A program made the position numbers and the translations under genes. A DNA stretch of 64,000 nucleotides, taken from the NCBI GenBank assembly GCA_025354165.1, contig JANXNI010000045.1:62001-126000 (forward strand), read 5' to 3'. The notes beneath the pieces are model-generated. The model was not told the origin of the DNA, ran no database searches, and saw only the letters and a list, made by a program, of their open reading frames with translations. Origin of the DNA: Burkholderiales bacterium. GTDB taxonomy: Bacteria; Pseudomonadota; Gammaproteobacteria; Burkholderiales; Casimicrobiaceae. Numbering within the stretch: the first letter of the stretch is position 1; each line of letters starts with the position of its first letter. Shown here one piece after another: positions 1-64,000 of the stretch.

Positions 1-1
1 A

Positions 2-52
2 GCTGCCTACGCATTTTCAGTTGCGGCGGCATTGATTTTGTGTGGTAACTAA
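2..52 (+). CDS. Possible 3' end of a truncated gene
   Basis: The window opens in a frame that reads 16 mostly hydrophobic residues and stops at TAA. This could be the C-terminal end of a membrane protein cut by the window edge. The only other support is that a 116-nt palindromic element begins 18 nt after the stop, and other copies of that element in this window also lie just 3' of genes. No family can be assigned. Confidence 0.25.
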   Translation, partial: AAYAFSVAAALILCGN

Positions 53-70
53 CGCGACCTATGAATCTAT

Positions 71-186
71 CAGCTTTTTCGTAAAAGTACCGCTACATTG
101 GGGCTATACCGCCATATCGTTTAAAGTCAACTTCTGTACTTTTGTGGATGTAGCCCTTGTTCGGTCGTCTTTCTATCGAAAAGCCG
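71..186. repeat. 116-nt palindromic element, copy 1
   Basis: It begins CAGCTTTTTCG and ends CGAAAAGCCG. GGGGCTA stands at element positions 30-36 and TAGCCC at 81-86. The two 36-nt arms match at about 21 positions as a palindrome, with about seven more G-U pairs if transcribed from the plus strand. The centre reads TCAA instead of the usual TCGA. It aligns without gaps to six other copies in this window. Confidence 0.8.
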
Positions 187-553
187 TATCGAAGCGACGA
201 CGAAATTTAGTTCGCAGCCGTGCCCGCAAGCATCGCACTCCTCTTCGCGGCACGATCATGCTGGCGCGCGATTGCCGCAGACCAGATAACACGTCGAATC
301 CACGGCCGTATCTGCGATGCCTTATTAGGCGCTGATGGCTCCGCTCACTTCGTGCGGATCAGAAGATCTATTTTGGTCTTATGTCAGACGCAGCGTCGTC
401 TGCACAAGGCGCAGAATGTTATGTCCGAATCCATCGGTATACGATCCCATCCCTAAATCATCTGATGTCGAATAGCCTGATGTGGACGGTATGTAGTCAG
501 CCGACGACGGCTTTCGCGGTCGGACAACGGGTAACAGACCAAGGAGAAATACT
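187..553. other. Intergenic stretch without a recognisable gene
   Basis: Between the first 116-nt element and the OsmC-like gene I see no convincing reading frame: short frames here have biased composition and no ribosome binding site. The last part is the leader of the next gene, with AAGGAG about 8 nt before its ATG. A promoter could not be placed with confidence. Confidence 0.5.
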
Positions 554-1012
554 ATGGACAATCCGGTTCAAATCAAACTCGAACAACAGCACGACTTTCA
601 GTTTGCGGTTAATTTCGACAATCCGCTGATTCCAGTACTACTGACCGACGAGCCTGCTCCGCTGGGCGGCGGTCATGGCCCAAACCCAGAGCAAATGCTC
701 GCGGTCGCAGTAGCAAACTGCCTGTCTGCGAGCCTTCTGTTCGCAATGCGCAAATTTAAGAATGACCCGACGCCGATTCGCACTTTGGCGACGATTGGAA
801 CTGCACGAAATGCGCAAAACCGGATGCGCATAAGCGCCATCTCGGTCGACGTCACGCTTGGTGTTCCAGCATCGAGCATCACCATGCTCGAGCGCATCCT
901 TGGACAATTCGAAGATTTCTGCGTCGTCACGCAGAGCGTCCGCACTGCGATCCCGGTGACCGTCCGAGTTCTCGACGCGGATGGCAGTTTGCTGCGCACG
1001 TCAGGCGCTTGA
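554..1012 (+). CDS. OsmC/Ohr-family protein
   Basis: This 152-residue protein has the usual length and layout of OsmC/Ohr hydroperoxide-reactive proteins: a beta-rich N-terminal half, then a helix with PEQMLAVAVANCLSAS, where the Cys matches the first conserved family cysteine. A second cysteine occurs at DFCVVTQSV, the region of the second conserved Cys. Both thiols needed for organic peroxide reduction therefore seem present. The ATG is preceded by a good AAGGAG. It lies upstream of ahpC/ahpF on the same strand, which fits an oxidative-stress role. Whether it is a true Ohr, an OsmC or a YhfA-like member cannot be decided by eye. Confidence 0.8.
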   Translation: MDNPVQIKLEQQHDFQFAVNFDNPLIPVLLTDEPAPLGGGHGPNPEQMLAVAVANCLSASLLFAMRKFKNDPTPIRTLATIGTARNAQNRMRISAISVDVTLGVPASSITMLERILGQFEDFCVVTQSVRTAIPVTVRVLDADGSLLRTSGA

Positions 1013-1390
1013 CGGCCGCATCCAAAACGCGAAGTACACATTGCCTGGCGCGTTCCCGCGCCTCGCAGCGAAGACTTTACGTTTCATTGCTGCCCAGGCG
1101 ATACCAGCCTCTCCGTTGGCGCTTGTCATAAGAGATACCGGTGTCGCGCATCGATGCATATAGCCGCCTCTCTGCACTTGGGCGCGCAGCTTGTTCGAGG
1201 CGAATTGAATCTCTTATCGGGGTGAACGATACGGCCCTTCGCCCCCTCCTTTGGATGAATCCGACACGATACTCCACCAACTTCGGTACGCCCAACGCGA
1301 CGCGCTGCTGGCATAGCGCGTGGTCAACATTGTTAATGTGATGGCGCGTTATAAGTGCCTTTTCCACTTAAACTATGTAATTTAACTAGT
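1013..1390. other. Intergenic stretch with one inverted repeat
   Basis: No gene is supported between the OsmC-like gene and the ahpC promoter. The only structure I noticed is a pair of perfect 9-nt inverted words, ATAAGAGAT near 1127-1140 and ATCTCTTAT near 1208-1220, about 70 nt apart. Overlapping open frames on both strands lack start signals and resemble no family. Confidence 0.4.
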
Positions 1391-1419
1391 TTGACTAATC
1401 ACAGTTGCGCCGCAACAAT
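1391..1419 (+). promoter_or_regulatory. Candidate ahpC promoter
   Basis: TTGACT (1391-1396) is followed after 17 nt by AACAAT (1414-1419), giving a start of transcription near 1426 and a leader of about 50 nt to the ahpC ATG. The -35 is good and the -10 is weak, as expected for an activated promoter. OxyR commonly controls ahpC, but I could not recognise a clear ATAG-N7-CTAT array upstream. Confidence 0.4.
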
Positions 1420-1475
1420 TAGGGCATCGACTCCTCCTCCGCTTGATGAGCAAACCACAAAACAAAGGATATTTC

Positions 1476-2039
1476 ATGTCACTTATCAACACTACCATCA
1501 AGCCATTCAAGGCTACCGCCTACCAAAACGGCAAATTTATTGATGTTTCTGACGCCACGATGAAGGGCAAATGGTCAGTTGTCGTGTTCTACCCGGCCGA
1601 CTTCACTTTCGTCTGCCCGACTGAGCTGGAAGACCTCGCAGACAACTACGCTGAATTCCAGAAATTGGGCGTAGAGGTGTATGGCGTTTCAACCGACAGT
1701 CACTTCGCACACAAAGCGTGGCACGACACTTCGGAAGCCATCAAGAAAGTGCAATATGCACTGGTCGGCGACCCGACCGCGACACTCGCACGCAACTTCG
1801 ATGTGCTGATCGAAGAAGAAGGTATGGCGCTTCGTGGCACCTTCGTGATCAATCCAGAAGGTCAGATCAAACTCTGCGAAATTCACGACAACGGCATTGG
1901 TCGCGATGCGTCGGAACTGCTGCGCAAGGTTCGTGCGGCCAAATACGTCGCTGAGCATCCGGGTCAAGTGTGTCCAGCGAAATGGACCGAAGGTGCAGCA
2001 ACGCTAACGCCATCGCTGGACCTGGTCGGCAAGATCTAA
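1476..2039 (+). CDS. ahpC: Alkyl hydroperoxide reductase subunit C (peroxiredoxin)
   Basis: A typical 2-Cys peroxiredoxin of 187 residues that reduces hydrogen peroxide and organic peroxides with electrons from AhpF. The peroxidatic cysteine is C47 in [11 protein letters not shown], and the resolving cysteine is about C166 in [10 protein letters not shown]. The C-terminal region matches bacterial AhpC in length. An upstream in-frame ATG exists at 1443, but the ATG at 1476 has AAAGGA at the proper distance and gives the family N-terminus. ahpF follows 209 nt downstream on the same strand; the gap holds a hairpin and a repeat, so the two may be partly uncoupled. Confidence 0.97.
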
Positions 2040-2056
2040 GTCCACCTAAGAGCGCG

Positions 2057-2071
2057 CTCCCGCTACGGGAG
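2057..2071 (+). terminator. Hairpin after ahpC
   Basis: CTCCCG-CTA-CGGGAG is a perfect 6-bp stem with a 3-nt loop, 17 nt after the ahpC stop. There is no T-run, so it may stabilise the ahpC 3' end or cause partial termination rather than being a strong terminator. Confidence 0.4.
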
Positions 2072-2082
2072 GCAGCGTTAGT

Positions 2083-2123
2083 CCCCTCTCTCCTCGTGGG
2101 AGAGGGTTAGGGTGAGGGGCTGG
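2083..2123. repeat. GGGAGAGGGTTAGGGTGAGGGG-type repeat
   Basis: It reads CCCCTCTCTCC, a short spacer, then GGGAGAGGGTTAGGG and TGAGGGG, so the left part can pair with the first right-hand block. The same sequence family occurs inside the nnr gene (31556-31664, inverted pair) and inside abmA (61969-62006). Here it sits harmlessly between ahpC and ahpF. Confidence 0.7.
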
Positions 2124-2248
2124 TCACAGCACAAATCCCGTGATTCGAGCGCCCCACAACACCCTCAGTTACACAGGCAACCCCGTTCAACCCAAAGGGC
2201 GAACGCGGGCTTTCTACTGCCCACAATTTTGAATTAGCGAGCTCTATC

Positions 2249-3793
2249 ATGCTAGACATCAATCTCAAAACTCAACTCAAGGCCTACCTCGAAAAGCTCA
2301 CGCAGCCCATCGAAATCATCGCCTCGGTGGATGACAGCAAGGGCTCTCGCGACCTCGTCGAATTGCTCGCAGACATCAAGCCACTGTCCGATCGCATCAC
2401 TGTGACTGAGCGTCGCAATGACGCGGAAAGAAAACCGTCATTCGCCATCACTCGGCCCGGCGATGAAATAGGTGTCCGCTTCGCAGGCCTGCCGCTCGGA
2501 CACGAATTCACGTCGCTGGTTTTGGCATTGCTGCACGTCGGTGGTCACCCGTCAAAAGCTGCCTCCGATCTCATCGAGCAAGTGAAAAATCTACATGGGC
2601 CGTTTCACTTTGAAACCTACTTCTCGCTGACGTGCCAAAACTGCCCGGACGTAGTTCAAGCCCTCAATTTGATGGCCGTGTTGAATCCAAATATCAGCCA
2701 CGTCGCTATCGACGGCGCGCTGTTTCAGGACGAAGTCACGAAGCGCCAGATCATGAACGTGCCATCCGTCTTTCTGAACGGCGAACCGTTCGGTCAAGGC
2801 CGCATGGAGCTTGCCGAGATTCTCGCCAAGCTTGACACCGGCAGTGCCGCGCGCGAAGCAGAAAAGTTGAACGCAAAAGCGCCCTTCGACGTACTGATCG
2901 TCGGCGGTGGCCCCGCGGGTGCAGCGGCCGCTGTGTACGCCGCACGCAAAGGCATTGCCACCGGCATCGTGGCCGAGCGTTTCGGCGGTCAGGTGCTAGA
3001 CACAATGGGCATCGAGAACTACATCTCGATCAAAGAAACCGACGGCCCACACTTCGCCGTAGCGTTGGAACAACACGTCAAATCGTACGACGTCGACGTT
3101 ATGAATTTACAGCGGGCCGAGGCTTTGGTGCCCGGCCAGCTGATTGAGATCAAACTAAAAAGCGGCGCATCGCTCAAGTCAAAAACCGTAATTCTTGCGA
3201 CAGGCGCACGATGGCGCGATATGAACGTGCCCGGTGAAAAAGAATATCGAACCAAAGGCGTCACTTACTGCCCGCATTGCGATGGGCCATTGTTTAAAGG
3301 CAAACGCGTCGCCGTCGTTGGCGGCGGCAATTCAGGCGTTGAGGCGGCGATTGACCTGGCTGGCCTGGTCGCGCACGTGACATTGATCGAATTCGCCAAC
3401 GAGCTTCGTGCCGACGCGGTGCTACAGCGGAAGCTAAATAGCCTTCCCAACGTCACCGTCATCTTGCATGCGCAAACGACCGAGGTCACGGGCGATGGAC
3501 AAAAAGTCAATGGGCTGATCTACAAGGATCGTACGACCGATGCAGTGAATAGACTGGACCTCGAAGGTGTCTTCGTGCAGATTGGGTTGCTGCCGAACAC
3601 CGATTGGCTCAAAGGTGTTGTTGATCTGTCGAAACACGGCGAAATTGTCGTCGATGCAAATGGTCGAACTAATGTTACCGGCGTATTCGCAGCGGGAGAT
3701 GCCACGACTACACCCTTCAAGCAAATCGTCATCGCGGCGGGTGAAGGATCGAAAGCTGCGCTCTCCGCGTTTGATCACATCATTCGGAGTTAG
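2249..3793 (+). CDS. ahpF: Alkyl hydroperoxide reductase subunit F
   Basis: A 514-residue flavoprotein that passes electrons from NADH through FAD and two dithiol centres to AhpC. The N-terminal tandem thioredoxin-like domain carries C129-x-x-C132 (LTCQNCPD). The FAD-binding motif GGGPAG lies near residue 215. The thioredoxin-reductase-type redox pair C341-x-x-C344 (YCPHCDG) is followed by the NADH-binding GGGNSG motif. A C-terminal FAD motif ends in FAAGD. Length and motif order are those of a complete AhpF. It follows ahpC and converges with the B12 transport operon. Confidence 0.97.
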
Positions 3794-3847
3794 CGCAAGC
3801 GGTCAACGGAAACTGGGATGACCCTGCAGGCGCGTAACTTCGTTAGG

Positions 3848-4612
3848 TCATTGCGGCAGGGCAATCCATTGATCAGCAACAGACCTTACCGCCACCCGAT
3901 GATCAAACACGGCCTCCAGCGCGCGGTGCGTGGCGGCATCAACGCAGAGCCCTTCATACGTGACGCGACCACCCGCCATGATGACCATATCGTCGGCATT
4001 CAGCGCCATCGAAATTTCGTGCAAAACGCTGACCACGGTCGTCCCTTTCGCTGCGAGCACACGCACGATGGCGAGCCAGTCGGCCTGATGCGGCGGATCA
4101 AGATTGGCGAGCGGTTCATCCATCAAGAGCACCTGCGCCTCGGATGCTAGCGCGCGCGCCAGCAACACACGCTGGCGCTCGCCACCAGAAAGCGTGCCCA
4201 GCGAGCGACTCCGGTATTTCCAAGATTGCGTAGCGCGCAGCGCGCGCTCCACTGCCGCGTGATCCGCAGCACTCGGCGGCGCTAACCAACTCTGATGTGG
4301 AATGCGCCCTAGCATCACAATGTCGTAGGCACCAAGGTCTTCGGCAGCAATTTCGTTTTGCCCTAACCAGCCGAGTGTTTGCGCACGCTCGCGGCGCGAC
4401 CACTCGGGTAGTGGTTCGCCCAATAAATTCACGCTGCCTGTGCAAGGCAGAATTCCGGCCAACACCTTGAGCAACGTCGATTTGCCCGCTCCGTTCGGGC
4501 CGACAATACTTGTCCAGCGCCCTTTGCGAAAACCGGCAGTCACACCATGCAAAATCGGTGCTTTACCGATGCTGACACTGATTGCCGAAGCGGAAATCGC
4601 GAGTGCTTGCAT
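3848..4612 (-). CDS. btuD: Vitamin B12 ABC transporter, ATP-binding protein
   Basis: This 254-residue FecCD/BtuCD-class ATPase powers cobalamin import across the inner membrane. It has Walker [10 protein letters not shown], the signature LSGGERQRV, Walker B LLMDEPLANLD and the switch histidine in VSVLHEI. The start is set at the ATG whose first base is the last base of the permease stop codon (TGATG, 4610-4614), a translational coupling seen again one gene upstream. A longer frame to 4660 would overlap the permease. Assignment to B12 rather than iron siderophore rests on the riboswitch and BtuB-like receptor at the head of the operon. Confidence 0.88.
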   Translation of the reverse strand: MQALAISASAISVSIGKAPILHGVTAGFRKGRWTSIVGPNGAGKSTLLKVLAGILPCTGSVNLLGEPLPEWSRRERAQTLGWLGQNEIAAEDLGAYDIVMLGRIPHQSWLAPPSAADHAAVERALRATQSWKYRSRSLGTLSGGERQRVLLARALASEAQVLLMDEPLANLDPPHQADWLAIVRVLAAKGTTVVSVLHEISMALNADDMVIMAGGRVTYEGLCVDAATHRALEAVFDHRVAVRSVADQWIALPQ

Positions 4613-5700
4613 CAAACCACTCGACCGGAAATTGTGCTCCCGCCCCGATGCATCAACCACAGCAGATAGCCGCCTCCGAGCACCGCCGTCAACACGCCCA
4701 CCGGTAGCTCCTGCGGCGCTATCAACCAGCGAGCCAATAAATCCGCGCTAGACAACAAAACGCCACCGGTCAGGCTGGACAGCAGTATCAAATTTCCATG
4801 CATCACGCGCACGACAGAGCGTACCAAGTGCGGCGCTGCCAGTCCGACAAAAGCGATCAATCCGGTTTGTGCGACTGCTGCGCCCGTGGCGAGCGCCAGG
4901 ATGCCGATCAACGCTGCGCGTAGCGGCACCAACGGCAGCCCCAGACTCGCAGCAGTAGCTTCCCCCAAACTTAAGCCGTCGAGCGCTCGGCTGAGCGACC
5001 ACGCGGCAGCGCCGCACAACGGCAGCGCGGTAAGCATCATCGTGCACGCGGCCCACCCCACAAAGCCAGTGGAGCCCAATAAAAACGCCTGCATCGCCTG
5101 CATTGAATCAGGCGAGAAAACCAGTACTAACGATGTTCCAGCGCCAAGCACCACGCCAACAACAACGCCCGCCAGCAGCAACCGCAAGGTGTGCTGAACA
5201 CCACGCGCCAAAGCAAGCGTGAGCAATACACCAACAATCGCGCCGCAAAATGCGGCACCGGTCAACCCCAGGCGCACCCACCAGCTTGGCGATAAAACGG
5301 AGGTCGCGATAGTCGTCGCAGAGCCGCCACTGACCATACCTGCTGCGCCGCCCAGCAGTGCCAGCGCCAAGGCAACGGCTAGCGCCGCGCCCGTCGCGCT
5401 GCCGAGCAAATAAGGATCGGCCAGCGGATTGCGAAACAGGCCTTGTGCCAATGCGCCCGCCAGCCCCAATAGCGCACCCGCAGCCCATGCGCCCATCGTG
5501 CGCGGCAGACGGATGTTCCACACAATCTGCTCGGCCATTGCGCGCTCGGATGAACCTTTCGCCGCATTGAGCAGATCATTCAACAGATTCTCAAACCCCG
5601 TACTTCCGATACACACGCCGAGCGCTATCAAAACAACGCTCACAACAAGCAGCAATAGCGCCAGTGCCGCCGCTCGTCTTGACGCAGGCGACATCGGCAT
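4612..5700 (-). CDS. btuC: Vitamin B12 ABC transporter, permease
   Basis: A FecCD/BtuC-family inner-membrane permease of 362 residues with about ten hydrophobic segments. Family landmarks are NIRLPRTMGAWAAGALLGLAG near the N-terminus, NPLADPYLLGSATGA, and the coupling-helix region GLIAFVGLAAPHLVRS, which contacts the ATPase. The start is taken at 5700, where ATG overlaps the btuF stop as TGATG; an in-frame ATG also lies two codons upstream at 5706. It is bracketed by the binding protein and the ATPase in the standard order F-C-D. Confidence 0.88.
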   Translation of the reverse strand: MPMSPASRRAAALALLLLVVSVVLIALGVCIGSTGFENLLNDLLNAAKGSSERAMAEQIVWNIRLPRTMGAWAAGALLGLAGALAQGLFRNPLADPYLLGSATGAALAVALALALLGGAAGMVSGGSATTIATSVLSPSWWVRLGLTGAAFCGAIVGVLLTLALARGVQHTLRLLLAGVVVGVVLGAGTSLVLVFSPDSMQAMQAFLLGSTGFVGWAACTMMLTALPLCGAAAWSLSRALDGLSLGEATAASLGLPLVPLRAALIGILALATGAAVAQTGLIAFVGLAAPHLVRSVVRVMHGNLILLSSLTGGVLLSSADLLARWLIAPQELPVGVLTAVLGGGYLLWLMHRGGSTISGRVV

Positions 5701-6587
5701 CACCATTTCTTCACGCCGCGCGCATTGCCCTTGTCGACGAGGCACTTTGCCATGATGCTTGCTGCTTCGGCCATACGCGGGCCGGCCCGCACCATGACGT
5801 CAGACTGATCCAGCGCGAAGACACACAGACCATCCTCACGAATCGCACGGATATTGCTCCAGCCCGGACGATCCGTCATGCCCTCGAAGCCTCTGGCTCC
5901 AACCATGATCACATCTGGATTCGCGCGCACGACGAATTCAGGGTTAATTTTCGGAAATGGCCCGATCGCTGCGGGCAAAATATTTTTCACGCCTAAACGG
6001 GTCAAAGTCTCACCGATAAACGACGATGGCCCCGCACCGTATGGCTCACGATTGACTTCAAAGTAAACCCGCTTGCCGCGAACCCTCTCCGGCAACGAAT
6101 GAGCGGCTGCCTGCATGTCTGCATCAATTGCAAGCCACAGTTTTTGCGCATCGGGCACATCAAGTAGCCTGCCCAAGGTGATGATCGCCCGTTGCACGTC
6201 TTTGTGCGTCTTTGGTTCACACACAAAGACTTTCAACCCTAAAGACTCCAGGCGTTCCGCCGCCCGCGTCGACGACGCGATCAGCACGACATCGGGACGC
6301 AGCGCCACTATGGATTCGATATCCGGATCGAGCCCCCTCCCGACTTGTGGCAACAGCTTCACACGCTCGGGCCAATTGGAGTAGCGGTCAACGCCCACCA
6401 GACGCTGACATTGACCGAGCGCGCAAACCGTCTCGGTCAACGACGGCAGGACGCTGACGATTCGTTGCGGTGCCGCCGCAAACTTAACGGTCACTCCGCG
6501 ATCGTCGACCACTTCTATCGCGTGAGTTGGGAGCGCTAGCACTAACACCGCTGCGGCCAATAATTGACAGAGTTTGTTACGAGTCAT
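5700..6587 (-). CDS. btuF: Vitamin B12 periplasmic binding protein
   Basis: A 295-residue periplasmic binding protein of the helical-backbone class used for cobalamin and iron chelates. The N-terminus is a signal peptide ending near LALPTHA. The mature part shows the family pattern RIVSVLPSLTETVCALG and LVGVDRYSNWP, followed by a second lobe with NPEFVVRANPDVIMVG. It delivers the ligand to BtuCD. The ATG overlaps the stop of the small upstream ORF (ATGA), and its own stop overlaps the btuC start. The ligand is inferred from the riboswitch and the BtuB-like receptor. Confidence 0.85.
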   Translation of the reverse strand: MTRNKLCQLLAAAVLVLALPTHAIEVVDDRGVTVKFAAAPQRIVSVLPSLTETVCALGQCQRLVGVDRYSNWPERVKLLPQVGRGLDPDIESIVALRPDVVLIASSTRAAERLESLGLKVFVCEPKTHKDVQRAIITLGRLLDVPDAQKLWLAIDADMQAAAHSLPERVRGKRVYFEVNREPYGAGPSSFIGETLTRLGVKNILPAAIGPFPKINPEFVVRANPDVIMVGARGFEGMTDRPGWSNIRAIREDGLCVFALDQSDVMVRAGPRMAEAASIMAKCLVDKGNARGVKKW

Positions 6588-6748
6588 CGTTGGCTGTACT
6601 TCAAAGTCAGCAGCAGATCGGTGGCCACGAATGTGACCCGATCACGCGCCTTTGCAACTACCTGATGGCGTCGTCCCACTATGTCGACAAGCTCGCCGCA
6701 ACGCGGCAGCGTTGTAGCTGCTTCGCCCACTGTAATAGTCGTTTTCAC
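6584..6748 (-). CDS. Small coupled ORF between btuB and btuF
   Basis: A 54-residue frame fills almost exactly the space between btuB and btuF. Its GTG start shares a base with the btuB stop (TAGTG, 6746-6750), and its TGA stop overlaps the btuF start (ATGA, 6584-6587). Coupling at both ends within a tightly packed operon is strong evidence of translation. The product starts MKTTITVGEAATTLPR and is predicted soluble and beta-rich (VDIVGRRHQVV, VTFVATDLLLTLKY), with a single cysteine. There is no signal peptide or membrane segment. I recognise no family. Alternatively it is only a translated spacer that keeps ribosomes moving between the two genes. Confidence 0.6.
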   Translation of the reverse strand: MKTTITVGEAATTLPRCGELVDIVGRRHQVVAKARDRVTFVATDLLLTLKYSQR

Positions 6749-8637
6749 TATTTCGGCTGGTAGCGCAGGGAAACGAACACGCCGCGTCGCGACTGGTTGT
6801 AACCGAGGATGGTTTGGTAGTCCTTATTGGTCAAGTTAACGCCTTTGGCTTGTAGCGTCAGTTCGGGTGTGACCTTGTAATCAACGTACGCATCAATCGT
6901 CGTGTAACCCGCAATCGGTGCCCGGTTTGCCGTATCGTCGAACCGGGAACCAGCATTGAACACTGAGCCTCCGATGCTCCATGCGCCCAAAGCGTAGTCG
7001 ACACCAGCGCTAATTTGCTCACGGTTGCGACGTGGCAGGATCGTCCCGGTCAATTCATTGCGTGGATCCAGTTTGTCGTACGCAGCGCGCAAGGTGAAGT
7101 TCCCTATGCGGCCATCGTAGCCTACGGCCCAGCCCTCAATCTTGGCCCGCGGGGCGTTCGCCGGCGCTGTCGTACTGGTGATGAAGCCGCGAATTTTGTT
7201 TTCGAAATGCACTAGCTTCAAACTATGTCCGGCCTCGCTATACGTTACGCCTACGTCGGTGTTGCGACCATGCTCTGGTTGCAACAAAGGATTGCTGAAA
7301 TTTGGGTAGTAGAGCTGGTTAAACGACGGAGCAACAAAGCTCGTGCCATAACTGGCATGCGCCCGCAGTGCAGAGGTGATCTTGTAGCCGTAGCCTGCAA
7401 AGCCGGTGGTGTTGCCGCCAAACTGCGAATTGCTATCGTGGCGAAGATTACCTTGCCAGCTATGCGCACCGTACGTGCCATTGATACCGCCGAAGTATGA
7501 TGAAACGCGTCGGCTGCTAACGGTGTATGGCGTTGAGCTGTCCACCGATTGGTTGAGACTTTCAACGCCCAAGAGTGCCGCGCCGATAGGCGTGTCAATG
7601 GTGTTCTGCCAAGTCCATTGATCCTGCCGGGTCGTGAAATCCCCCGGCAAGTACTGAGAAACAATGGCATTCGTGGTGTCGCTGCTCTGTCCGAAGCGCA
7701 AAGACGTGCGCCAGCCCGGAAGCACTTTGCCTTCGACACCAACGTTTGCCGTTTGCGTCCGTACGCGGGCGCGCGCATCGAGATTGGGACCGTCGTCGAA
7801 ATGCGTAATGCCATCCGAATACAAGGTACCACCCGCTATGCGCCAGTCTGCGCTGATTTTGTAACTCAGATTTGCGGTGACCGCGTTCTGATTAAAGCCG
7901 TCGCGATCCGGGTTATAGCTTCCGAAAGGTGCTGCCGGATTGGTCGCTGAGAAGCCTTTGTCGTGACTGGTGACCGCGTCAACGCTGTAACCCATAGCGC
8001 CCGCACCACCGCTCACTCCCACTGAAAATTGGTTATAGGCATTGCTGCCCACAGTGAACTTCGCGCGCGGGTTAAAGCCTTTGCCGCCCTGTCGCGTGAA
8101 AATTTGCACCACGCCGCCGGCAGCATCGCTACCGTACAGTGAAGAGCCCGGCCCTTTAAGCACTTCGATCCGCTCAATCGCCTCTAGAGGTATGTTCTCC
8201 CAGACTGGCGTGCCAAGCGTTGCGGAGCCGTAACGGACACCGTCAATCAGCAGAATCGTGTGCCGGCCTTCGGTGCCGCGAATGTAGATGCTGGTTGCAC
8301 TGCCGTTGCCTCCGTTCGCCGAAAACTGCACGCCCGCTGAACGCGCCAGCAGCTCGGTCAAGGTGCGGCCCGCCGACTTTTCAATCTCGTCGCGATCAAT
8401 CACAACGACTTCACTGACAAGATCATCGATACGCGCGGTGGTGCGGGATGCGGTGACGACGACTTCCTGCAATTGTTTGGCGGTGGATTGCTCGGTCGGT
8501 TGCGCCAATGCTTGGCTGGATTGCAAGAAGACGCAGGCCGCCGCAACCCCCACTGCGCATACTTTTGCGCGACAAAAATGAAAGGGACGAGCGCACGCGA
8601 ACGCACTCAGGCGAGCAGATAAGACGCTGGCTGACAT
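6748..8637 (-). CDS. btuB: TonB-dependent vitamin B12 receptor
   Basis: A 629-residue outer-membrane receptor that imports cobalamin using TonB energy. A signal peptide ends near QSSQALAQ. The TonB box follows (LQEVVVTASR), then a plug domain with the BtuB-like LTELLARSAGVQFSANGGNG and IYIRGTEGRHTILLIDGVRYGS. The rest is a 22-strand-type barrel ending in an aromatic-rich terminal strand (VFVSLRYQPK; the last residue is Lys rather than Phe). The start is at 8637: the open frame runs on to 8901, but those codons lie in the riboswitch leader. It is the first gene of the btu operon. Confidence 0.92.
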   Translation of the reverse strand: MSASVLSARLSAFACARPFHFCRAKVCAVGVAAACVFLQSSQALAQPTEQSTAKQLQEVVVTASRTTARIDDLVSEVVVIDRDEIEKSAGRTLTELLARSAGVQFSANGGNGSATSIYIRGTEGRHTILLIDGVRYGSATLGTPVWENIPLEAIERIEVLKGPGSSLYGSDAAGGVVQIFTRQGGKGFNPRAKFTVGSNAYNQFSVGVSGGAGAMGYSVDAVTSHDKGFSATNPAAPFGSYNPDRDGFNQNAVTANLSYKISADWRIAGGTLYSDGITHFDDGPNLDARARVRTQTANVGVEGKVLPGWRTSLRFGQSSDTTNAIVSQYLPGDFTTRQDQWTWQNTIDTPIGAALLGVESLNQSVDSSTPYTVSSRRVSSYFGGINGTYGAHSWQGNLRHDSNSQFGGNTTGFAGYGYKITSALRAHASYGTSFVAPSFNQLYYPNFSNPLLQPEHGRNTDVGVTYSEAGHSLKLVHFENKIRGFITSTTAPANAPRAKIEGWAVGYDGRIGNFTLRAAYDKLDPRNELTGTILPRRNREQISAGVDYALGAWSIGGSVFNAGSRFDDTANRAPIAGYTTIDAYVDYKVTPELTLQAKGVNLTNKDYQTILGYNQSRRGVFVSLRYQPK

Positions 8638-8704
8638 ATTCGATAAGTTTCTATAGAAAAATTGCCCTACACCAGCTTCCCCTCTGGTCTGAGCAAATAT
8701 GATC

Positions 8705-8726
8705 GTCGCGCGCCTCAGCGCGCGAC
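8705..8726 (-). promoter_or_regulatory. Leader hairpin after the cobalamin aptamer
   Basis: GTCGCGCGC-CTCA-GCGCGCGAC (plus-strand reading) is a perfect 9-bp stem with a 4-nt loop, 68 nt before the btuB start and next to the aptamer 3' side. There is no T-run on the minus strand, so it is not an intrinsic terminator. It may be part of the expression platform of the riboswitch, acting on translation or on Rho-dependent termination. Confidence 0.55.
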
Positions 8727-8727
8727 A

Positions 8728-8885
8728 GACCGCCTTGTTGGCCGGTATCCGGGCTGATGGAAAGAAAATTTTCTGTCCACTTACCGTTGCGGGGGCAGCG
8801 CTGGTTAGAAACGTACGCACCAAGCATTCACTCAGCACGAACCACTTTCCCCCAGCTTCCCGTTGAACTGCAACGCGTGACCACG
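8728..8885 (-). ncRNA. Cobalamin riboswitch
   Basis: Read on the minus strand, the leader of btuB holds the hallmarks of an AdoCbl-class riboswitch. A 5' part AACGGGAAGCTGGGGGAAAG is followed by the B12-box core GCTGCCCCCGCAACGGTAA (8779-8799), then AGCCCGGATACCGGCC (8740-8755). Order and spacing match the family. Binding of cobalamin is expected to switch off btuB and, through the operon, btuFCD. Boundaries are approximate. Confidence 0.9.
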
Positions 8886-9083
8886 TTGCGAGCACCAACA
8901 CGCAGATTCTAGGTCAATTGTCGCGGCACCTGCCTCGATTAGCTACGCATCGACAGTCCGGCAATGCCTTTTCTGGCATCCGTTCATACCTGTATCCAAC
9001 GCGTTGCCAAGTCCCGCATGGCGCTACGCGAACACGCGAAGCACAAATCTGCCAAGGCTTGCGTACGCAGCCTCATAATGTTG

Positions 9084-11807
9084 CTACGCGTCAACCAACA
9101 CCCGCAACGCGATCCGCTCTCCCGGATCGTCCGGGTTCGGCAGAATCGTGAAGCCCATCGCTTCGCAAAACTTCAGCATGCGCAAGTTTTCGCGAAGCAC
9201 GGCACCTTCGATTTCACGATAGCCGCGTTGGCGAGCCGCCTCAACGATTCGATGCATGAGAGCCCGCGCCAGACCGGTCCCCTGCATCATCTCTTCCACC
9301 ACAATCGCAAACTCACAACGATCAGGTATGGTGGTCGGCGTGATGCGGGCCACGCCGACGATCTTGTCTTCACCGGTCTCGCCAACAATACCCACAAGCG
9401 CCAGTTCGCGCCCGTAGTCAATCTGCGTGAATCGTTCAATCATCGCCTGCGGCAACTCGCGCACCGGCATCATGAATCGGAAGTACAGCGTCTCCGGCGA
9501 CAGCCTTGAAATGAAGGCACGTTCGCGCTCCGCATCCTCGGGCTGAATCGGTCGCACCATGAGTTGCGCACCATCCCTTAGGGTAATGGTTTCTTCTAGC
9601 TCGCGCGGGTACGGATACACTGCTAGGTGACCGTAGCGTCCAAGTTTTCGGAGCACCGATACCTCTTTGCGCGAATGCAACACAATGTGGGCATCAACGG
9701 CTACTGCACCCTGCTCATGGGCGATGATCGGGTTCAAATCGCAGGCCGCAATTTCCGGACAGGCACAGGCCAGCGTTGAAAAGCGCAGCATCATGGTGGT
9801 GAGCGCAGCGCGATCAATCGCGGGGACATTGCCGTATGCATCAAGTAATCGTGATACCCGCGTACGCGAAATCAAATTCGCAATCAGCACATCGTTAATC
9901 GGCGGCAATTCAAAGGCCACGTCATCCTGACGCTCAACGGCAATACCGCCCGCGCCAAAACCAATCACGACACCAAATGTCGGATCATTCGCGAGCCCAA
10001 GATACAACTCGCGCTGCCCGCGCTGGCGCACGTAGGGCTGCACCGTAAGGCCGAGCACCTGGGCATCGGGCAGGCGCTCCGCGACCGATTGAAAAATATC
10101 TTTCGCCGCCTTGCGTACGGCGCGCGAGTTGCGCAGATCAAGTTGAACGCCGCCAGCCTCTGATTTGTGCGAGACGTCAGGCGAGACCACTTTGAGCACC
10201 ACCGGATAGCCCACTATTTCGGCCAGACGCACCGCTTCCGCTGGCGTTCGCGCAATCGTAGTGTCAGACATCGCGATACCGAATGCAGTCAGCAGTTGTC
10301 GCGCTTCGTGCGCGTAGAGCGTCGTCCGCCCTTCAGCCCAGACGTGCTCAAACACGGCCTGCGCGTCCGTCATATTGGGCACATAACCGTCGACACTTTG
10401 CTCAGGCACTTGCCGCAGCAAAGACTGATTGCGGGCGAATGTTTCCAGAAAACCAATCGCGTCCACCGCGTTTTCGGCGCTCAAAAATTGCGCGATATGC
10501 GCTTGATCCAACATGGCGCGCGCGGGCTGCACGCTGGCACCACCGCCCAGTACCACGAGCAGCGTTTTGCGGGATTGTTTCGCGACTTTGGCCGCCTCAA
10601 TCGCGACTGCGGCCATTTCCTTTGCGCCCATAATCGCTTGCGGCGAGAACAATACGAGAACGACGTCAACACTCTCATCCGCGAGTGCCGCGTTAATGGC
10701 GATTTTGTAGCGTTCGGCCGTCGCGTCACCGGCGATATCGAGAGGATTTCCGACGTGCGCGTGAGCGGGCAGTGCGGCGCGCAGCAGCGCTATAGTCGCT
10801 TCTGAAAGCGACGCCATCGCAAGCTGCTGCGCCCGTACTGCGTCGGCTGCAACCAGCCCCGGCCCGCGCCCGTTAGTGATTGTTATCACGCGCTGTTTCG
10901 AGCGGTTGTGTTCACCCGCGAGCAACCGCGCAGCGCTCACCATTTGCGTAGCGGTTTGCACGCGCACCGCTCCTGCACGCGCAATCGCCGCCTCGAACAC
11001 TCGATCATGCTGCGCCAGCGCCGTTGCATGGGTGCCATCGGGCGCACGGAATAAATCCGCACGATCCGCCTTCAAAACGATAACCGGCTTCATCCGCGAT
11101 ATCTGGCGCACCCCCGACATGAAGGAAGACGCGTTTTTTACTTCCTCAACATAGAGCAAAACGTCCGAGGTGTGCGCATCGAATGCAAAGAAATCGAGCA
11201 GTTCGCCGAAATCCAGATCAAGCGAGGTTCCGACCGACAAAAGACTGGAAAAGCCAATCGACGACCCGGCAGCGAAGTCACGCAATATTGAAAGCCAGGC
11301 TCCCGATTGCGACAGCACTGCCAAAGAACCGGGGGCAGGCATGGTGTCGACATCCGTCATCGCCGACGCATCGAGCGCCACACGTGGCCGCACCAAACCG
11401 CGCGCTCCAGGCCCAATAAGGCGGACGCGTGACTCGACTGCAACCTTTTGCAGATCGGCAGCGGCCGAAATGGCGTCTTTGCCCCCTTCGGCTTCAAAGC
11501 CCAGAGACAAAATCAACGCGTACTGACAACCGCTGACACCACATTCACGAATGATTTTGGCGCAGGCTGCTGCAGGCGCCGTAATCAATGCGAGATCAAC
11601 GCGCTCTGGCAAATCTGTCATTCTGGCGACGCAAGGTTCACCAAAAATTTTATTGTGCTTTGGATTAACTGCGTAAATGCGCCCGGCGTACGGATGCGCG
11701 TGCAGGCGTTTCCAGAGCGCGAGACCGAGACTGCCAGCGCGTTCAGACGCGCCCACCACCGCGATGGATTTCGGCTCGAATAGTCGGGAAAGTTTATGTT
11801 GTGCCAC
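9084..11807 (-). CDS. Protein lysine acetyltransferase of the Pat/AcdI-GNAT type
   Basis: A 907-residue fusion. Residues 1-450 form an NDP-forming acyl-CoA-synthetase-like part, with CoA-binding SIAVVGASERAGSLG near the N-terminus and THATALAQHD where the catalytic His lies in true ADP-forming acetyl-CoA synthetases; a His is present here. Residues 480-700 are an ATP-grasp domain (VGYPVVLKVVSPDVSHKSEAGGV). The last 150 residues are a GNAT acetyltransferase (GTGLARALMHRIVEAARQRG, then MLKFCEAMGF). Such proteins in proteobacteria acetylate metabolic enzymes, classically acetyl-CoA synthetase. GTG start. It is the last gene of a run with dgoK-like and moaE, after a 44-nt gap. True ligase activity cannot be excluded. 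Confidence 0.85.
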   Translation of the reverse strand: MAQHKLSRLFEPKSIAVVGASERAGSLGLALWKRLHAHPYAGRIYAVNPKHNKIFGEPCVARMTDLPERVDLALITAPAAACAKIIRECGVSGCQYALILSLGFEAEGGKDAISAAADLQKVAVESRVRLIGPGARGLVRPRVALDASAMTDVDTMPAPGSLAVLSQSGAWLSILRDFAAGSSIGFSSLLSVGTSLDLDFGELLDFFAFDAHTSDVLLYVEEVKNASSFMSGVRQISRMKPVIVLKADRADLFRAPDGTHATALAQHDRVFEAAIARAGAVRVQTATQMVSAARLLAGEHNRSKQRVITITNGRGPGLVAADAVRAQQLAMASLSEATIALLRAALPAHAHVGNPLDIAGDATAERYKIAINAALADESVDVVLVLFSPQAIMGAKEMAAVAIEAAKVAKQSRKTLLVVLGGGASVQPARAMLDQAHIAQFLSAENAVDAIGFLETFARNQSLLRQVPEQSVDGYVPNMTDAQAVFEHVWAEGRTTLYAHEARQLLTAFGIAMSDTTIARTPAEAVRLAEIVGYPVVLKVVSPDVSHKSEAGGVQLDLRNSRAVRKAAKDIFQSVAERLPDAQVLGLTVQPYVRQRGQRELYLGLANDPTFGVVIGFGAGGIAVERQDDVAFELPPINDVLIANLISRTRVSRLLDAYGNVPAIDRAALTTMMLRFSTLACACPEIAACDLNPIIAHEQGAVAVDAHIVLHSRKEVSVLRKLGRYGHLAVYPYPRELEETITLRDGAQLMVRPIQPEDAERERAFISRLSPETLYFRFMMPVRELPQAMIERFTQIDYGRELALVGIVGETGEDKIVGVARITPTTIPDRCEFAIVVEEMMQGTGLARALMHRIVEAARQRGYREIEGAVLRENLRMLKFCEAMGFTILPNPDDPGERIALRVLVDA

Positions 11808-11851
11808 GCGGCGATTCTACGGCGCGAATATGGAGCAGTTGTTTCAGGTGG

Positions 11852-12787
11852 TTAGTCGAGATGCTGCGCCACGCGCCAAAGACCGCACGCTGTGGCCGCA
11901 GCCGAATCAAGCGCATTAACCTTCACACCAAACGCCTGCCCTGATCGCTCGTACCAAGGAACCAAAACATCACTCGCCAGCAAGGCGATTTCCTGGGTGT
12001 CCGGGTACATTGAAAGTGCAGTCACAAACTCACAACCCAGCAACCACCCCGACAGCACCGTGCTGATTTGCTCCGGCGTTTTGGCCCCGGTCACAACCGC
12101 CGCCCGCATCACGAACAAATCATGCAACCACGAAGCCGCTCCCGTGCGGGCGTAGCTCAGGCCAAGATGAAACGATTGCCCATCGTCAAGCGTCGGTGCG
12201 CAATTGAGCGCTTTCCCGACTGAACTGTGTTCGCGAATCAGCGCATGCATTTCACCGGTATAGAAGGTGGCGAAACTCTCAATGTGATTGGCCGAAACTT
12301 GCATCCATTTGCTATGGGTGCCGGGGCAGACGACGATGCCGTTAGCGATGTTGGAACCAACGATTTGCGTTTCTTCACCGCGCATGACATCAGGCTCGCT
12401 GCTCTTCACGCCGGGGATGATGGTGAGCGCTCGTCCGAGCGAAGTCGCAACGCTCGTTACGCCTAGCGCGAGGCGCTGCGCGAGCGCTGCGTGCTGTTGC
12501 TTCACATCGGCATCCGCACTGCACGAAACATACGGCGCTTCACGCCATCCTGTGCGGGCGCCGACCATTCCGCAGGCAATGAGCTTCACCGCAGGATGCA
12601 ATTGTGCCCAGCTACCAACCAACGCGACTAGCGCTGCATCGAAGGCGGCGTCCCCCTTGAGTGTGAGTGCGCCTGCGTCCGATTGCCTGCGGTCTACGAT
12701 ATTACCTGCCGCGTCGAACGCATAGGCACGCAAGTTCGTCGAACCCCAATCGAGCCCAATCAACGCAATATCGGCCACATGGCTCAC
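11852..12787 (-). CDS. dgoK: 2-dehydro-3-deoxygalactonokinase-like sugar-acid kinase
   Basis: About 311 residues of the ASKHA-fold DgoK family. The N-terminal phosphate-1 motif is LIGLDWGSTNLRAYAFD, and a central VVCPGTHSKWMQV and a late ALLASDVLVPWYERSGQ segment are typical. The family phosphorylates 2-dehydro-3-deoxy-D-galactonate in the De Ley-Doudoroff pathway. The start is taken as the GTG that overlaps the moaE stop (GTGA, 12784-12787); a TTG three codons earlier is possible. No other galactonate gene (dgoA, dgoD, transporter) is nearby, and coupling to a molybdopterin gene is odd, so the physiological substrate is uncertain. Confidence 0.75.
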   Translation of the reverse strand: MSHVADIALIGLDWGSTNLRAYAFDAAGNIVDRRQSDAGALTLKGDAAFDAALVALVGSWAQLHPAVKLIACGMVGARTGWREAPYVSCSADADVKQQHAALAQRLALGVTSVATSLGRALTIIPGVKSSEPDVMRGEETQIVGSNIANGIVVCPGTHSKWMQVSANHIESFATFYTGEMHALIREHSSVGKALNCAPTLDDGQSFHLGLSYARTGAASWLHDLFVMRAAVVTGAKTPEQISTVLSGWLLGCEFVTALSMYPDTQEIALLASDVLVPWYERSGQAFGVKVNALDSAAATACGLWRVAQHLD

Positions 12788-13242
12788 TGCTTCCAACGCT
12801 CCGCCGCCGCGTCATCTTTCGTACGGGCATCAACCCAGCGCTCACCGTGGGGCGTAGATTCTCGCTTCCAGAAGGGGGCACGTGTCTTCAAATAATCCAT
12901 GATGAATTGGCACGCCGAAAAAGATTCGCCACGATGAGCGCTGGTTACGACGACGCAGACGATCTGGTCAAGCGGTTTCAGCTCACCAATGCGATGAATG
13001 ACCAGCGTATCAAAAATCTCCCAGCGATCGCTCGCCTCGGCGCAGATTTTTTCCAGCTCACGCTCGGTCATACCGGGATAATGTTCGAGGTACATGAGGC
13101 CAACGCAATCGCCCTCGTTCATGTCGCGGACGCAGCCGATAAAGCTCGCGACGGCACCAATCGCCGGATTCCCCAAGCGCAAAGCCTTGATTTCAGCCCC
13201 CAAATCGAAGTCGGCCTCATGAACACGCACGTGGCAGGTCAT
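12784..13242 (-). CDS. moaE: Molybdopterin synthase catalytic subunit MoaE
   Basis: A 152-residue protein with the MoaE pattern: GAVASFIGCVRDMNEGD near residue 30, LEHYPGMTERELEKI, a VIHRIGELKPLDQIV core, and SAHRGESFSACQFIMDYLKTRAPFWKRE carrying the active-site lysines. With thiocarboxylated MoaD it inserts the dithiolene sulfurs into precursor Z to form molybdopterin in the cytoplasm. It begins 2 nt after the moaD stop and overlaps the dgoK-like gene by 4 nt, so moaD-moaE-dgoK appear co-transcribed. Confidence 0.95.
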   Translation of the reverse strand: MTCHVRVHEADFDLGAEIKALRLGNPAIGAVASFIGCVRDMNEGDCVGLMYLEHYPGMTERELEKICAEASDRWEIFDTLVIHRIGELKPLDQIVCVVVTSAHRGESFSACQFIMDYLKTRAPFWKRESTPHGERWVDARTKDDAAAERWKQ

Positions 13243-13244
13243 GG

Positions 13245-13502
13245 TCAGCCTCCGGTCACTGGCGGGAAGATTGCGACCTCGTCGCCGGCGTGCACCGGAT
13301 GATCAAACGTCACCACATCCTGATTCACCGCGACGCGAAACGCCCGGCCCTCGGCCAACTCTTCGGCAAATGCACCGCCACGCTTGCGCAATGCCGCCAG
13401 CAGAGCTGCGACGGTGTCAATATCAGCGGTCAATGCAAACGCCTCACGAGACACGCCAAAACGCTCGCGCAGACGCGCGAGAAAAACAAGTTGAATGGTC
13501 AT
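13245..13502 (-). CDS. moaD: Molybdopterin synthase sulfur-carrier subunit MoaD
   Basis: An 85-residue ubiquitin-fold sulfur carrier ending in the required double glycine (IFPPVTGG). It starts MTIQLVFLARLRERFG and shows the family segment VNQDVVTFDHPVHAGDEVAIFPPV. The C-terminal Gly is adenylated and thiocarboxylated, then donates sulfur in the MoaE reaction. It lies immediately upstream of moaE. A 116-nt palindromic element begins 32 nt upstream of its start. Confidence 0.95.
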   Translation of the reverse strand: MTIQLVFLARLRERFGVSREAFALTADIDTVAALLAALRKRGGAFAEELAEGRAFRVAVNQDVVTFDHPVHAGDEVAIFPPVTGG

Positions 13503-13534
13503 CCCAACATTCTAGGAACCAGCGACAAATGAAG

Positions 13535-13650
13535 CAGCTTTAGCGCATAACGACGACTGCATGGGGGCTAGGAACTAATATCGACGAAAGTCGACTTGTA
13601 ACCAAATTCGAGGTAAGCCCCTGTCAAATGGTTGTTTCAAAGAAAAGCTG
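13535..13650. repeat. 116-nt palindromic element, copy 2
   Basis: It runs from CAGCTTTAGC to GAAAAGCTG. GGGGCTA ends at element position 36, AAGCCCC stands at 81-87, and the centre TCGA at 57-60. The arms match at about 21 of 36 positions. It begins 31 nt beyond the 3' end of the outer-membrane protein gene and also precedes moaD. Confidence 0.8.
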
Positions 13651-13681
13651 TATTACGCCAAAACCTTGGCGCTGCGCCTAA

Positions 13682-14323
13682 CTAGAACGTCCAGCGAATC
13701 CCGACATTCACCGCATCGGGATCGACGTCAGTGCGCAGGCGATCCATGCCGAAGCGGGTGCCGCGAGTGAGTTCGAGCTTGAGGCCGAGGCTGGACGTGA
13801 AGTCATAGCGCACGCCGACGCCGTAGGAAATAGCAGTGCGATCCAGCGCGGCTTGTACAGGTGACGACCATTCCGGCGTCAAACGGTTGTCGCCCCGACC
13901 GACGCCCACCTTGCCGAAGACGGAAAGAGAACTACGCCAGTTAAACGCCGAAACCACGTCCACATTGACGTTGGGCCGGGGATATGCCCAGCGCGCGCCA
14001 TCAAATTTGAGGCCAATTCCAGATGCGCCGACAAGCGTTGACGTACGCTCGGTATTGATCGCAGCGCCTAGGGCCAAGCCGCTGGTGAACTGGTAACCCG
14101 TGAAGGCAGTGTCGGCGGTTTCGCGAGTGCGGGCGTATTCGAGCGCCTGACCGAGTTTCAGACCGGGTGCGGTGAAGCTCCACGCTTTTTCGCTGGCACC
14201 GAAGCGGACGCCTGAGAAATAACCGCCTTCTTGCGCCTGAACTGCGCCGAAACTGAACGCGAGCAGCGCCACACCGACCACCGAAGCGGCCCGTTTTGCA
14301 CTGCATGTTGCTCGTGAATCCAT
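13682..14323 (-). CDS. Small outer-membrane beta-barrel protein
   Basis: A 213-residue secreted protein. The signal peptide ends near FSFGAVQA. The mature part alternates short beta strands, and the last strand ends NVGIRWTF with a C-terminal phenylalanine, the outer-membrane assembly signal. VFGKVGVGRGDNR, ISYGVGVRYDFTSSLGLKLELTRGTRF and the ending resemble OmpA-type 8-stranded barrels without the periplasmic domain. The start at 14323 has AGAGGA upstream; the open frame extends to 14404 without a site. It lies alone between mobB and moaD. Its function is unknown. Confidence 0.7.
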   Translation of the reverse strand: MDSRATCSAKRAASVVGVALLAFSFGAVQAQEGGYFSGVRFGASEKAWSFTAPGLKLGQALEYARTRETADTAFTGYQFTSGLALGAAINTERTSTLVGASGIGLKFDGARWAYPRPNVNVDVVSAFNWRSSLSVFGKVGVGRGDNRLTPEWSSPVQAALDRTAISYGVGVRYDFTSSLGLKLELTRGTRFGMDRLRTDVDPDAVNVGIRWTF

Positions 14324-14465
14324 GCCGCTATGTTCCTCTGGTAGGCAAATTCTGTCAACGATGTCCGTCGGCTGCGCGGAAGGTTCAGACAATGCGCGAC
14401 GCAACTGTTGCGCAACACCGACAGTGTCAGCAGAGCCGCCGCCAGTGTTCCTACTCAGATTTCCG

Positions 14466-14999
14466 CTAAAGCGTAGCCGCCCGCGCCATCGCCAATTCAG
14501 CGATCGCCGCGATATTGGCTAGACCGATGCGGACGAAGTTGGGTTCCCGGCTGGCCAAGGCGTTTCTCGCCCCGTCCGGCAGCGGATCGTCGGTTGCCAA
14601 GGCGATGATGTGCTCGTCGTGTGGAAACAACATCGGTTTGCCAATCGCGCTGCGCCAGATTTCGAGTTTGGGTAGCAGTTCGCGCTTATACCCTTCAATC
14701 AGCACCAAATCGCACGGACTCAACCGTTCTAGCGCTTCCACCAGCGTCATCTCGGGTTCGCCGCGCAGCTCATGCATGATCGCCCAGCGCTTGCCGCTGG
14801 ACACCATGACCTCGGCCGCGCCCGCCTCGCGATGACGATGCGAGTCTTTGCCGCGGTGATCGATATCAAAGTTGTGATGCGCATGCTTGATAAGCGCCAC
14901 GCGAACGCCGTCGGCAGCCAGATGCGCGATCACCTGCTCAATCAACGTCGTTTTACCCACGCCGGACCAGCCAGCGAACCCAAAAACCCGTTTCGTCAC
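14466..14999 (-). CDS. mobB: Molybdopterin-guanine dinucleotide biosynthesis adapter MobB
   Basis: A P-loop GTP-binding protein of about 177 residues that assists MobA in making the guanine-dinucleotide form of the molybdenum cofactor. Walker A is GFAGWSGVGKTTLIEQV near the N-terminus, followed by the family motif IKHAHHNFDIDHRGKDSHRHREAGA and a Walker-B-like DLVLIEGYK. The start is the GTG at 14999, 10 nt after the enoyl-CoA hydratase stop; a longer frame from 15092 would overlap that gene by about 80 nt. Its placement after paaF looks like operon read-through rather than functional linkage; moaD and moaE lie 1 kb downstream. Confidence 0.9.
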   Translation of the reverse strand: MTKRVFGFAGWSGVGKTTLIEQVIAHLAADGVRVALIKHAHHNFDIDHRGKDSHRHREAGAAEVMVSSGKRWAIMHELRGEPEMTLVEALERLSPCDLVLIEGYKRELLPKLEIWRSAIGKPMLFPHDEHIIALATDDPLPDGARNALASREPNFVRIGLANIAAIAELAMARAATL

Positions 15000-15009
15000 G
15001 ATGTAGCGA

Positions 15010-15795
15010 TCACTGATTCTTGAAGTCAGGTTTGCGCTTTTCGACGAAGGCGCGCATGCCTTCTTTCTGATCCGCCAACGCAAACGTCGCATGGAATTCG
15101 CGCCGTTCGAAGGTCAAGCCCTGCGCCAATGTAGTCTCGAAAGCCGCGTTGATCGTCTCTTTGACTTTCATTACGGCGGGCAGCGAAAAGCTTGCGATCT
15201 TTCCTGCTGTAGCCATCACCTCTTCCATCAATTTGTCCGCAGGAACCACGCGCGCCACGAGGCCTGCCGCCTCGGCTTCCTGCGCAGTGACGAAGCGCCC
15301 AGTCAGGCACCATTCCATCGCCTTCGCCTTGCCCACGGCGCGCGGCAAACGCTGCGTGCCACCCATGCCCGGAATCGTGCCGATGGAGATTTCCGGTTGG
15401 CCAAACTTGGCGTTGTCAGCAGCAATGATCACGTCGCACATCATCGCAAACTCGCAACCACCGCCCAGCGCGTAGCCGGACACCGCAGCGATCAACGGCT
15501 TCCTCACGCTCTTCGCGGCCTCCCAGTGTTTGGTGATGTAGTTATCGTTATAGACCTTGGCGTAGGTCCATTCGGCCATCGCCGCGATGTCGGCTCCCGC
15601 GGCGAACGCCTTTTCATTGCCGGTGACGACGATGACATGAACATCGGGGTCTGCGTCCAGCGCGGCCAGTTGCTCCGCCAGCTCTTCGGCCAGCGCATCG
15701 TTCAGCGCATTCATCACTTTCGGGCGATTAAAGGTGATGAGTGCGACTTTGGCGGGTTGCGTTAGTTTTTCTACGCGAACGAGAGGTTCAGACAT
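15010..15795 (-). CDS. paaF: Enoyl-CoA hydratase, probable PaaF
   Basis: A crotonase-fold hydratase of 261 residues. The oxyanion-hole segments are AFAAGADIAAMAEW and ALGGGCEFAMMCDV, with both catalytic glutamates in expected places (CEFAMM and FGQPEISIGTIPG). In the phenylacetate route PaaF hydrates 2,3-dehydroadipyl-CoA. The call as PaaF rests on its position in a paaABC-E-tetR-paaF run. A general short-chain enoyl-CoA hydratase is the alternative. It lies 23 nt after the TetR gene. Confidence 0.85.
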   Translation of the reverse strand: MSEPLVRVEKLTQPAKVALITFNRPKVMNALNDALAEELAEQLAALDADPDVHVIVVTGNEKAFAAGADIAAMAEWTYAKVYNDNYITKHWEAAKSVRKPLIAAVSGYALGGGCEFAMMCDVIIAADNAKFGQPEISIGTIPGMGGTQRLPRAVGKAKAMEWCLTGRFVTAQEAEAAGLVARVVPADKLMEEVMATAGKIASFSLPAVMKVKETINAAFETTLAQGLTFERREFHATFALADQKEGMRAFVEKRKPDFKNQ

Positions 15796-15818
15796 GGGAA
15801 ATTTCCTTGTACAAGAGA

Positions 15819-16463
15819 CTAGATTATTTCTGCGGCGGCAAGCTTGCCTGCGTCGACCGCGAGCTGCCCGATTCGTTGCGCTCCGCCCGCCAGACCGCTT
15901 TCAAGCATGCCAACGACTGATTCGGCAAACTCCGCGTAAGACAGCGGGCCATCAGGCTTTAGCCAGGTAAACGTCCAGTTAATCATGCCAAACACGCTCA
16001 TGGTCAACACCTTCGCGCGCGCGCCGTCGATTTTGTACGTCACAGCGATCACATCAGCAAACGCCTGCACGACCGAGCGCTCCAGCGCAATCACCTGCGC
16101 CCGCTCCGGAGGCGGTAAAAATTTGACATCGTTGAGCAGCACGATATGCCGCGAACGTGAGGTTTCGTACTCGCGAACAAAGCGCCGCACCAGTTCCGCC
16201 AAACCGGCTTGTGCCGGTAGCTCGAGTCGCGCCACCTCATGCACAAGCAGTTGCAGCCGCGTCATGTATTCATGCATCAGGTCAAACAGGATCGCGTCTT
16301 TGGCCGGGTAATAGTGATAGAGCAGACTCTTCGACACACCACAACGCGCCGCGAGCGCCGCCATCGTGGCCGAAGGATAGCCCGCTTCGGCGAAAGTATC
16401 GGCCGAAATATTGAGGATGGTCGCTCGCTGAAGCGAATGAGCAGAAGACGGTCCGCGAGGCAT
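15819..16463 (-). CDS. paaR: TetR-family regulator of the paa genes
   Basis: A 214-residue TetR regulator. The N-terminal helix-turn-helix (TFAEAGYPSATMAALAARCGVSKSLLYHYYPAKDAILFDL) is complete, and the rest is a helical ligand domain. It sits inside the paa operon between paaE and paaF. TetR proteins in this place usually repress paa genes and are released by phenylacetyl-CoA. A TetR-type palindrome lies within the paaA promoter (19910-19925), which would make this gene autoregulated. The ligand and symbol are inferred from context. Confidence 0.85.
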   Translation of the reverse strand: MPRGPSSAHSLQRATILNISADTFAEAGYPSATMAALAARCGVSKSLLYHYYPAKDAILFDLMHEYMTRLQLLVHEVARLELPAQAGLAELVRRFVREYETSRSRHIVLLNDVKFLPPPERAQVIALERSVVQAFADVIAVTYKIDGARAKVLTMSVFGMINWTFTWLKPDGPLSYAEFAESVVGMLESGLAGGAQRIGQLAVDAGKLAAAEII

Positions 16464-16497
16464 GAATGCATTCTAGGAGTTCAAGTGCCCCAAGCCT

Positions 16498-17568
16498 CTA
16501 GCGCGCGTCGTAACTAAGTTTCACCACTGGCGTAAGCGGATGCGACTGGCACGTTAATACAAAGCCGCGATCAACCTCGTGTCGTTCCAGCGTGTAGTTT
16601 GCGTCCATACGTACCTCGCCTTCGAGCACCTGTGCCCGGCAGGTGCAACACACGCCGGCCTTGCAGGCGTAGGGCACGTCGATACCCGCGCGCAAAACAA
16701 TGTCGAGCACGGAGTCTCCTCGAAACGGGACGAGCAGTTCACGCTCGATGCCGTCCGCCACGACCAGCACCTTTGCACCATCAACGCTGCTGGCCGATCT
16801 CTTCGCGCGCGGCTGGGCACCGGTGGGCGCACCGAACAGTTCCTTGTGTATGTGATCCAGAGCGATGCCCGCCTGCACGCAGGCCTCCGCGCACGACGAG
16901 ATCATCTCGTTTGGGCCGCAAATGTAGACGTGGTCAAACTTCTTGGGGCTGATCAGCGTGCTGAAAAGCTGGCTTAGCTTTGCGCCATCGAGGCGGCCAT
17001 TGGCAATGGGTGCATCCTGCCCCTCGCCGGAGAGCGTGTGAATCAGCTGAAAGCGTGCCAGATATTGGTCGCGTAAATCCTCGATCTGCTCTTTGAATAT
17101 GATGTCTTTCACACGACGATTGCCATACACGAGCGTCACGTTTGTGGCGCTCTCCGTTTCCAGCAATGTCGTCAGGATCGACAGGATTGGCGTGATACCG
17201 CTGCCCGCTGCCAGAAGGAGCACATTGCGCGGCGTCTCGCCCTGGGGTGGGTATCTGAAATGACCATCGGGCGGCAGCACGTCGATGGTTTCACCCGCTT
17301 GCAAAAGGGCATGCGCCCATTGCGAGAACATGCCGTCATCGACGCGCTTGATGGCAACTCGCCACTCGGCATGGTGCGGTGCCGAACAGAGCGAGTATGA
17401 GCGGCGCAATTCCTGATCGCCGACTTCAGCGCGCAATGTGACGTACTGACCGGACTGAAAGGCGAAGCTGTCTTTGACCGCCTCAGGCACAGCGAATGCC
17501 ACCGAAATGCAGTCCGCCGTTTCGCGCCGCACATCCTGAATTTCAAGAGGGTGAAAGTGTTGAGCCAT
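16498..17568 (-). CDS. paaE: Phenylacetyl-CoA 1,2-epoxidase reductase subunit
   Basis: A 356-residue NADPH-dependent reductase feeding electrons to the PaaABC epoxidase. The FAD domain has RRSYSLCSAP, the nucleotide domain LLLAAGSGITPILSIL and YICGPNEM. A C-terminal plant-type [2Fe-2S] ferredoxin domain has CKAGVCCTC with a final cysteine in VLTCQSHP. The start at 17568 gives the family N-terminus (MAQHFHPLEIQDVRRET) and follows the paaC stop by 7 nt. The usual intervening paaD is missing. Confidence 0.95.
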   Translation of the reverse strand: MAQHFHPLEIQDVRRETADCISVAFAVPEAVKDSFAFQSGQYVTLRAEVGDQELRRSYSLCSAPHHAEWRVAIKRVDDGMFSQWAHALLQAGETIDVLPPDGHFRYPPQGETPRNVLLLAAGSGITPILSILTTLLETESATNVTLVYGNRRVKDIIFKEQIEDLRDQYLARFQLIHTLSGEGQDAPIANGRLDGAKLSQLFSTLISPKKFDHVYICGPNEMISSCAEACVQAGIALDHIHKELFGAPTGAQPRAKRSASSVDGAKVLVVADGIERELLVPFRGDSVLDIVLRAGIDVPYACKAGVCCTCRAQVLEGEVRMDANYTLERHEVDRGFVLTCQSHPLTPVVKLSYDAR

Positions 17569-17575
17569 TGAGAAT

Positions 17576-18295
17576 TTACCAGACCGCGTCCGGATGTTGT
17601 CGGGCAAGTGACTGCATTTCGGCGAGCAGCGCAAACCGATCTGCATGCGCAGAATTCGGCTCATGCAAAGCACCAACTACGGGAAACGTCAGCGTGGCTT
17701 CGTCGAATGCTGCCGCGACAACATTTGACCAGGCAGCTCGCCGGGCATCACGCGCCGTGCCGTCGATTTCAGTGTCGAGCAATTCAGCGCAAGACGGCCA
17801 CAGTGCACCAATGGCAGCTTCAATCCGTTGACGCGACTCAGGTGTGCCATCACCGAATCGTACGACCCAATCGTGGGCATGGCGTAGCTGCATGCGCGCC
17901 TCCTTCGCGGCGTTCGCGGCGATTGCGGCAACCTGCCGATCAGCGTGTTTTTCCAGCGCCTCCCAAACTGGCACAAACCACGCCGCCAGTAGCAAGGAGC
18001 GCAGGATCGTTTGTGCGTAGTCGCCGTTGGGCAATTCGGCCAATGTTACGTTGCGAAATTCATGCGAATCGCGGAAGTAAGCTAGCGCGTCTTCGGTCGT
18101 GGCAGGCGTTCGACGCGCCGCGACTAGCTGCAACAGCGCACGCGCTTGCCCAATCACGTCCAGCGCCGTGTTGGTGAGCGCAATATCTTCTTCGAGCGCC
18201 GGGCCGTGACCACACCATTCAGAGAGTCGGTGGCCCCACAAGAGACAGGTGTCAGCAAGCGTCAGGAGCGTTTTTTCGGGGAGCGCGTTTGGCAT
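17576..18295 (-). CDS. paaC: Phenylacetyl-CoA 1,2-epoxidase structural subunit PaaC
   Basis: A 239-residue, mostly helical ferritin-like subunit that pairs with PaaA and scaffolds the epoxidase. Family segments are LADTCLLWGHRLSEWCGHGPALEEDIALTN near the N-terminus, AYFRDSHEFRNVTLAELPNGDYAQTI, and MQLRHAHDWVVRFGDGTPESRQR. It does not carry a full di-iron site, as is normal for PaaC. It lies 148 nt after paaB, an unusually wide gap for this operon, and 7 nt before paaE. Confidence 0.95.
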   Translation of the reverse strand: MPNALPEKTLLTLADTCLLWGHRLSEWCGHGPALEEDIALTNTALDVIGQARALLQLVAARRTPATTEDALAYFRDSHEFRNVTLAELPNGDYAQTILRSLLLAAWFVPVWEALEKHADRQVAAIAANAAKEARMQLRHAHDWVVRFGDGTPESRQRIEAAIGALWPSCAELLDTEIDGTARDARRAAWSNVVAAAFDEATLTFPVVGALHEPNSAHADRFALLAEMQSLARQHPDAVW

Positions 18296-18443
18296 TCAGG
18301 GATAGCGATAAAGGTGAAACAGAGAGCGAAACATCGTGCGTTGTAAGTAGGGTGCGCCCCAAAGCGCGCGTCATCGTTTGCGCTTCGAAAGTGCGGAAAT
18401 GGAAGAAAAACGCCGCGCACTCCGGCACGCACTCTAGCTCCAT
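18296..18443 (-). other. Gap between paaB and paaC
   Basis: This 148-nt gap breaks an otherwise tight operon. An ATG directly after the paaB stop opens a 63-codon frame that would run about 44 nt into paaC, but its product is low in complexity and unlike any paa protein. The stretch contains GGTGCGCCCC and GCGCGCGTC words similar to an inverted repeat between paaH and paaI (26631-26703). I read it as a small inserted repeat, not a gene. Confidence 0.4.
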
Positions 18444-18740
18444 TTACATATGCCCAATTTCCTCTGGGATATCGTAGAACGTGGGATGTCGATAGATTTT
18501 TGACGCCATCGGGTCAAAGTTATCGGCCCTCTGATCGGGGTCGCTGGCAGTAATGGCGTTAGATGGCACAACCCAGATACTCACACCTTCTTGCCGCCGC
18601 GTGTAGACGTCTCGCGCCAGCGTGACCGCATGCGCGGCATCGCTCGCGTGAAGGCTGCCGACATGCTTGTGATCGAGTCCTTGCTTGCTACGGATAAATA
18701 CCTCGAACAATGACCAACTTGATTCAGGTGATGTGCTCAT
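18444..18740 (-). CDS. paaB: Phenylacetyl-CoA 1,2-epoxidase subunit PaaB
   Basis: A 98-residue small subunit with the characteristic start [24 protein letters not shown], then ALTLARD-type [20 protein letters not shown] and a C-terminal [18 protein letters not shown]. It bridges PaaA-PaaC heterodimers in the epoxidase complex. Its start overlaps the paaA stop by 4 nt, giving translational coupling. Confidence 0.97.
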
Positions 18741-19750
18741 GCTGCAATCTTCTCCGACGCAATCGAAACAGCCCGCGCAGCATGCCGAGCCGCATGTGCA
18801 ACGGCCGCCTCGCGCACCCAGCGCCCTTTTTCGAACGCCTCAACGCGATCATTTAGTCGCTCGGCGTTACATGGCCCATCGCCTCTGACCACGCGCCAAA
18901 ACTCATCCCAGTCCAATGGGCCAAAATCATAGTGACCGCGCTCGGCGTTCCATTCGAGCAACGGGTCGGGCAGCGTGAGCCCAAGAAACGCCGCCTGCGG
19001 CACCGTGACGTCAACAAATGTTTGCCGCAAGTCATCGTTGCTAATGCGTTTGATGCCCCAGGCGTTTGCCTGGCCGCTGTGCTCGGAATCGCTGTCGTGC
19101 GGGCCGAACATCATGAGCGTTGGCCACCACCAGCGATTGACTGATTCCTGTGCCAGCTGCTTTTGGGCAGGTGTACCTTCGCATAACGCGCGCACGATAT
19201 CGAATCCTTGTCGTTGATGGAAAGACTCTTCCTTGCAAACGCGAATCATCGCGCGCGCATACGGCCCGTAGCTACATCGACACAGAGGCACCTGATTCAT
19301 GATTGCAGCGCCATCGACCAACCAGCCAATCGTGCCGATGTCAGCCCAGCTATCCGTGGGGTAGTTGAAGATGCTCGAATACTTCGCTTTGCCAGAATGC
19401 AGCGCGTCAATCATGTCGTCGCGGCTCGCACCCAATGTTTCCGCGGCCGAGTACAGATAAAGACCGTGACCTCCCTCGTCCTGCACCTTCGCCAGCAAAA
19501 TTTCTTTGCGTTTGAGCGAGGGCGCACGGGTAATCCAGTTGCCTTCCGGCAACATGCCGACAACTTCCGAATGCGCGTGCTGCGAAATCTGGCGGATCAG
19601 GCTTTTTCGATAAGCCTCTGGCATCGCGTCCTGCGGCTCAATCTTTTCGTCGCGGGCGATACGAGCAAGAAATGCCGCCTCGGTGGGCAACCCAGCGGAA
19701 TCGGTGTTTCCCGCGTCAGTGTTCGGAAGGTCAAGCGATTGCGTATACAT
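18737..19750 (-). CDS. paaA: Phenylacetyl-CoA 1,2-epoxidase catalytic subunit PaaA
   Basis: A 337-residue di-iron oxygenase that forms the ring-1,2-epoxide of phenylacetyl-CoA. The carboxylate and histidine ligands appear as [12 protein letters not shown] and [11 protein letters not shown], the two E-x-x-H motifs of the ferritin-like fold. The N-terminal [26 protein letters not shown] and [16 protein letters not shown] are diagnostic. It is the first gene of the minus-strand paa operon, with a promoter near 19899-19927 and a leader of about 140 nt. Confidence 0.97.
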
Positions 19751-19775
19751 ATAAATCCCTTCTCTGAAGGTTTGC

Positions 19776-19870
19776 TTCCATTTCTAAATCGATACTGACT
19801 TTGTCGACGGCACTTTGCGGTGCTCACGCATTGTGTGCGCCTCGGTTTCTCGCCACTATTGATTTGGGAA
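19776..19870 (+). repeat. 95-nt element, copy A
   Basis: It starts TTCCATTTCTAAATC and ends GATTTGGGAA, so its ends are inverted repeats. Inside it shares GTGCTCACGCA, TGCG and CTCGG words in the same order with copy B (22989-23083), which is reversed. The overall match is about 70 percent by eye with one 1-nt indel. It sits in the paaA leader, between promoter and start codon. Confidence 0.7.
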
Positions 19871-19898
19871 TTGAATACGACGATCAGAACAATACGAA

Positions 19899-19927
19899 AT
19901 AGTATTCCCGACCGACCGGTCAGTCAA
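19899..19927 (-). promoter_or_regulatory. paaA promoter with TetR-type operator
   Basis: On the minus strand TTGACT (19922-19927) is followed after exactly 17 nt by TACTAT (19899-19904), a strong sigma70-type promoter. The spacer holds most of the palindrome GACTGACCGGTCGGTC (19910-19925, 7 of 8 positions symmetrical per arm), whose outer end also overlaps the -35. A TetR repressor bound there would block RNA polymerase. The paaR-like gene in the same operon is the natural partner. Confidence 0.8.
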
Positions 19928-20009
19928 ATCTGATTCTCAGTAAAAGGAGTCGCGCACACTACATACGCAACTCTCGAATCGAGAGCAGCAAGCCCGATCG
20001 AATTGCAAT

Positions 20010-20027
20010 CCCACTTGTATAGGTAGG
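20010..20027. promoter_or_regulatory. 18-bp palindrome, site 1 (near match)
   Basis: CCCACTTGTATAGGTAGG is a near match to the perfect palindrome CCTACCTGAACAGGTAGG at 44138-44155: six of eight left-arm and seven of eight right-arm bases agree. It lies between paaA and the GGDEF/EAL gene, 215 nt before the latter. It may be a binding site of the LuxR-type regulator at 38387-39457. Confidence 0.5.
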
Positions 20028-20162
20028 ATTTACGTCTATGGTTTTGCTGTTCATAGGCCAAAAATGCCGTTAGCATCCATGATTGACCACAAAATTGGCA
20101 GTTCAACGCCAGTCGGTCTCGATGCGCCAACCACGGTGCATCCGCTGTTAATTTGAACCTGC

Positions 20163-20186
20163 AAAAAAAGCGGCCCTTCAGGCCGC
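20163..20186 (-). terminator. Intrinsic terminator on the minus strand without a clear gene
   Basis: Read on the minus strand, GCGGCC-TGAAG-GGCCGC is followed by seven T residues, a textbook Rho-independent terminator. The gene that would need it is missing: upstream on that strand lies only the 5' end of the plus-strand GGDEF/EAL gene. It may end a small or antisense RNA, be a relic, or stop transcription running into the paaA promoter region. Confidence 0.75.
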
Positions 20187-20242
20187 GATGCAGGCAGCAC
20201 CGTCGCACTGCGAACGAGGGGTTGCGCAGATTTGGAGAATGA

Positions 20243-22984
20243 GTGGCCGAGACCCGCATTGCCCGCTTGACTAAGGTTCCGTTTGGCGAAAACGAGCCGC
20301 TGTTGCATCGTGCGCTGGAAGCGGGTGGCGTCGGTCTCTGGGACTATTTTCCCGCAAGCGGTTTGATTGATCTGTATCACAACGTTTTGTCGTTCCAGAC
20401 TTTGAAGCCAGGCCGATATTACGGACCTGTTGACGAGTTCACCGCGCATGTTGTTGCCGACGACCGCGATGCGATTGCACGACTGCTTAGCGATTGCGCT
20501 TCGGCTGCACCCACCGTTGAGGCTGAATTTCGTATCAGAACGCAGGCGGGCAAACTGGTCTGGTTATCGTGTCGTGGCCAACGCACGGTGGGCAACGACG
20601 GTAGCCCGCGCTATGTCGGTACGCTGGCTGACGTGAGCGTCGCAGCGGAGCGCGAGTTGCATTTGCTTGCGTATCACGAGTCCTTATTTTCATTGGCGCG
20701 CGACCCGCTGGTGGTGGATCGTGCTGACTTTCTGACGGCAGCCAAACACATCATTTCGAAAACCGCAGCGGCGTTGAAAGTGGCGCGTGGCGGCTTATGG
20801 CAATTCGCCGATGACCACAGCCGTCTCGATTGCCTGTATCAGCTTGATACCCGGCAAGCCGACGGAAAATTGGAGCCCGACCCCGCCCTGATGCGGAGCC
20901 CGACTACCACGTTGTTGGCGACAGACTTTCCGGCCTATTTTGCTGCCGTGGTTCAGCGGCGCAGTCTCGCCGTTGAAAACGCACGCGTAGACGACATTTT
21001 GCGCGAATTCCGCACGGTGTATCTACCGCAAACCGGCGTCCGCGCGTTGCTAGACGTGCCCGTTTTTGACCACGGCCAGTTGTGGGGCGTCGTGTGCTTC
21101 GAGGATTGCGCAAATCCGCGTGCATGGGATAGAGACGCCGAGGCGTTCGCAAGTTCGGCGGTTGATCTTCTGGCGCTCGCGCATGAAGTGTCGCAGCGCG
21201 CAAAGTCCGAGGCAGAACTTGCGGTCACGCGTGAACGCCACCGCGCGTTCATTCAGGCCAGCCACGACTCGATATGGTCGGTCGACATTCAGGTTCCGAT
21301 TGATGTGACGCTATCGCCGGACGAGCAGTTGGCGGCGCTGCGACAATACGCGTGCATCGATGATGCCAACGATACGTTCGCTCGCGACTACCAGCTTGAT
21401 GTGAATCAACTCATTGGTCGTCGCCTCGTGAGCTTCATGCCCGAGTTGTTTAAAGGCTCGTCGCTGCGAGACTGGGTTGTGCGGGGTTACCGTTTGAGTG
21501 AACGTGAACTGCGTCTGAAAGGTAAGGGCGAAGACCATCACTGGCTCTCATTGACTTTGCTCGGAGTCGTGGAAGACGGAAAACTGGTGAGGATGTGGGG
21601 CGCGCGGCGCAACATTACGGATCGGCGGCGCTATCAATCGCTGCTCGAACATCTGGCATTTCGCGACCCGTTGACAGGCCTTTTGAATCGTCAGCGTCTG
21701 GTGAGCGAGGTCAACGAATTGATCGACGGTTCGGCCGCTACTGGCGGTAGCAGTGTTGCAACCTTATTGTTACTTGATTTAAACCAGTTCAAAGACGTCA
21801 ACGACACTCTGGGACACGGCGCAGGCGACGAAGTGCTGCGTCAGATGAAGGAGCGGTTTGATGTGGCGCTTGCTGACGAAAACGCGATTGCAGCGCGCCT
21901 GGGTGGCGACGAATTTGGCGTTTTTGTAAGGGGAGTTGGCACGGCCGAAGGCGCGATGCGGATTGGCGAAGCGATAACGCGCGCATTCGCTCCGCCGTTC
22001 ATTATCGGTGGCGGCAAGTTTCATGTTTCAGCGAGCATCGGCGCCGCGATTTATCCCGCACACGGCACGACTTTTTCCGAGCTTTCGCGTGCGGCTGATG
22101 AGGCGATGTATCACGCCAAACAAACAGGGGGTGGTGTCCGTCTGTTCAGCCGCAGCACCGTCGTTTTTGAGCATCGAAAACTGCTCCTGCTTGCGGATTT
22201 GCCAGAGGCCATCGAGCGCGGCGAACTGATGCTGGAGTTTCAGCCCATCATCAACTGCATGACGCGGCGACCGGTGCGCATGGAAGCACTCGTGCGCTGG
22301 AATCATCGCGAATATGGTCGACTGACAGCAACAGATTTCATACACAAAGCGGAGATGTCGGACTCCATTCGGGTGCTCACCCGCTGGGTCATTGAACACG
22401 CCTTGCAAGCCGCGCGCGACTGGCAAAACACCGCACCCGGCGTTGGCGTAGCGATTAATATTTCTCCGCGCTTGTTGGGCGACACCAGCATCGTGGCCCA
22501 CCTTCAGGCCAGCATCCAGAAATTCGGTTTGTCTGCGCGACTGGTGGACCTTGAAATCACCGAGACTTCGCTGATCCACAACCCGGATCGTGCGGCGCAA
22601 GTGCTCTCCGATTGTCGCGCGCTTGGGTTCTCCATCGTGATCGACGATTACGGCGTCGGGTTTTGTTCGCTTGCGTACTTGCGTCGTCTGCCGCTCAAGG
22701 GCCTGAAAATGGACGCGTCCTTCGTGTCGCGCGTCATCGCAAGTGCGGAGGATGCGATGATCGTTCAATCGACCATTGCGCTCGCGCACAATCTGGGCCT
22801 CACCGTCGTCGCCGAAGGCGTTGAAGACGCTCAGACACTACAGTTTCTTGCCAGCCACGGTTGCGATTACGCGCAGGGGTATGACATTTCGCATCCGCTG
22901 GACATGGCGAAAACGCTTGCCTGGCTGCAAGCCATCGTGCCCCCCGCGCCGCTGCCGCCACCGCCACTACGTGTCGTGGGCTGA
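20243..22984 (+). CDS. PAS-GAF-PAS-GGDEF-EAL cyclic-di-GMP enzyme
   Basis: A 913-residue cytoplasmic signalling protein. An N-terminal PAS-like domain (about 15-135), a GAF-like domain (about 150-330) and a second PAS domain (about 335-460) precede a GGDEF domain with intact RLGGDEFGVF near residue 553 and DPLTGLLNRQRL at its head. An EAL domain follows, with MEALVRWNH near 680, VAINISPRLLG, IDDYGVGFCSL and VVAEGVED. Both catalytic signatures are complete, so it could make or break cyclic-di-GMP. It begins with GTG after GGAG. There is no membrane segment. Confidence 0.92.
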   Translation: MAETRIARLTKVPFGENEPLLHRALEAGGVGLWDYFPASGLIDLYHNVLSFQTLKPGRYYGPVDEFTAHVVADDRDAIARLLSDCASAAPTVEAEFRIRTQAGKLVWLSCRGQRTVGNDGSPRYVGTLADVSVAAERELHLLAYHESLFSLARDPLVVDRADFLTAAKHIISKTAAALKVARGGLWQFADDHSRLDCLYQLDTRQADGKLEPDPALMRSPTTTLLATDFPAYFAAVVQRRSLAVENARVDDILREFRTVYLPQTGVRALLDVPVFDHGQLWGVVCFEDCANPRAWDRDAEAFASSAVDLLALAHEVSQRAKSEAELAVTRERHRAFIQASHDSIWSVDIQVPIDVTLSPDEQLAALRQYACIDDANDTFARDYQLDVNQLIGRRLVSFMPELFKGSSLRDWVVRGYRLSERELRLKGKGEDHHWLSLTLLGVVEDGKLVRMWGARRNITDRRRYQSLLEHLAFRDPLTGLLNRQRLVSEVNELIDGSAATGGSSVATLLLLDLNQFKDVNDTLGHGAGDEVLRQMKERFDVALADENAIAARLGGDEFGVFVRGVGTAEGAMRIGEAITRAFAPPFIIGGGKFHVSASIGAAIYPAHGTTFSELSRAADEAMYHAKQTGGGVRLFSRSTVVFEHRKLLLLADLPEAIERGELMLEFQPIINCMTRRPVRMEALVRWNHREYGRLTATDFIHKAEMSDSIRVLTRWVIEHALQAARDWQNTAPGVGVAINISPRLLGDTSIVAHLQASIQKFGLSARLVDLEITETSLIHNPDRAAQVLSDCRALGFSIVIDDYGVGFCSLAYLRRLPLKGLKMDASFVSRVIASAEDAMIVQSTIALAHNLGLTVVAEGVEDAQTLQFLASHGCDYAQGYDISHPLDMAKTLAWLQAIVPPAPLPPPPLRVVG

Positions 22985-22988
22985 TTGC

Positions 22989-23083
22989 GTTTCTAAATCA
23001 GTGGTGCCACGAAGCCGAGCCGCAGACAGTGCGTGAGCACGGCAAGGCGTGGCGACCAAGACGGTGTTGATTTAGAAATGGAA
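22989..23083 (-). repeat. 95-nt element, copy B
   Basis: This is the reverse-oriented partner of copy A (19776-19870). On the minus strand it starts TTCCATTTCTAAATC and ends GATTTAGAAA, a near-perfect inverted end pair. It begins 4 nt after the stop codon of the GGDEF/EAL gene and lies upstream of paaG, so that gene is bracketed by inverted copies. Confidence 0.7.
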
Positions 23084-23141
23084 TAAGGACGGCGTACGCT
23101 GTTACCGCTACCATGCGGGCTCGGTTTTTTGAGGCCTCGCC

Positions 23142-23927
23142 ATGACGTTCACCACCGTTTCCTATCAATGCGAAAACGCAGCAGCTCGCATCACACTGAA
23201 CCGCCCGGATCGCATGAATTCGTTTACGCAATTGATGCACGAGGAGCTGCGTGCGGCGCTCGCACTCGTGCAAAGTGACGGCGCCCGGGTGCTCGTGATC
23301 ACGGGCGCGGGACGCGGATTTTGCGCCGGGCAGGACTTGAATGATCGCGCCGTCGCGCCGGGTCAAGCGGTTGATTTGGGCGAATCGGTTGAGAAAAATT
23401 ATGCGCCGCTGGTGAAGGCGATTCGTGCTTTGCCGATCCCGGTGATTGCCGCAGTGAACGGGGTTGCGGCGGGCGCGGGCTGTAACTTTGCGCTGGCCTG
23501 TGATCTAGTGCTCGCGACCGAAAGCGCGAGTTTCTTGCAGCCGTTTTGCAAGTTGGGTTTGATCCCCGATACCGGTGGCTCGTACTTTTTGCCGCGCCTC
23601 GTCGGTACCCAACGGGCGATGGGCCTGGCCCTGCTCGGCGACAAAATCTCAGCGAAGCGTGCGGCGGAAATTGGGCTGATTTTTGAATGTGTGGCCGATG
23701 CCGAATTCGCGGCTCGCGTTGATTCGATTGCTGCGCAACTGGCCTCCGGCCCGACGCTCGGCTACGCCCGCACCAAACAAGCCATCTACGCGAGCCCAAC
23801 CAATACGCTGGACGCGCAAATGGCGCTGGAAGGCGAGTTGATGCGGGAATGCGGATTCTCCGAGGACTACCGCGAAGGCGTGGCCGCGTTCAAAGAAAAG
23901 CGTGCAGCCGTATTCGTTGGGCGATAA
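23142..23927 (+). CDS. paaG: Enoyl-CoA hydratase/isomerase PaaG
   Basis: A 261-residue crotonase-fold enzyme. ITGAGRGFCAGQDLNDR with the PaaG-like D in GQDL, and GVAAGAGCNFALACDLVLATESASFLQPFCKLGLIPDTGGSYFLPRLVG, are characteristic of PaaG, which isomerises ring-epoxyphenylacetyl-CoA to the oxepin. The C-terminus SEDYREGVAAFKEKRAAVFVGR fits too. It lies apart from paaABCEF, on the opposite strand beyond the GGDEF/EAL gene, and paaH, paaI and paaK follow in the same direction after the P-domain gene. Confidence 0.92.
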   Translation: MTFTTVSYQCENAAARITLNRPDRMNSFTQLMHEELRAALALVQSDGARVLVITGAGRGFCAGQDLNDRAVAPGQAVDLGESVEKNYAPLVKAIRALPIPVIAAVNGVAAGAGCNFALACDLVLATESASFLQPFCKLGLIPDTGGSYFLPRLVGTQRAMGLALLGDKISAKRAAEIGLIFECVADAEFAARVDSIAAQLASGPTLGYARTKQAIYASPTNTLDAQMALEGELMRECGFSEDYREGVAAFKEKRAAVFVGR

Positions 23928-23948
23928 CGGACTGTCGCGTGCGCCATA

Positions 23949-24064
23949 CAGCTTTCACCGCAAACCCAGACTGATCAGGGGCTATCGACCGATTATTCAA
24001 ATAATCGAAATCATTCGAAATAGGCCTGTAGCCCCTATGCAATGGACGTTTCAACGAAAAGTTA
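23949..24064. repeat. 116-nt palindromic element, copy 3
   Basis: It runs from CAGCTTTCACC to GAAAAGTTA. GGGGCTA is at element positions 30-36, TAGCCCCTA at 81-89 and the centre TCGA at 57-60. About 20 of 36 arm positions pair. It lies in a convergent gap, 22 nt after the paaG stop and 25 nt beyond the 3' end of the P-domain gene. Confidence 0.8.
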
Positions 24065-24089
24065 TTGCGGTGCCGACACGAATTCGACG

Positions 24090-24941
24090 CTAAGCGGCAA
24101 CACCCATCATTCCGCACGAGTCAACCATAAATGCGCGCAAGGCGGGCCAAGTCGTACGCATTGCATTGTTTGGAAACGTAATCCCGCCAGTCACCGCTGC
24201 GCCACTCAACCCCATTTGCGCGCGCAGTGTGATCAGGCCATCGATCAGCGGATTGTTTTGACCGTTGCCGTCAATGTCGTAGCAGTTCGGCAACGTCAAT
24301 GTGACTGCGTTGACCGTAATCAGCCCCATCTGACCGGTGTCCCGCAAGCGAAGCGTCCACTGACCATTGATTTGTGCTGGCGACAGATTTGCAAACGTCG
24401 CAATGAATGGCGTACCGGCTGGCGGATTACTAACCCCATCACCGCCTCGTGGCGTAGTCATGTATATCCCTGGCGGAATGGCAACGGTGTCACCCACAGT
24501 GCTCGCAGCGGTCCAGATATTGTTGCTGCTCACGGTCGGATCAACAAATGTATAAGTCCCCGACCAATTTGAAGCGTCACCGCAGTGGGTTAGCGTCGTC
24601 GCGCCGATACGTCCGAAAATAATCTGACTGGCACCGTTCGGTGCAACAAGGATTGCGTTTAAGTCCCCGCCCCAGTTCTGCGCCGTTGGAAACGTGATGC
24701 TCACGCCAATATCGGTTATCGGACGGTTAATGCCTGAAACCGTGATCGGAATCCCGATATCAGTCCCTGTGAAATTGCCGCACTGACTGCCCGTCGCGGG
24801 CGCATCAGGAACAAACCAGGGTGCGCCGCTGGCCGAAAAAGACTGTGCCGCAGCGGGCCATGCAACAGATAAAAATAGGCTACACAAACAGCTATGGATG
24901 AGACGGGTAAGCACGCATCGTGACATCAAGTTACAACCCAT
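24090..24941 (-). CDS. Secreted protein with a P-domain-like region and EF-hand-like tail
   Basis: About 283 residues with a signal peptide ending near AWPAAAQS. Residues 65-215 resemble the jelly-roll P domain found beside subtilisin-like proteases: VSITFPTAQNWGGDLNAILVAPNGASQIIF, then GQWTLRLRDTGQMGLITVNAVTLTLPN. No protease domain accompanies it. The C-terminal CYDIDGNGQNNPLIDGLITLR resembles a dockerin or EF-hand calcium loop, and several cysteines suggest export. Two close ATGs exist (24941, 24926) and neither has a clear ribosome site. Its function is unknown; adhesion or surface binding is possible. Confidence 0.7.
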   Translation of the reverse strand: MGCNLMSRCVLTRLIHSCLCSLFLSVAWPAAAQSFSASGAPWFVPDAPATGSQCGNFTGTDIGIPITVSGINRPITDIGVSITFPTAQNWGGDLNAILVAPNGASQIIFGRIGATTLTHCGDASNWSGTYTFVDPTVSSNNIWTAASTVGDTVAIPPGIYMTTPRGGDGVSNPPAGTPFIATFANLSPAQINGQWTLRLRDTGQMGLITVNAVTLTLPNCYDIDGNGQNNPLIDGLITLRAQMGLSGAAVTGGITFPNNAMRTTWPALRAFMVDSCGMMGVAA

Positions 24942-25090
24942 GTGTGTAAAAAGATTCAGCGTAGTCAGACCGGACAACCCTGTCAATTGTGGATTTCGAT
25001 CATAGACAGGTCATGCAATCCCGCTGCGGAGCTTGCGATAGCATCATTGCACCCATTTTCTGACCCTAAGGTTACGGAGTACTCCTCGTC

Positions 25091-26632
25091 ATGTCGCAAA
25101 GCCCAAATGATCTCGGCGCACCCTTCTCCACTGTGGGCGTGATCGGCGCTGGCACCATGGGCGCGGGTATCGCGCAGGTGGCGGCGCAGGCGGGCTGCCG
25201 CGTCAAGCTCTACGACGCACGCGACGGTGCGGCGCAGGCCGCTCTAGTGCGAACCAGCGACACACTCGGCAAACTCGCCGAAAAAGGCAAACTGTCCGCC
25301 GACGACGCCAAGGGTATTTCGGCGCGCATGAGCAGCGCCACCGACCTCGCTGACTTTCATGATTGCGATTTGATCGTTGAGGCGATCATCGAAGACATCC
25401 ACGCCAAGCAGGCGTTGTTCAAATCACTGGAGGCCATTTGCGCGCCGACCGTCGTGCTCGCGACGAACACTTCATCCATCTCGATCACTGCGATTGGCAA
25501 CGGCTTAGCGCGACCCGAAAACGTAGTGGGCATGCATTTTTTCAACCCGGCACCGGTGATGCAATTGGTTGAGGTCGTGAGTGGCCAATTGACCTCAGTC
25601 ACCGTTGCTGATCGCGTCGAAGCTTGCTGCCGTGAATGGAAAAAAACACCCGTCCGCTGCAAAAGCTCGCCCGGTTTCATCGTTAATCGCGTCGCGCGTC
25701 CATACTACGGCGAAGCGTTCCGCGTGCTTGAGTCCGGCGGCGCGGATGTACCGACGATTGATCTCGTTCTGCGCGAATCGGGTGGATTCAAATTGGGCAC
25801 GTTTGAACTGCTCGATCTGATCGGTCTCGACGTCAATCTCATGGTCACCAAAAGCGTGTGGAATGCCTACTATCAGGACAGTCGCTATCGGCCGAGTGTG
25901 ACGCAGGAGGAAATGGTCGCAGGTGGCCTGCTCGGCCGCAAATCAGGGCGTGGTTTCTACACGTATCCCGCCGAGGCGAGCGCACCGCTGGCATCGATGC
26001 TCGGCCCGGTGCCGACGACGGTGCAATACCTGCTGGAATCGGATGCACTTGATCCGCTGATCGAGCGCATCAAAGCCGCTGGCATCAAGGTGCAGGCACG
26101 CAAGGAAGACGATCCACTGGGTGCAGGCATGTTCCGCGTCGGCAATGCAACCGTGTGCCTGACCGACGGGCGCAGCGCCACGCAACTCGCGTACGAAGAA
26201 GAATTAACCAATGTCGTGACGGTCGATCTGGCGCGCGATTTCGCCACCGCAAAACGCGTCGCGATCACTCGCGGCGAAGAGACGACCACAGCTGCGCTGG
26301 CAGACGCCGTTGGTCTGTTCCGTGCACTAGGCATGGAAGTCTCCGTCATCCAGGACGTACCTGGCATGATCGTCGCGCGCACGTTGGCGATGCTCGCCAA
26401 CGAAGCCGCCGACGCGGTGCTGCAGGGCGTGTCAGATGCGGCAGGCGTCGACACTGCCATGAAATTGGGGGTCGGTCATCCCGAAGGCCCGCTGGCCACC
26501 GCTGACCGCATTGGACTTAACCTGATTAACGCGATACTGGTGAACCTTCAGGGCCACACGGGTGATGATCGCTATCGACAATCGCTTTTGTTGCAGCGGA
26601 TGGTTTGGAGTGACGGTTCGTTTACGTCGTAG
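25091..26632 (+). CDS. paaH: 3-hydroxyacyl-CoA dehydrogenase PaaH
   Basis: A 513-residue NAD-dependent enzyme with one long and one duplicated 3HCDH C-terminal region, the size of PaaH/PaaC. The Rossmann motif is VGVIGAGTMGAGIAQVAAQAG at residue 15, the catalytic region GMHFFNPAPVMQLVEVV with SSPGFIVNRVARPYYGEA, and the second C-terminal unit VSVIQDVPGMIVARTLAMLANEAADAV. In the pathway it oxidises 3-hydroxyadipyl-CoA to 3-oxoadipyl-CoA. paaI follows 95 nt downstream. Confidence 0.93.
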   Translation: MSQSPNDLGAPFSTVGVIGAGTMGAGIAQVAAQAGCRVKLYDARDGAAQAALVRTSDTLGKLAEKGKLSADDAKGISARMSSATDLADFHDCDLIVEAIIEDIHAKQALFKSLEAICAPTVVLATNTSSISITAIGNGLARPENVVGMHFFNPAPVMQLVEVVSGQLTSVTVADRVEACCREWKKTPVRCKSSPGFIVNRVARPYYGEAFRVLESGGADVPTIDLVLRESGGFKLGTFELLDLIGLDVNLMVTKSVWNAYYQDSRYRPSVTQEEMVAGGLLGRKSGRGFYTYPAEASAPLASMLGPVPTTVQYLLESDALDPLIERIKAAGIKVQARKEDDPLGAGMFRVGNATVCLTDGRSATQLAYEEELTNVVTVDLARDFATAKRVAITRGEETTTAALADAVGLFRALGMEVSVIQDVPGMIVARTLAMLANEAADAVLQGVSDAAGVDTAMKLGVGHPEGPLATADRIGLNLINAILVNLQGHTGDDRYRQSLLLQRMVWSDGSFTS

Positions 26633-26703
26633 GGCGCGCATCAAAATGCGCACTGTCACGCTATACGCAACCCTCATGGATCTGCCGCCTCGGTGCGCGC
26701 CCT
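26631..26703. repeat. Inverted repeat between paaH and paaI
   Basis: AGGGCGCGC (26631-26639) and GCGCGCCCT (26695-26703) are perfect 9-nt inverted arms enclosing about 55 nt, with an inner ATGCGCA. It starts two bases before the end of the paaH stop codon. Related words occur between paaB and paaC. It may limit transcription between the two genes. Confidence 0.5.
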
Positions 26704-26727
26704 GGCACACACACTACGGAGCCTGAG

Positions 26728-27168
26728 TTGAACGCACCCACCCCACAACAAGTAGCCGACGCGATGCACGCCCGCGACCACGCGGCGCGTGCGCTAAACA
26801 TTCAAATTGTTGCTGTTAATCTGGGCAGCGCCACGGTGTCGATGGTGGTGCGGCAAGACATGGTCAATGGCCACGACATTTGCCACGGCGGCTACATGGC
26901 GCTGCTCTGCGATACCGCGTTTGCCTACGCCTGCAATAGCTACAACCTGAACGCCGTCGCCAGCGGATTCTCGATAGAAATCCTGGCGCCCGCGAAGCTC
27001 GGCGACACGCTGGTTGCCGTTGGTGTCGAGCAAGCGCAACGCGGGCGGCAAGGCGTATATGACATCAAACTTACCAATCAGAACGGCGACATCATCGCCC
27101 TGTTCCGTGGCAAAAGTGCGCGGATTGCGGGGGAAGTGATCTCGACGACTTCGCAACTTACCGCTTAG
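26728..27168 (+). CDS. paaI: Phenylacetyl-CoA thioesterase PaaI
   Basis: A 146-residue hotdog-fold thioesterase. GHDICHGGYMALLCDTAFAYACNSYN contains the conserved HGG and catalytic Asp region of PaaI, and the family ending DIIALFRGKSARI is present. It is thought to release CoA from stalled intermediates. The start is TTG at 26728 with GGAG upstream; an in-frame ATG 12 codons later is the alternative. It lies 33 nt before paaK. Confidence 0.93.
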   Translation: MNAPTPQQVADAMHARDHAARALNIQIVAVNLGSATVSMVVRQDMVNGHDICHGGYMALLCDTAFAYACNSYNLNAVASGFSIEILAPAKLGDTLVAVGVEQAQRGRQGVYDIKLTNQNGDIIALFRGKSARIAGEVISTTSQLTA

Positions 27169-27201
27169 TGCGGACATTGCCCGCCCCACCTGTCGAAGCT
27201 C

Positions 27202-28512
27202 ATGCCAACCAAATCGCCAACGCCCCTCCACTCCGTCGAAACCGCCTCCCGCGATGAAATCGCCGCCTTGCAGCTCACCCGCATGCAGCGGAGCCTGCGC
27301 CACGCCTACGACAACGTCCCACACTACCGCAAAAGTTTCGACGCCAAAGGCGTGCACCCGGACGACTTAAAGCAGCTCAGCGATCTCGCCAAATTCCCCT
27401 TCACCGTAAAAAGCGACCTCCGCGATAACTACCCGTTCGGCATGTTCGCCGTGCCGCGTCAGCAGGTCTCGCGCATTCACGCCTCCAGTGGCACTACTGG
27501 CAAACCCACCGTCGTCGGCTACACCAAGCAGGACATCGACAACTGGGCCGACCTCATGGCGCGCAGCATTCGCGCGGGCGGTGGTTGCGCTGGCGACATC
27601 GTGCATGTTGCTTACGGCTACGGCCTGTTCACTGGTGGACTCGGCGCACATTACGGCGTTGAACGCTTGGGCTGCACGGTCATCCCCATGAGCGGTGGCC
27701 AGAGCGAAAAACAGGTGCAACTGATCACAGATTTCAAACCTGACATCATCATGGTCACGCCGAGCTATTGCCTCGCGCTGGCCGAAGAATTCGAGCGTCA
27801 GGGCCTCGATCCTGCCGCGTCCTCACTCGCCATCGGCATCTTCGGCGCAGAACCGTGGACCAACGCGATGCGCGTCGATATCGAGCGACGTATGGGCATT
27901 GACGCGGTCGATATTTATGGATTGTCTGAGGTCATGGGCCCCGGCGTCGCGAGCGAATGCATCGAGAGCAAAGACGGCCCGGTGATCTGGGAAGACCACT
28001 TCTACCCCGAAATCATCGACCCCGTTTCGGGCGAAGTGTTGCCAGACGGCAGCGAAGGCGAACTCGTGTTCACCAGCCTCAGCAAAGAGGCAATGCCCGT
28101 CATCCGTTACCGCACGAGAGACCTCACCAAACTCTTGCCGCCCACCTCGCGCAGCATGCGCCGAATGGCCAAAATCACGGGCCGCTCCGACGACATGATG
28201 ATCATTCGCGGCGTCAACGTCTTTCCCACGCAGATTGAAGAACTGATCCTGCGTCAACCCGATCTCGCGCCGCATTACGTTTGCGTCATCACGCGGCCCG
28301 AGCATCTCGACGAGTTGGCCGTGCGCGTGGAAATGTCGCTGCGCTTTGTGCGTGCGGGGGCGGATGCGCATGCCGCCGTTGCGCGACAACTCACTGCGGA
28401 TATCAAGAATTTGATTGGGGTTTCGGCGAATGTCGAGCTGTCGCTACCGGGGTCGGTTGAACGGAGTTTGGGGAAGGCTAAGCGGGTGATTGATAAGCGA
28501 GCGACGGCCTAA
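27202..28512 (+). CDS. paaK: Phenylacetate-CoA ligase
   Basis: A 436-residue AMP-forming ligase that activates phenylacetate to phenylacetyl-CoA, the entry step. Motifs are HASSGTTGKPTVVGYTKQDI (P-loop), DIYGLSEVMGPGVA, and KITGRSDDMMIIRGVNVFPTQIE near the C-terminus. The length and N-terminal LQLTRMQRSLRHAYDNVPHYRKSFD match PaaK. It is the last of the plus-strand paa genes here; paaJ and paaZ do not follow. Confidence 0.96.
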   Translation: MPTKSPTPLHSVETASRDEIAALQLTRMQRSLRHAYDNVPHYRKSFDAKGVHPDDLKQLSDLAKFPFTVKSDLRDNYPFGMFAVPRQQVSRIHASSGTTGKPTVVGYTKQDIDNWADLMARSIRAGGGCAGDIVHVAYGYGLFTGGLGAHYGVERLGCTVIPMSGGQSEKQVQLITDFKPDIIMVTPSYCLALAEEFERQGLDPAASSLAIGIFGAEPWTNAMRVDIERRMGIDAVDIYGLSEVMGPGVASECIESKDGPVIWEDHFYPEIIDPVSGEVLPDGSEGELVFTSLSKEAMPVIRYRTRDLTKLLPPTSRSMRRMAKITGRSDDMMIIRGVNVFPTQIEELILRQPDLAPHYVCVITRPEHLDELAVRVEMSLRFVRAGADAHAAVARQLTADIKNLIGVSANVELSLPGSVERSLGKAKRVIDKRATA

Positions 28513-28585
28513 AGCACAGGAATTATTTTCCTGATTGCGGCACGATACCTACCTACGACAATATCTTTATCGATTAAGGAACTGC

Positions 28586-29044
28586 ATGAATATTGACCTT
28601 TCCGCGGCTCTTCCACATCTCGCGCCGTTAGCCGTAGCTTGGGCCGAACAACACGCTTCTAAAATTTCTTTACATGGCCATCCGCTCACGGATCATCAGA
28701 TAGGCCTCGCGCGAAAAGTTGGTGTCGCAAACCCCGAAAAAAATCGTCTTGCTTATGTACATCAACTGCCGCTACCGGAAGATCCACAACTGAGCCAAGC
28801 GGCTGTTCAAATTGGAATGCTGGGTCCAAGTATGATCGGTCTGGCTCTCGGCTACAGCATCTACATCTGCAATGGTCACGAATCCGACAGGCTGCTAAGG
28901 CATGAATGCCGCCACACCTATCAGTTTGAAAAGGCGGGTTCAATAGCGGCCTACCTGCCAGGGTACCTTGAACAAGTTTTGCGGTTTGGCTACTGGAATG
29001 CGCCGTACGAAATCGACGCGCGAAATCACGAAGTCGATGCCTAG
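28586..29044 (+). CDS. Small putative zinc metallopeptidase (HECRH motif)
   Basis: A 152-residue protein of unrecognised family. It carries HECRHTYQFEKAG near residue 105, an HExxH zinc motif with the HxxQ extension, followed about 30 residues later by YEIDARNHE with an acidic residue that could be the third ligand. A hydrophobic stretch (MIGLALGYSIYIC) precedes the motif. There is no signal peptide. The start at 28586 has AAGGA at a good distance. It resembles short stand-alone gluzincin-like domains, but activity is unproven. Confidence 0.65.
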   Translation: MNIDLSAALPHLAPLAVAWAEQHASKISLHGHPLTDHQIGLARKVGVANPEKNRLAYVHQLPLPEDPQLSQAAVQIGMLGPSMIGLALGYSIYICNGHESDRLLRHECRHTYQFEKAGSIAAYLPGYLEQVLRFGYWNAPYEIDARNHEVDA

Positions 29045-29063
29045 CCAGTAGGGTCGAACGCTT

Positions 29064-29137
29064 GCGGTTCCACTTCGTGAACGTTCGCGACGTGTCGCGC
29101 AAACAATGCCGTCGGCGTTACCGCGAGGTGGAACCGC
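29064..29137. repeat. Inverted repeat after the metallopeptidase gene
   Basis: GCGGTTCCAC (29064-29073) and GTGGAACCGC (29128-29137) are perfect 10-nt inverted arms, extending with one mismatch to 14 nt, enclosing about 54 nt. A related GTTCCGCCTCGCC word recurs in the hairpin at 30052-30071. It is 20 nt after a stop codon, so a 3'-end structure is likely. Confidence 0.5.
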
Positions 29138-29243
29138 TTTGCGTTCCTCCCTGCATCGTCTACTCTTCTACAGATCACGAACCGCAGACCCTCGGCGAGT
29201 CTTAAATTTTGCCGCGTACCTTCGTACTTTCAGGAGTTCAGCC

Positions 29244-30050
29244 ATGCCCGCCGCAACCCCCTCCCGCCCTATCGCCCTCATCACTGGCGCGTCCTCCGGC
29301 ATTGGCGAGGCGCTGACGCACAATTTCGCGGACTACGGGCACGATCTGGTTTTGGTGGCTCGCAGCGAGGACAAGCTGAAAACGCTGGCCGCTGCGATTG
29401 AGGCGGAGCACGGCGTCAAGGTGCTGGTGCTGCCTGCCGACTTGTCCGTACCCGGTGCGGCAGAAACGCTGACCGCAACGCTCAAGCGCCGTCGCAAAGT
29501 ACCGGACGTACTCGTGAATTGCGCCGGTGTGCTGGAGCAAAAACATTTTGTGAAGATGAAGCCTGCGGGTCATCAGGCGATCATCGATTTGAATATCTCG
29601 GCGTTGACTGCGATGCTGGCGCAGTTGCTGCCGCTGATGGTGGCGCGCGGCTCGGGGCGCGTGCTGAACGTGGCGTCTATCGCGGCGTTTCAGCCAATCC
29701 CGTTGCTCGCCACCTATGCCGCGAGCAAGGCGTATGTGCTGTCGCTGACCGAGTCGCTGTCGGAAGAACTGAAGGGCACCGGCGTGACCATCACGGCGCT
29801 CTGCCCCGGCATTACCGCAACCAACATGTTGAACGTCGCGACGGACGCAAACGGGCAACTGGCGAACCTGCCCGATTTTTTAATCGGCAATGTCGACGAC
29901 GTAGCGCAGGATGGCTTCGATGCATGTATGCGCGGTGACGTGATCTGCGTTCCGGGCGTGATCAACCGCGCAGCGATGCTGGCTTCGCGCAGTACGCCGA
30001 AATGGTTGCTGCGGCGTGTGGGGGGTTATTTGGCTCGGAAGGCGACGTAA
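29244..30050 (+). CDS. Short-chain dehydrogenase/reductase
   Basis: A 268-residue classical SDR. It has the cofactor motif ALITGASSGIGEALTHNFA, NCAGVLE, the catalytic Ser region RVLNVASIAAFQPIPLLATYAASKAYVLS with Y-x-x-x-K, and LCPGITATNM. An Arg near the first strand end (VARSED) suggests NADP(H). The substrate cannot be read from the sequence. The start at 29244 follows AGGAG; the upstream open frame lacks a site. It converges with the CobW-like gene. Confidence 0.9.
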   Translation: MPAATPSRPIALITGASSGIGEALTHNFADYGHDLVLVARSEDKLKTLAAAIEAEHGVKVLVLPADLSVPGAAETLTATLKRRRKVPDVLVNCAGVLEQKHFVKMKPAGHQAIIDLNISALTAMLAQLLPLMVARGSGRVLNVASIAAFQPIPLLATYAASKAYVLSLTESLSEELKGTGVTITALCPGITATNMLNVATDANGQLANLPDFLIGNVDDVAQDGFDACMRGDVICVPGVINRAAMLASRSTPKWLLRRVGGYLARKAT

Positions 30051-30051
30051 C

Positions 30052-30071
30052 GCGGAACGCCGCAGTTCCGC
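30052..30071. terminator. Hairpin between convergent SDR and CobW-like genes
   Basis: GCGGAAC-GCCGCA-GTTCCGC is a perfect 7-bp stem with a 6-nt loop, one nt after the SDR stop and 8 nt from the stop of the convergent gene. There is no T-run on either side, so it probably marks both 3' ends without being a classical terminator. Confidence 0.5.
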
Positions 30072-30079
30072 CTCGCCAC

Positions 30080-31174
30080 TTAAACCACCGACCCCTGCGC
30101 ATAAGCCTTCACGTCATCCGGCGTTTCGTCCGACGCGTAGCAATCCTCAAAAAGCTCGCGGAACAAGGCTTCCGGCAATTTGCGACCGATGAAGACGACG
30201 GTGCTTTCGCGCTTGGCATCGTCGGGCCATTCGCTCGCAAAGTCAAAACCCGCCATCATGTGTACGCCCTGAAACACCACACGGCGCGGTTCGCCTTTGA
30301 TGTTCAGAATACCTTTGTAGCGCAGCATTTGCTCGCCGTACAAATTGATGAGCGAACCGATGTAGCGATCCACTTTGCGCACGTCGAGCGGCTTGTCGGT
30401 CTTGATGTAGAAGCTCGCGACTTCGTCGTGATGTTCGTGATCGGAGTTGGTCAAAAAGTCCGGTTGGATGTCCAAAATCGCGTTCAGGTTGAAGCCGCGA
30501 ATGTCGATCAGTTCTTTGATGGGCGTTACGCCGAAATTAACCTTGGTGATCGGTGCGCGCACGTTCAATTTGCGCAGACGCTCCATGAGTTTTAGCGTTT
30601 CTTCTTCGCTAGTGACGTCGGTTTTGGACACCAGCAAACGATCCGCAAACGCGACCTGTTGTTGCGCCTCGGTGAAATCCTTGAGCTGTGTCATGCCATG
30701 CTTCGCGTCGACCACGGTGATGACGGCGTCAAGCAGATAACGCTCGTTCACCTTTTCGTCGGCGAAGAACGTTTGCGCTACCGGCGCGGGATCTGCCATG
30801 CCGGTCGTCTCGATCACGACGCGGGTGAAATTGAATTCTCCTTTGGCGCGACGCTTGTAAAGATTGTTCAGAATGCGGATCAGATCGCCGCGCACGGTGC
30901 AGCAGATGCAGCCGTTGTTCATCTCAACGATCTGCTCTTTTGAGTCAGCGAGGATTTCGTTATCCACGCCCTCTTCGCCAAACTCATTCTCGATCACCGC
31001 GATTTTTTCGCCGTGGTTCTCTTTGAGAATGCGGTTGAGCAATGTCGTCTTGCCCGCACCTAAAAATCCAGTGAGGATGGTGACGGGGATCGGCCCAACG
31101 TTCGCGATGGGCGCGGCCCAGGATTGCGCTTCTTTTTCGGCCGATTTTTTGGCGGCGGCTGCTTTGGTAGACAT
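30080..31174 (-). CDS. CobW/COG0523-family GTP-dependent metal chaperone
   Basis: A 364-residue G3E GTPase. Walker A is TGFLGAGKTTLLNRIL; the metal-binding motif GCICC lies in MNNGCICCTVRGDLIRI; ETTGMADP and LLVSKTDVTSEEE supply the other nucleotide contacts. A CobW C-terminal domain begins near residue 245 after a short His-rich HEHHDE. Family members deliver zinc, cobalt or iron to client proteins. No Zur box or cobalamin gene is adjacent, so the metal is open. It is divergent to nnr, the two starts lying only 5 nt apart. Confidence 0.88.
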   Translation of the reverse strand: MSTKAAAAKKSAEKEAQSWAAPIANVGPIPVTILTGFLGAGKTTLLNRILKENHGEKIAVIENEFGEEGVDNEILADSKEQIVEMNNGCICCTVRGDLIRILNNLYKRRAKGEFNFTRVVIETTGMADPAPVAQTFFADEKVNERYLLDAVITVVDAKHGMTQLKDFTEAQQQVAFADRLLVSKTDVTSEEETLKLMERLRKLNVRAPITKVNFGVTPIKELIDIRGFNLNAILDIQPDFLTNSDHEHHDEVASFYIKTDKPLDVRKVDRYIGSLINLYGEQMLRYKGILNIKGEPRRVVFQGVHMMAGFDFASEWPDDAKRESTVVFIGRKLPEALFRELFEDCYASDETPDDVKAYAQGSVV

Positions 31175-31179
31175 AGTGC

Positions 31180-32817
31180 TTGTATCCTTCGAATTCCTGC
31201 AATTTTAGGGCGTTCGCCTTGAGTTCAACCACGTCGCCCTTGCCACCGTGCGCACAGCCTGTTTTATCGACTGCGCAGGGGCGCACGCTTGAGGCCAAAT
31301 ATCACGACGTGGACCTGATGCGGCGGGCCGGAAAGGCGGCAGCGGAGTTTTTGATAGCGCGCACGACGCCGCAGTCGAAGATTGTGCTATTTGCCGGACC
31401 GGGGAACAATGGCGGGGATGCGCTGGCTTGTGCGGCGGAGTTGGCGCAGGCGGGGTATGCGCCTACCGTTGTTGTGCTCGCAAACGTTGCGAAATACGCT
31501 GAAGACGCTGCACGAGCCTGGAGTCGCCTGCAAGAGCTGGGTCTGGTCCCGACTGCCCTCGCGGGAGAGGGTTGGGGTGAGGGGGACTGTGGCTCGAAGA
31601 GCAACCGTTACTCCGAGGGTCACCCTACCCCTCACCCTAACCCTCTCCCGCAGGGGGAGAGGGGGCAGATTGTTGTGCTGCGCCGGATTCCTGTTTCGTT
31701 GACCGTTGATTGGATCGTCGACGGACTCTTTGGAATTGGCCTGAAACGACCACTGGATGCGGGATACAGCGATGCTGTGCAGGCGATAGCAGTGGCGCGC
31801 GAGGCGGGCGCGAAGGTTCTGGCGCTTGATGTGCCAAGCGGTATCAACGCCGACACCGGGGCGCTCATTGGCGACGCGGTGGTCGCCGCCGACTACACGT
31901 TGACTTTTCTCGCGCTCAAACCCGGCCTGCTCACAGGTCCTGCGCTGGACTACGTCGGCGAGCTACATTGCGGGATGTTGGGCGTTGCGCCAATCAATGA
32001 ATCAACGGTTCACGCGCTTGATCACATCTACATCAACGCCATCCGCCACCCTCAGGCAAGCAACGCCCACAAAGGCACCAACGGCACCTGCGTGATTGTT
32101 GGTGGCGCGGCGGGCATGTTGGGTGCCGCCCTCCTCGCCAGTCGCGCGGCGATGCGCTCTGGGGCCGGCAAAGTGAAGGTCGGCTGGCTTGCCGATCCTG
32201 CGCCACAGGTTGATCCACTGATGCCTGAGGTGATGATGGGTACGGCAACGCTTTTGCTGGCGAGCGAGTTCGGCGCGCTGGTCGTGGGCTGTGGGCTCGG
32301 CGTCTCAGGTGCTGCGGTTCGAGCGCTGAAGCTCACGTTGAAGCGCGAAGCGCCGTTGGTTGTGGATGCAGACGCGCTCAATTTGATCGCACAATCGGCC
32401 GAACTAGCCACGCTAATGCAACGTCGCACGGCCTCCACCATCATCACACCACATCCCGCGGAAGCTGCGCGGCTGTTGGGCTGTAGCACAGCTAATGTAC
32501 AAAGCGATCGTCTGCGCGCTGCGCGCGATCTGGCGAAGGGATATCACTGCATCGCGGTGGTAAAGGGCGCGGGCACGGTCGTTTGCGATGGGCAGGAAAC
32601 GACCATCAATCGCACTGGCAATCCGTTACTTGCGACGGCCGGTACAGGCGATGTACTTGCCGGGATGATTGGGGCTTTGTTGGCGCAGGGCTACGACGCA
32701 GCCACCGCTGCTCGCCTCGGTGTGTGTATGCACGGCGCGGCGGCTGACGCGCTTGCACGGCGAGGAATTCGGCGCGCAGTCGCCAGCGACGTGATTGGCG
32801 AATTGGCCAGCCTGTAG
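31180..32817 (+). CDS. nnr: Bifunctional NAD(P)HX epimerase/dehydratase with an inserted repeat
   Basis: About 545 residues. The N-terminal YjeF epimerase part (about 30-275) shows KIVLFAGPGNNGGDALACAAEL and LDVPSGINADTG. The C-terminal ADP-dependent dehydratase part (about 285-545) shows KGTNGTCVIVGGAAGMLGAALLASRAA and GNPLLATAGTGDVLAGMIGALLAQG. Together they repair hydrated NADH and NADPH. Codons about 126-165 come from an inverted pair of a genomic repeat (31556-31664) that keeps the frame open and adds some 38 residues between LQELG and VDWIVDGLFGIGLKRPLD. The true start may be TTG at 31219. Confidence 0.88.
   Translation: MYPSNSCNFRAFALSSTTSPLPPCAQPVLSTAQGRTLEAKYHDVDLMRRAGKAAAEFLIARTTPQSKIVLFAGPGNNGGDALACAAELAQAGYAPTVVVLANVAKYAEDAARAWSRLQELGLVPTALAGEGWGEGDCGSKSNRYSEGHPTPHPNPLPQGERGQIVVLRRIPVSLTVDWIVDGLFGIGLKRPLDAGYSDAVQAIAVAREAGAKVLALDVPSGINADTGALIGDAVVAADYTLTFLALKPGLLTGPALDYVGELHCGMLGVAPINESTVHALDHIYINAIRHPQASNAHKGTNGTCVIVGGAAGMLGAALLASRAAMRSGAGKVKVGWLADPAPQVDPLMPEVMMGTATLLLASEFGALVVGCGLGVSGAAVRALKLTLKREAPLVVDADALNLIAQSAELATLMQRRTASTIITPHPAEAARLLGCSTANVQSDRLRAARDLAKGYHCIAVVKGAGTVVCDGQETTINRTGNPLLATAGTGDVLAGMIGALLAQGYDAATAARLGVCMHGAAADALARRGIRRAVASDVIGELASL
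31556..31664. repeat. Inverted pair of the GGGAGAGGGTTAGGG repeat inside nnr
   Basis: The left unit reads GCGGGAGAGGGTTGGGGTGA, the right unit is its reverse, CCCCTCACCCTAACCCTCTC then CCGCAGGGGGAGAGGG. About 45 nt separate them. The whole block is within the coding frame of nnr without a stop or frameshift. Confidence 0.8.
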
Positions 32818-32868
32818 CGAATCGGGAGAGCGGGCAGTGCCCACTCTGCGCTGAATCGCCCGCCAACG

Positions 32869-33843
32869 TTACGGAACGAGAATCACCCCGCCCACCGTCT
32901 TACGCGCTTCAAGGTCGCGGTGCGCCTGCGCGGCGTCTGCGAGCGAATAGGTCTGACGAGCGGCCAAATTAATCTTGCCGTCCTTCATCATGGTGAAGAC
33001 GTTGTTCGCCATCTCTTCCATCGTGGCGCGGTTGCTGGTGTAGGCCATGAGCGTTTGCCGCGTGACGTAGAGCGAGCCTTTGCCGGCTAGGATGCCGAGG
33101 TCAACGCCGGTGACCGGGCCCGACGAATTGCCAAAGCTCACCATGAGGCCCAGTGGTTGCAGGCAGTCGAGCGATGCAGGCCAGGTGTCTTTGCCAACGC
33201 TGTCGTACACCACGGGAACTTTTTTGCCGCCCGTGATTTCTTTCAGGCGTTCGACGAAATTTTCGGTGTTGTAGTTGATGACATGTGCGCAGCCATGATC
33301 CATCGCGAGCTTGCCCTTCTCTGCGCTGCCGACCGTGCCAATCATCGTCACGCCCAGCGCCTTCGCCCATTGGCACGCAATCAGCCCCACGCCGCCAGCT
33401 GCCGCGTGAAACAAAATCGTGTCGCCCGCCTTGCATTTGAACGTTCGGTTGAGCAGATATTCAACTGTCATCGCGCGCAAAAAACCCGCCGCAATGTGTT
33501 GCTCGCTGATGTACTGCGGCAACTTGACGAGCACACTAGCGGCGATGTTGCGCTCGGTCGAATAACTGCCGAGCGGGCCGTCACAATAGACGACGCGGTC
33601 GCCCGGTTTCACCGCCGTCACGCCCTCGCCAACGGCCTCAACCAGTCCCGCACCTTCTTTGCCGATACCGGACGGCAGCGGCATTTTGTAGAGCCCGCTG
33701 CGGTGATAGGTGTCGATAAAGTTAACGCCGATGGCGCTGTGACGCACTCGCGCCTCACCTGGCCCCGGCGGCGACAGCTCAACCGATTCAAGTTTCAGGA
33801 CTTCTGGGCCACCGTTTTCGTGGAAGCGAATTTGTTGGGTCAT
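32869..33843 (-). CDS. qor: Quinone oxidoreductase (zeta-crystallin-like MDR)
   Basis: A 324-residue zinc-free medium-chain reductase. The N-terminal region GPEVLKLESVELSPPGPGEARVRHSAIGVNFIDTYHRSGLY and the cofactor motif HAAAGGVGLIACQWAKALG are those of NADPH:quinone reductases of the Qor type. It ends DLEARKTVGGVILVP, again typical. It probably carries out one-electron reduction of quinones or reduction of other activated carbonyls. It converges with nnr; a GCGGGCAGTGCCC hairpin (near 32831) lies between the stops. Confidence 0.9.
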   Translation of the reverse strand: MTQQIRFHENGGPEVLKLESVELSPPGPGEARVRHSAIGVNFIDTYHRSGLYKMPLPSGIGKEGAGLVEAVGEGVTAVKPGDRVVYCDGPLGSYSTERNIAASVLVKLPQYISEQHIAAGFLRAMTVEYLLNRTFKCKAGDTILFHAAAGGVGLIACQWAKALGVTMIGTVGSAEKGKLAMDHGCAHVINYNTENFVERLKEITGGKKVPVVYDSVGKDTWPASLDCLQPLGLMVSFGNSSGPVTGVDLGILAGKGSLYVTRQTLMAYTSNRATMEEMANNVFTMMKDGKINLAARQTYSLADAAQAHRDLEARKTVGGVILVP

Positions 33844-33879
33844 GATGAAGACTGCCGCGAGTAAAACACCCGGCGATTG

Positions 33880-34260
33880 TTACACGGTTGCCACGGTCCG
33901 GTAGAGCACGATTCCGATCGCGGTTAACGCTAGCGATGCCACGAGGTGTAGCGCCGCGAGCCCAACACCACGTAAAAGCTCACCGTCCAGCAACAACGTC
34001 GTCACCTCGGCGCTGAACGATGAAAACGTCGTCAAGCCACCGAGAAATCCCGTAACGCAAAACAGTCGCCACAGCGGCGGCAAATCGGGCTTGGCCGACA
34101 AATGCGCAATTGCGAAACCTACCAGCAGCCCGCCAATGGCGTTTGCGGCAAACGTGCCCCACGGTATCCATGTACGGCTATTCATGGCCATCGCCAAGCC
34201 GTAGCGAGCCCAGGCACCGAGCGCCGCGCCGACTGCGATGGCGGCGAGCGTCGCAACCAT
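33880..34260 (-). CDS. crcB: Fluoride channel CrcB/Fluc
   Basis: A 126-residue membrane protein with four hydrophobic segments. Family motifs are GAALGAWARYGLA, the WGTFAANAIGGLLVGF segment with the conserved Asn, and GFLGGLTTFSSFSAE. It exports fluoride as a dual-topology dimer. Its start overlaps the stop of the cupin dioxygenase gene (TGATG at 34258-34262), so it is translated from the same message; no fluoride riboswitch was seen in front. Longer frames to 34323 would overlap that gene. Confidence 0.92.
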   Translation of the reverse strand: MVATLAAIAVGAALGAWARYGLAMAMNSRTWIPWGTFAANAIGGLLVGFAIAHLSAKPDLPPLWRLFCVTGFLGGLTTFSSFSAEVTTLLLDGELLRGVGLAALHLVASLALTAIGIVLYRTVATV

Positions 34261-34727
34261 CAGCGGACGAATTGCCTCACGTAATCGCGCCCCAGACCAA
34301 CCGCCTCGTAATGCTTTTCGCACATCTCAATCTTGGTCCACACGTCTTCGTAACCTGTCTGTTCACCGGCTTCGTTCAGGTAAATCATCGCGCCCTGAAT
34401 ATTGAAGAAGGTGATCATCTCGACGCAATCGGCAGGTACTTCGAGCGTGTGCACTTCACCGGGCGGTTCGTAAACAAAACTACCCTCGGTCGCCACCCAA
34501 TCATGCTCACGATAGAACCATTTGCCCTTGATCACATAGCCGACCACCGCCATCGGATGGCGATGGCGCGACAACACGCCGCTTTTGCGAACGCGCAGCA
34601 AATTGCACCAGCCGCCGGACACCGTATTCATCAACAACGGTCGAAACCAGACATCGGGCGCTTGTGGCACCCAGACGCGCTCGTCGGTGGGAATGGCGGC
34701 AACGGCGATTTCGGGCTGGATCATCAT
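34260..34727 (-). CDS. Cupin dioxygenase, 2,4'-dihydroxyacetophenone dioxygenase-like
   Basis: About 155 residues in a single cupin fold. The metal-binding motif SRHRHPMAVVGYVIKGKWFYRE and the second motif GSFVYEPPGEVHTLEVP give His and Glu ligands. Length and the segment WVPQAPDVWFRPLLMNTVSGGWCNLLRVRKSG recall 2,4'-dihydroxyacetophenone dioxygenase, which splits an aryl ketone C-C bond. Two adjacent ATGs (34727, 34724) can serve as start. It lies between a same-strand LysR gene (5-nt gap) and crcB (overlap). The true substrate is unknown. Confidence 0.75.
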   Translation of the reverse strand: MMIQPEIAVAAIPTDERVWVPQAPDVWFRPLLMNTVSGGWCNLLRVRKSGVLSRHRHPMAVVGYVIKGKWFYREHDWVATEGSFVYEPPGEVHTLEVPADCVEMITFFNIQGAMIYLNEAGEQTGYEDVWTKIEMCEKHYEAVGLGRDYVRQFVR

Positions 34728-34732
34728 GGGAA

Positions 34733-35632
34733 TTATTTGCCCAAAGCCGCGTTCCACACGGTGTCCACCACTTCACGCTGCGCGCCGCGCTCACGGTACA
34801 GGCGAATCTCCATCGTGCCGGTCCAGTGCGCATCGCCACCGCGTGCGAGGCGTTTGCCTTTCACTTCGCGCACCACCGCGCTCTCGGGCAGCCACGCCAA
34901 GCCGTGACCCTCCAGCGCCATGACTTTGAGCGCCTCCGACATGTCATTCTCGTAAACGCAATCCAGATGCGCCCTGAGCGGCGATTGCTGCAGGATTAAC
35001 TCGACCATGCGCCCGAGATAAGCCTGCGGCGTGTATGAAAGATACGGAATCTTCTTCGCGTCACTTCCGGGCAAGGCAAACAGTGCCCGGCCATCGCCAT
35101 CGGTCTTCGAAAACGGCGCGATCGTCTCCGTGCCGAGGACGATCATTTCGTAGCGCGATTCATCAAGCTGCACGGGCTGGTTGGTGTGGTGATAACAGAG
35201 CAGCAGATCACAGTTGCCCTCGACCAGACTCATCACCGCGTCGTGCACATTAGCCGCCAGCAGCTTCACCTTCACGCGACCGAGTTTTTTCTCCAGCACC
35301 GTCAACCAGGTCGGAAAAAACGTCAGCGACAAGGTATGCGGCGCCGCAAATAAAATCGTATCCGTCGGCGCGCTTTGAAGGCCACGAGCAATCGCCCGCG
35401 CGTCGATGGCCTGCCGTACAATTTCCGCTGCCCGTTCGCGAAATTGCTCTCCCGCCTTGGTCATCTTGGTCGGATAACTGGTACGGTCAATCAGCTCCGC
35501 GCCGAGCCACTGTTCCAGCGCCCTAATGCGCCGCGAGAAAGCAGGTTGGGTGACGTACCGCAACTCTGCTGCCCGTGAAAAACTGCCCGTTTCGGCCAGT
35601 TGCAAAAAGTCTTCAACCCACTTTAGTTCCAT
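34733..35632 (-). CDS. LysR-family transcriptional regulator
   Basis: A 299-residue LysR protein. The N-terminal winged helix MELKWVEDFLQLAETGSFSRAAELRYVTQPAFSRRIRALEQWLG is complete, followed by a periplasmic-binding-like effector domain (about 90-295). The start at 35632 is chosen because it begins the family N-terminus; the frame runs open to 35710. Unlike most LysR genes it is not divergent from its likely target but leads the cupin-crcB operon, which suggests it controls that operon together with itself. Confidence 0.92.
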   Translation of the reverse strand: MELKWVEDFLQLAETGSFSRAAELRYVTQPAFSRRIRALEQWLGAELIDRTSYPTKMTKAGEQFRERAAEIVRQAIDARAIARGLQSAPTDTILFAAPHTLSLTFFPTWLTVLEKKLGRVKVKLLAANVHDAVMSLVEGNCDLLLCYHHTNQPVQLDESRYEMIVLGTETIAPFSKTDGDGRALFALPGSDAKKIPYLSYTPQAYLGRMVELILQQSPLRAHLDCVYENDMSEALKVMALEGHGLAWLPESAVVREVKGKRLARGGDAHWTGTMEIRLYRERGAQREVVDTVWNAALGK

Positions 35633-35689
35633 ATGTCGAGTGTAGCCAAAACTATGCAAGAACGGTATACGCAGCGCAGCGGACGTAAA

Positions 35690-35805
35690 CAGCTTTGTGC
35701 TGAAGCCCATAATTTATAAGGGGTATAACCAGTAAACCCTCAAAGTCGATATTCATCAATATTACGCGCTACCCCTTATTCAGCAGTCATTTCGCGATAA
35801 AGCCA
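35690..35805. repeat. 116-nt palindromic element, copy 4
   Basis: It runs from CAGCTTTGTGC to GATAAAGCCA. AAGGGGTA is paired with TACCCCTT at element positions 29-36 and 81-88, and the centre TCGA is at 57-60. The ten inner arm bases pair perfectly; about 21 of 36 pair in all. It lies upstream of the LysR gene and 140 nt beyond the 3' end of the diguanylate cyclase gene. Confidence 0.8.
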
Positions 35806-35944
35806 ATTGTAATTTTTTACCATTGCTCTCCTCGCAGCCAGAAACATATTTCTGCATCGCATTCGCGGCATATGATGATCTGGCCGCACGACGGATGGCT
35901 TTTGACGGGCGATAAACCCACTGACCACGCGCGGCGGGCCTGCG

Positions 35945-37126
35945 CTATGCCGCCGCCGATGCAATCCGGTTGCGGCCACCATGCTTGGCTCGGTACAGCG
36001 CCTGATCAGCGCGCTCCATCAGCTCACGAAGACTGGCCTGCCCGACACCTGCAGCGGCAACACCGATGCTGACCGTATGTTGACGGCTGTGACCCAGCGC
36101 CGCTGTTTCGAGATTGAACGCTTTACGCAGCGTCTCCGCGCTTGCCTGCGCTGCGGCCAGATCAGACTGCGGCAATAGCGCACAGAACTCTTCGCCGCCC
36201 AATCGCGCAAGCACGGCATTCGCCGGCAGATTGGCTTGCGCGCATCGCGCCAGCAAACCGATCACGCGATCTCCCTGATCGTGCCCAAAGTCGTCGTTGA
36301 CCGCCTTGAAATGATCAAGATCAAGCATCAGAAAGCTGGAATTCACCAGTGGTGCCGCACCTGCCGCTGCGGTCAATCCGCGCCGATTAAAAAGTCCGGT
36401 CAAGGCGTCGCGCGAAGCGAGCGAACGCAACTCGTGATCAAGCTCGTCGATCAACAGCAGCACCATGCCAATCAACAAAAACAGACGTCCGGCTAAACCC
36501 ACGGAATAGAAAAAGAAGGCAGTGCGCGGCGAACCTCCCCGTGGAATCTCCACGGGACCGGCGCTTATTACCTGAATCGTATCCACGGCCCGAACGAAAA
36601 AGACAAACGCGACCATCAGCAAACCCAGCACCATGATGCCGTGAGGAATGCGAAAACGCGCATGTTTGACGCCAACGCTATGCCGCCTCAAAGCCGAGCC
36701 CGCCAGCATGATCCACGCGTGCCACGTACAAATAACGGCAATTGATACCGCGACCAACAGTATGCGCACGGCAGTGCTCGGCAACACAAAAGTAAAGTAG
36801 TAAAACGCCGGTGTCGTCAGGGCGGCAGCGGCGTAAATCCACTGAACCGGATACGTCCGGTGATAGCGATACTCAAAAGTACCGCGTGCACTTATTAATG
36901 GACCGACGATCAACAAGACGCCCGACACGACGTACCCAAAGAACTCAGGGATCACCTCCTGTGCCGTATTGAGCATGATGGCAATGGCGGCAAATAATGT
37001 GCTCCAGAGCCAGAGCGTCGCGCCCCGTATGCGACCTGCCTGGCGCATGGTGAGCAGCAACATGATTGCCATAAAGAAAAACAACGTTGCCGCCACATAA
37101 CCAAGCAGCTTGATATCGGAACTCAT
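35945..37126 (-). CDS. Membrane-anchored diguanylate cyclase
   Basis: A 393-residue protein with about six or seven transmembrane helices (residues 5-245) and a C-terminal GGDEF domain. The cyclase core shows RDALTGLFNRRGL, LMLDLDHFKAVNDDFGHDQGD and an active-type RLGGEEFCALL. An inhibitory RxxD is not obvious. The membrane part is of the generic multi-helix sensor kind. The start at 37126 is chosen because it precedes the first helix; the frame is open to 37489 but that part is not protein-like. It is divergent to the Bug-type gene. Confidence 0.88.
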   Translation of the reverse strand: MSSDIKLLGYVAATLFFFMAIMLLLTMRQAGRIRGATLWLWSTLFAAIAIMLNTAQEVIPEFFGYVVSGVLLIVGPLISARGTFEYRYHRTYPVQWIYAAAALTTPAFYYFTFVLPSTAVRILLVAVSIAVICTWHAWIMLAGSALRRHSVGVKHARFRIPHGIMVLGLLMVAFVFFVRAVDTIQVISAGPVEIPRGGSPRTAFFFYSVGLAGRLFLLIGMVLLLIDELDHELRSLASRDALTGLFNRRGLTAAAGAAPLVNSSFLMLDLDHFKAVNDDFGHDQGDRVIGLLARCAQANLPANAVLARLGGEEFCALLPQSDLAAAQASAETLRKAFNLETAALGHSRQHTVSIGVAAAGVGQASLRELMERADQALYRAKHGGRNRIASAAA

Positions 37127-37333
37127 CTCAAGTCTTAAATTAATGTCTTGCGTGAGTCTACAGACGTCTGTTTCCAGATGACGTTCGCATGAGGCGGGCC
37201 GTCGTATTGAACGACGCTCGTACGCTGCATTGGGTGGAATCCCTACATGCGCTGCGCCCCCTCTGCGCACATAATCCGCGAAAGGGAGGGGGCCAGCGCA
37301 TTTTGCGGCAGCCCCTGTAATCAGGAGGACTCC

Positions 37334-38299
37334 ATGCAAAATTTCATCCGGCGCGCTGCCGTCGTCGCCATTGCTTCGTTCAGTTTGTTGGGCGTAGCGT
37401 CTGCGGACTATCCGACCAAGCCAATCAAGTGGGTCGTGCCTTATCCACCAGCGGGCACCACCGACGTGCTGGCGCGCATCGTCGCGCAATGGCTTTCCGA
37501 AAATATCGGGCAGCAGGTCATCGTCGAAAACAAGGCGGGGGGCGGCAACAACATCGGCACCGAGTACGTCGTCAACGCGCCTGCCGATGGCTACACCATG
37601 CTGCTGGTCAATCCTGCCAACGGCATCAACGCGTCGCTGTACAAAAAGTTGTCGTTCAACTTCATCCGCGACATCGCGCCGGTCGCTGGCATCGTACGCA
37701 CACCGAACGTAATGGTCGTCACCAACGGCTTGCCGGTGAAAACCGTGGCAGAGTTCATTGCCTACTGCAAAGCGAACCCAAGCAAGGTGAACATGGCATC
37801 GTCGAGCAGCGGAACATCAACGCACCTATCGGGCGAATTATTCAAGTCGATGACCGGGTGCAACATGGTGCACATCCCGTATAAGGGCGCGGGGCCGGTT
37901 CTGACCGATCTGATTGGTGGTCAGGTGCAGGTGTTTTTCGACAACCTGCCGTCGTCGGCGGGGCATATCAAGGGCGGCAGCATTCGCGCACTCGCGGTTA
38001 CCTCAGCAGCGCGCGAACCATCATTCCCGGATTTGCCTACGGTCGGAGACACAGTGCCCGGTTACGAGGCCACAGCCTGGTTCGGAGTCGGCATGCCAAA
38101 GGGCACGCCGCGCGAAGCTATCGACAAAATGAACGCGGCCATTAACAAAGCACTCGCAGATCCGAAGATGCGCGCGCGGCTGGCTGATCTGGGCGGCTCT
38201 CCGATACCTGGCACGCCCGAGGATTTCGGCAAAACCATCGTCGCCGAGACGGAAAAATGGGCGAAGGTCGTGGCGTCGTCGGGCGCTACGGTCGATTAA
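37334..38299 (+). CDS. Bug/TctC-type tripartite tricarboxylate transporter binding protein
   Basis: A 321-residue periplasmic binding protein of the family greatly expanded in Burkholderiales. The signal peptide ends LLGVASA, and the mature protein starts DYPTKPIKWVVPYPPAGTTDVLARI, with ENKAGGGNNIGTEYV and the ligand-loop IPYKGAGPVLTDLIGGQVQ. Substrates are usually carboxylates. The start has AGGAGG 5 nt upstream. No tctA/tctB membrane genes are near, as is common for orphan Bug proteins. Confidence 0.93.
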   Translation: MQNFIRRAAVVAIASFSLLGVASADYPTKPIKWVVPYPPAGTTDVLARIVAQWLSENIGQQVIVENKAGGGNNIGTEYVVNAPADGYTMLLVNPANGINASLYKKLSFNFIRDIAPVAGIVRTPNVMVVTNGLPVKTVAEFIAYCKANPSKVNMASSSSGTSTHLSGELFKSMTGCNMVHIPYKGAGPVLTDLIGGQVQVFFDNLPSSAGHIKGGSIRALAVTSAAREPSFPDLPTVGDTVPGYEATAWFGVGMPKGTPREAIDKMNAAINKALADPKMRARLADLGGSPIPGTPEDFGKTIVAETEKWAKVVASSGATVD

Positions 38300-38386
38300 A
38301 TATCGCGCGTCCTAGCGTACGTCCATTTACGCGCTCAAACGGTAGAACCTCGGGGCAAATGGATCGTCGGAGGGCACAGACAAGTT

Positions 38387-39457
38387 CTAAGCCTGCCGCA
38401 ACAACCGCGCCACATCGGCGCGATCATGCACGCCGAGCTTCACGAACACTTGTTTCACGTGATAGCCCGCCGTGTTAACAGAGACGCCCAGCTTCTCCGC
38501 CATCTCGGCATTGGTCATGCCCAGCGCAACCATCAAAGCCACTTCGCGTTGCTGAGCCGACAAATCGAGCCGCGACGCGCCTTCAGTCAAGCGCACCGGC
38601 TCGGTGGCCAGCCGCGAAACCACCAGCGCAGTCGCTTTCCCACCCGCGATGCCATCCAGCGAGTGATGACGAAACGCGAATTGCCCCCACGGAGAACTCA
38701 CCACATGCAGCGACTTCTTCGCTGCCTTGGCCGCAATCGCCACGCCACGCAAAAACTCATGTAACGCTCTCGGCTCATCACGCGATTCACGCGGCGAAAT
38801 CGGCTCACCACGAGCCAACCGCGACAAGCGCATCCACGCATCATCGGCAAACAGCAACTCACCTGCTTCATCGAGCACTGCCATCGCCTCCTCCGCAATC
38901 TGCTCGGACGGCGCGGTCACCTGCGCATAAGGTGACGCCATCAGTGCGCGCCCCAGATAGTGCATCACGTCGCGCAATGCGCCTGCATCGACCGCAGTGA
39001 ACGGCGCGTCGCCGACGCCGCGATACAAACTCAACTGCCCAATCGGTTCGCGGCCGTTGTCCGGCGAGCGCACGATGCCATACATCACATGCCCGACCGC
39101 AAGCTGCGACAACACCTCCCGGTAATACTCACCCGCCTTCTCAGTCGCACTAATCGTGCGGTGAGATACTGGGTCACTCGCCGCCACCAGCCGCAGGTAG
39201 GCTGAGGAAAACGCCGAAATATCTGCGCGATAATGCCGCTCGTAGTAGCGCGTCATCGCATCCGGCGGCAACATCCGCTCGGCATACATGTTGACCATGT
39301 TGCCTTGCTCGTCGCAGTAGAAAAAGGCGGCATGAGTGGCGGGGACCACGGCGCGGATGGCGGGCAACAGCGAGGGTAGCAGCACGGGGGCAGGCAGGCC
39401 CAGATTACAGAGCTGGCGTAGGGTTACGCGAGAGGATTGCGACGTGATTTTTGACAT
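38387..39457 (-). CDS. LuxR-type transcriptional regulator
   Basis: About 356 residues. The last 65 form a LuxR/GerE helix-turn-helix (LSAQQREVALMVALGMTNAEMAEKLGVSVNTAGYHVKQVFVKLGVHDRADVARLL). The N-terminal 290 residues show no receiver domain and no clear acyl-homoserine-lactone domain; a GAF-like fold is possible. The ATG at 39457 is preferred over 39490 because a likely -10 (TACATT, 39490-39495) covers the latter. A near-copy of an 18-bp palindrome lies about 42 nt upstream of the inferred transcription start, suggesting autoregulation. Confidence 0.88.
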   Translation of the reverse strand: MSKITSQSSRVTLRQLCNLGLPAPVLLPSLLPAIRAVVPATHAAFFYCDEQGNMVNMYAERMLPPDAMTRYYERHYRADISAFSSAYLRLVAASDPVSHRTISATEKAGEYYREVLSQLAVGHVMYGIVRSPDNGREPIGQLSLYRGVGDAPFTAVDAGALRDVMHYLGRALMASPYAQVTAPSEQIAEEAMAVLDEAGELLFADDAWMRLSRLARGEPISPRESRDEPRALHEFLRGVAIAAKAAKKSLHVVSSPWGQFAFRHHSLDGIAGGKATALVVSRLATEPVRLTEGASRLDLSAQQREVALMVALGMTNAEMAEKLGVSVNTAGYHVKQVFVKLGVHDRADVARLLRQA

Positions 39458-39516
39458 AGCCCCGGCTTGATATGTTTCTTGTGCAGCCAATGTAGCGTGC
39501 TGTAGCTGAGAATGAT

Positions 39517-39534
39517 CCCACCTAAACAGGTAGG
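39517..39534 (-). promoter_or_regulatory. 18-bp palindrome, site 2, before the LuxR-type gene
   Basis: CCCACCTAAACAGGTAGG matches the perfect site at 44138-44155 in 15 of 18 bases. It is centred 33 nt upstream of the centre of a TACATT -10 element for the LuxR-type gene, the position expected of an activator overlapping a poor -35. Confidence 0.6.
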
Positions 39535-39553
39535 GTACAACTCGCGGCGTCCC

Positions 39554-40651
39554 TTACACAAGGCGTGCAGCCAGAATCGTTTCCCGAAACCCTTTCAACG
39601 AATAAGTCTTGACGACATCAGCGACAAACCCCTGACCGGCCAACGCCACGGCCCGTTGCTGCACCAGAATTTCACCTGCCTGCGCCTCGGAACAGAGCCG
39701 AGCGGCGAGATTGGTCACGGACCCAATTGCTCCGTAATCCACGCGGCCTTCATAACCGATCGCTCCCACTGTAGCGTAGCCATAGGCAACGCCGAGTCCC
39801 GCGTTAAGCAAAAAACCCTCGCGGGCCCATCGGCCCGCCAGCTCACCTGTTCGTGCGCGAACATCCAGTGCGAAACGAAGCGCCGACGCGCATGGATTCG
39901 CGACAGGTTCTGGGTCGTTAAAAAACACCATCACGCCGTCGCCGGTGAAGCGCTCAATGGTTCCACCCGCCTGATCGATGCATGCACCCAAGGCTGCATG
40001 AAATTCGCGCAAAACGCGCATCACATCCTCGGGCGCAGCCGCGTCCGCAAAAGCGGTAAAACCGCGTAAATCGACAAACACCACCGCCACATCCCGACGG
40101 TGGCTGGCCATCGGATCGTCCGCCCCACCGGCCACAATTTTTTCCACCAAAGTCGAGGAGAAAAAGCGCTTTAACCGAGAGAGCTGCGCGACCTCGGTCA
40201 CCTTGTCGCGAACTCGTTGCTCCAACGATTCATTGAGCGCACGCAACTCCTGTTGCCGCGCCGCCACCTCGTCGAACAACTGCTTCACGCGCAGCAACGA
40301 CCGAACGCGCGCCAGCAACTCTGCGTGGTTAATCGGTTTTTGCAGAAAATCATCCGCCCCAGCCTCGAGTCCCCGCACGCGCTCACGATCCGGATCCAGT
40401 GAGGTGCAAAGAATGACCGGTAGATGCGCATGCCGATCATCAGCACGTATCGCAGCCAGTACCGCAAAGCCGTCCATCCCCGGCATCATCACATCAAGCA
40501 GCACCAAATCCACTGAGCCACTGTCGACCGTAGCAAGGGCCGCTTCGCCAGACTCCACCGCCAGAACCGAATAACCCTTGATCGAGAGTAAATCCTGAAG
40601 CAACCGACGGTTCGGTGCCTGATCGTCAACGACAAGAATATTCGCACTCAT
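39554..40651 (-). CDS. Response regulator with class III nucleotide cyclase output
   Basis: A 365-residue protein: REC domain (1-120) with phospho-acceptor in LVLLDVMMPGMDG and conserved Lys in DDFLQKPI, a short coiled linker (130-165), then a class III adenylate/guanylate cyclase domain (175-365). Cyclase metal-binding aspartates occur in VAVVFVDLRGFTAF and ERFTGDGVMVFF, and GRVDYGAIGSVTNLAARL is the usual follow-up. Phosphorylation by the adjacent kinase would control cAMP or cGMP synthesis. The start overlaps the preceding regulator gene by 4 nt. Confidence 0.92.
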   Translation of the reverse strand: MSANILVVDDQAPNRRLLQDLLSIKGYSVLAVESGEAALATVDSGSVDLVLLDVMMPGMDGFAVLAAIRADDRHAHLPVILCTSLDPDRERVRGLEAGADDFLQKPINHAELLARVRSLLRVKQLFDEVAARQQELRALNESLEQRVRDKVTEVAQLSRLKRFFSSTLVEKIVAGGADDPMASHRRDVAVVFVDLRGFTAFADAAAPEDVMRVLREFHAALGACIDQAGGTIERFTGDGVMVFFNDPEPVANPCASALRFALDVRARTGELAGRWAREGFLLNAGLGVAYGYATVGAIGYEGRVDYGAIGSVTNLAARLCSEAQAGEILVQQRAVALAGQGFVADVVKTYSLKGFRETILAARLV

Positions 40652-41030
40652 CCGCGCGATTGTCGCCCAGCGGCCAGCAGTTGAGCAATTTCTGCCAGCA
40701 ACCGGGAAATTTGAATCGGCTTCGGGTGATAGCCATCAAACCCTGCAGCCATAATTTTTTCGCGCTCGCCCATCATCACCGATGCTGTCACGGCCAGTAC
40801 CGGAATGTCCACAGTCGCAGCCTCCGCCCGCAACGCCGCGAGCGCTGCGAACCCATCCATCCCCGGCAAGCGGATGTCCATCAACACCACATCCGGTCGA
40901 TGCGATTTCGCCGAGAGCAAACCCGCCTCCGCGCTGCCCGCTACTACAGTGTCGTAGCCATGCACTTGCAGCACATCGCGCATCAGCCGCTGCGACAGCG
41001 GATCGTCCTCGACGACCAATACGTGCGCCG

Positions 41031-41034
<4 letters not shown>
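40648..41034 (-). CDS. Single-domain response regulator
   Basis: A 128-residue REC domain without output module. The acidic pair lies in LVVEDDPLSQRL, the phospho-acceptor Asp in DVVLMDIRLPGMDG, and the conserved Lys in GYHPKPIQISRL (context PKPI). It may act as a phosphate shuttle or sink between the histidine kinase upstream and the REC-cyclase downstream. Both neighbours overlap it by 4 nt. Confidence 0.92.
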
Positions 41035-43004
<1,970 letters not shown>

Positions 43005-43013
43005 ACTCTAAAG

Positions 43014-43964
43014 TTATTGCACAAACTCATCGGCAAGCCTTAAGAGCGCTGCCGGAATGTCAACGTGGAGGCGGCGAGCCTCTTTCAAATTAATGCCAAA
43101 CTTCGCTACGCGTGAGCGCTCGACGGGTATTGCACCTGGCGCAACGCCGGCACATATCAACCCGGCGGCTCTGGCAAGTACTGGAAGGCCGTCCACATTC
43201 ACTGATTCATATACGAACGTGGCTCCGGAAATTAAAAAGCGGCGTCGATCAAACATCGTCGGAATACCTTTAGCAGCCGCAAGTGCAGCGATCTGAGTGC
43301 CACCGAGATAGCTTGGCAACGAATAGGGCACGTAAATCGCATCCATGCGCTCAGTTGCGACGTGGCGCTCAAAATCACTGAATTTATTGGCTACTAGTAA
43401 CTTCACTGTGAATCCAAATAAGCGAAGCGCTTCTAACGCAAATTTTTTATCCGTGAGCCTGCTTAAATAATCAGAATCTGCAACCACAGCTAATACGGAT
43501 GCTTTCGGCAAAAGGTCTCGAAGCAGCTCGACGCGCTTTAGATCTGCGTCGACGAAGTAACTAATGCCCGTTGCGTTAGAAGCAGACGCGTTTAGGTTGG
43601 CCACAAATTTTTCGTATTGCGGATCAGAGTGGGTTTGAAACACAACCTTCACTTTAGGTAGCAGCCGTAAGGCCGCACTCGTCAAGTAGCCGCTCGCCGC
43701 AACGACAAGAATGTCATTGGAGTCGCCAACGCTCAGTATGGTCTCGTCCGCCACAGCACCGAGAGCAACGGGTAAATATTGAAAAGGCACTCCGCGACAA
43801 GCTTTATTCGATTGCAGCAACGAGACAAATCGGTCCTCATTTGACATGCCGCGGCCCGCAACGGGATCAAGATAGACAATTTTCCTAATGCCTTCTCCAC
43901 GCGCCATTGGAGAGAAGCTGGCACCCATGCAAGCGGCGCAAATAAATGCATATCCAGCCCTCAT
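43014..43964 (-). CDS. ABC-type substrate-binding protein of a sensory operon
   Basis: A 316-residue exported protein with a signal peptide ending near FSPMARGE. The two-lobe fold resembles the ABC substrate-binding family COG2984: KVVFQTHSDPQYEKFVANLNASASNATGISYF, LLPKASVLAVVADSDYLS, MDAIYVPYSLPSYLGGTQIAALAAAKGIPTMFDRRRFLISGA. No permease or ATPase accompanies it. Being first in an operon with a histidine kinase and two regulators, it is probably the ligand-sensing partner of the kinase. Confidence 0.82.
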   Translation of the reverse strand: MRAGYAFICAACMGASFSPMARGEGIRKIVYLDPVAGRGMSNEDRFVSLLQSNKACRGVPFQYLPVALGAVADETILSVGDSNDILVVAASGYLTSAALRLLPKVKVVFQTHSDPQYEKFVANLNASASNATGISYFVDADLKRVELLRDLLPKASVLAVVADSDYLSRLTDKKFALEALRLFGFTVKLLVANKFSDFERHVATERMDAIYVPYSLPSYLGGTQIAALAAAKGIPTMFDRRRFLISGATFVYESVNVDGLPVLARAAGLICAGVAPGAIPVERSRVAKFGINLKEARRLHVDIPAALLRLADEFVQ

Positions 43965-44137
43965 TCACCTCTCCACCCGAAAACAGTAAGCAGCCATTTA
44001 CGAAATTTTTGCGCCGCTAAGTTCTTTCTCGATGAGTACCAGAATTCGGAAAAGACTCGCTAAAGAAAAGCAGTGCCGCAAGCGTACCAATTCGATCAGA
44101 TATTGCCGACAAAGTCACACTGATCGGTCACCGATAC
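43965..44137. other. Divergent regulatory region
   Basis: This gap separates the minus-strand sensory operon from the plus-strand oxygenase/PAP2 cluster and must hold both promoters. Apart from the 18-bp palindrome that follows it, I recognise no strong -35/-10 pair or operator. It is AT-richer than the surrounding genes. Confidence 0.4.
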
Positions 44138-44155
44138 CCTACCTGAACAGGTAGG
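44138..44155 (+). promoter_or_regulatory. 18-bp perfect palindrome, site 3
   Basis: CCTACCTGAACAGGTAGG has perfect 8-bp arms around AA. It lies about 80 nt before the GTG of the first gene of the oxygenase/PAP2 cluster. With activator spacing (centre at -42) transcription would start near 44188, leaving a 48-nt leader. Near matches occur at 39517-39534 and 20010-20027. Confidence 0.7.
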
Positions 44156-44235
44156 ACAACGTTCATTGCCTGTGCATGTGTCGCAGCTAGTGATACCGTT
44201 CCGTAGGTTCAATTTTTCTTGTCTTGGGAGGTATA

Positions 44236-44622
44236 GTGAACGCTTCATCAACAGAGGGTTACTGCTGGATCGCTTTGTTGCAACCGGACTTTGCGGGTGT
44301 ATTGCGGTCGCTGCTTCAGGTCGAAACGGACCAGACAAAGCGCGATGCGCTCCTAATGATCATTGGCCAGCAAGTTGTGCCTATGCACGTTGTACCTCCA
44401 GACAGTGCGCTAAAGCCAGCGGCGACAACGGCAGATAAATCTATCGCGATCGCAGTTATGGGGCCCGTTTTGCCCGGTAATAACGTATGCAACGTGTCTC
44501 AACTGTTTGTAGGGCAAGGCGCTCTCGCTCTCGCTGAGGCATACGGGCTGGGCGTGGAAATTTCTTTCTACAAAAAGCATGCGCTCGCCTGTTTTCTTGT
44601 CAGAGTTACCGTCGACACCTAA
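44236..44622 (+). CDS. Hypothetical protein, first gene of a three-gene cluster
   Basis: A 128-residue protein of no family I recognise. It begins with GTG, with GGGAGG 5 nt upstream. The sequence has an alpha/beta look: a helical N-terminal half with LLQVETDQTKRDALLMIIGQ, then strands IAIAVMGPVL and VEISFYKKHALACFLVRVTV. There is no signal peptide or membrane segment. The 2OG-oxygenase gene starts 14 nt after its stop. It could be a substrate or partner of the oxygenase, but nothing in the sequence proves that. Confidence 0.7.
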   Translation: MNASSTEGYCWIALLQPDFAGVLRSLLQVETDQTKRDALLMIIGQQVVPMHVVPPDSALKPAATTADKSIAIAVMGPVLPGNNVCNVSQLFVGQGALALAEAYGLGVEISFYKKHALACFLVRVTVDT

Positions 44623-44636
44623 ATTCGCGCCTGACA

Positions 44637-45212
44637 ATGACGAGTGCAACTGTCGCGGTCGATGGGCAAAATAATTACTTGACTCGCCCGTACGTCATGC
44701 CAAAGTTATTCGAACCGTCGGAATGTATTGCAATCCAAGAGCTTGCCGAAAAAGAAAATTTCGCACCAGGTGGCTTAATCGATCTTGTGCCTGACTACCG
44801 AATCTGCGCCGTAGCGACACTCGCAGGCACAGCAGAGACTGAGTGGATCCATCGCCGAATTCGTGATCACGTATTGACCATAAATCGCATCTGGTATCGG
44901 TTTGTACTGGATGGGCGTGATGAAGGGCTGCAAATCATGCGATACAGGACAGACGGCAAGATTGACTGGCACGCCGACCTCGGTCCGGGCGATGTGTCGA
45001 CGCGTAAGCTAAGCATTACGGTTCAATTGTCTGAAGCTGACAGTTATAAGGGCGGCATGCTGGAATTTGCGGGTGATAAGTTCCCGGAAATCAGCAGTGC
45101 ACAGGGAGACGCGATCATCTTCCCAAGTTATCTGGTTCATCGAATTACGCCTGTCCTTGTGGGATGCAGGCACTCTCTGGTTTCCTGGTTTCACGGCAAT
45201 TCTTTCAGGTAA
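44637..45212 (+). CDS. 2-oxoglutarate/Fe(II)-dependent oxygenase (PKHD-type)
   Basis: A 191-residue cupin-like dioxygenase. The iron ligands appear as H-x-D in KIDWHADLG and the distal His in SYLVHRITPVLVGCRHSLVSW, where the following Arg would hold 2-oxoglutarate. QIMRYRTDGKIDWHAD and GGMLEFAG are typical of prolyl-4-hydroxylase-like PKHD enzymes. No signal peptide is present. It lies between an unknown protein and a PAP2-fold protein. The substrate is unknown; a protein or a small natural product are both possible. Confidence 0.85.
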   Translation: MTSATVAVDGQNNYLTRPYVMPKLFEPSECIAIQELAEKENFAPGGLIDLVPDYRICAVATLAGTAETEWIHRRIRDHVLTINRIWYRFVLDGRDEGLQIMRYRTDGKIDWHADLGPGDVSTRKLSITVQLSEADSYKGGMLEFAGDKFPEISSAQGDAIIFPSYLVHRITPVLVGCRHSLVSWFHGNSFR

Positions 45213-45216
45213 GGTC

Positions 45217-45888
45217 ATGCTCATGTTTGCAAACATACCGTTTCCCGCTAGCGAATGGGCGCAGTCGAAACGCGACTGGATCGGCCTGCCTCACCCTTGG
45301 CTGCCAACCGATTGGCGTACTCGCATTGCCATACCAATTCCGCGGGACATTGGCGAAGGTGCGGAAGTATTTGCTGTGGTGAATCTTCGAGATATGCGCT
45401 CCAATAGAGCGGGCGAGATCGATCAACAAGACCAATCGATACTGCCCGAATTCTGGAAATTGTTAGGCGCGACAGTGACAAGCCCATCGGAGGATCATTG
45501 GGTTAGTCTGTACCAAAATTTCGCTTCGCCGGTGATCTTTGCGCTCAAAGATGAATTCAACCGAGCCCGGCCGTACCACTATTTACCAACGCAGGTCGCC
45601 CCGCTATTTCAACGAGGTTGGCCCGCCTATCCGAGCGGGCACGCTACCCAGTCACATCTGCTTGCGCACGCCCTCAGCCATTGTTTCCCGGATCGGGAAC
45701 TCGAACTATTTGCATTGGCCGAGAGAATTTCGATCAACCGCGAAGTCGCTGGCGTACATTTTGGAACCGATTCTTTGTCTGGCGCAGAATTGGCTAGGCA
45801 ACTCTTTCACGAGATATTGCTCAAATCCGAAAAATATAATCAGTCAGCTGAGTCCGCTTGCAAAGGACTGCACGCTCGGCAGCCTTAA
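45217..45888 (+). CDS. PAP2/vanadium-haloperoxidase-fold protein
   Basis: A 223-residue protein with the three active-site blocks shared by class A acid phosphatases and vanadium haloperoxidases: KDEFNRARPYHY (K-x6-RP), YPSGHATQSH (PSGH) and ISINREVAGVHFGTD (R-x5-H-x3-D). It lacks transmembrane helices and a signal peptide, unlike lipid phosphatases. The start at 45217 lies 4 nt after the oxygenase stop. It may dephosphorylate a small molecule or halogenate or oxidise one; the sequence alone cannot tell. Confidence 0.82.
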   Translation: MLMFANIPFPASEWAQSKRDWIGLPHPWLPTDWRTRIAIPIPRDIGEGAEVFAVVNLRDMRSNRAGEIDQQDQSILPEFWKLLGATVTSPSEDHWVSLYQNFASPVIFALKDEFNRARPYHYLPTQVAPLFQRGWPAYPSGHATQSHLLAHALSHCFPDRELELFALAERISINREVAGVHFGTDSLSGAELARQLFHEILLKSEKYNQSAESACKGLHARQP

Positions 45889-46033
45889 CAACACTCGTTG
45901 CCGCGCCGGTTCGACTGAAAACACATTCCTTGTTATTGTGTGGTCGTTGAATCACTAAACGTCTCCATCTTTCGGGACAGGGATGAAAAAACGCGGTGGT
46001 GAATTCCGGTTGCTGGGCGACATTGGCGCTCAA

Positions 46034-46149
46034 CAGCTTTTCCGTAAACGGCTTATTTCATGGGGGTTGGCGGTAACAAATCGCGTTTCTCGATAAATTC
46101 AAAATACCGCGCTCAGCCCTCGTGCAGTGGTCATTTCAGCCAAAAGCTG
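46034..46149. repeat. 116-nt palindromic element, copy 5
   Basis: It runs from CAGCTTTTCC to CAAAAGCTG. Its outer eight bases pair perfectly. GGGGG is at element positions 29-33, CAGCCC at 81-86, and TCGA at 57-60. Of 36 arm positions about 21 are Watson-Crick and about six more would be G-U if transcribed from the plus strand. It lies 14 nt beyond the 3' end of a PIN-domain remnant and 145 nt after the PAP2 gene. Confidence 0.85.
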
Positions 46150-46163
46150 AACGCTTGATCATT

Positions 46164-46391
46164 TCAACCGAACGCTTTCACGCATCTCACCATGCGCGCA
46201 AAGCTGCGCAGCGCGACGATTCGCGTCGGGCCGCGGCGCTTCAGCCTCAGCACGTCTGCTTTATCGCCAGAAACCAGATAGTGCGCGCCAGTGGCTTCGG
46301 CGCAAACGAGCAGAAAATTATCGAATGGATCCGCGACCGTTGGCAGCGGCTCCGGCGCGGCCAGCGCTTGAAGTATTGGTGAAATATTCAT
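46164..46391 (-). pseudogene. Remnant of a PIN-domain toxin
   Basis: A 75-codon frame whose product matches the C-terminal half of PIN-domain VapC-like proteins (putative toxin-antitoxin family): LPTVADPFDNFLLVCAEATG supplies the D-x-x-D-N active-site segment, and GAHYLVSGDKADVLRLKRRG the following G-D-K motif. The N-terminal half with the first catalytic Asp is missing, and no antitoxin gene is adjacent. I read it as a decayed toxin gene lying antisense upstream of folE. Confidence 0.6.
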
Positions 46392-46582
46392 CGATTTCGC
46401 CTGAATCAATTCAGAACGAATTACTGAAGGTTTATCGCGGGTGAATGAGCTTCGTGCATGAAACCTTCCAACGGCGGGTGCAAGGCGTTCGGTGGAACCG
46501 CAAGCGTTCCGCCCTACTTTCAACTCCAACGTGCCACCATGCGACAATCTTCGTCCCGGCCACCCAACCAAAGCAGTACCCG

Positions 46583-47344
46583 ATGACCGCAGACATTTCC
46601 CCCCCACCCTCCACCGCAGCCGACGCATCCGGCGCTCGCGCCTCCGCCCAGCGCGACTTGGCGGCCATGCCCGCCAGCGAACGCGTTCGTGGCCGCATCA
46701 AAGCCTCGGGCAAGCGCTTTCATGCCAACGACAACATCAGCGAATTCATCCGTACCGGTGAAGTTGATGAGTTGCAGACGGAAGTGGAATCGAAGATGCG
46801 CGAGGTGCTCAAGAGCCTTGTGATCGATACCGAGAGCGACCACAACACGCACGACACGGCGAAGCGTGTGGCGAAGATGTTTTTGAACGAGGTATTTCGC
46901 GGGCGCTACACGCAACAGCCACCGGTGACCGAGTTTCCGAATGTGGAGCACTTGAATGAGCTGATGATTGTGGGGCCGATTACGATTCGCTCGGCTTGCT
47001 CACATCATCTGTGCCCGATCATGGGGCGCATCTGGGTGGGTGTGATGCCGAACCAGCATTCCAATTTGATCGGTTTGTCGAAATACGCGCGGCTGGCAGA
47101 TTGGGTGATGAGCCGCCCGCAGATTCAGGAAGAAGCGGTGACGCAGTTGGCAAATTTGTTGCAGGACAAGATTCAACCAGACGGGCTGGCGCTGGTGATG
47201 GAGGCGGATCACTTTTGTATGCAGTGGCGCGGCGTGAAGGATGTGAATTCGAAAATGATCAATAGCGTGATGCGCGGCTCATTCCTGAAAGACCCGAATT
47301 TGCGACGCGAATTTTTGGCCCTTGTTGACAATCGGAGGGCTTGA
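46583..47344 (+). CDS. folE: GTP cyclohydrolase I
   Basis: A 253-residue enzyme converting GTP to 7,8-dihydroneopterin triphosphate, the first step of tetrahydrofolate synthesis. Zinc ligands lie in RSACSHHLCPIMG and VMEADHFCMQWRGV, and GLSKYARLADWVMSRPQIQE is typical. An extra N-terminal tail of about 60 low-complexity residues precedes the catalytic core. The start at 46583 precedes that tail; upstream in-frame ATG at 46445 would overlap the PIN remnant. A BLUF gene follows with 2 nt between. Confidence 0.95.
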   Translation: MTADISPPPSTAADASGARASAQRDLAAMPASERVRGRIKASGKRFHANDNISEFIRTGEVDELQTEVESKMREVLKSLVIDTESDHNTHDTAKRVAKMFLNEVFRGRYTQQPPVTEFPNVEHLNELMIVGPITIRSACSHHLCPIMGRIWVGVMPNQHSNLIGLSKYARLADWVMSRPQIQEEAVTQLANLLQDKIQPDGLALVMEADHFCMQWRGVKDVNSKMINSVMRGSFLKDPNLRREFLALVDNRRA

Positions 47345-47346
47345 TC

Positions 47347-47769
47347 ATGTTGGTTCGCCTCACTTACACGAGCCGCGCTTCGGAAGCGCTGACCGCAGCA
47401 GCGATGGATACGATTCTTGCGTCGTCGCGCAAGAACAATCCGTCGAACGGCATTACCGGCGTGCTCTGCACCAACAACTACATTTTTTTGCAGATGCTGG
47501 AAGGCGGTCGCAAAGAAGTCAACGAAACTTACAACCGCATCGTGGCCGACAAGCGGCATCATGATGTGCAGATTTTGAACTTCGAAGAAATCACGGAGCG
47601 CAAATTTGCGGTGTGGTCGATGGGTAAGGTGAGCTTTGATCGCGTCAATATGGCGATCTTGCTGAAGCACTCTGCTAAATCCGTGCTTGATCCTTATGCG
47701 GTATCGGGAAGCGTGTCGGTGGCGCTGCTTGAGGATTTGATGGCGAACGCGAGTATTTCGTCCGGCTGA
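47347..47769 (+). CDS. BLUF-domain blue-light photoreceptor
   Basis: A 140-residue short BLUF protein binding FAD. The hydrogen-bond network residues are visible: Y7 in LTYTSRA, N31 in KNNPSNGITGVL, Q49 in YIFLQMLEGG, and W90/M92 in FAVWSMG. The C-terminal 40 residues form the usual capping helices without an output domain. It acts through protein-protein contacts, often on cyclic-di-GMP or transcription. Its start follows GGAGGG and lies 2 nt after folE, suggesting co-transcription. Confidence 0.93.
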   Translation: MLVRLTYTSRASEALTAAAMDTILASSRKNNPSNGITGVLCTNNYIFLQMLEGGRKEVNETYNRIVADKRHHDVQILNFEEITERKFAVWSMGKVSFDRVNMAILLKHSAKSVLDPYAVSGSVSVALLEDLMANASISSG

Positions 47770-47807
47770 TTTCGGGGTCTGTTTCGGGTTAGAAACAGCA
47801 TCCGTAG

Positions 47808-47939
47808 TCGTCATCCTGAATGCGCGAAGGATAAATCAGTGCGCCGACCTCGCCGAACCGTGCAGCCGCAGATGCATGCCACGTGATCCTTCGCAAGTCT
47901 AAAAATGACAGATACTCCAAGGCGGGCAGTGCCCGCACT
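47808..47939. repeat. GTCATCCTGA/CGAAGGAT inverted repeat and hairpin after the BLUF gene
   Basis: CGTCATCCTGAATGCGCGAA leads to GGAT; further on ATCCTTCGC and ATGAC return in reverse, so the outer and inner words pair across about 80 nt. Immediately after lies GCGGGCAGTGCCCGC (about 47925-47939), a hairpin also seen in near form at about 32831. The region separates convergent BLUF and lipoprotein genes and probably forms their 3' ends. Confidence 0.55.
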
Positions 47940-47953
47940 TCGCGACGCAGCAA

Positions 47954-48685
47954 CTAAGACTTCTTGCCGTCGCCCTTCATCGCTTCGAGCTTGGCGACAT
48001 CGATTTTGCTGACGAGTGATTTGACGTCGCTCATTTCGATGCCATTCGCATCGACTTCGACCATGAAACGGTTGCCGATGACCATTTGAATCTCGCCGTG
48101 CTGACCGGATTTATCCCACTTTTCGTGCAGCTTCCGACCGTCGACCGTCGACGTTTTTTCGTAACCGCTGCTGGTTTCTTTGTCCACTTCGACATTCATC
48201 CACATATTGGCGAGCGCAAACGGGCCGGCGAGTGAACCCGGATCGGTGATCTCAAATCGCACGCGCTTGTTACCGTCGGCCGTGCGGAAAGATTGCTTTG
48301 CCTCAGAAACGGAGATGCCAAAGGCGTTGTTCTTCTCGCCAGAGCTTTCTCCCTTTTCAAACCCGGCAAGCTCCTGCGGCAGGGCTTCCTTTAATTTACG
48401 GAAATCGATGGGCTCGTAGCTCGCGGCACCCGCCGCGCCAGACGCCGCACCGGCGATACCGCCCAACGCTTTCATCATGTCACCAACGGCTGCGCCAACG
48501 TCCTGACCGCCTTTAGCTGCGCCGGATTCCATGCGTTTTCCAGCCGCCTCCATGTCCTTGGCCGCTTGCTCAAGCTTTTTCATCGCCTCTTCGCGGGCGA
48601 CCTGCTCCGGGCTGGGGCCGCAGGCGGTAAGCAGCGCGGCAGCGCAAAGAGAGACGACGGTTGCGGAAAGCGTGGTAATTTTCAT
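47954..48685 (-). CDS. Lipoprotein of unknown function
   Basis: A 243-residue lipoprotein. The signal peptide ends in the lipobox LLTAC (Cys near 22). A helical Lys/Glu-rich segment (about 28-55) and a Gly/Ala-rich stretch (about 60-90) follow. The C-terminal domain has SYEPIDFRKLKEALPQELAGFEKGESSGEKN, RFEITDPGSLAGPFALA and MVEVDANGIEMSDVKSLVSKID. Similar secreted domains occur in many proteobacteria without assigned function. It probably sits in the outer membrane facing the periplasm. Confidence 0.75.
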   Translation of the reverse strand: MKITTLSATVVSLCAAALLTACGPSPEQVAREEAMKKLEQAAKDMEAAGKRMESGAAKGGQDVGAAVGDMMKALGGIAGAASGAAGAASYEPIDFRKLKEALPQELAGFEKGESSGEKNNAFGISVSEAKQSFRTADGNKRVRFEITDPGSLAGPFALANMWMNVEVDKETSSGYEKTSTVDGRKLHEKWDKSGQHGEIQMVIGNRFMVEVDANGIEMSDVKSLVSKIDVAKLEAMKGDGKKS

Positions 48686-48878
48686 GGGCTGAGGGTATGA
48701 ATTTGCGTATCGACTAAGACGGATTTAGGAGAAAAATTGTGCCATGCTCTTGGTCTGTGTCGGTGGGGTTAGCGATAGCGACAGCGACAGCGTACCCCGA
48801 CAGCCTTCGAACGTGGACACTATGACATCGGGCTTCGCTTTGGCGCACTCGACTACGAACTTTATTCGCGCGGCGGGA
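48686..48878. other. Gap between the lipoprotein and tldD
   Basis: The 193-nt gap lies upstream of the lipoprotein and downstream of tldD. It contains a short AGCGAY tandem (about 48772-48794, three and a half units) framed by GGTGGGG and CCCCGAC, which can form a stem. No gene is seen. Confidence 0.35.
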
Positions 48879-50315
48879 TCAGGCCGTGCCACCCACCGTT
48901 AGCCCCTCAATACGTAACGTCGGCTGGCCGATGCCGACGGGCACGCTCTGGCCTTCTTTGCCGCATACGCCGATACCCTCGTCGAGCGCCATGTCGTTAC
49001 CGATCATGGTGATTTTGGTCAAAGCATCGGGACCGTTGCCAATGAGTGTTGCGCCCTTGATCGGGTACATCAGTTTGCCGTTTTCGACTTTCCAGGCCTC
49101 GTCCATCGTGAACACGAATTTGCCGTTGGTGATGTCGACCTGACCGCCGCCGAAGTTCACGGCGTAAATGCCGTTTTCGACGCTGGCGATGATTTCCTGA
49201 GGATCGCGATCACCGCCGAGCATGTAAGTGTTGGTCATGCGCGGCATCGGCAGGTGCGCATAACTCTCCCGGCGGCCATTTCCGGTAGACGATGAACCCA
49301 TCAGTCGCGCGTTCATGGTGTCCTGAATGTAGCCCTTCAAAATGCCGTCTTCGATGAGCACGGTGGCATTGGTTGGCGTACCTTCGTCGTCTACGGTCAA
49401 CGATCCACGACGGTCTGGCAGCGTGCCATCGTCGAGGACGGTGACTCCCTTAGCGGCAACACGTTCGCCGATACGACCGCTGAACGCTGACGAGCCTTTG
49501 CGGTTGAAATCGCCTTCCAGGCCGTGGCCCACCGCCTCATGCAGCAGCACACCAGGCCATCCGGGCCCACAAACGACCGGCATGATGCCCGCAGGCGCAG
49601 GACGCGCGTCGAGATTAATGAGCGCCATGTCGACGGCCTCATGCGCGCGCTTGGTCATGAACGCGGTGTCCATGCGCTCGAAGCCGTAGCGCCCGCCGCC
49701 GCCAGAGCGGCCCTGCTCGCGCTTGCCGTTGTGTTCGACAATGGCCGTTACATTCAGTCGGCAAAGCGGGCGCACGTCGGACGCCACGACTCCGTCGCTG
49801 CGCATCACCAGCATGACAACGTGTTCGCAGGCCAGATTGACCATCACTTGCGTCACGCGTGGATCGCGCGCACGGGCGATAGCTTCAGTCTCGCGAAGCA
49901 GTGCAATTTTCGCGTCATCGCTAATTGACGCCAGCGGATCGGCAGCGGTGTAGAGCGATGATGCAACGCGACTTGGCGGCATGGCAATGGACGCACTCTG
50001 GCCCGCACGACCAATGGCGGCCACCGTGTTTGCAGCAGTCGTGATCGAGGCCAGGCCAATATCGCCTGAGTAGGCGAACGCTGTTTGCTCGCCGGTAATC
50101 GCGCGCACGCCGACGCCAGACTCAATCGAAAAGCTGCCGCTCTTGACGATGGATTCTTCTAGCGACCAGGACTCCGATTTGTGATGCTCAAAGTACAAAT
50201 CAGCAAATTCCACACCGCGCGAAGTCAGCCCGCCCAGCGTGCTGGCGAGTTGATCGAGCGAGAGATTGGCGGGGGTGAGAAGCAGCGATTGCGCGGTAGC
50301 GAGTGAAGCAGACAT
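48879..50315 (-). CDS. tldD: Metalloprotease TldD
   Basis: A 478-residue subunit of the TldD/TldE protease. The catalytic HExxxH motif is in LLHEAVGHGLEGDFNRKG near residue 264, with a downstream Cys-containing IGVCGKEGQSVPVGIGQP that is characteristic. TldD/E trims microcin and unfolded peptides in the cytoplasm. tldE is not in the window. It is followed (5' side) by the dienelactone hydrolase gene on the same strand, 105 nt apart. Confidence 0.95.
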   Translation of the reverse strand: MSASLATAQSLLLTPANLSLDQLASTLGGLTSRGVEFADLYFEHHKSESWSLEESIVKSGSFSIESGVGVRAITGEQTAFAYSGDIGLASITTAANTVAAIGRAGQSASIAMPPSRVASSLYTAADPLASISDDAKIALLRETEAIARARDPRVTQVMVNLACEHVVMLVMRSDGVVASDVRPLCRLNVTAIVEHNGKREQGRSGGGGRYGFERMDTAFMTKRAHEAVDMALINLDARPAPAGIMPVVCGPGWPGVLLHEAVGHGLEGDFNRKGSSAFSGRIGERVAAKGVTVLDDGTLPDRRGSLTVDDEGTPTNATVLIEDGILKGYIQDTMNARLMGSSSTGNGRRESYAHLPMPRMTNTYMLGGDRDPQEIIASVENGIYAVNFGGGQVDITNGKFVFTMDEAWKVENGKLMYPIKGATLIGNGPDALTKITMIGNDMALDEGIGVCGKEGQSVPVGIGQPTLRIEGLTVGGTA

Positions 50316-50420
50316 CTAGGGGGTTCTAAAACAGCAAATACAGGGATGAGTGAGGGTAGCACAGGTATAACCCGCGCCCTCGCCCGTGCCCGCGCCGCCC
50401 CGCGAGCGTAGGATCGCCGC

Positions 50421-51317
50421 CTACGCCAGGTGTTTTTTAAAATGCTCCAGCGTGCGATCCCACGACAGTTTGGCGGCGGTTTCGTCGTAACGCGGCGTGG
50501 AGTTGTTGTGAAAGCCGTGCTGCGTGCCAGCGTAAGTGTGCGCCTCAAACTTCGCGCCCGACGCTTTCAGGGCAGTCTCATAGGCGGGCCATGTGCCGTT
50601 AACGCCGGGATCGGTCGCGGCGAAGTGAATGAGCATTGCGGCTTTGATGTTCGGTACTTTTGACGTTTCCGCCGCTGCGCCGTAGTACGGAGCCGACGCC
50701 TGCAGGTCTGCGCCCATCGTCGCGGCGAGATAGTTGCTCGTTCCGCCACCCCAGCAAAAGCCGGTGACGCCGAGTTTGCCAGTGGACAGTTTGTGCGCCT
50801 TGAGCCACTTCGCGCCGTTCAGCATGTCGGTGCGCAGCTTGGCCTGATCGAGTTTGCCCTGCATCGTCCGGCCATCGTCGTCATTGCCTGGATAGCCGCC
50901 AAGCGGCGCGAGGCCGTCCGGTGCCAGCGCGAGAAAGCCCGCCGCAGCGGCGCGGCGCGCGACGTCTTCAATGTAGGGATTCAAACCGCGATTTTCGTGA
51001 ATGATCAGCACACTGGGAAACGGGCCGGCACCAGCCGGTTGCACGAGGTAGCCGCGCATCGTGTCGCCGTTCCCGCCAGGTGACGGGTAGGTGACGTAAG
51101 ACGCTTTGATGCGCGGGTCGGTGAACGAAATGGTTTGCGCTTTGGCATACTGCGGAAGCAACGACGTGGCCATGGCAAGCGCGGGGATGCCCAGTGCGGC
51201 GAGCGCACCGGCGCGTTTTAGGTATTCGCGGCGATCAATCTTGCCGTGGCAATATTCGTCGTACAAATCGTAGACGCGCTGGTCAATTTCGATCTGGGTG
51301 ATGCCAGTGTTGCTCAT
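50421..51317 (-). CDS. Exported dienelactone hydrolase family protein
   Basis: A 298-residue alpha/beta hydrolase. An N-terminal region of 60 residues has a twin-arginine-like DRREYLKRAGALAALGIPAL followed by a hydrophobic stretch and AKAQ, indicating export, probably by Tat. The nucleophile is the Cys in VTGFCWGGG, with Asp in AATDPGVN and His in GTQHGFHNN, the dienelactone hydrolase triad. The substrate is unknown. A hairpin GCGTAGG..CCTACGC spans its stop codon (50406-50426). Confidence 0.88.
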   Translation of the reverse strand: MSNTGITQIEIDQRVYDLYDEYCHGKIDRREYLKRAGALAALGIPALAMATSLLPQYAKAQTISFTDPRIKASYVTYPSPGGNGDTMRGYLVQPAGAGPFPSVLIIHENRGLNPYIEDVARRAAAAGFLALAPDGLAPLGGYPGNDDDGRTMQGKLDQAKLRTDMLNGAKWLKAHKLSTGKLGVTGFCWGGGTSNYLAATMGADLQASAPYYGAAAETSKVPNIKAAMLIHFAATDPGVNGTWPAYETALKASGAKFEAHTYAGTQHGFHNNSTPRYDETAAKLSWDRTLEHFKKHLA

Positions 51318-51400
51318 GCTTAATCTCGGATGAAACGGTGGAGCCGCACTGTAGCGCGTTGTCGCTGAAATCGATACCGGGTTACTAGAAATATTGCAAT

Positions 51401-51516
51401 CAACTTTTTTATGAAAGCGCTATTTCATGAGGGCTGGATGCTCATATTGACGATAGTCGATAAAGTTGATTTATCGCGTCTAGCCCCTATATCAACGTCG
51501 TTTGGCGAAAAAGCTG
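51401..51516. repeat. 116-nt palindromic element, copy 6
   Basis: It runs from CAACTTTTTT to GAAAAAGCTG. GAGGGCTG is at element positions 29-36, TAGCCCC at 81-87, and TCGA at 57-60. About 20 of 36 arm positions pair plus about five G-U. It lies 36 nt beyond the 3' end of livF and 84 nt upstream of the dienelactone hydrolase start. Confidence 0.8.
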
Positions 51517-51552
51517 ATCCATTCACTGCGCTGCCGCGAAGTCGGACAGCGG

Positions 51553-52281
51553 CTACCGTTTCCCGAGATAAGTAGCAATCACCCGTTCGTCATGCAACAA
51601 ATCCACTGCCTTGCCTTCGAGGGAGAGTTCACCGGTTTCCAGCACGTAGCCGTAATCGGCCGTTTGTAGCGCGGCGCGCGCGTTTTGCTCGATCAGCAGC
51701 ACCGACAAACCGGTCTCCCCCAGCTTGGTGATCGTCAGGAGGATGTCCCGCGTGATGAGTGGAGCGAGACCAAGGCTCGGCTCGTCCAGCAGCAACAATT
51801 TCGGTTTACCCATGAGCGCGCGGCCCACCGCGAGCATCTGCCGCTCCCCGCCCGAGAGCGTGCCCGCCAGCTGCGGCTGGCGCTCTTTCATGCGTGGAAA
51901 CAGCGCGAATACCTCCTCCAGCGTGTTCGCCAGTGCGGCGCGGGATTCGCCTGCGCGGCGACGTGCGAAACCACCGAGTTCGAGGTTTTCCAGCACTGTC
52001 ATTTCGGCGAACAGCTCGCGCTTTTCAGGCACCAGTGACATACCCATACGCACCAGCGCTTCGGTGTCTTTGCCGTCGATTCGATCACCGGCAAAACGAA
52101 TCGCCCCGTGCGAAGGGAGCAAGCCCATGATCGCGCCAAGCAACGTGGTTTTGCCTGCACCGTTTGGTCCGATCACGGTCGCGATTTTTCCGGCAGGTAC
52201 CGACAGCGACACGCCGCGCACGGCTTCGACTTGACCATAGGCCACGTGAAGATCGGAGACTTCAAGCAATGCGTCGCTCAC
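51553..52281 (-). CDS. livF: Branched-chain-amino-acid-type ABC transporter ATPase LivF
   Basis: A 242-residue LivF-type ATPase: Walker A GPNGAGKTT, signature LSGGERQML, Walker B LLLLDEPSLGLAP, and the C-terminal family ending GKAVDLLHDERVIATYLGKR. GTG at 52281 is the likely start, 1 nt from the livMG stop. It is the last gene of the livK-livH-livMG-livF operon. Transported ligand may be an aromatic acid rather than a branched-chain amino acid given the abm neighbourhood (inference). Confidence 0.93.
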   Translation of the reverse strand: MSDALLEVSDLHVAYGQVEAVRGVSLSVPAGKIATVIGPNGAGKTTLLGAIMGLLPSHGAIRFAGDRIDGKDTEALVRMGMSLVPEKRELFAEMTVLENLELGGFARRRAGESRAALANTLEEVFALFPRMKERQPQLAGTLSGGERQMLAVGRALMGKPKLLLLDEPSLGLAPLITRDILLTITKLGETGLSVLLIEQNARAALQTADYGYVLETGELSLEGKAVDLLHDERVIATYLGKR

Positions 52282-52282
52282 C

Positions 52283-54034
52283 TCATGCTCCCAGATACGC
52301 TTCGCGAACCGCCGGGTCGGCCTGCACCGCCTCCGGCAAGCCCTGAGCAAGCTTCTGGCCAAAATTAAGTACGACCAGCCGATCCACGAGGCCCATCACA
52401 AAATCCATGTCGTGTTCGACCAGCAGCACCGTCATGCCCTCATCTTTCAGCCCGCGAATGAGTTTTGCCAACTGTTCTTTCTCGGCAAAGCGCAAACCGG
52501 CCGCAGGTTCGTCGAGCAACAACAAAATTGGGTCAGACGCCAGCGCACGCGCAATTTCCACAATGCGCTGCTTGCCCAGCGGGAGACTGCTCGCAGCGTC
52601 GTGCGCGTGCGCGGCAAGTCCGACGCGCTCTAGCTGACGCATAGCCTCAGCAAGGGCCGCGGCTTCGTCTTCGCGATTGAACTTGAGCGCAGAAGCAAGA
52701 ATGCCCTTAGTGCCGCGCAGATACGCTCCCAGCGCGACGTTTTCGACGACCGTCATTGTCGCTACGAGTTTGACGTGCTGAAACGTGCGTGCGAGACCGA
52801 GCTTTGAAATCGTACTGGCCGTCTGGCCGATCAACTCCTGCCCCATAAATTTGATCGAACCGGAGGTGGCATCTAGCGCACCGGAGATCAGGTTGAAACA
52901 GGTGCTCTTGCCAGCACCATTGGGGCCGATCAGACCGACGACTTCACGCGCATTGACGTTGAACGAAACGTCATTGACCGCAACCAAGCCGCCAAATGTT
53001 TTTCGTGCGGTGTTCACGTCGAGCACGGGCGAATCGGCGACCGGCATGGTGCGATGCTGCAGGCGATCCGCCGCAGCCGGTAGCGCCCGTTTTGCTTGCG
53101 GCACAAAGTGCTGCAAGTACGGCAACAAGCCATCTCGCGCGTATTGCAGCATTACCACCAGCAGAATGCCAAACACGATGATCTCGAACTGACCCGCCTC
53201 ACCGATGATTTGGGGCAACAAATCCTGAAGCCATGTTTTGAGCAGTGTGATCAAAGTTGCGCCGAGCACTGCGCCCCAAACGCTCGTCGCGCCGCCGACT
53301 ACCGCCATAAACAAATATTCGATACCCTGATTGATGCCAAACGGCGTCGGATTGACGAAGCGCTGCAAGTGCGCGTACAGCCATCCGGAAATGCAGGCGA
53401 GCAGCGCAGCAATGACAAACACCGCCGTTTTCATGCGACCGGGATGGACACCGAACGCCTCGATCATCGTGCTTCCTTGCTTCAAGGCACGGATCGCGCG
53501 GCCTGGTCGCGAATCAAGCAGGTTGGCGACGCACCACAGCGCCGCAAGCACGACCAGCCAGATGAAATAGTAGAAGTGAGATTCCTTCAGCAATTCGAAG
53601 CCGAAAATCGAGACGGGTGGCACGCCGGTCAGGCCGGTAAATCCGCCAAAACTCTCGATGGTTCCCATCAGGAAAAAAAGCGAAATGCCCCACGCGATGG
53701 TTGCCAGCGGCAGGTAATGACCGCCCATGGACAACGTAATGATGCCAAGCACATAGCCAATCACCAGCGTGATGCCAAGCGCAATCGGCAACGTGATCCA
53801 CGGCGAAAAACCATACTGCGTCGTCAGCACCGCCGTGGTGTAAGCCCCGAGGCCGACGAAGGCGGCTTGCCCGAAACTGGTTTGTCCGGCAACGCCGGTC
53901 AGCAACACGAGGCCCAGCGCAACGAGGCTGTAGAGGCCGATGTAATTGAGCAGGGTGACGTAGAACGGGGGGGCGATCTGCGGCGCAATTCCGATGACAG
54001 CAACGACGATTGCGACGAGGATGCGCGGGTTCAC
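52283..54034 (-). CDS. livMG: Fused ABC permease-ATPase LivM-LivG
   Basis: A single 583-residue frame joins LivM (about 1-315, eight to ten transmembrane helices, [22 protein letters not shown]) to LivG (about 335-583, Walker [26 protein letters not shown] as a variant signature, Walker [12 protein letters not shown]). The linker is [18 protein letters not shown]. The fusion means membrane and nucleotide domains are made one to one. It begins 1 nt after the livH stop. Confidence 0.93.
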
Positions 54035-54035
54035 G

Positions 54036-55064
54036 TCACTCTTCCTCGTGATGCGTTGTCGTGAACGACCGCCACAGCAGCACGGGAAGGATCAGCGTGA
54101 ACACGATCACTTCTTTGTACGCACTGGCCCAGAATGAAGAGAAAGCCTCGACCAGCCCGACAAAAATAGCGCCGCCCGCAGCAATCGGATAGCTTGCAAG
54201 GCCGCCGACAATCGCGCCCACGAAGCCCTTGAGCCCGATCAAAAATCCCGAGTCGTAATAGACCGTAGTGATCGGCCCAATCAACAAACCAGACAACGCG
54301 CCAATGGCCGCAGCAAGGGTGACGCTCAAGCTTCCAGCAAAATTGGGGCTGATGCCTACGAGCCTTGCGCCTGTTCGATTGGCGGCGGTCGCACGCAGCG
54401 CCTTGCCGAACAACGTGTACTTGAAAAACAGCGCCATCGCGACGACGAGGCCGACGGTAAAGGCATAGACGAGCAGGCTTTGCCCGGACACATTCATGCT
54501 GCCGAGCGCGAAAGTTGATCCAGTGAACGCAGATGTGCGCGCACCTTCGGCACCAAAGAACAAAAGCCCCAGTCCGGTCAACACAAAATGCACGGCAACG
54601 GAGACGATCAAGAGTGTCAGCACTGGCGCTGTAGCAACCGGCTGGTAGGCGAGTCGATAGATCGCGGGCCCCATCGAGGTGACCGCAATCACGGTGGCCG
54701 CAACCTGCAACGCAAAGCCCGCCTGCATGGCAAACACCGCCCAGACAATCGCCGCAGCGATCACACAAGGCAGCGCCGACGCCGCCATCGCTCGTAGCAT
54801 TCGCCCGGGCTCTTTGCGGTAGGCAACGATCTCGGCAAGCAGCACCGTAGCCGCTAAAGCGATCAACAACCAAACCGTGCCCGGCAACTTGTTCTGCTCG
54901 AACGACGCCAGCGTGAGCACAGTGAACGCAACGAACTCGCCCTGCGGAATGAAGATCACTCGCGTCACCGCGAAGACGAGCACCAGCGCCAACGCCAGCA
55001 GGCAATAAATCGCGCCGTTGGTCAGGCCGTCCTGAGTCAGCAGCGCGGCGATTGAAAAGTCCAT
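54036..55064 (-). CDS. livH: Branched-chain-amino-acid-type ABC transporter permease LivH
   Basis: A 342-residue inner-membrane permease with about eight helices. The N-terminal segment [35 protein letters not shown] is a LivH hallmark, and [34 protein letters not shown] is the coupling region in the second half. It is longer than E. coli LivH by an extra N-terminal helix region. It follows livK after a 71-nt gap containing a hairpin. Confidence 0.93.
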
Positions 55065-55093
55065 GGCGCCTTCTTTCAGCGTCGCTTGATTCG

Positions 55094-55114
55094 CCTCGCT
55101 CCCGGGGAGCGAGG
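55094..55114 (-). terminator. Hairpin between livK and livH
   Basis: CCTCGCTCC-CGG-GGAGCGAGG is a perfect 9-bp stem with a 3-nt loop without T-run, 22 nt after the livK stop. Inside an operon such a hairpin usually protects the upstream message, allowing more binding protein than permease. Confidence 0.55.
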
Positions 55115-55135
55115 TCCTACGTGCCTACTGGGTGC

Positions 55136-56278
55136 CTATTTCGCGCCCGCCAAAGCCCATTTGCCGTCTTTGATCATGAACATGGCGCGGCCACGGTTAT
55201 CGAGGCCGTTGTGATCCAGTGCGGACATATTGAACACGCCATGAACACCGGCAACGTCTTTGGTGTTCTCAAGCGCGTTGCGCAGTGCAAGGCGGAATTC
55301 CTTAGTGCCCGGTTTCGCCGTTTTCAGCGCTTCCGGCACCGCTTTGTTGAGCACAATGTACGAGTCCCAGGCATGGCCGCCGAACGTGGTGCGCGGGCCG
55401 AACTTGGCTTCATATTGCGTGATGTAGTCCTTGGCAACCTTCTTGATCGGATTGCTGTCGGGCAGTTGCTCATACGCGAGCATCGGACCTGCGGGCAAGA
55501 ACGAGCCATTGCCATCTTTGCCGACGACGCGCAGGAAGTCAGAGTTGCCGACGCCGTGCGTTTGATAGATGCGTCCTTTGTAACCGCGCGCCACCAGCTC
55601 TTTATGCGGCGTAGCAGCGGGAGTGCCCGATCCGACGATCAGAATCGCTTGCGGATTCGCAGCCATGAGCTTCAACACCTGCCCCGTAGTGCTGGCATCG
55701 GTACGACTGAAGCGCTCAATCGTGTCCATCTTGATACCTGCGGTGGCTGCCGAGCGCTTCATCTCAACGAGCCAGCCTTCGCCGTACGCGTCGTTGTAGC
55801 CAATGAAACCCATCGTCGTGATGCCCGCCGCTTTAGCGTGCACCGCCACCGCGTCAGCCATCAATGAGTCGTGCTGCGAAACCTTGAACACCCATCGCGT
55901 TTTCGGGTTGGCCGGGTCAACAATACGTGCGGAACCGCCGAGCGAAATATTTGGCGTTTCGCCTTCGGCGACCACATCGATCATCGCCATCGCGTTAGGC
56001 GTGGTGGTCGAGCCGATGATGACGTCAACCTTGTCCTCAGTAATCAGTTTTTTGGTGTTGGTGACAGCCTTCGTCGTGTCAGAGGCGTCGTCAAGCACGA
56101 TGTAGGTCACGTCGATTCCGCCGATTTTCTTCGGCCAAAGATCGATCGTATTTTTCTCTGGGATGCCGAGCGAGGCGGCGGGCCCGGTTAGCGAAAGCGT
56201 CGCACCTACTTTTAGTTGCGCGTTTGCGGCTGACGCTACAAGGGTTGCTGCGATTGCAGCGCAAAGAATTCGAACCAT
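55136..56278 (-). CDS. Branched-chain-amino-acid-type ABC transporter binding protein
   Basis: A 380-residue periplasmic binding protein of the LivK/HAAT family (type I fold). The signal peptide ends VASAANA, the mature part begins QLKVGATLSLTGPAASLGIPEKNTIDLWP. Later segments IVLDDASDTTKAVTNTKKLITEDKVDVIIGSTTTPNAMAM and ILIVGSGTPAATP are family-like. The start at 56278 has a strong AAGGAGG. Members near aromatic-degradation operons often bind aromatic acids. It is the first gene of the liv operon. Confidence 0.92.
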   Translation of the reverse strand: MVRILCAAIAATLVASAANAQLKVGATLSLTGPAASLGIPEKNTIDLWPKKIGGIDVTYIVLDDASDTTKAVTNTKKLITEDKVDVIIGSTTTPNAMAMIDVVAEGETPNISLGGSARIVDPANPKTRWVFKVSQHDSLMADAVAVHAKAAGITTMGFIGYNDAYGEGWLVEMKRSAATAGIKMDTIERFSRTDASTTGQVLKLMAANPQAILIVGSGTPAATPHKELVARGYKGRIYQTHGVGNSDFLRVVGKDGNGSFLPAGPMLAYEQLPDSNPIKKVAKDYITQYEAKFGPRTTFGGHAWDSYIVLNKAVPEALKTAKPGTKEFRLALRNALENTKDVAGVHGVFNMSALDHNGLDNRGRAMFMIKDGKWALAGAK

Positions 56279-56306
56279 AAAAACCTCCTTTGACATTCCG
56301 GAATCA

Positions 56307-56337
56307 ATAACTTAATTATTAGTTATCGCTTATAAGC
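56307..56337 (-). promoter_or_regulatory. Two AT-rich palindromes in the livK leader
   Basis: ATAACT-N8-AGTTAT (56307-56326) and GCTTATAAGC (56328-56337) lie directly downstream of the livK -10, where a repressor would block transcription. A GCTTAAGC palindrome (63213-63220) sits in the same relative position after the abmA promoter. A MarR-type site shared by both operons is possible. Confidence 0.45.
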
Positions 56338-56338
56338 A

Positions 56339-56367
56339 ATTATCCAACAGCCCGAGCTGTTTGACAA
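56339..56367 (-). promoter_or_regulatory. Promoter of the liv operon
   Basis: On the minus strand TTGTCA (56362-56367) and GATAAT (56339-56344) are 17 nt apart. The spacer contains the perfect inverted repeat AACAGC-CCGA-GCTGTT (plus-strand reading, 56346-56361), a candidate operator placed so that a bound regulator would sit between the two promoter elements. Confidence 0.7.
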
Positions 56368-56432
56368 CACAGTATCGTCGAAAAAAGCTACTGGACAGTC
56401 GCAATCGCACAAGTGTAAACCCCCAAAATTGA

Positions 56433-56456
56433 AAAACCGACCAAGCGGTCGGTTTT
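56433..56456 (-). terminator. Intrinsic terminator of mscL
   Basis: On the minus strand AAAACCGACC-GCTT-GGTCGGTTTTTC forms a 10-bp stem with a 4-nt loop and a T-run, 22 nt after the mscL stop. The stem core resembles TetR-type palindromes, but position and T-run make termination the better reading. It can work in both directions. Confidence 0.85.
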
Positions 56457-56478
56457 CGTGAATCAAGCGTACGTGACG

Positions 56479-56898
56479 CTATTTCTTGAGGTTATCGCGA
56501 ATTTCACGCAGCAACAGCACGTCTTCCGGCGTCGCGGCGGGGGCCGGAGCAGGTTCCGCTTTTTTCATCTTGTTCATTGCTTTAACCATCATAAAAATGA
56601 TCCAAGCCAAAATGAGGAAGTTAATCAGGATCGTAATGAAATTGCCATAGGCGAACGTAGCAATACCGGCCTTCTTGAGATCCGCAAGCGTGGTGAGCTT
56701 GTTCGGGTTGTCGCCCAACACAATCAGCATGTTGGAGAAATCAAAGCCTCCAAATAGCTTGCCAACAATCGGCATGATCAGGTCGCCCACAATCGAATCG
56801 ACGATCTTGCCGAACGCGCCGCCAATGATGACGCCGACCGCTAAATCCATCACGTTGCCTTTGAGTGCAAAGGTCTTGAATTCATCCATCATCGACAT
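56479..56898 (-). CDS. mscL: Large-conductance mechanosensitive channel
   Basis: A 139-residue MscL. The N-terminal amphipathic helix [34 protein letters not shown] leads into TM1, and the second helix is [25 protein letters not shown]. The C-terminal tail [11 protein letters not shown] is typical. It opens on strong membrane tension to release solutes in hypo-osmotic shock. It follows glnK by 38 nt and has its own terminator. Confidence 0.97.
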
Positions 56899-56936
56899 GA
56901 TTTATTTTCTCCTTGAACGATTTGAAATGACGGCAG

Positions 56937-57341
<405 letters not shown>

Positions 57342-57395
57342 TTATGTCGCGAAAGTTGTGCGCGCGATGTGTATTCGAGAATTTACGGACGAATC

Positions 57396-57794
57396 CTAGT
57401 TTGAGTCAGGCACCACCGCAGTCACTTCAATTTCAACTTTGGCCCGCGTCTCCACAAGCCGCGAAACCTCAACGCAACTCATCGTCGGGAAGTTGCGTCC
57501 GATCACTTCGCGATACACCGCGCCCAGCTCCTTTAGTCGTGCCACGTATTCGTCACGATCCACGATGTACCAGGTCATGCGCACCATATGTTCGGGACCG
57601 GCATTCGCTTCCCGCAGCACGGCGACGATATTTATCAGGGCTTGACGCGTTTGCGCAATGAAATCATCGGTCTCGAACGCTCGCTGCCCATTCCAGCCGA
57701 TTTGTCCGCCGACGAAAACCATCGTGCCGCGCGCCGCGATGCCGTTGGCGTAGCCTTTTGGCGATAGCCATTCGGGGGGGTGAAGCAATTTCAT
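57396..57794 (-). CDS. RidA/YjgF-family imine deaminase
   Basis: A 132-residue RidA-fold protein. GMVFVGGQIGWNG, AFETDDFIAQTRQALINIVAVLREANAG and MTWYIVDRDEYV with a conserved Arg near the end (TMSCVEVSRLVETRAKVEIEVTAVV) are family segments. Members hydrolyse reactive enamines and imines. In a 2-aminobenzoyl-CoA operon it is well placed to release ammonia from the imine or enamine formed by the monooxygenase/reductase (inference). Its start overlaps the ligase stop by 4 nt. Confidence 0.88.
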   Translation of the reverse strand: MKLLHPPEWLSPKGYANGIAARGTMVFVGGQIGWNGQRAFETDDFIAQTRQALINIVAVLREANAGPEHMVRMTWYIVDRDEYVARLKELGAVYREVIGRNFPTMSCVEVSRLVETRAKVEIEVTAVVPDSN

Positions 57795-59395
57795 TTTTTA
57801 GTCTCACTCTGGCGCAGCCGATGTCGCTGCAATTTTCCAGTTTCGGTACGCGGCAGGCTCGCGACGAATTCAATCTGGCGTGGGTACTTGTAGGGGGCAA
57901 GATTGGATTTCACGAAATCCTGCAGGTTGATGCGTAGCGCGTCATCGGCCACGGCGTCAGCTTTCGCCACGATGAAAGCCTTGACGATCATTCCTCGTTC
58001 AGCATCTGCCTCACCGATCACCGCGCATTCCGCCACGGCCACATGTTGCGCCAGGCAGTTCTCCACTTCCGGGCCTGCCACGTTGTAGCCTGCAGTAATG
58101 ATCATGTCGTCATCACGTGCCTGATAGAAAAAATAGCCATCAGCATCCATCAAGAACGAGTCGCCGGGATAGTTCCAACCGTTCCTGACGTAGTTCTTCT
58201 GGCGCGTTTCGTCGAGATATTTGCAACCCGTGGGGCCGATGACAGCGAGCTTGCCGACCGTTCCGGGAGGCAATGGATTGCCGATTTCGTCGACAACCTG
58301 CGCCTTGTAGCCTGGGACAACTTTGCCGATAGCGCCGCGCCTCACTTCGCTTTCGGCACTGGAGATGAAGATGTGAAACATCTCGGTAGCGCCGATGCCG
58401 TCCAGTATTTCGATGCCCGTCGCCTGCTTCCATAATTGTCGCGTCGCGTCCGGCAAACCTTCGCCCGCGCTCACGCACGTGCGCAGCGTCGGCATGGGCG
58501 TTTTTTCAGCGAACGCGGCCATGCGCCGATAGAAAGTGGGCGCCGTATAGCAAATCGATGCGCCAACGTGATTGATCGTTTTCACCATCAACTCGGGCGT
58601 GTAACCTGTGTCCGGAAAATACACACTGGCCCCGGCCCACATCGGGAATACCAGCATGCCGCCCAGGCCGAACGTGAACGCCAGTGGCGGTGAGCCAACA
58701 ACGATGTCATCAGGTGTTGCCCGCAATACATGACGCGGCCACGTTTCGCACGCAGCCAAGACATCTCGGTGCGAATGCAACGCCGCCTTGGGCGCACCAG
58801 TGGTGCCGCTGGTGAACGCCATCAGCGCAATGTCGTCGCCGTGGGTTTTTACTGCCAACGACGCGTTGCTTTTACCGTCAGCAGCGCGCTTGGTGTCGCC
58901 AAACGTGACGATACGACTGAGCACCGGACATTGCGTTTGCGCGATTTGCAATTCTTCGGTCAATGCATCGGCACAGAGCGCAAACGAAACCTGTCCTTTG
59001 GCAATCACATCGGTGAGTTCGCGAGCACGCAGCATGGGCATCGTCGCCACCGCAATCAATCCAACCTTGACCACCGCGAGCCACGCTACCGCCATGTCGA
59101 TGCTGTTTCCACCGCGCAGAAGCACCCGGTTTCCCGACATGAGACCGTAGTCCTCGATCAGGGCGCTACCAAGCTGGTTTACGCGATTGAGCACCTGAGC
59201 ATACGTCAGCGATTCGCGCGCATCGCGCAGCAAAATGCGCTCACCGTTACCCTTCGCTACATTGCCATCGAGCAACTCAACCACGGCGTTCAGCTGCACA
59301 GGAAATTGCAATTCCGGTGTCTCAAAAATAAGCTGCGGGAGGTCACTCGCAGCAGGCATGCGGCCATGCACGAATCGATCAGTTTGTGTGCTCAC
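57791..59395 (-). CDS. 2-aminobenzoate-CoA ligase or related benzoate-CoA ligase
   Basis: A 534-residue AMP-forming acyl-CoA synthetase. Motifs are LMAFTSGTTGAPKAALHSHRD (P-loop), DGIGATEMFHIFISS (adenine and aromatic-substrate side), YQARDDDMIITAGYNVAGPEVE, and the catalytic Lys in RTETGKLQRHRLR. The aryl-type LGGMLVFPMWAGASVYFPD fits benzoate/anthranilate ligases. Activation of 2-aminobenzoate is inferred from the following abmA. It starts 79 nt after the enoyl-CoA hydratase; GGGCAC/GTGCCC inverted words lie in that gap. Confidence 0.88.
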   Translation of the reverse strand: MSTQTDRFVHGRMPAASDLPQLIFETPELQFPVQLNAVVELLDGNVAKGNGERILLRDARESLTYAQVLNRVNQLGSALIEDYGLMSGNRVLLRGGNSIDMAVAWLAVVKVGLIAVATMPMLRARELTDVIAKGQVSFALCADALTEELQIAQTQCPVLSRIVTFGDTKRAADGKSNASLAVKTHGDDIALMAFTSGTTGAPKAALHSHRDVLAACETWPRHVLRATPDDIVVGSPPLAFTFGLGGMLVFPMWAGASVYFPDTGYTPELMVKTINHVGASICYTAPTFYRRMAAFAEKTPMPTLRTCVSAGEGLPDATRQLWKQATGIEILDGIGATEMFHIFISSAESEVRRGAIGKVVPGYKAQVVDEIGNPLPPGTVGKLAVIGPTGCKYLDETRQKNYVRNGWNYPGDSFLMDADGYFFYQARDDDMIITAGYNVAGPEVENCLAQHVAVAECAVIGEADAERGMIVKAFIVAKADAVADDALRINLQDFVKSNLAPYKYPRQIEFVASLPRTETGKLQRHRLRQSETKK

Positions 59396-59474
59396 TTTTC
59401 TCCCTTCCGCAACAACAATCAGGGCACTACTGACAATTCATTATTAGCGGTGCCCACCATCCGTTTTATGTTGA

Positions 59475-60329
59475 CTAATTACCCTCAAACACTGGCTTCT
59501 GTTTCGCAGCAAACGCGTGAAACGCGCGATGAAAATCCTGGGTCTGCATGCAGATCGCCTGAGCTTGCGCTTCTGCCTCGATCGCCATGTCGATGGTCAT
59601 CGACCACTCCTGATGCAGCATGGTTTTAGTCATGCCGTGCGCAAAATTGGGGCCCGCGACCAATGACTCAGCGAGTTTGGTCGCGTCAACAACAAGCGCC
59701 TCGGAAGCGTGCAAAGCATTGAAAAATCCCCACGCCAAGCCTTCATGTGCCGTCATCGCTCGCCCGGTGAACAGCAACTCTGCTGCGCGTCCCTGCCCGA
59801 TCATGCGCGGCAGCAAGGCGCACGCCCCCATATCAGCGCCCGCCAACCCCACACGCGTGAACAAAAACGCCGTCTTCGCACCGGGCGTCCCCAGTCTCAT
59901 GTCACTCGCCAGCGCTATCATCGCGCCGGCGCCAGCACAGATACCGTCTACGGCCGCGATCACCGGTTGTGGACAGTTTTTGATTGCTTTAACCAGATCA
60001 CCCGTCATTCGCGTAAACGCAAGCAACTCTGGCATCGACATTTTTGTTAGCGGCCCGATGATCTCGTGAACATCGCCGCCAGAACAGAAATTCCCGCCTT
60101 CACCGCTCAGGATGACCGCCTTGATGTCAGTCGCGTAGACCAGATCGCGAAACAGATTGCGCAGCTCCGCGTACGAATCAAACGTTAGCGGATTCTTGCG
60201 ATCCGGACGATTAAGCGTGACATGTGCAATACGTCGCTCGGCTTCTCCTGATGTGGTGAAGCGAAAGTGCGTGGCCGTGTAATTCGCTAGGGGGCGAAAG
60301 CCGTTCGCCATCGGATTGTTTACGTTCAA
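59475..60329 (-). CDS. Enoyl-CoA hydratase of the abm operon
   Basis: A 284-residue crotonase-fold enzyme. [16 protein letters not shown] and [51 protein letters not shown] are the oxyanion and catalytic regions. A longer N-terminus (about 25 residues) than PaaF or PaaG. In the aerobic 2-aminobenzoyl-CoA route such a hydratase could act on the reduced ring product. It overlaps marR by 4 nt, so it is co-translated. Confidence 0.85.
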
Positions 60330-60799
60330 AGTACCGCCTCCGCTGCGTTGATATGGTGTTTCACTTTGCCGAGCAGCGCGTGCAGAGCCTCAACCTCTCG
60401 TTCGTTCAGGCCCGCGAGCGACTCTACGATCCAGCCCTCATGAACGCTGGCCATTTCGGCAAACGCTTTTTTTCCGGCAGGCGTCAATCGGATCAGCAGT
60501 GCACGTCGATCACCTTCGAGCGGCACCCGTTGCACCATGCCTTCCGCCTCCAGCTGATCGGTGATGCCGGTCACATTGCCGCCCGTCACCATCATGCGCC
60601 GCGACAGCTCGTTCATCTTCAGGCCATCAGGCGCGCGTTCCAGCTGCGCCATCAAATCGAAGCGCGGCAGCGTCGTCTCAAATTGCTCGCGAAGGCGCGC
60701 TCTGACCTGTTGCTCAATGAGCTGCGTACAGGTCAACAGGCGCAGCCACAAACGCAGCGCATCATGGTGGTCTTCACGGGCACGTGCTTCAAGATCCAT
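60326..60799 (-). CDS. MarR-family regulator of the abm operon
   Basis: A 157-residue MarR protein. The winged helix is in [45 protein letters not shown], followed by the wing [18 protein letters not shown]. It lies 3 nt after abmA and overlaps the hydratase gene, so it is part of the operon it probably represses. MarR proteins of aromatic CoA pathways commonly respond to an aryl-CoA thioester. Confidence 0.92.
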
Positions 60800-60802
60800 C
60801 GT

Positions 60803-63184
60803 TCACTGCTCCAACTGAATCGCTGCGATTTCCGCGGCGCTCAAGCCAGCGAGCGTCGCCGCTACGGCCTTATCCTTCGCCAAATTCCGATAAAGCTGAT
60901 CGCGCCCACTCAAATACTGCTTCGGCCAATCAATCGCCTGACTTCCGAGTTTTGCAGCCTCGTGCAACGTCCAGGCGGGATCGGCGAGATGCGGTCTCGC
61001 CACCGCACACAAATCTGCACGCCCTGCGGCAATGATGCTGTCAACGTGATCGGCCTCAAACACCGAGCCGACGGCAATCGTACGAATGCCCACTTCGTTA
61101 CGGATACGATCCGCGAACGGTGTCTGATACATGCGACCGTAGACCGGTTTGGCATCGCGCGTGGTCTGTCCCGACGATACGTCGATGAAGTCTGCGCCTG
61201 CCGCTTTGAACAATCGCGCGACAACAATCGCGTCATCCGCCGTATTGCCACCGGGTGCCCAATCGTGCGCCGAAATGCGCACACTCATCGGCAACTGGTC
61301 CGGCCACGCTGCGCGCACCGCACGGAAAACTTCGAGCGGATATCGGCAACGATTTTCGATGCTGCCACCGTACTCGTCCGCGCGGTGATTAGTCAGCGGG
61401 CAGATAAATGACGACAGCAAGTAGCCATGTGCACAATGCAACTCAAGCCAGTCGAATCCGGCATGCGCGGCGCGCTCCGTTGCGGCGACAAACTGCGCTG
61501 TCACGTCGCGCATGTCGTCCGCTGTCATGGCTTTTGGTATTTGATTTTGCGGACCGTAGGGCACGGCGCTCGCGGCCAGCAGCGGCCAGTTGTCCGCGAC
61601 CAGCGGTTCATCAGCGGTCTCCCAGCCCAGCTGCGTCGAACCTTTCGGCCCGCTGTGACCGATCTGCATGCCAATCTTTGCGCACGTGGAGGCATGTACG
61701 AAACGCACAATGCGACGCCACGCCTGCATCTGTACATCATTCCACAGACCGGGACAGCCCGTAGTGATGCGTCCCTCCGCCGATGGGCAGGTCATCTCGG
61801 CGAACACGAGCCCTGCCCCCCCCAACGCTCGCGCACCGAGGTGCACGAGGTGAAAATCCTGTGGCACGCCGTCGACAGCCGAGTACATCGCCATTGGGGA
61901 AACAACAACGCGGTTTTTTAGAGTGATGCTGCGGGCGGTTAGGGGCAGCAACATTGGCGGCACTGTAGCCCCTCTCCCTTGAGGGGAGAGGGGTGGGGGC
62001 GAGGGGACCAAATTGCTCGCCATCCACCGCTCGTATCCCCCTAACCACTTCGCGTCCCGTTCGCGCAAATTCTCATGACTGATCCGCTGTGATCGCGTGA
62101 GCAGCGAATACGCAAACTGCTCCACTTCCATCGCGGTGTAGCGATCCACATTCTCAAACCACTCCGTGGAGTTGCGCGCGGCGTTCTGAATCTTTAGCAC
62201 TTCAACCGAACGCACAGCCTCGTAAGCCGCCAACGTTCCGCGCACGTCGTGCTCCCCGCGCGACGCGAACGCGCGCGCGAGCTCAATTGCATCTTCAAGC
62301 GCCAGCTTCGTCCCCGAGCCAATCGAGAAATGCGCTGTGTGTGCGGCGTCGCCCATAAGCACAACAGGAATGTCCCCGTTCCAGTGCGTCCAAGCCTTAC
62401 AAATCACGCGCGGGAAGCGAATCCAGATCGCCGAACCGCGCAGATGTGCCGCATTGGTCATCAGGGCATTGCCATCGAGATATTTCGCGAACAGTTGTTC
62501 GCAAAAAGCGACGGCTTCCGGCTGCTCCATCTTGTCCAGCCCGTGCGCCTGCCACACCACTTCCGGCGTTTCCACAATGAAAGTCGATGTCTCGTCGTCG
62601 TACTTGTACGCATGCGCCTGAAACCAGCCGTGCTCGGTTTGCTCGAACGCAAACGTGAAGGCGTCGAACGTTTTCTTCGTGCCCATCCATACGAAACGAC
62701 ACTGCCGCAAATCGATGTCTGGCTGATAGGTCTTGGCGTAGCGCGTGCGGATGCGGCTATTCAGCCCATCTGATGCGATCACCACCTCAGCCCCGAAATC
62801 AGCTGCCAGCGCTTGATCGTCCGTTACATCGGTCTCGAATACCAGTTCGACACCCAGATCGAGGCAGCGCTGCTGCAAAATGTTCAGTAACCGCTTGCGC
62901 CCAATGCCGCAGAAGCCGTGCCCGCCCGAGCGCACCGTGCGTCCACGAAAGTGCACATCGATATCGTCCCAGTGATTGAACGCATCGCCGATCTGGCCAG
63001 CGGTCACCGGATCAGCGACACGCAAATTGCCCAGCGTCTGATCAGAAAACACGACGCCCCAGCCGAACGTATCAAACGGACGATTGCGCTCCACCACACG
63101 GATGACATGCTGCGGGTTTTGCAGCTTCATTAACAACGCAAAGTACAAACCCGCCGGGCCACCACCGATGCAAAGGATGCGCAT
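60803..63184 (-). CDS. 2-aminobenzoyl-CoA monooxygenase/reductase (FAD hydroxylase-OYE fusion)
   Basis: A 793-residue fusion. Residues 1-390 are a flavoprotein hydroxylase: [14 protein letters not shown] at the N-terminus, [13 protein letters not shown], and [33 protein letters not shown]. Residues 412-793 are an Old-Yellow-Enzyme-type reductase ([34 protein letters not shown]). The layout matches 2-aminobenzoyl-CoA monooxygenase/reductase and the related salicylyl-CoA hydroxylases, which hydroxylate and then reduce the ring. The inter-domain linker [20 protein letters not shown] is encoded by a genomic repeat (61969-62006). First gene of the abm operon. Confidence 0.88.
61969..62006. repeat. 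GGGAGAGGG repeat inside the abmA linker
   Basis: CCCCTCTCCCTTGAGGGGAG continues AGGGGTGGGGGCGAGGGG. The word set and order match the repeats at 2083-2123 and 31556-31664. It is wholly coding, in frame, exactly between the hydroxylase and reductase domains of abmA. Confidence 0.75.
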
Positions 63185-63224
63185 GTTGCCCCGAATTCGT
63201 TTCGCTCAATTAGCTTAAGCATTG

Positions 63225-63253
63225 ATTATTGACATCTAAATTAATGACGTCAA
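63225..63253 (-). promoter_or_regulatory. Promoter of the abm operon
   Basis: On the minus strand TTGACG (63248-63253) and AATAAT (63225-63230) are 17 nt apart, with transcription expected near 63218. TGACGTCA, an 8-nt palindrome, covers the -35 end, and GCTTAAGC (63213-63220) covers the start region. The MarR protein encoded in the operon is a likely binder. Confidence 0.65.
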
Positions 63254-63272
63254 GCAAAGCCTGAAATTTATA

Positions 63273-63388
63273 CAACTTAATCCTGAATCAACACCTGGAT
63301 AGGGGATAGCGACCGATTATTGACAATATCGACAAATAGTATTTTGCCGCTCTAGCGCTTGCACATACGCGACTTAACACGAAAGTTA
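63273..63388. repeat. 116-nt palindromic element, copy 7
   Basis: It runs from CAACTTAATCC to GAAAGTTA. AGGGGATA is at element positions 29-36, TAGCGC at 81-86, TCGA at 57-60. The arms are the most diverged copy, about 16 of 36 pairing, yet length and register are kept. It lies 20 nt beyond the 3' end of the VOC gene and 88 nt upstream of abmA. Confidence 0.7.
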
Positions 63389-63408
63389 CTTGTGTAGATC
63401 ACAACCAA

Positions 63409-63870
63409 TCATCGCGTCGAATTCGTAGGATCGCGCAACCGCTGACTAAACCACCACATATGCCCCTCCGGATCGTGCGCACCGTAGCTGCGGTCAGACC
63501 AATACGCTTCGCCGTAGTCATGCACCGAGGGTTCATCCACGATCTTCGCGCCGAGCTTGCGCGCCTGCTCGCAATGCGCGTCGACATCGTCGACGTAGAG
63601 CAGGAGGCTTTGCGTGTTACCGGTCGCCGTCAACGGGCTCATCATCGGCGCACCAAACTTCACGTCCAACCCGAGGCGCTCCGTCCCGACCATCACCACG
63701 CCATCGTCACCATAGGTCAATTCGCTGTGATCAATACGCCCACCCTCGCCCTCAACCTTCAAGCGAATCTCAAACCCAAACGCAGCACATAACCATTCAA
63801 TCATCGCCCCTGCATCGCGATAATAGATCGCAGATGAAATACGCGGCCAGCCTTCGGGAGTGGGTTTCAT
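63409..63870 (-). CDS. VOC-superfamily (glyoxalase/bleomycin-resistance fold) protein
   Basis: A 153-residue protein of PhnB-like VOC type. RISSAIYYRDAGAMIEWLCAAFGFEIRLKVEG, DHSELTYGDDGVVMVG and the ending SYGAHDPEGHMWWFSQ give the paired beta-alpha-beta-beta-beta units and the usual metal or ligand residues (H and E). The function of such stand-alone members is generally unknown. A divergent gene begins about 70 nt away. Confidence 0.85.
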   Translation of the reverse strand: MKPTPEGWPRISSAIYYRDAGAMIEWLCAAFGFEIRLKVEGEGGRIDHSELTYGDDGVVMVGTERLGLDVKFGAPMMSPLTATGNTQSLLLYVDDVDAHCEQARKLGAKIVDEPSVHDYGEAYWSDRSYGAHDPEGHMWWFSQRLRDPTNSTR

Positions 63871-63940
63871 TGGCGTTTCTTTGTAGAGCTGAATGGACTT
63901 CGTATTTTGTTAACCGTTAGCCAAGCCGTCAATCATAGGA

Positions 63941-64000
63941 ATGAAAATCATAAAAACTGGACTCAACGACTTTCGGATGTCGGCTGTGGCAATTGCCGTC
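63941..64000 (+). CDS. Start of a gene cut by the window edge
   Basis: An ATG at 63941 opens a frame that stays open for 20 codons to the end of the window and reads MKIIKTGLNDFRMSAVAIAV, which looks like a signal peptide: two lysines, then a hydrophobic run. AGGA abuts the ATG, closer than ideal. It is divergent from the VOC gene. Too short for a firm call. Confidence 0.35.
   Translation, partial: MKIIKTGLNDFRMSAVAIAV

Follow-up and report, generated by a model that had tools for sequence, protein, structure and literature searches.

Evenly spaced, doubly symmetric intergenic elements with species dialects as putative chromosome-organising sites

Seven copies of one palindromic element

The window (i.e., the whole 64-kb stretch of DNA that was analysed) contains seven intergenic palindromes of equal length, which raises the question of whether they are decayed mobile DNA or sites held by selection. 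The original prediction favoured selection on the shape of the element, or on the distance between its two bound arms, over a dead transposon. Its seven starts all proved correct, and 7/7 elements could be aligned without gaps over 116 nt (coordinates in the window, no strand assigned; G-numbers denote relatives):

71..186, copy 1: 116 nt with TCAA at its centre
13535..13650, copy 2: orthologous element in G001, G005, G006, G012 and G013, none in G003
23949..24064, copy 3: between convergent genes; orthologous element in G001, G005, G012 and G013 (4/4 relatives with joined flanks)
35690..35805, copy 4: matched on one flank only, to a G012 element (L225:153)
46034..46149, copy 5: flanks not joinable in any of six relatives
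51401..51516, copy 6: orthologous element in G001, G005, G006, G012 and G013 (5/5 relatives with joined flanks)
63273..63388, copy 7: lowest score of the seven; flanks joined in G001 alone, which has an orthologous element

Copy 4 shares 20 nt with the start of a called gene, and the start codon call at this position may be too long, while copy 6 is located upstream of a gene of the dienelactone-hydrolase family (50421-51317, minus strand).

The predicted landmarks, i.e., a GGGGCTA-like block at element positions 30-36, TCGA at 57-60 (TCAA in copy 1), a TAGCCCC-like block at 81-87, an AAAGYTG-like right end and a dyad axis between positions 58 and 59, were all recovered. The CARCTTT proposed for the left end holds for the copies generally, but the copy at 63273 reads CAACTTA. 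Identity between the seven copies is indeed only moderate (54-68 of 116 positions), and 24-32 of the 58 pairs about the dyad are Watson-Crick pairs (26-40 when G-T is included). Nevertheless, the family is sharply delimited: leave-one-out profile scores of the seven elements were 57-94 bits vs. -20 for the best other place in the 64 kb, the profile of all seven copies found no other place above 0 bits in the window, and half-profiles gave 38-57 bits for the fourteen true halves and no more than 7.2 bits elsewhere in the window.

The element is more than a pair of arms: besides its end blocks it has a central palindrome and A/T tracts, and each arm contains a smaller palindrome of its own, as exemplified by copy 6 (no strand assigned):

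51401..51408, end block: consensus CAGCTTTT at element positions 1-8, mirrored at 109-116, from the column profile
51416..51436, arm sub-palindrome: centre at 25.5 (26 in 118-nt dialects), the best local dyad centre
51444..51447, A/T tract: element positions 44-47, with 91-99% A/T in these columns
51453..51464, central palindrome: consensus around TCGA, element positions 53-64

In four species, A/T content is periodic about the dyad with a period of 9.4-9.55 bp (P of 0.0035-0.006 by position shuffling and of 0.0085-0.0445 by 4-mer block shuffling). This period is closer to 9.5 than to 10.5 bp, which we counted against the binding-site reading proposed below. Each element carries 71-87 bits of information (three species), approximately six times the ca. 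13 bits that, by an arithmetic estimate, are needed to locate 530 sites in 4.7 Mb.

Copy number and length

Across 436 kb of the 4.7-Mb source genome (G000), 49 copies were found, which scales to approximately 530 copies in the whole genome. The closest named record is Proteobacteria bacterium isolate SZAS-69 (JAFEDD010000043.1), with 84% identity in TldD. The length of 116 nt, predicted to be fixed, was indeed found for 41/49 of these copies, but the remaining 8/49 are 115, 117 or 118 nt long. Moreover, the usual length is 116 nt in G000 and G001 and 118 nt in five sister species, and the extra base of the longer form apparently sits in the middle of the inner palindrome of each arm. Element length is thus species-typical and strongly preferred, but neither universal nor absolute. 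Two of the 49 copies (L009:17929 and L022:15598) are half-elements of which the other half is not recognisable, so that their length is only that of the model.

No description of the element was found in the literature covered (subscription journals lay mostly outside this coverage). Distant-mode searches yielded no match of one element copy to plasmids and no match of another single copy to phages, and a plasmid or phage origin was rejected for the one copy tried against each.

Genomic placement and spacing

The elements are intergenic and occur in every type of intergenic spacer. In G000, 0/49 copies extend further than about 40 nt into a called gene, and copies lying mostly inside a called gene are rare in the relatives (0/39 in G005, 1/27 in G013, 0/20 in G012, 1/10 in G001 and 1/8 in G006). 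For 27 of the 36 copies having a stop codon on a flank, this codon is 4-40 nt away.

In four species (G000, G005, G012 and G013), mean spacing is 9-13 kb and more even than random, with a spacing CV of 0.39-0.64 observed vs. 0.86-0.97 for random placement (P of 0.022 or less). Specifically, the CV in G000 was 0.64 vs. 0.94-0.97 under five null placements (P of 0.0004-0.002), and only 2/42 neighbour distances were below 2.5 kb where about 10 were expected. The CV was 0.39 in G005 (with 0/20000 uniform placements as even), 0.48 in G012 (P of 0.002) and 0.60 in G013 (P of 0.022), and none of the 65 neighbour distances in these three species was below 2.5 kb; since the species share element positions, the tests are not independent. 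Close pairs do occur at 1.65 kb in G000 (one member being a half-element), at about 1.5 kb in G006 and at 0.24 kb in G003. Spacing in G007 was not even (CV of 0.80, P of 0.20) in a contaminated list with 13/31 hits in genes. As the iterative models for G002 and G007 gave weak hits, only their G000-model matches were relied on, and nothing beyond these is claimed for either genome. Chromosome-organising sites are expected to be sequence-defined and non-randomly distributed, and the even spacing in the four species is such a distribution.

Orthologous places and species dialects

Where flanks could be joined, the element was present at 21/29 testable orthologous places and absent at 8/29, indicating that sites are gained and lost and that no single site is essential. 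Flank identities (0.56-0.90 by gapped alignment, with no random baseline) carry no inference. The occupied places revealed that spelling changes in place, i.e., that species carry dialects of the element: four G013 orthologs scored 37.4, 81.6, 54.9 and 81.9 bits with a G013 leave-one-out model vs. 9.2, 6.3, 19.7 and 11.9 bits, respectively, with the G000 model. The own model also outperformed the G000 model for 3/3 G005 and 5/5 G012 orthologs, two of these wins being narrow (41.7 vs. 39.4 and 41.6 vs. 38.5 bits), and in G006 it was better for 2/4 ortholog copies, with the G000 model better for the other 2/4. One G012 copy (L297:1371) bears G013-like arm blocks, which would not be expected from simple genome-wide co-evolution.

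The G000 model found no match in G016 of the same genus, where another dialect would escape detection. When genomes were scanned for a central dyad flanked by arm dyads, irrespective of dialect, 28 of the top 40 places in G000 were known copies, and no clear signal was obtained in the other genomes. A repeat of Comamonadaceae was also considered as a candidate relative, but no proof of a link was obtained.

Constraint on the element and absence of cross-arm covariation

The variance of column departure was 0.0451 vs. 0.0057 under uniform decay (approximately eightfold), revealing constraint in defined columns, while unconstrained columns are near saturation. Neutral relics were rejected on this over-dispersion together with the positions common to species. 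The predicted selection, as opposed to a dead transposon, is likewise supported by the column constraint, by the 21/29 occupied orthologous places and by the cross-arm pairing described below; it needs correcting in that length is species-typical and the unit more than two spaced arms, with binding a putative cause and mobility a less likely alternative.

Cross-arm covariation, tested in four species, was not found (z of -0.74 to 0.36 relative to the shuffle mean). Cross-arm pairing is thus at the level of independent columns, so that strand folding does not account for the symmetry, although pairing inside the arm palindromes was slightly above expectation (z of 2.7, 0.5, 1.2 and 1.7). Transcribed RNA hairpins and bidirectional terminators would be palindromic and often placed past stop codons, as the elements are. 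However, this reading is largely refuted by the covariation test and scarcely tenable given that the seven copies had no Rfam match at gathering thresholds and that 9/45 copies lie between divergent genes; a hairpin or RNA structure was rejected on the covariation tests together with the Rfam scan of the window.

Putative binding sites of a chromosome-organising complex

MatS, KOPS and parS are sequence-defined sites that organise chromosomes via a dedicated protein; these are short and regional or polar, whereas the present element is 116-118 bp long, symmetric, genome-wide and even. We propose, with a probability of roughly 0.5, that the elements are putative duplex-DNA binding sites of a multi-subunit complex that organises the chromosome. 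Several hundred dispersed sites (approximately 530 in G000), kept for the most part at inherited positions within one genus, would each offer a platform of 116 or 118 bp with two-fold symmetry and phased A/T tracts. On this platform a putative multi-subunit DNA-binding complex would assemble and probably bend or wrap the DNA. The even 9-13 kb spacing might then reflect an organising job such as the anchoring of loops or the stopping or absorption of supercoils, and a change in the DNA-binding part of the complex may drive the sites to change in place, yielding the species dialects.

According to the account in PMC6907758, reported supercoil domains span 10-400 kb, their barriers seem to be placed at random and, as far as that account goes, barrier identities are not established. 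It is conceivable, if somewhat short of an even bet, that a dedicated complex on doubly symmetric 116-118-bp sites about every 10 kb provides sequence-defined domain borders, hundreds of which would be re-spelled and resized together, in place, as its specificity evolves. If so, the question of domain borders becomes directly testable, because conserved, evenly spaced, sequence-defined sites lend themselves to pull-down, deletion and relocation. The dialect change would moreover document, as few natural cases do, the co-evolution of a DNA-binding complex with several hundred targets. Even if the elements were mobile, their even spacing and the places kept between species would constitute a surprising mode of persistence.

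Alternative explanations and known repeat families

The elements might instead be MITEs, REPINs or ancient head-to-head REP dimers that a transposase mobilises in trans; target immunity would then space the copies (which would also yield even spacing), and the transpososome would fix their length. Their intergenic dispersal and full-length palindrome agree with this, as do three places that are empty where relatives carry the element, and a TAG in front of the arm palindrome of many copies, although the GTAG of known REPs occurs in only 8/82 half-elements (vs. CTAG in 16, TCAG in 12 and TTAG in 11 at the REP-matching columns). Y1_Tnp (RAYT family) genes were found in 15/17 same-genus genomes and are absent from G016, the genome lacking G000-model matches, and from G009, which has 21 such matches; the sole Y1_Tnp match of G000, however, has an internal stop. 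REPINs are expected to flank a RAYT gene; here, partial element matches lie near two (L193 and L194) of six Y1_Tnp loci examined, a proportion that may be no more than chance. Near-identical copies, as expected for recent MITEs, were not found among 41 copies of one genome, in which nearest neighbours share at most 78/116 positions. The element has inverted ends, as a MITE would; alignment of the three empty places (13535 in G003; L021:15325 in G005 and G006) revealed no clear target duplication, though flanks have diverged. Since free columns are close to saturation and positions are nevertheless common to species, and in-place dialect change would go unexplained, we consider mobility unlikely, but deserving of serious attention.

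The original prediction named membership of a known REP/BIME family as a refutation; the element does not fit the REP definition, nor that of REPINs with respect to 16-mers and compensatory changes. The element resembles the BIMEs and REPs of E. coli and others in being intergenic, palindromic, present in hundreds of copies and often located past stop codons, and in the TAG preceding its arm palindrome. Unlike them, it is one unit of 116/118 bp (vs. 20-40 bp for a REP unit, which ends in GTAG or CGTC), GTAG is a minority form, TAG is lost in the G013 dialect, and the copies are evenly spaced, never near-identical, and at positions common to species with changed spelling. E. coli has about 600 BIMEs, one of which was shown to impede supercoil diffusion, as described in PMC6907758. 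REPINs, as characterised in PMC3116915, share with the element an inverted palindrome pair at a conserved distance but have invariant 16-mers at both ends, the most abundant of the genome, and common compensatory changes; here, none of the 12 most frequent 16-mers listed for 436 kb belongs to the element, and no compensatory changes between the arms were found in four species. The betaproteobacterial repeat element BRE is likewise a mostly intergenic repeat, but its description in PMC3110155 (75-91 bp at full length, 69% GC, at most 29 per genome, often tandem) differs, and identity with BRE was set aside on that description.

Molecular drive could also spread sites and re-spell them in place, if the elements were uptake-signal-like sequences favoured by biased DNA uptake and recombination, the latter plausibly giving in-place change with flanks kept. 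Known DNA uptake sequences, however, are short, quite unlike an element of 116-118 bp that is symmetric at two levels. ComEC-family genes occur in 17/17 genomes, but G016 and E. coli also have them, so that they do not help to tell the explanations apart. A signal repeated throughout the genome and differing in dialect between species does have a precedent in the Neisseriaceae uptake sequences (as covered in PMC3630211), but intragenic positions are common for those, whereas the doubly symmetric elements are almost never inside genes, and this explanation appears quite improbable.

Highly improbable, finally, is that the elements are preferred DNA gyrase sites, with gyrase wrapping the whole element and cutting its central four bases. 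The E. coli gyrase motif, as presented in PMC6379681, is symmetric, 130 bp long and phased in GC content, with a stagger of 4 bp, and gyrase sites include some BIME-2 located in spacers. The element resembles this in being symmetric, 116-118 bp long and phased in composition, with TCGA at the dyad and a frequent position just past stop codons. Nevertheless, its symmetric phasing has a period of 9.4-9.55 rather than the 10.75 bp found outside the 36-bp centre of the gyrase motif, and its A/T maxima run through the centre. Its end and arm blocks also seem far more specific than the degenerate gyrase motif, and a conserved enzyme would not be expected to produce dialects.

Detection, length and genomic placement of the element

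The seven 116-nt intergenic elements of the original prediction (starting at 71, 13535, 23949, 35690, 46034, 51401 and 63273) were confirmed and align without gaps. A symmetrised profile from any six copies recovered the seventh every time (57–94 bits); the best non-element place in the 64 kb scored –20 bits with the full profile, and a half-profile scan yielded nothing above 7.2 bits besides the fourteen true halves (38–57 bits). Identity between copies was similar in direct orientation (54–68 of 116) and with one of two different copies reversed (49–67 of 116), so that no clear orientation can be assigned.

In 436 kb of the window's own 4.72-Mb draft genome (G000; i.e., the window and 19 of 20 further stretches, one being left out for overlap), an iterated model found 49 copies, including one weak copy (19 bits) and two half-elements (second half not recognisable) whose length is model-derived. 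The length claimed to be fixed held for 41 of these, but eight were 117 nt (six), 118 nt (one) or 115 nt (one); in a separate half-based scan, which let the length vary from 90 to 150 nt, 39 of 46 measured exactly 116 nt. Scaling to whole genomes predicts ~530 copies in G000, and ~375, ~351 and ~258 in the relatives G005, G012 and G013, respectively.

As judged from gene calls by a custom dicodon script (with approximate gene ends), no G000 copy (0/49) overlapped a called gene by more than ~40 nt. Where both neighbours were called (45 copies), 21 pairs were tandem, 15 convergent and 9 divergent, and a stop codon lay 4–40 nt away in 27 of the 36 copies flanked by at least one. Copies mostly inside a called gene were also rare in relatives (G005, 0/39; G013, 1/27; G012, 0/20; G001, 1/10; G006, 1/8).

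Anatomy and constraint

The symmetrised profile (41 copies) holds 84 bits, with the following features.

Features of the 116-nt form, from the column profile
Both ends: end block, CAGCTTTT
Positions 12–16: TGAAA block
Positions 30–36: GGGGCTA block
Positions 44–47 and 54–55: A/T columns
Centre: TC/GA, divided by the dyad (between 58 and 59)

Each arm contains a smaller palindrome. Its centre lies at 25.5 in copies of 116 nt and at 26.0 in those of G012 and G013 (both values almost tied in G005); judging by this shift, the base by which each arm of a 118-nt copy is longer seems to sit at the centre of this inner palindrome. Moreover, A/T content is periodic about the dyad (9.4–9.55 bp) in four species (P 0.0035–0.006 by position shuffle; P 0.0085–0.0445 by 4-mer block shuffle).

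Arm pairing in RNA or single-stranded DNA predicts compensatory changes above chance. Cross-arm covariation, named as a check in the original prediction, was absent from G000 (1237 of 2378 cells Watson-Crick vs. a shuffle mean of 1237.5), G005 (z 0.36), G012 (z –0.11) and G013 (z –0.74), which argues strongly against a folded hairpin in these four species. Within the arm palindromes, pairing was in slight excess (z 2.7, 0.5, 1.2 and 1.7).

Per-column departure from consensus ranges from 0 to 0.83, and its variance (0.0451 vs. 0.0057 for uniform decay) contradicts plain uniform decay, which supports the earlier suggestion of selection rather than relic decay. Five G000–G001 ortholog pairs were compared, one further pair being left out for its unequal lengths: bases matched in 76% of the 52 columns of high information and in 36% of the 40 of low information, vs. 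67% and 30% for random cross-species pairs. The free columns are thus near saturation, and orthologous copies are just slightly more similar than random ones.

Dialects and shared positions

Within the genus, a sequence-only model from 38 copies (R1) matched 16 of 17 genomes (G000 included); in other genera it matched 0 of 13, though R1 could miss a differing dialect. In an order-wide draw with stricter filters it matched 6 of 399 genomes, all in this genus (1 of 158 genera; 6 of its 7 drawn members). The isolate SZAS-69 carries a 117-nt copy directly upstream of tldD (L061:9745-9861).

Sister species differ in consensus and usual length, with 116 nt usual in G001 and 118 nt in the five others listed below; end block and centre are almost unchanged in all six.

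Dialects from iterated models (model-based extension may bias lengths towards the model's own)
G001: 116 nt in 8/10; GGGGCT arm
G005: 118 nt in 26/39 (21/33 in a half-based scan with free length); GGGC arm
G012: 118 nt in 15/20; GGGC arm
G006: 118 nt in 7/8; GGGC arm
G013: 118 nt in 25/27; arm palindrome AACGACCGCC.GGCGGTCGTT
G003: 118 nt in 6/7; arm palindrome AACGACCGCC.GGCGGTCGTT

When ten G000 elements were traced into six relatives (inter-flank interval up to 3.5 kb), an element was present at 21 of the 29 places with both flanks joined.

Orthologous places carrying an element, by G000 element (L021, a further G000 stretch)
13535: 5 of 6 joined places
23949: 4 of 4
51401: 5 of 5
63273: 1 of 1
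L021:6144: 1 of 1
L021:15325: 3 of 5
L021:18702: 2 of 4
L021:9824: 0 of 3
46034 and L021:358: flanks joined in none of the six relatives

Conversely, of 41 relatives' elements mapping to G000 blocks, 29 (script label) or 30 (row reading) lay within reach of a G000 element, several on the strength of a single flank; the chance rate is ~1 spacer in 7 (45 elements in 298 called spacers).

At shared places the spelling can differ between species. The G013 orthologs of 13535, 23949, 51401 and L021:15325 scored 37.4, 81.6, 54.9 and 81.9 bits under a leave-one-out G013 model vs. 9.2, 6.3, 19.7 and 11.9 bits under the G000 model. The flanks of L021:15325 enclose 185 nt in G000 and 182 nt in G013, and the end blocks line up in register. 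The own-dialect model was also better for G005 (3/3) and G012 (5/5, two narrowly), but for just 2 of 4 G006 orthologs; those of G001 have the G000 dialect, the larger G000 model scoring higher in 6/6.

This picture is complicated at the L021:15325 place, where G013 has its own element: the G012 copy (L297:1371-1487) shows G013-like arm blocks and is perhaps a leftover of an older dialect or an exchanged site. The window's spacer between tldD and a dienelactone-hydrolase-family gene (50316-50420) is without an element, and G001, G005 and G013 carry one beside matching gene ends.

Spacing along the chromosome

On three G000 contigs (418 kb; 45 elements including half-elements, 42 distances), elements lie on average 9.15 kb apart (median 8.3 kb; CV 0.64). 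Five nulls (uniform placement, or placement restricted to called spacers no shorter than 0, 20, 60 or 100 nt) gave CVs of 0.94–0.97 (P 0.0004–0.002 for the observed evenness), and 2 distances were below 2.5 kb vs. ~10 expected. Against uniform placement, the only null used for sister species, spacing was even in G005 (CV 0.39, 30 distances; 0 of 20000 random sets equally even), G012 (CV 0.48, 16 distances; P 0.002) and G013 (CV 0.60, 19 distances; P 0.022), none with distances below 2.5 kb; these are not independent replicates since positions are partly shared. No evenness was seen in G007, whose element list is unreliable, and close pairs occur in G006 (~1.5 kb) and G003 (0.24 kb).

Possible role and alternative explanations

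REP, REPIN, MITE, gyrase motif and structured RNA each fail at least one defining feature tested, and BRE is set apart by its published description rather than by sequence comparison. The element was filed under none of them; the original prediction likewise did not recognise it as a named family.

A mobile element with target immunity would account for the spacing and for the empty places, and the TAG preceding the arm palindrome recalls REPs (GTAG in 8 of 82 halves). Of the 17 genomes, 15 carry RAYT-family genes and G016 and G009 do not, a pattern that fits mobility, but the two lacking them are also two of the smallest. Mobility leaves shared positions near saturation, in-place dialect change and the missing recent copies unexplained; we hold this origin to be unlikely. 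Drive resembling that of uptake signals, which we regard as improbable, would explain dialects but neither length nor architecture; ComEC-family genes, being present in 17/17 genomes (G016 included) and likewise in E. coli, do not discriminate. That the elements are DNA gyrase sites would fit their size, symmetry and position past genes, yet their specificity is too high and their period departs from the 10.75 bp reported for the gyrase motif (PMC6379681); we regard this, too, as improbable.

We favor a chromosome-organising role. Since a site holds ~84 bits and far fewer (13) would suffice to specify 530 locations, several protein contacts or several proteins per element are likely. The two-level symmetry and phased A/T tracts suggest a putative two-fold complex of several DNA-binding dimers that would bend or wrap the duplex, and the in-place dialect change suggests co-evolution with the predicted partner's binding surface. 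MatS is a chromosome-organising site, and the element would act as one too if this reading is true, although it is much longer, genome-wide and evenly spread. The even spacing, near the low end of the 10–400 kb reported for E. coli supercoil domains (PMC6907758), suggests that the elements would mark loops or domain borders.

Other repeats and features

Comamonas, Simplicispira and Giesbergeria (L261-L288) carry an abundant REP-like repeat, AGCTGCT[AT]GCGCTTAT..ATAAGCGCTAGAGGCCNATTT, with 81, 61 and 32 exact 14-mer matches in three of 17 genomes (reversed control 0, 1 and 2) and 0–3 in the remaining 14; its CTAGAGGCC.ATTT part resembles the 116-nt element's plurality consensus. Large dyads of ~100–120 nt with TTTCAGATA..TATCTGAAA-like centres lie in Comamonas at L075:7501-7620, L075:14969-15088 and L069:10249-10368. 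A GTCGGCCTGAAGGCCGACCCACA repeat forms dense arrays in L240 (G017, another genus of the same family). The 436 kb of G000 contain the REP-like 16-mers GAGCGGCTTGCCGCGA and CCCCTTGCGGGAGAGG, five times each and unrelated to the element, and the sole G000 match to Y1_Tnp (RAYT family; G000:C58:14400-14648) has an internal stop codon. Finally, a Cobalamin riboswitch lies at 8723-8913 (minus strand) of the window, where a TonB-dependent vitamin-B12-receptor-like gene begins.
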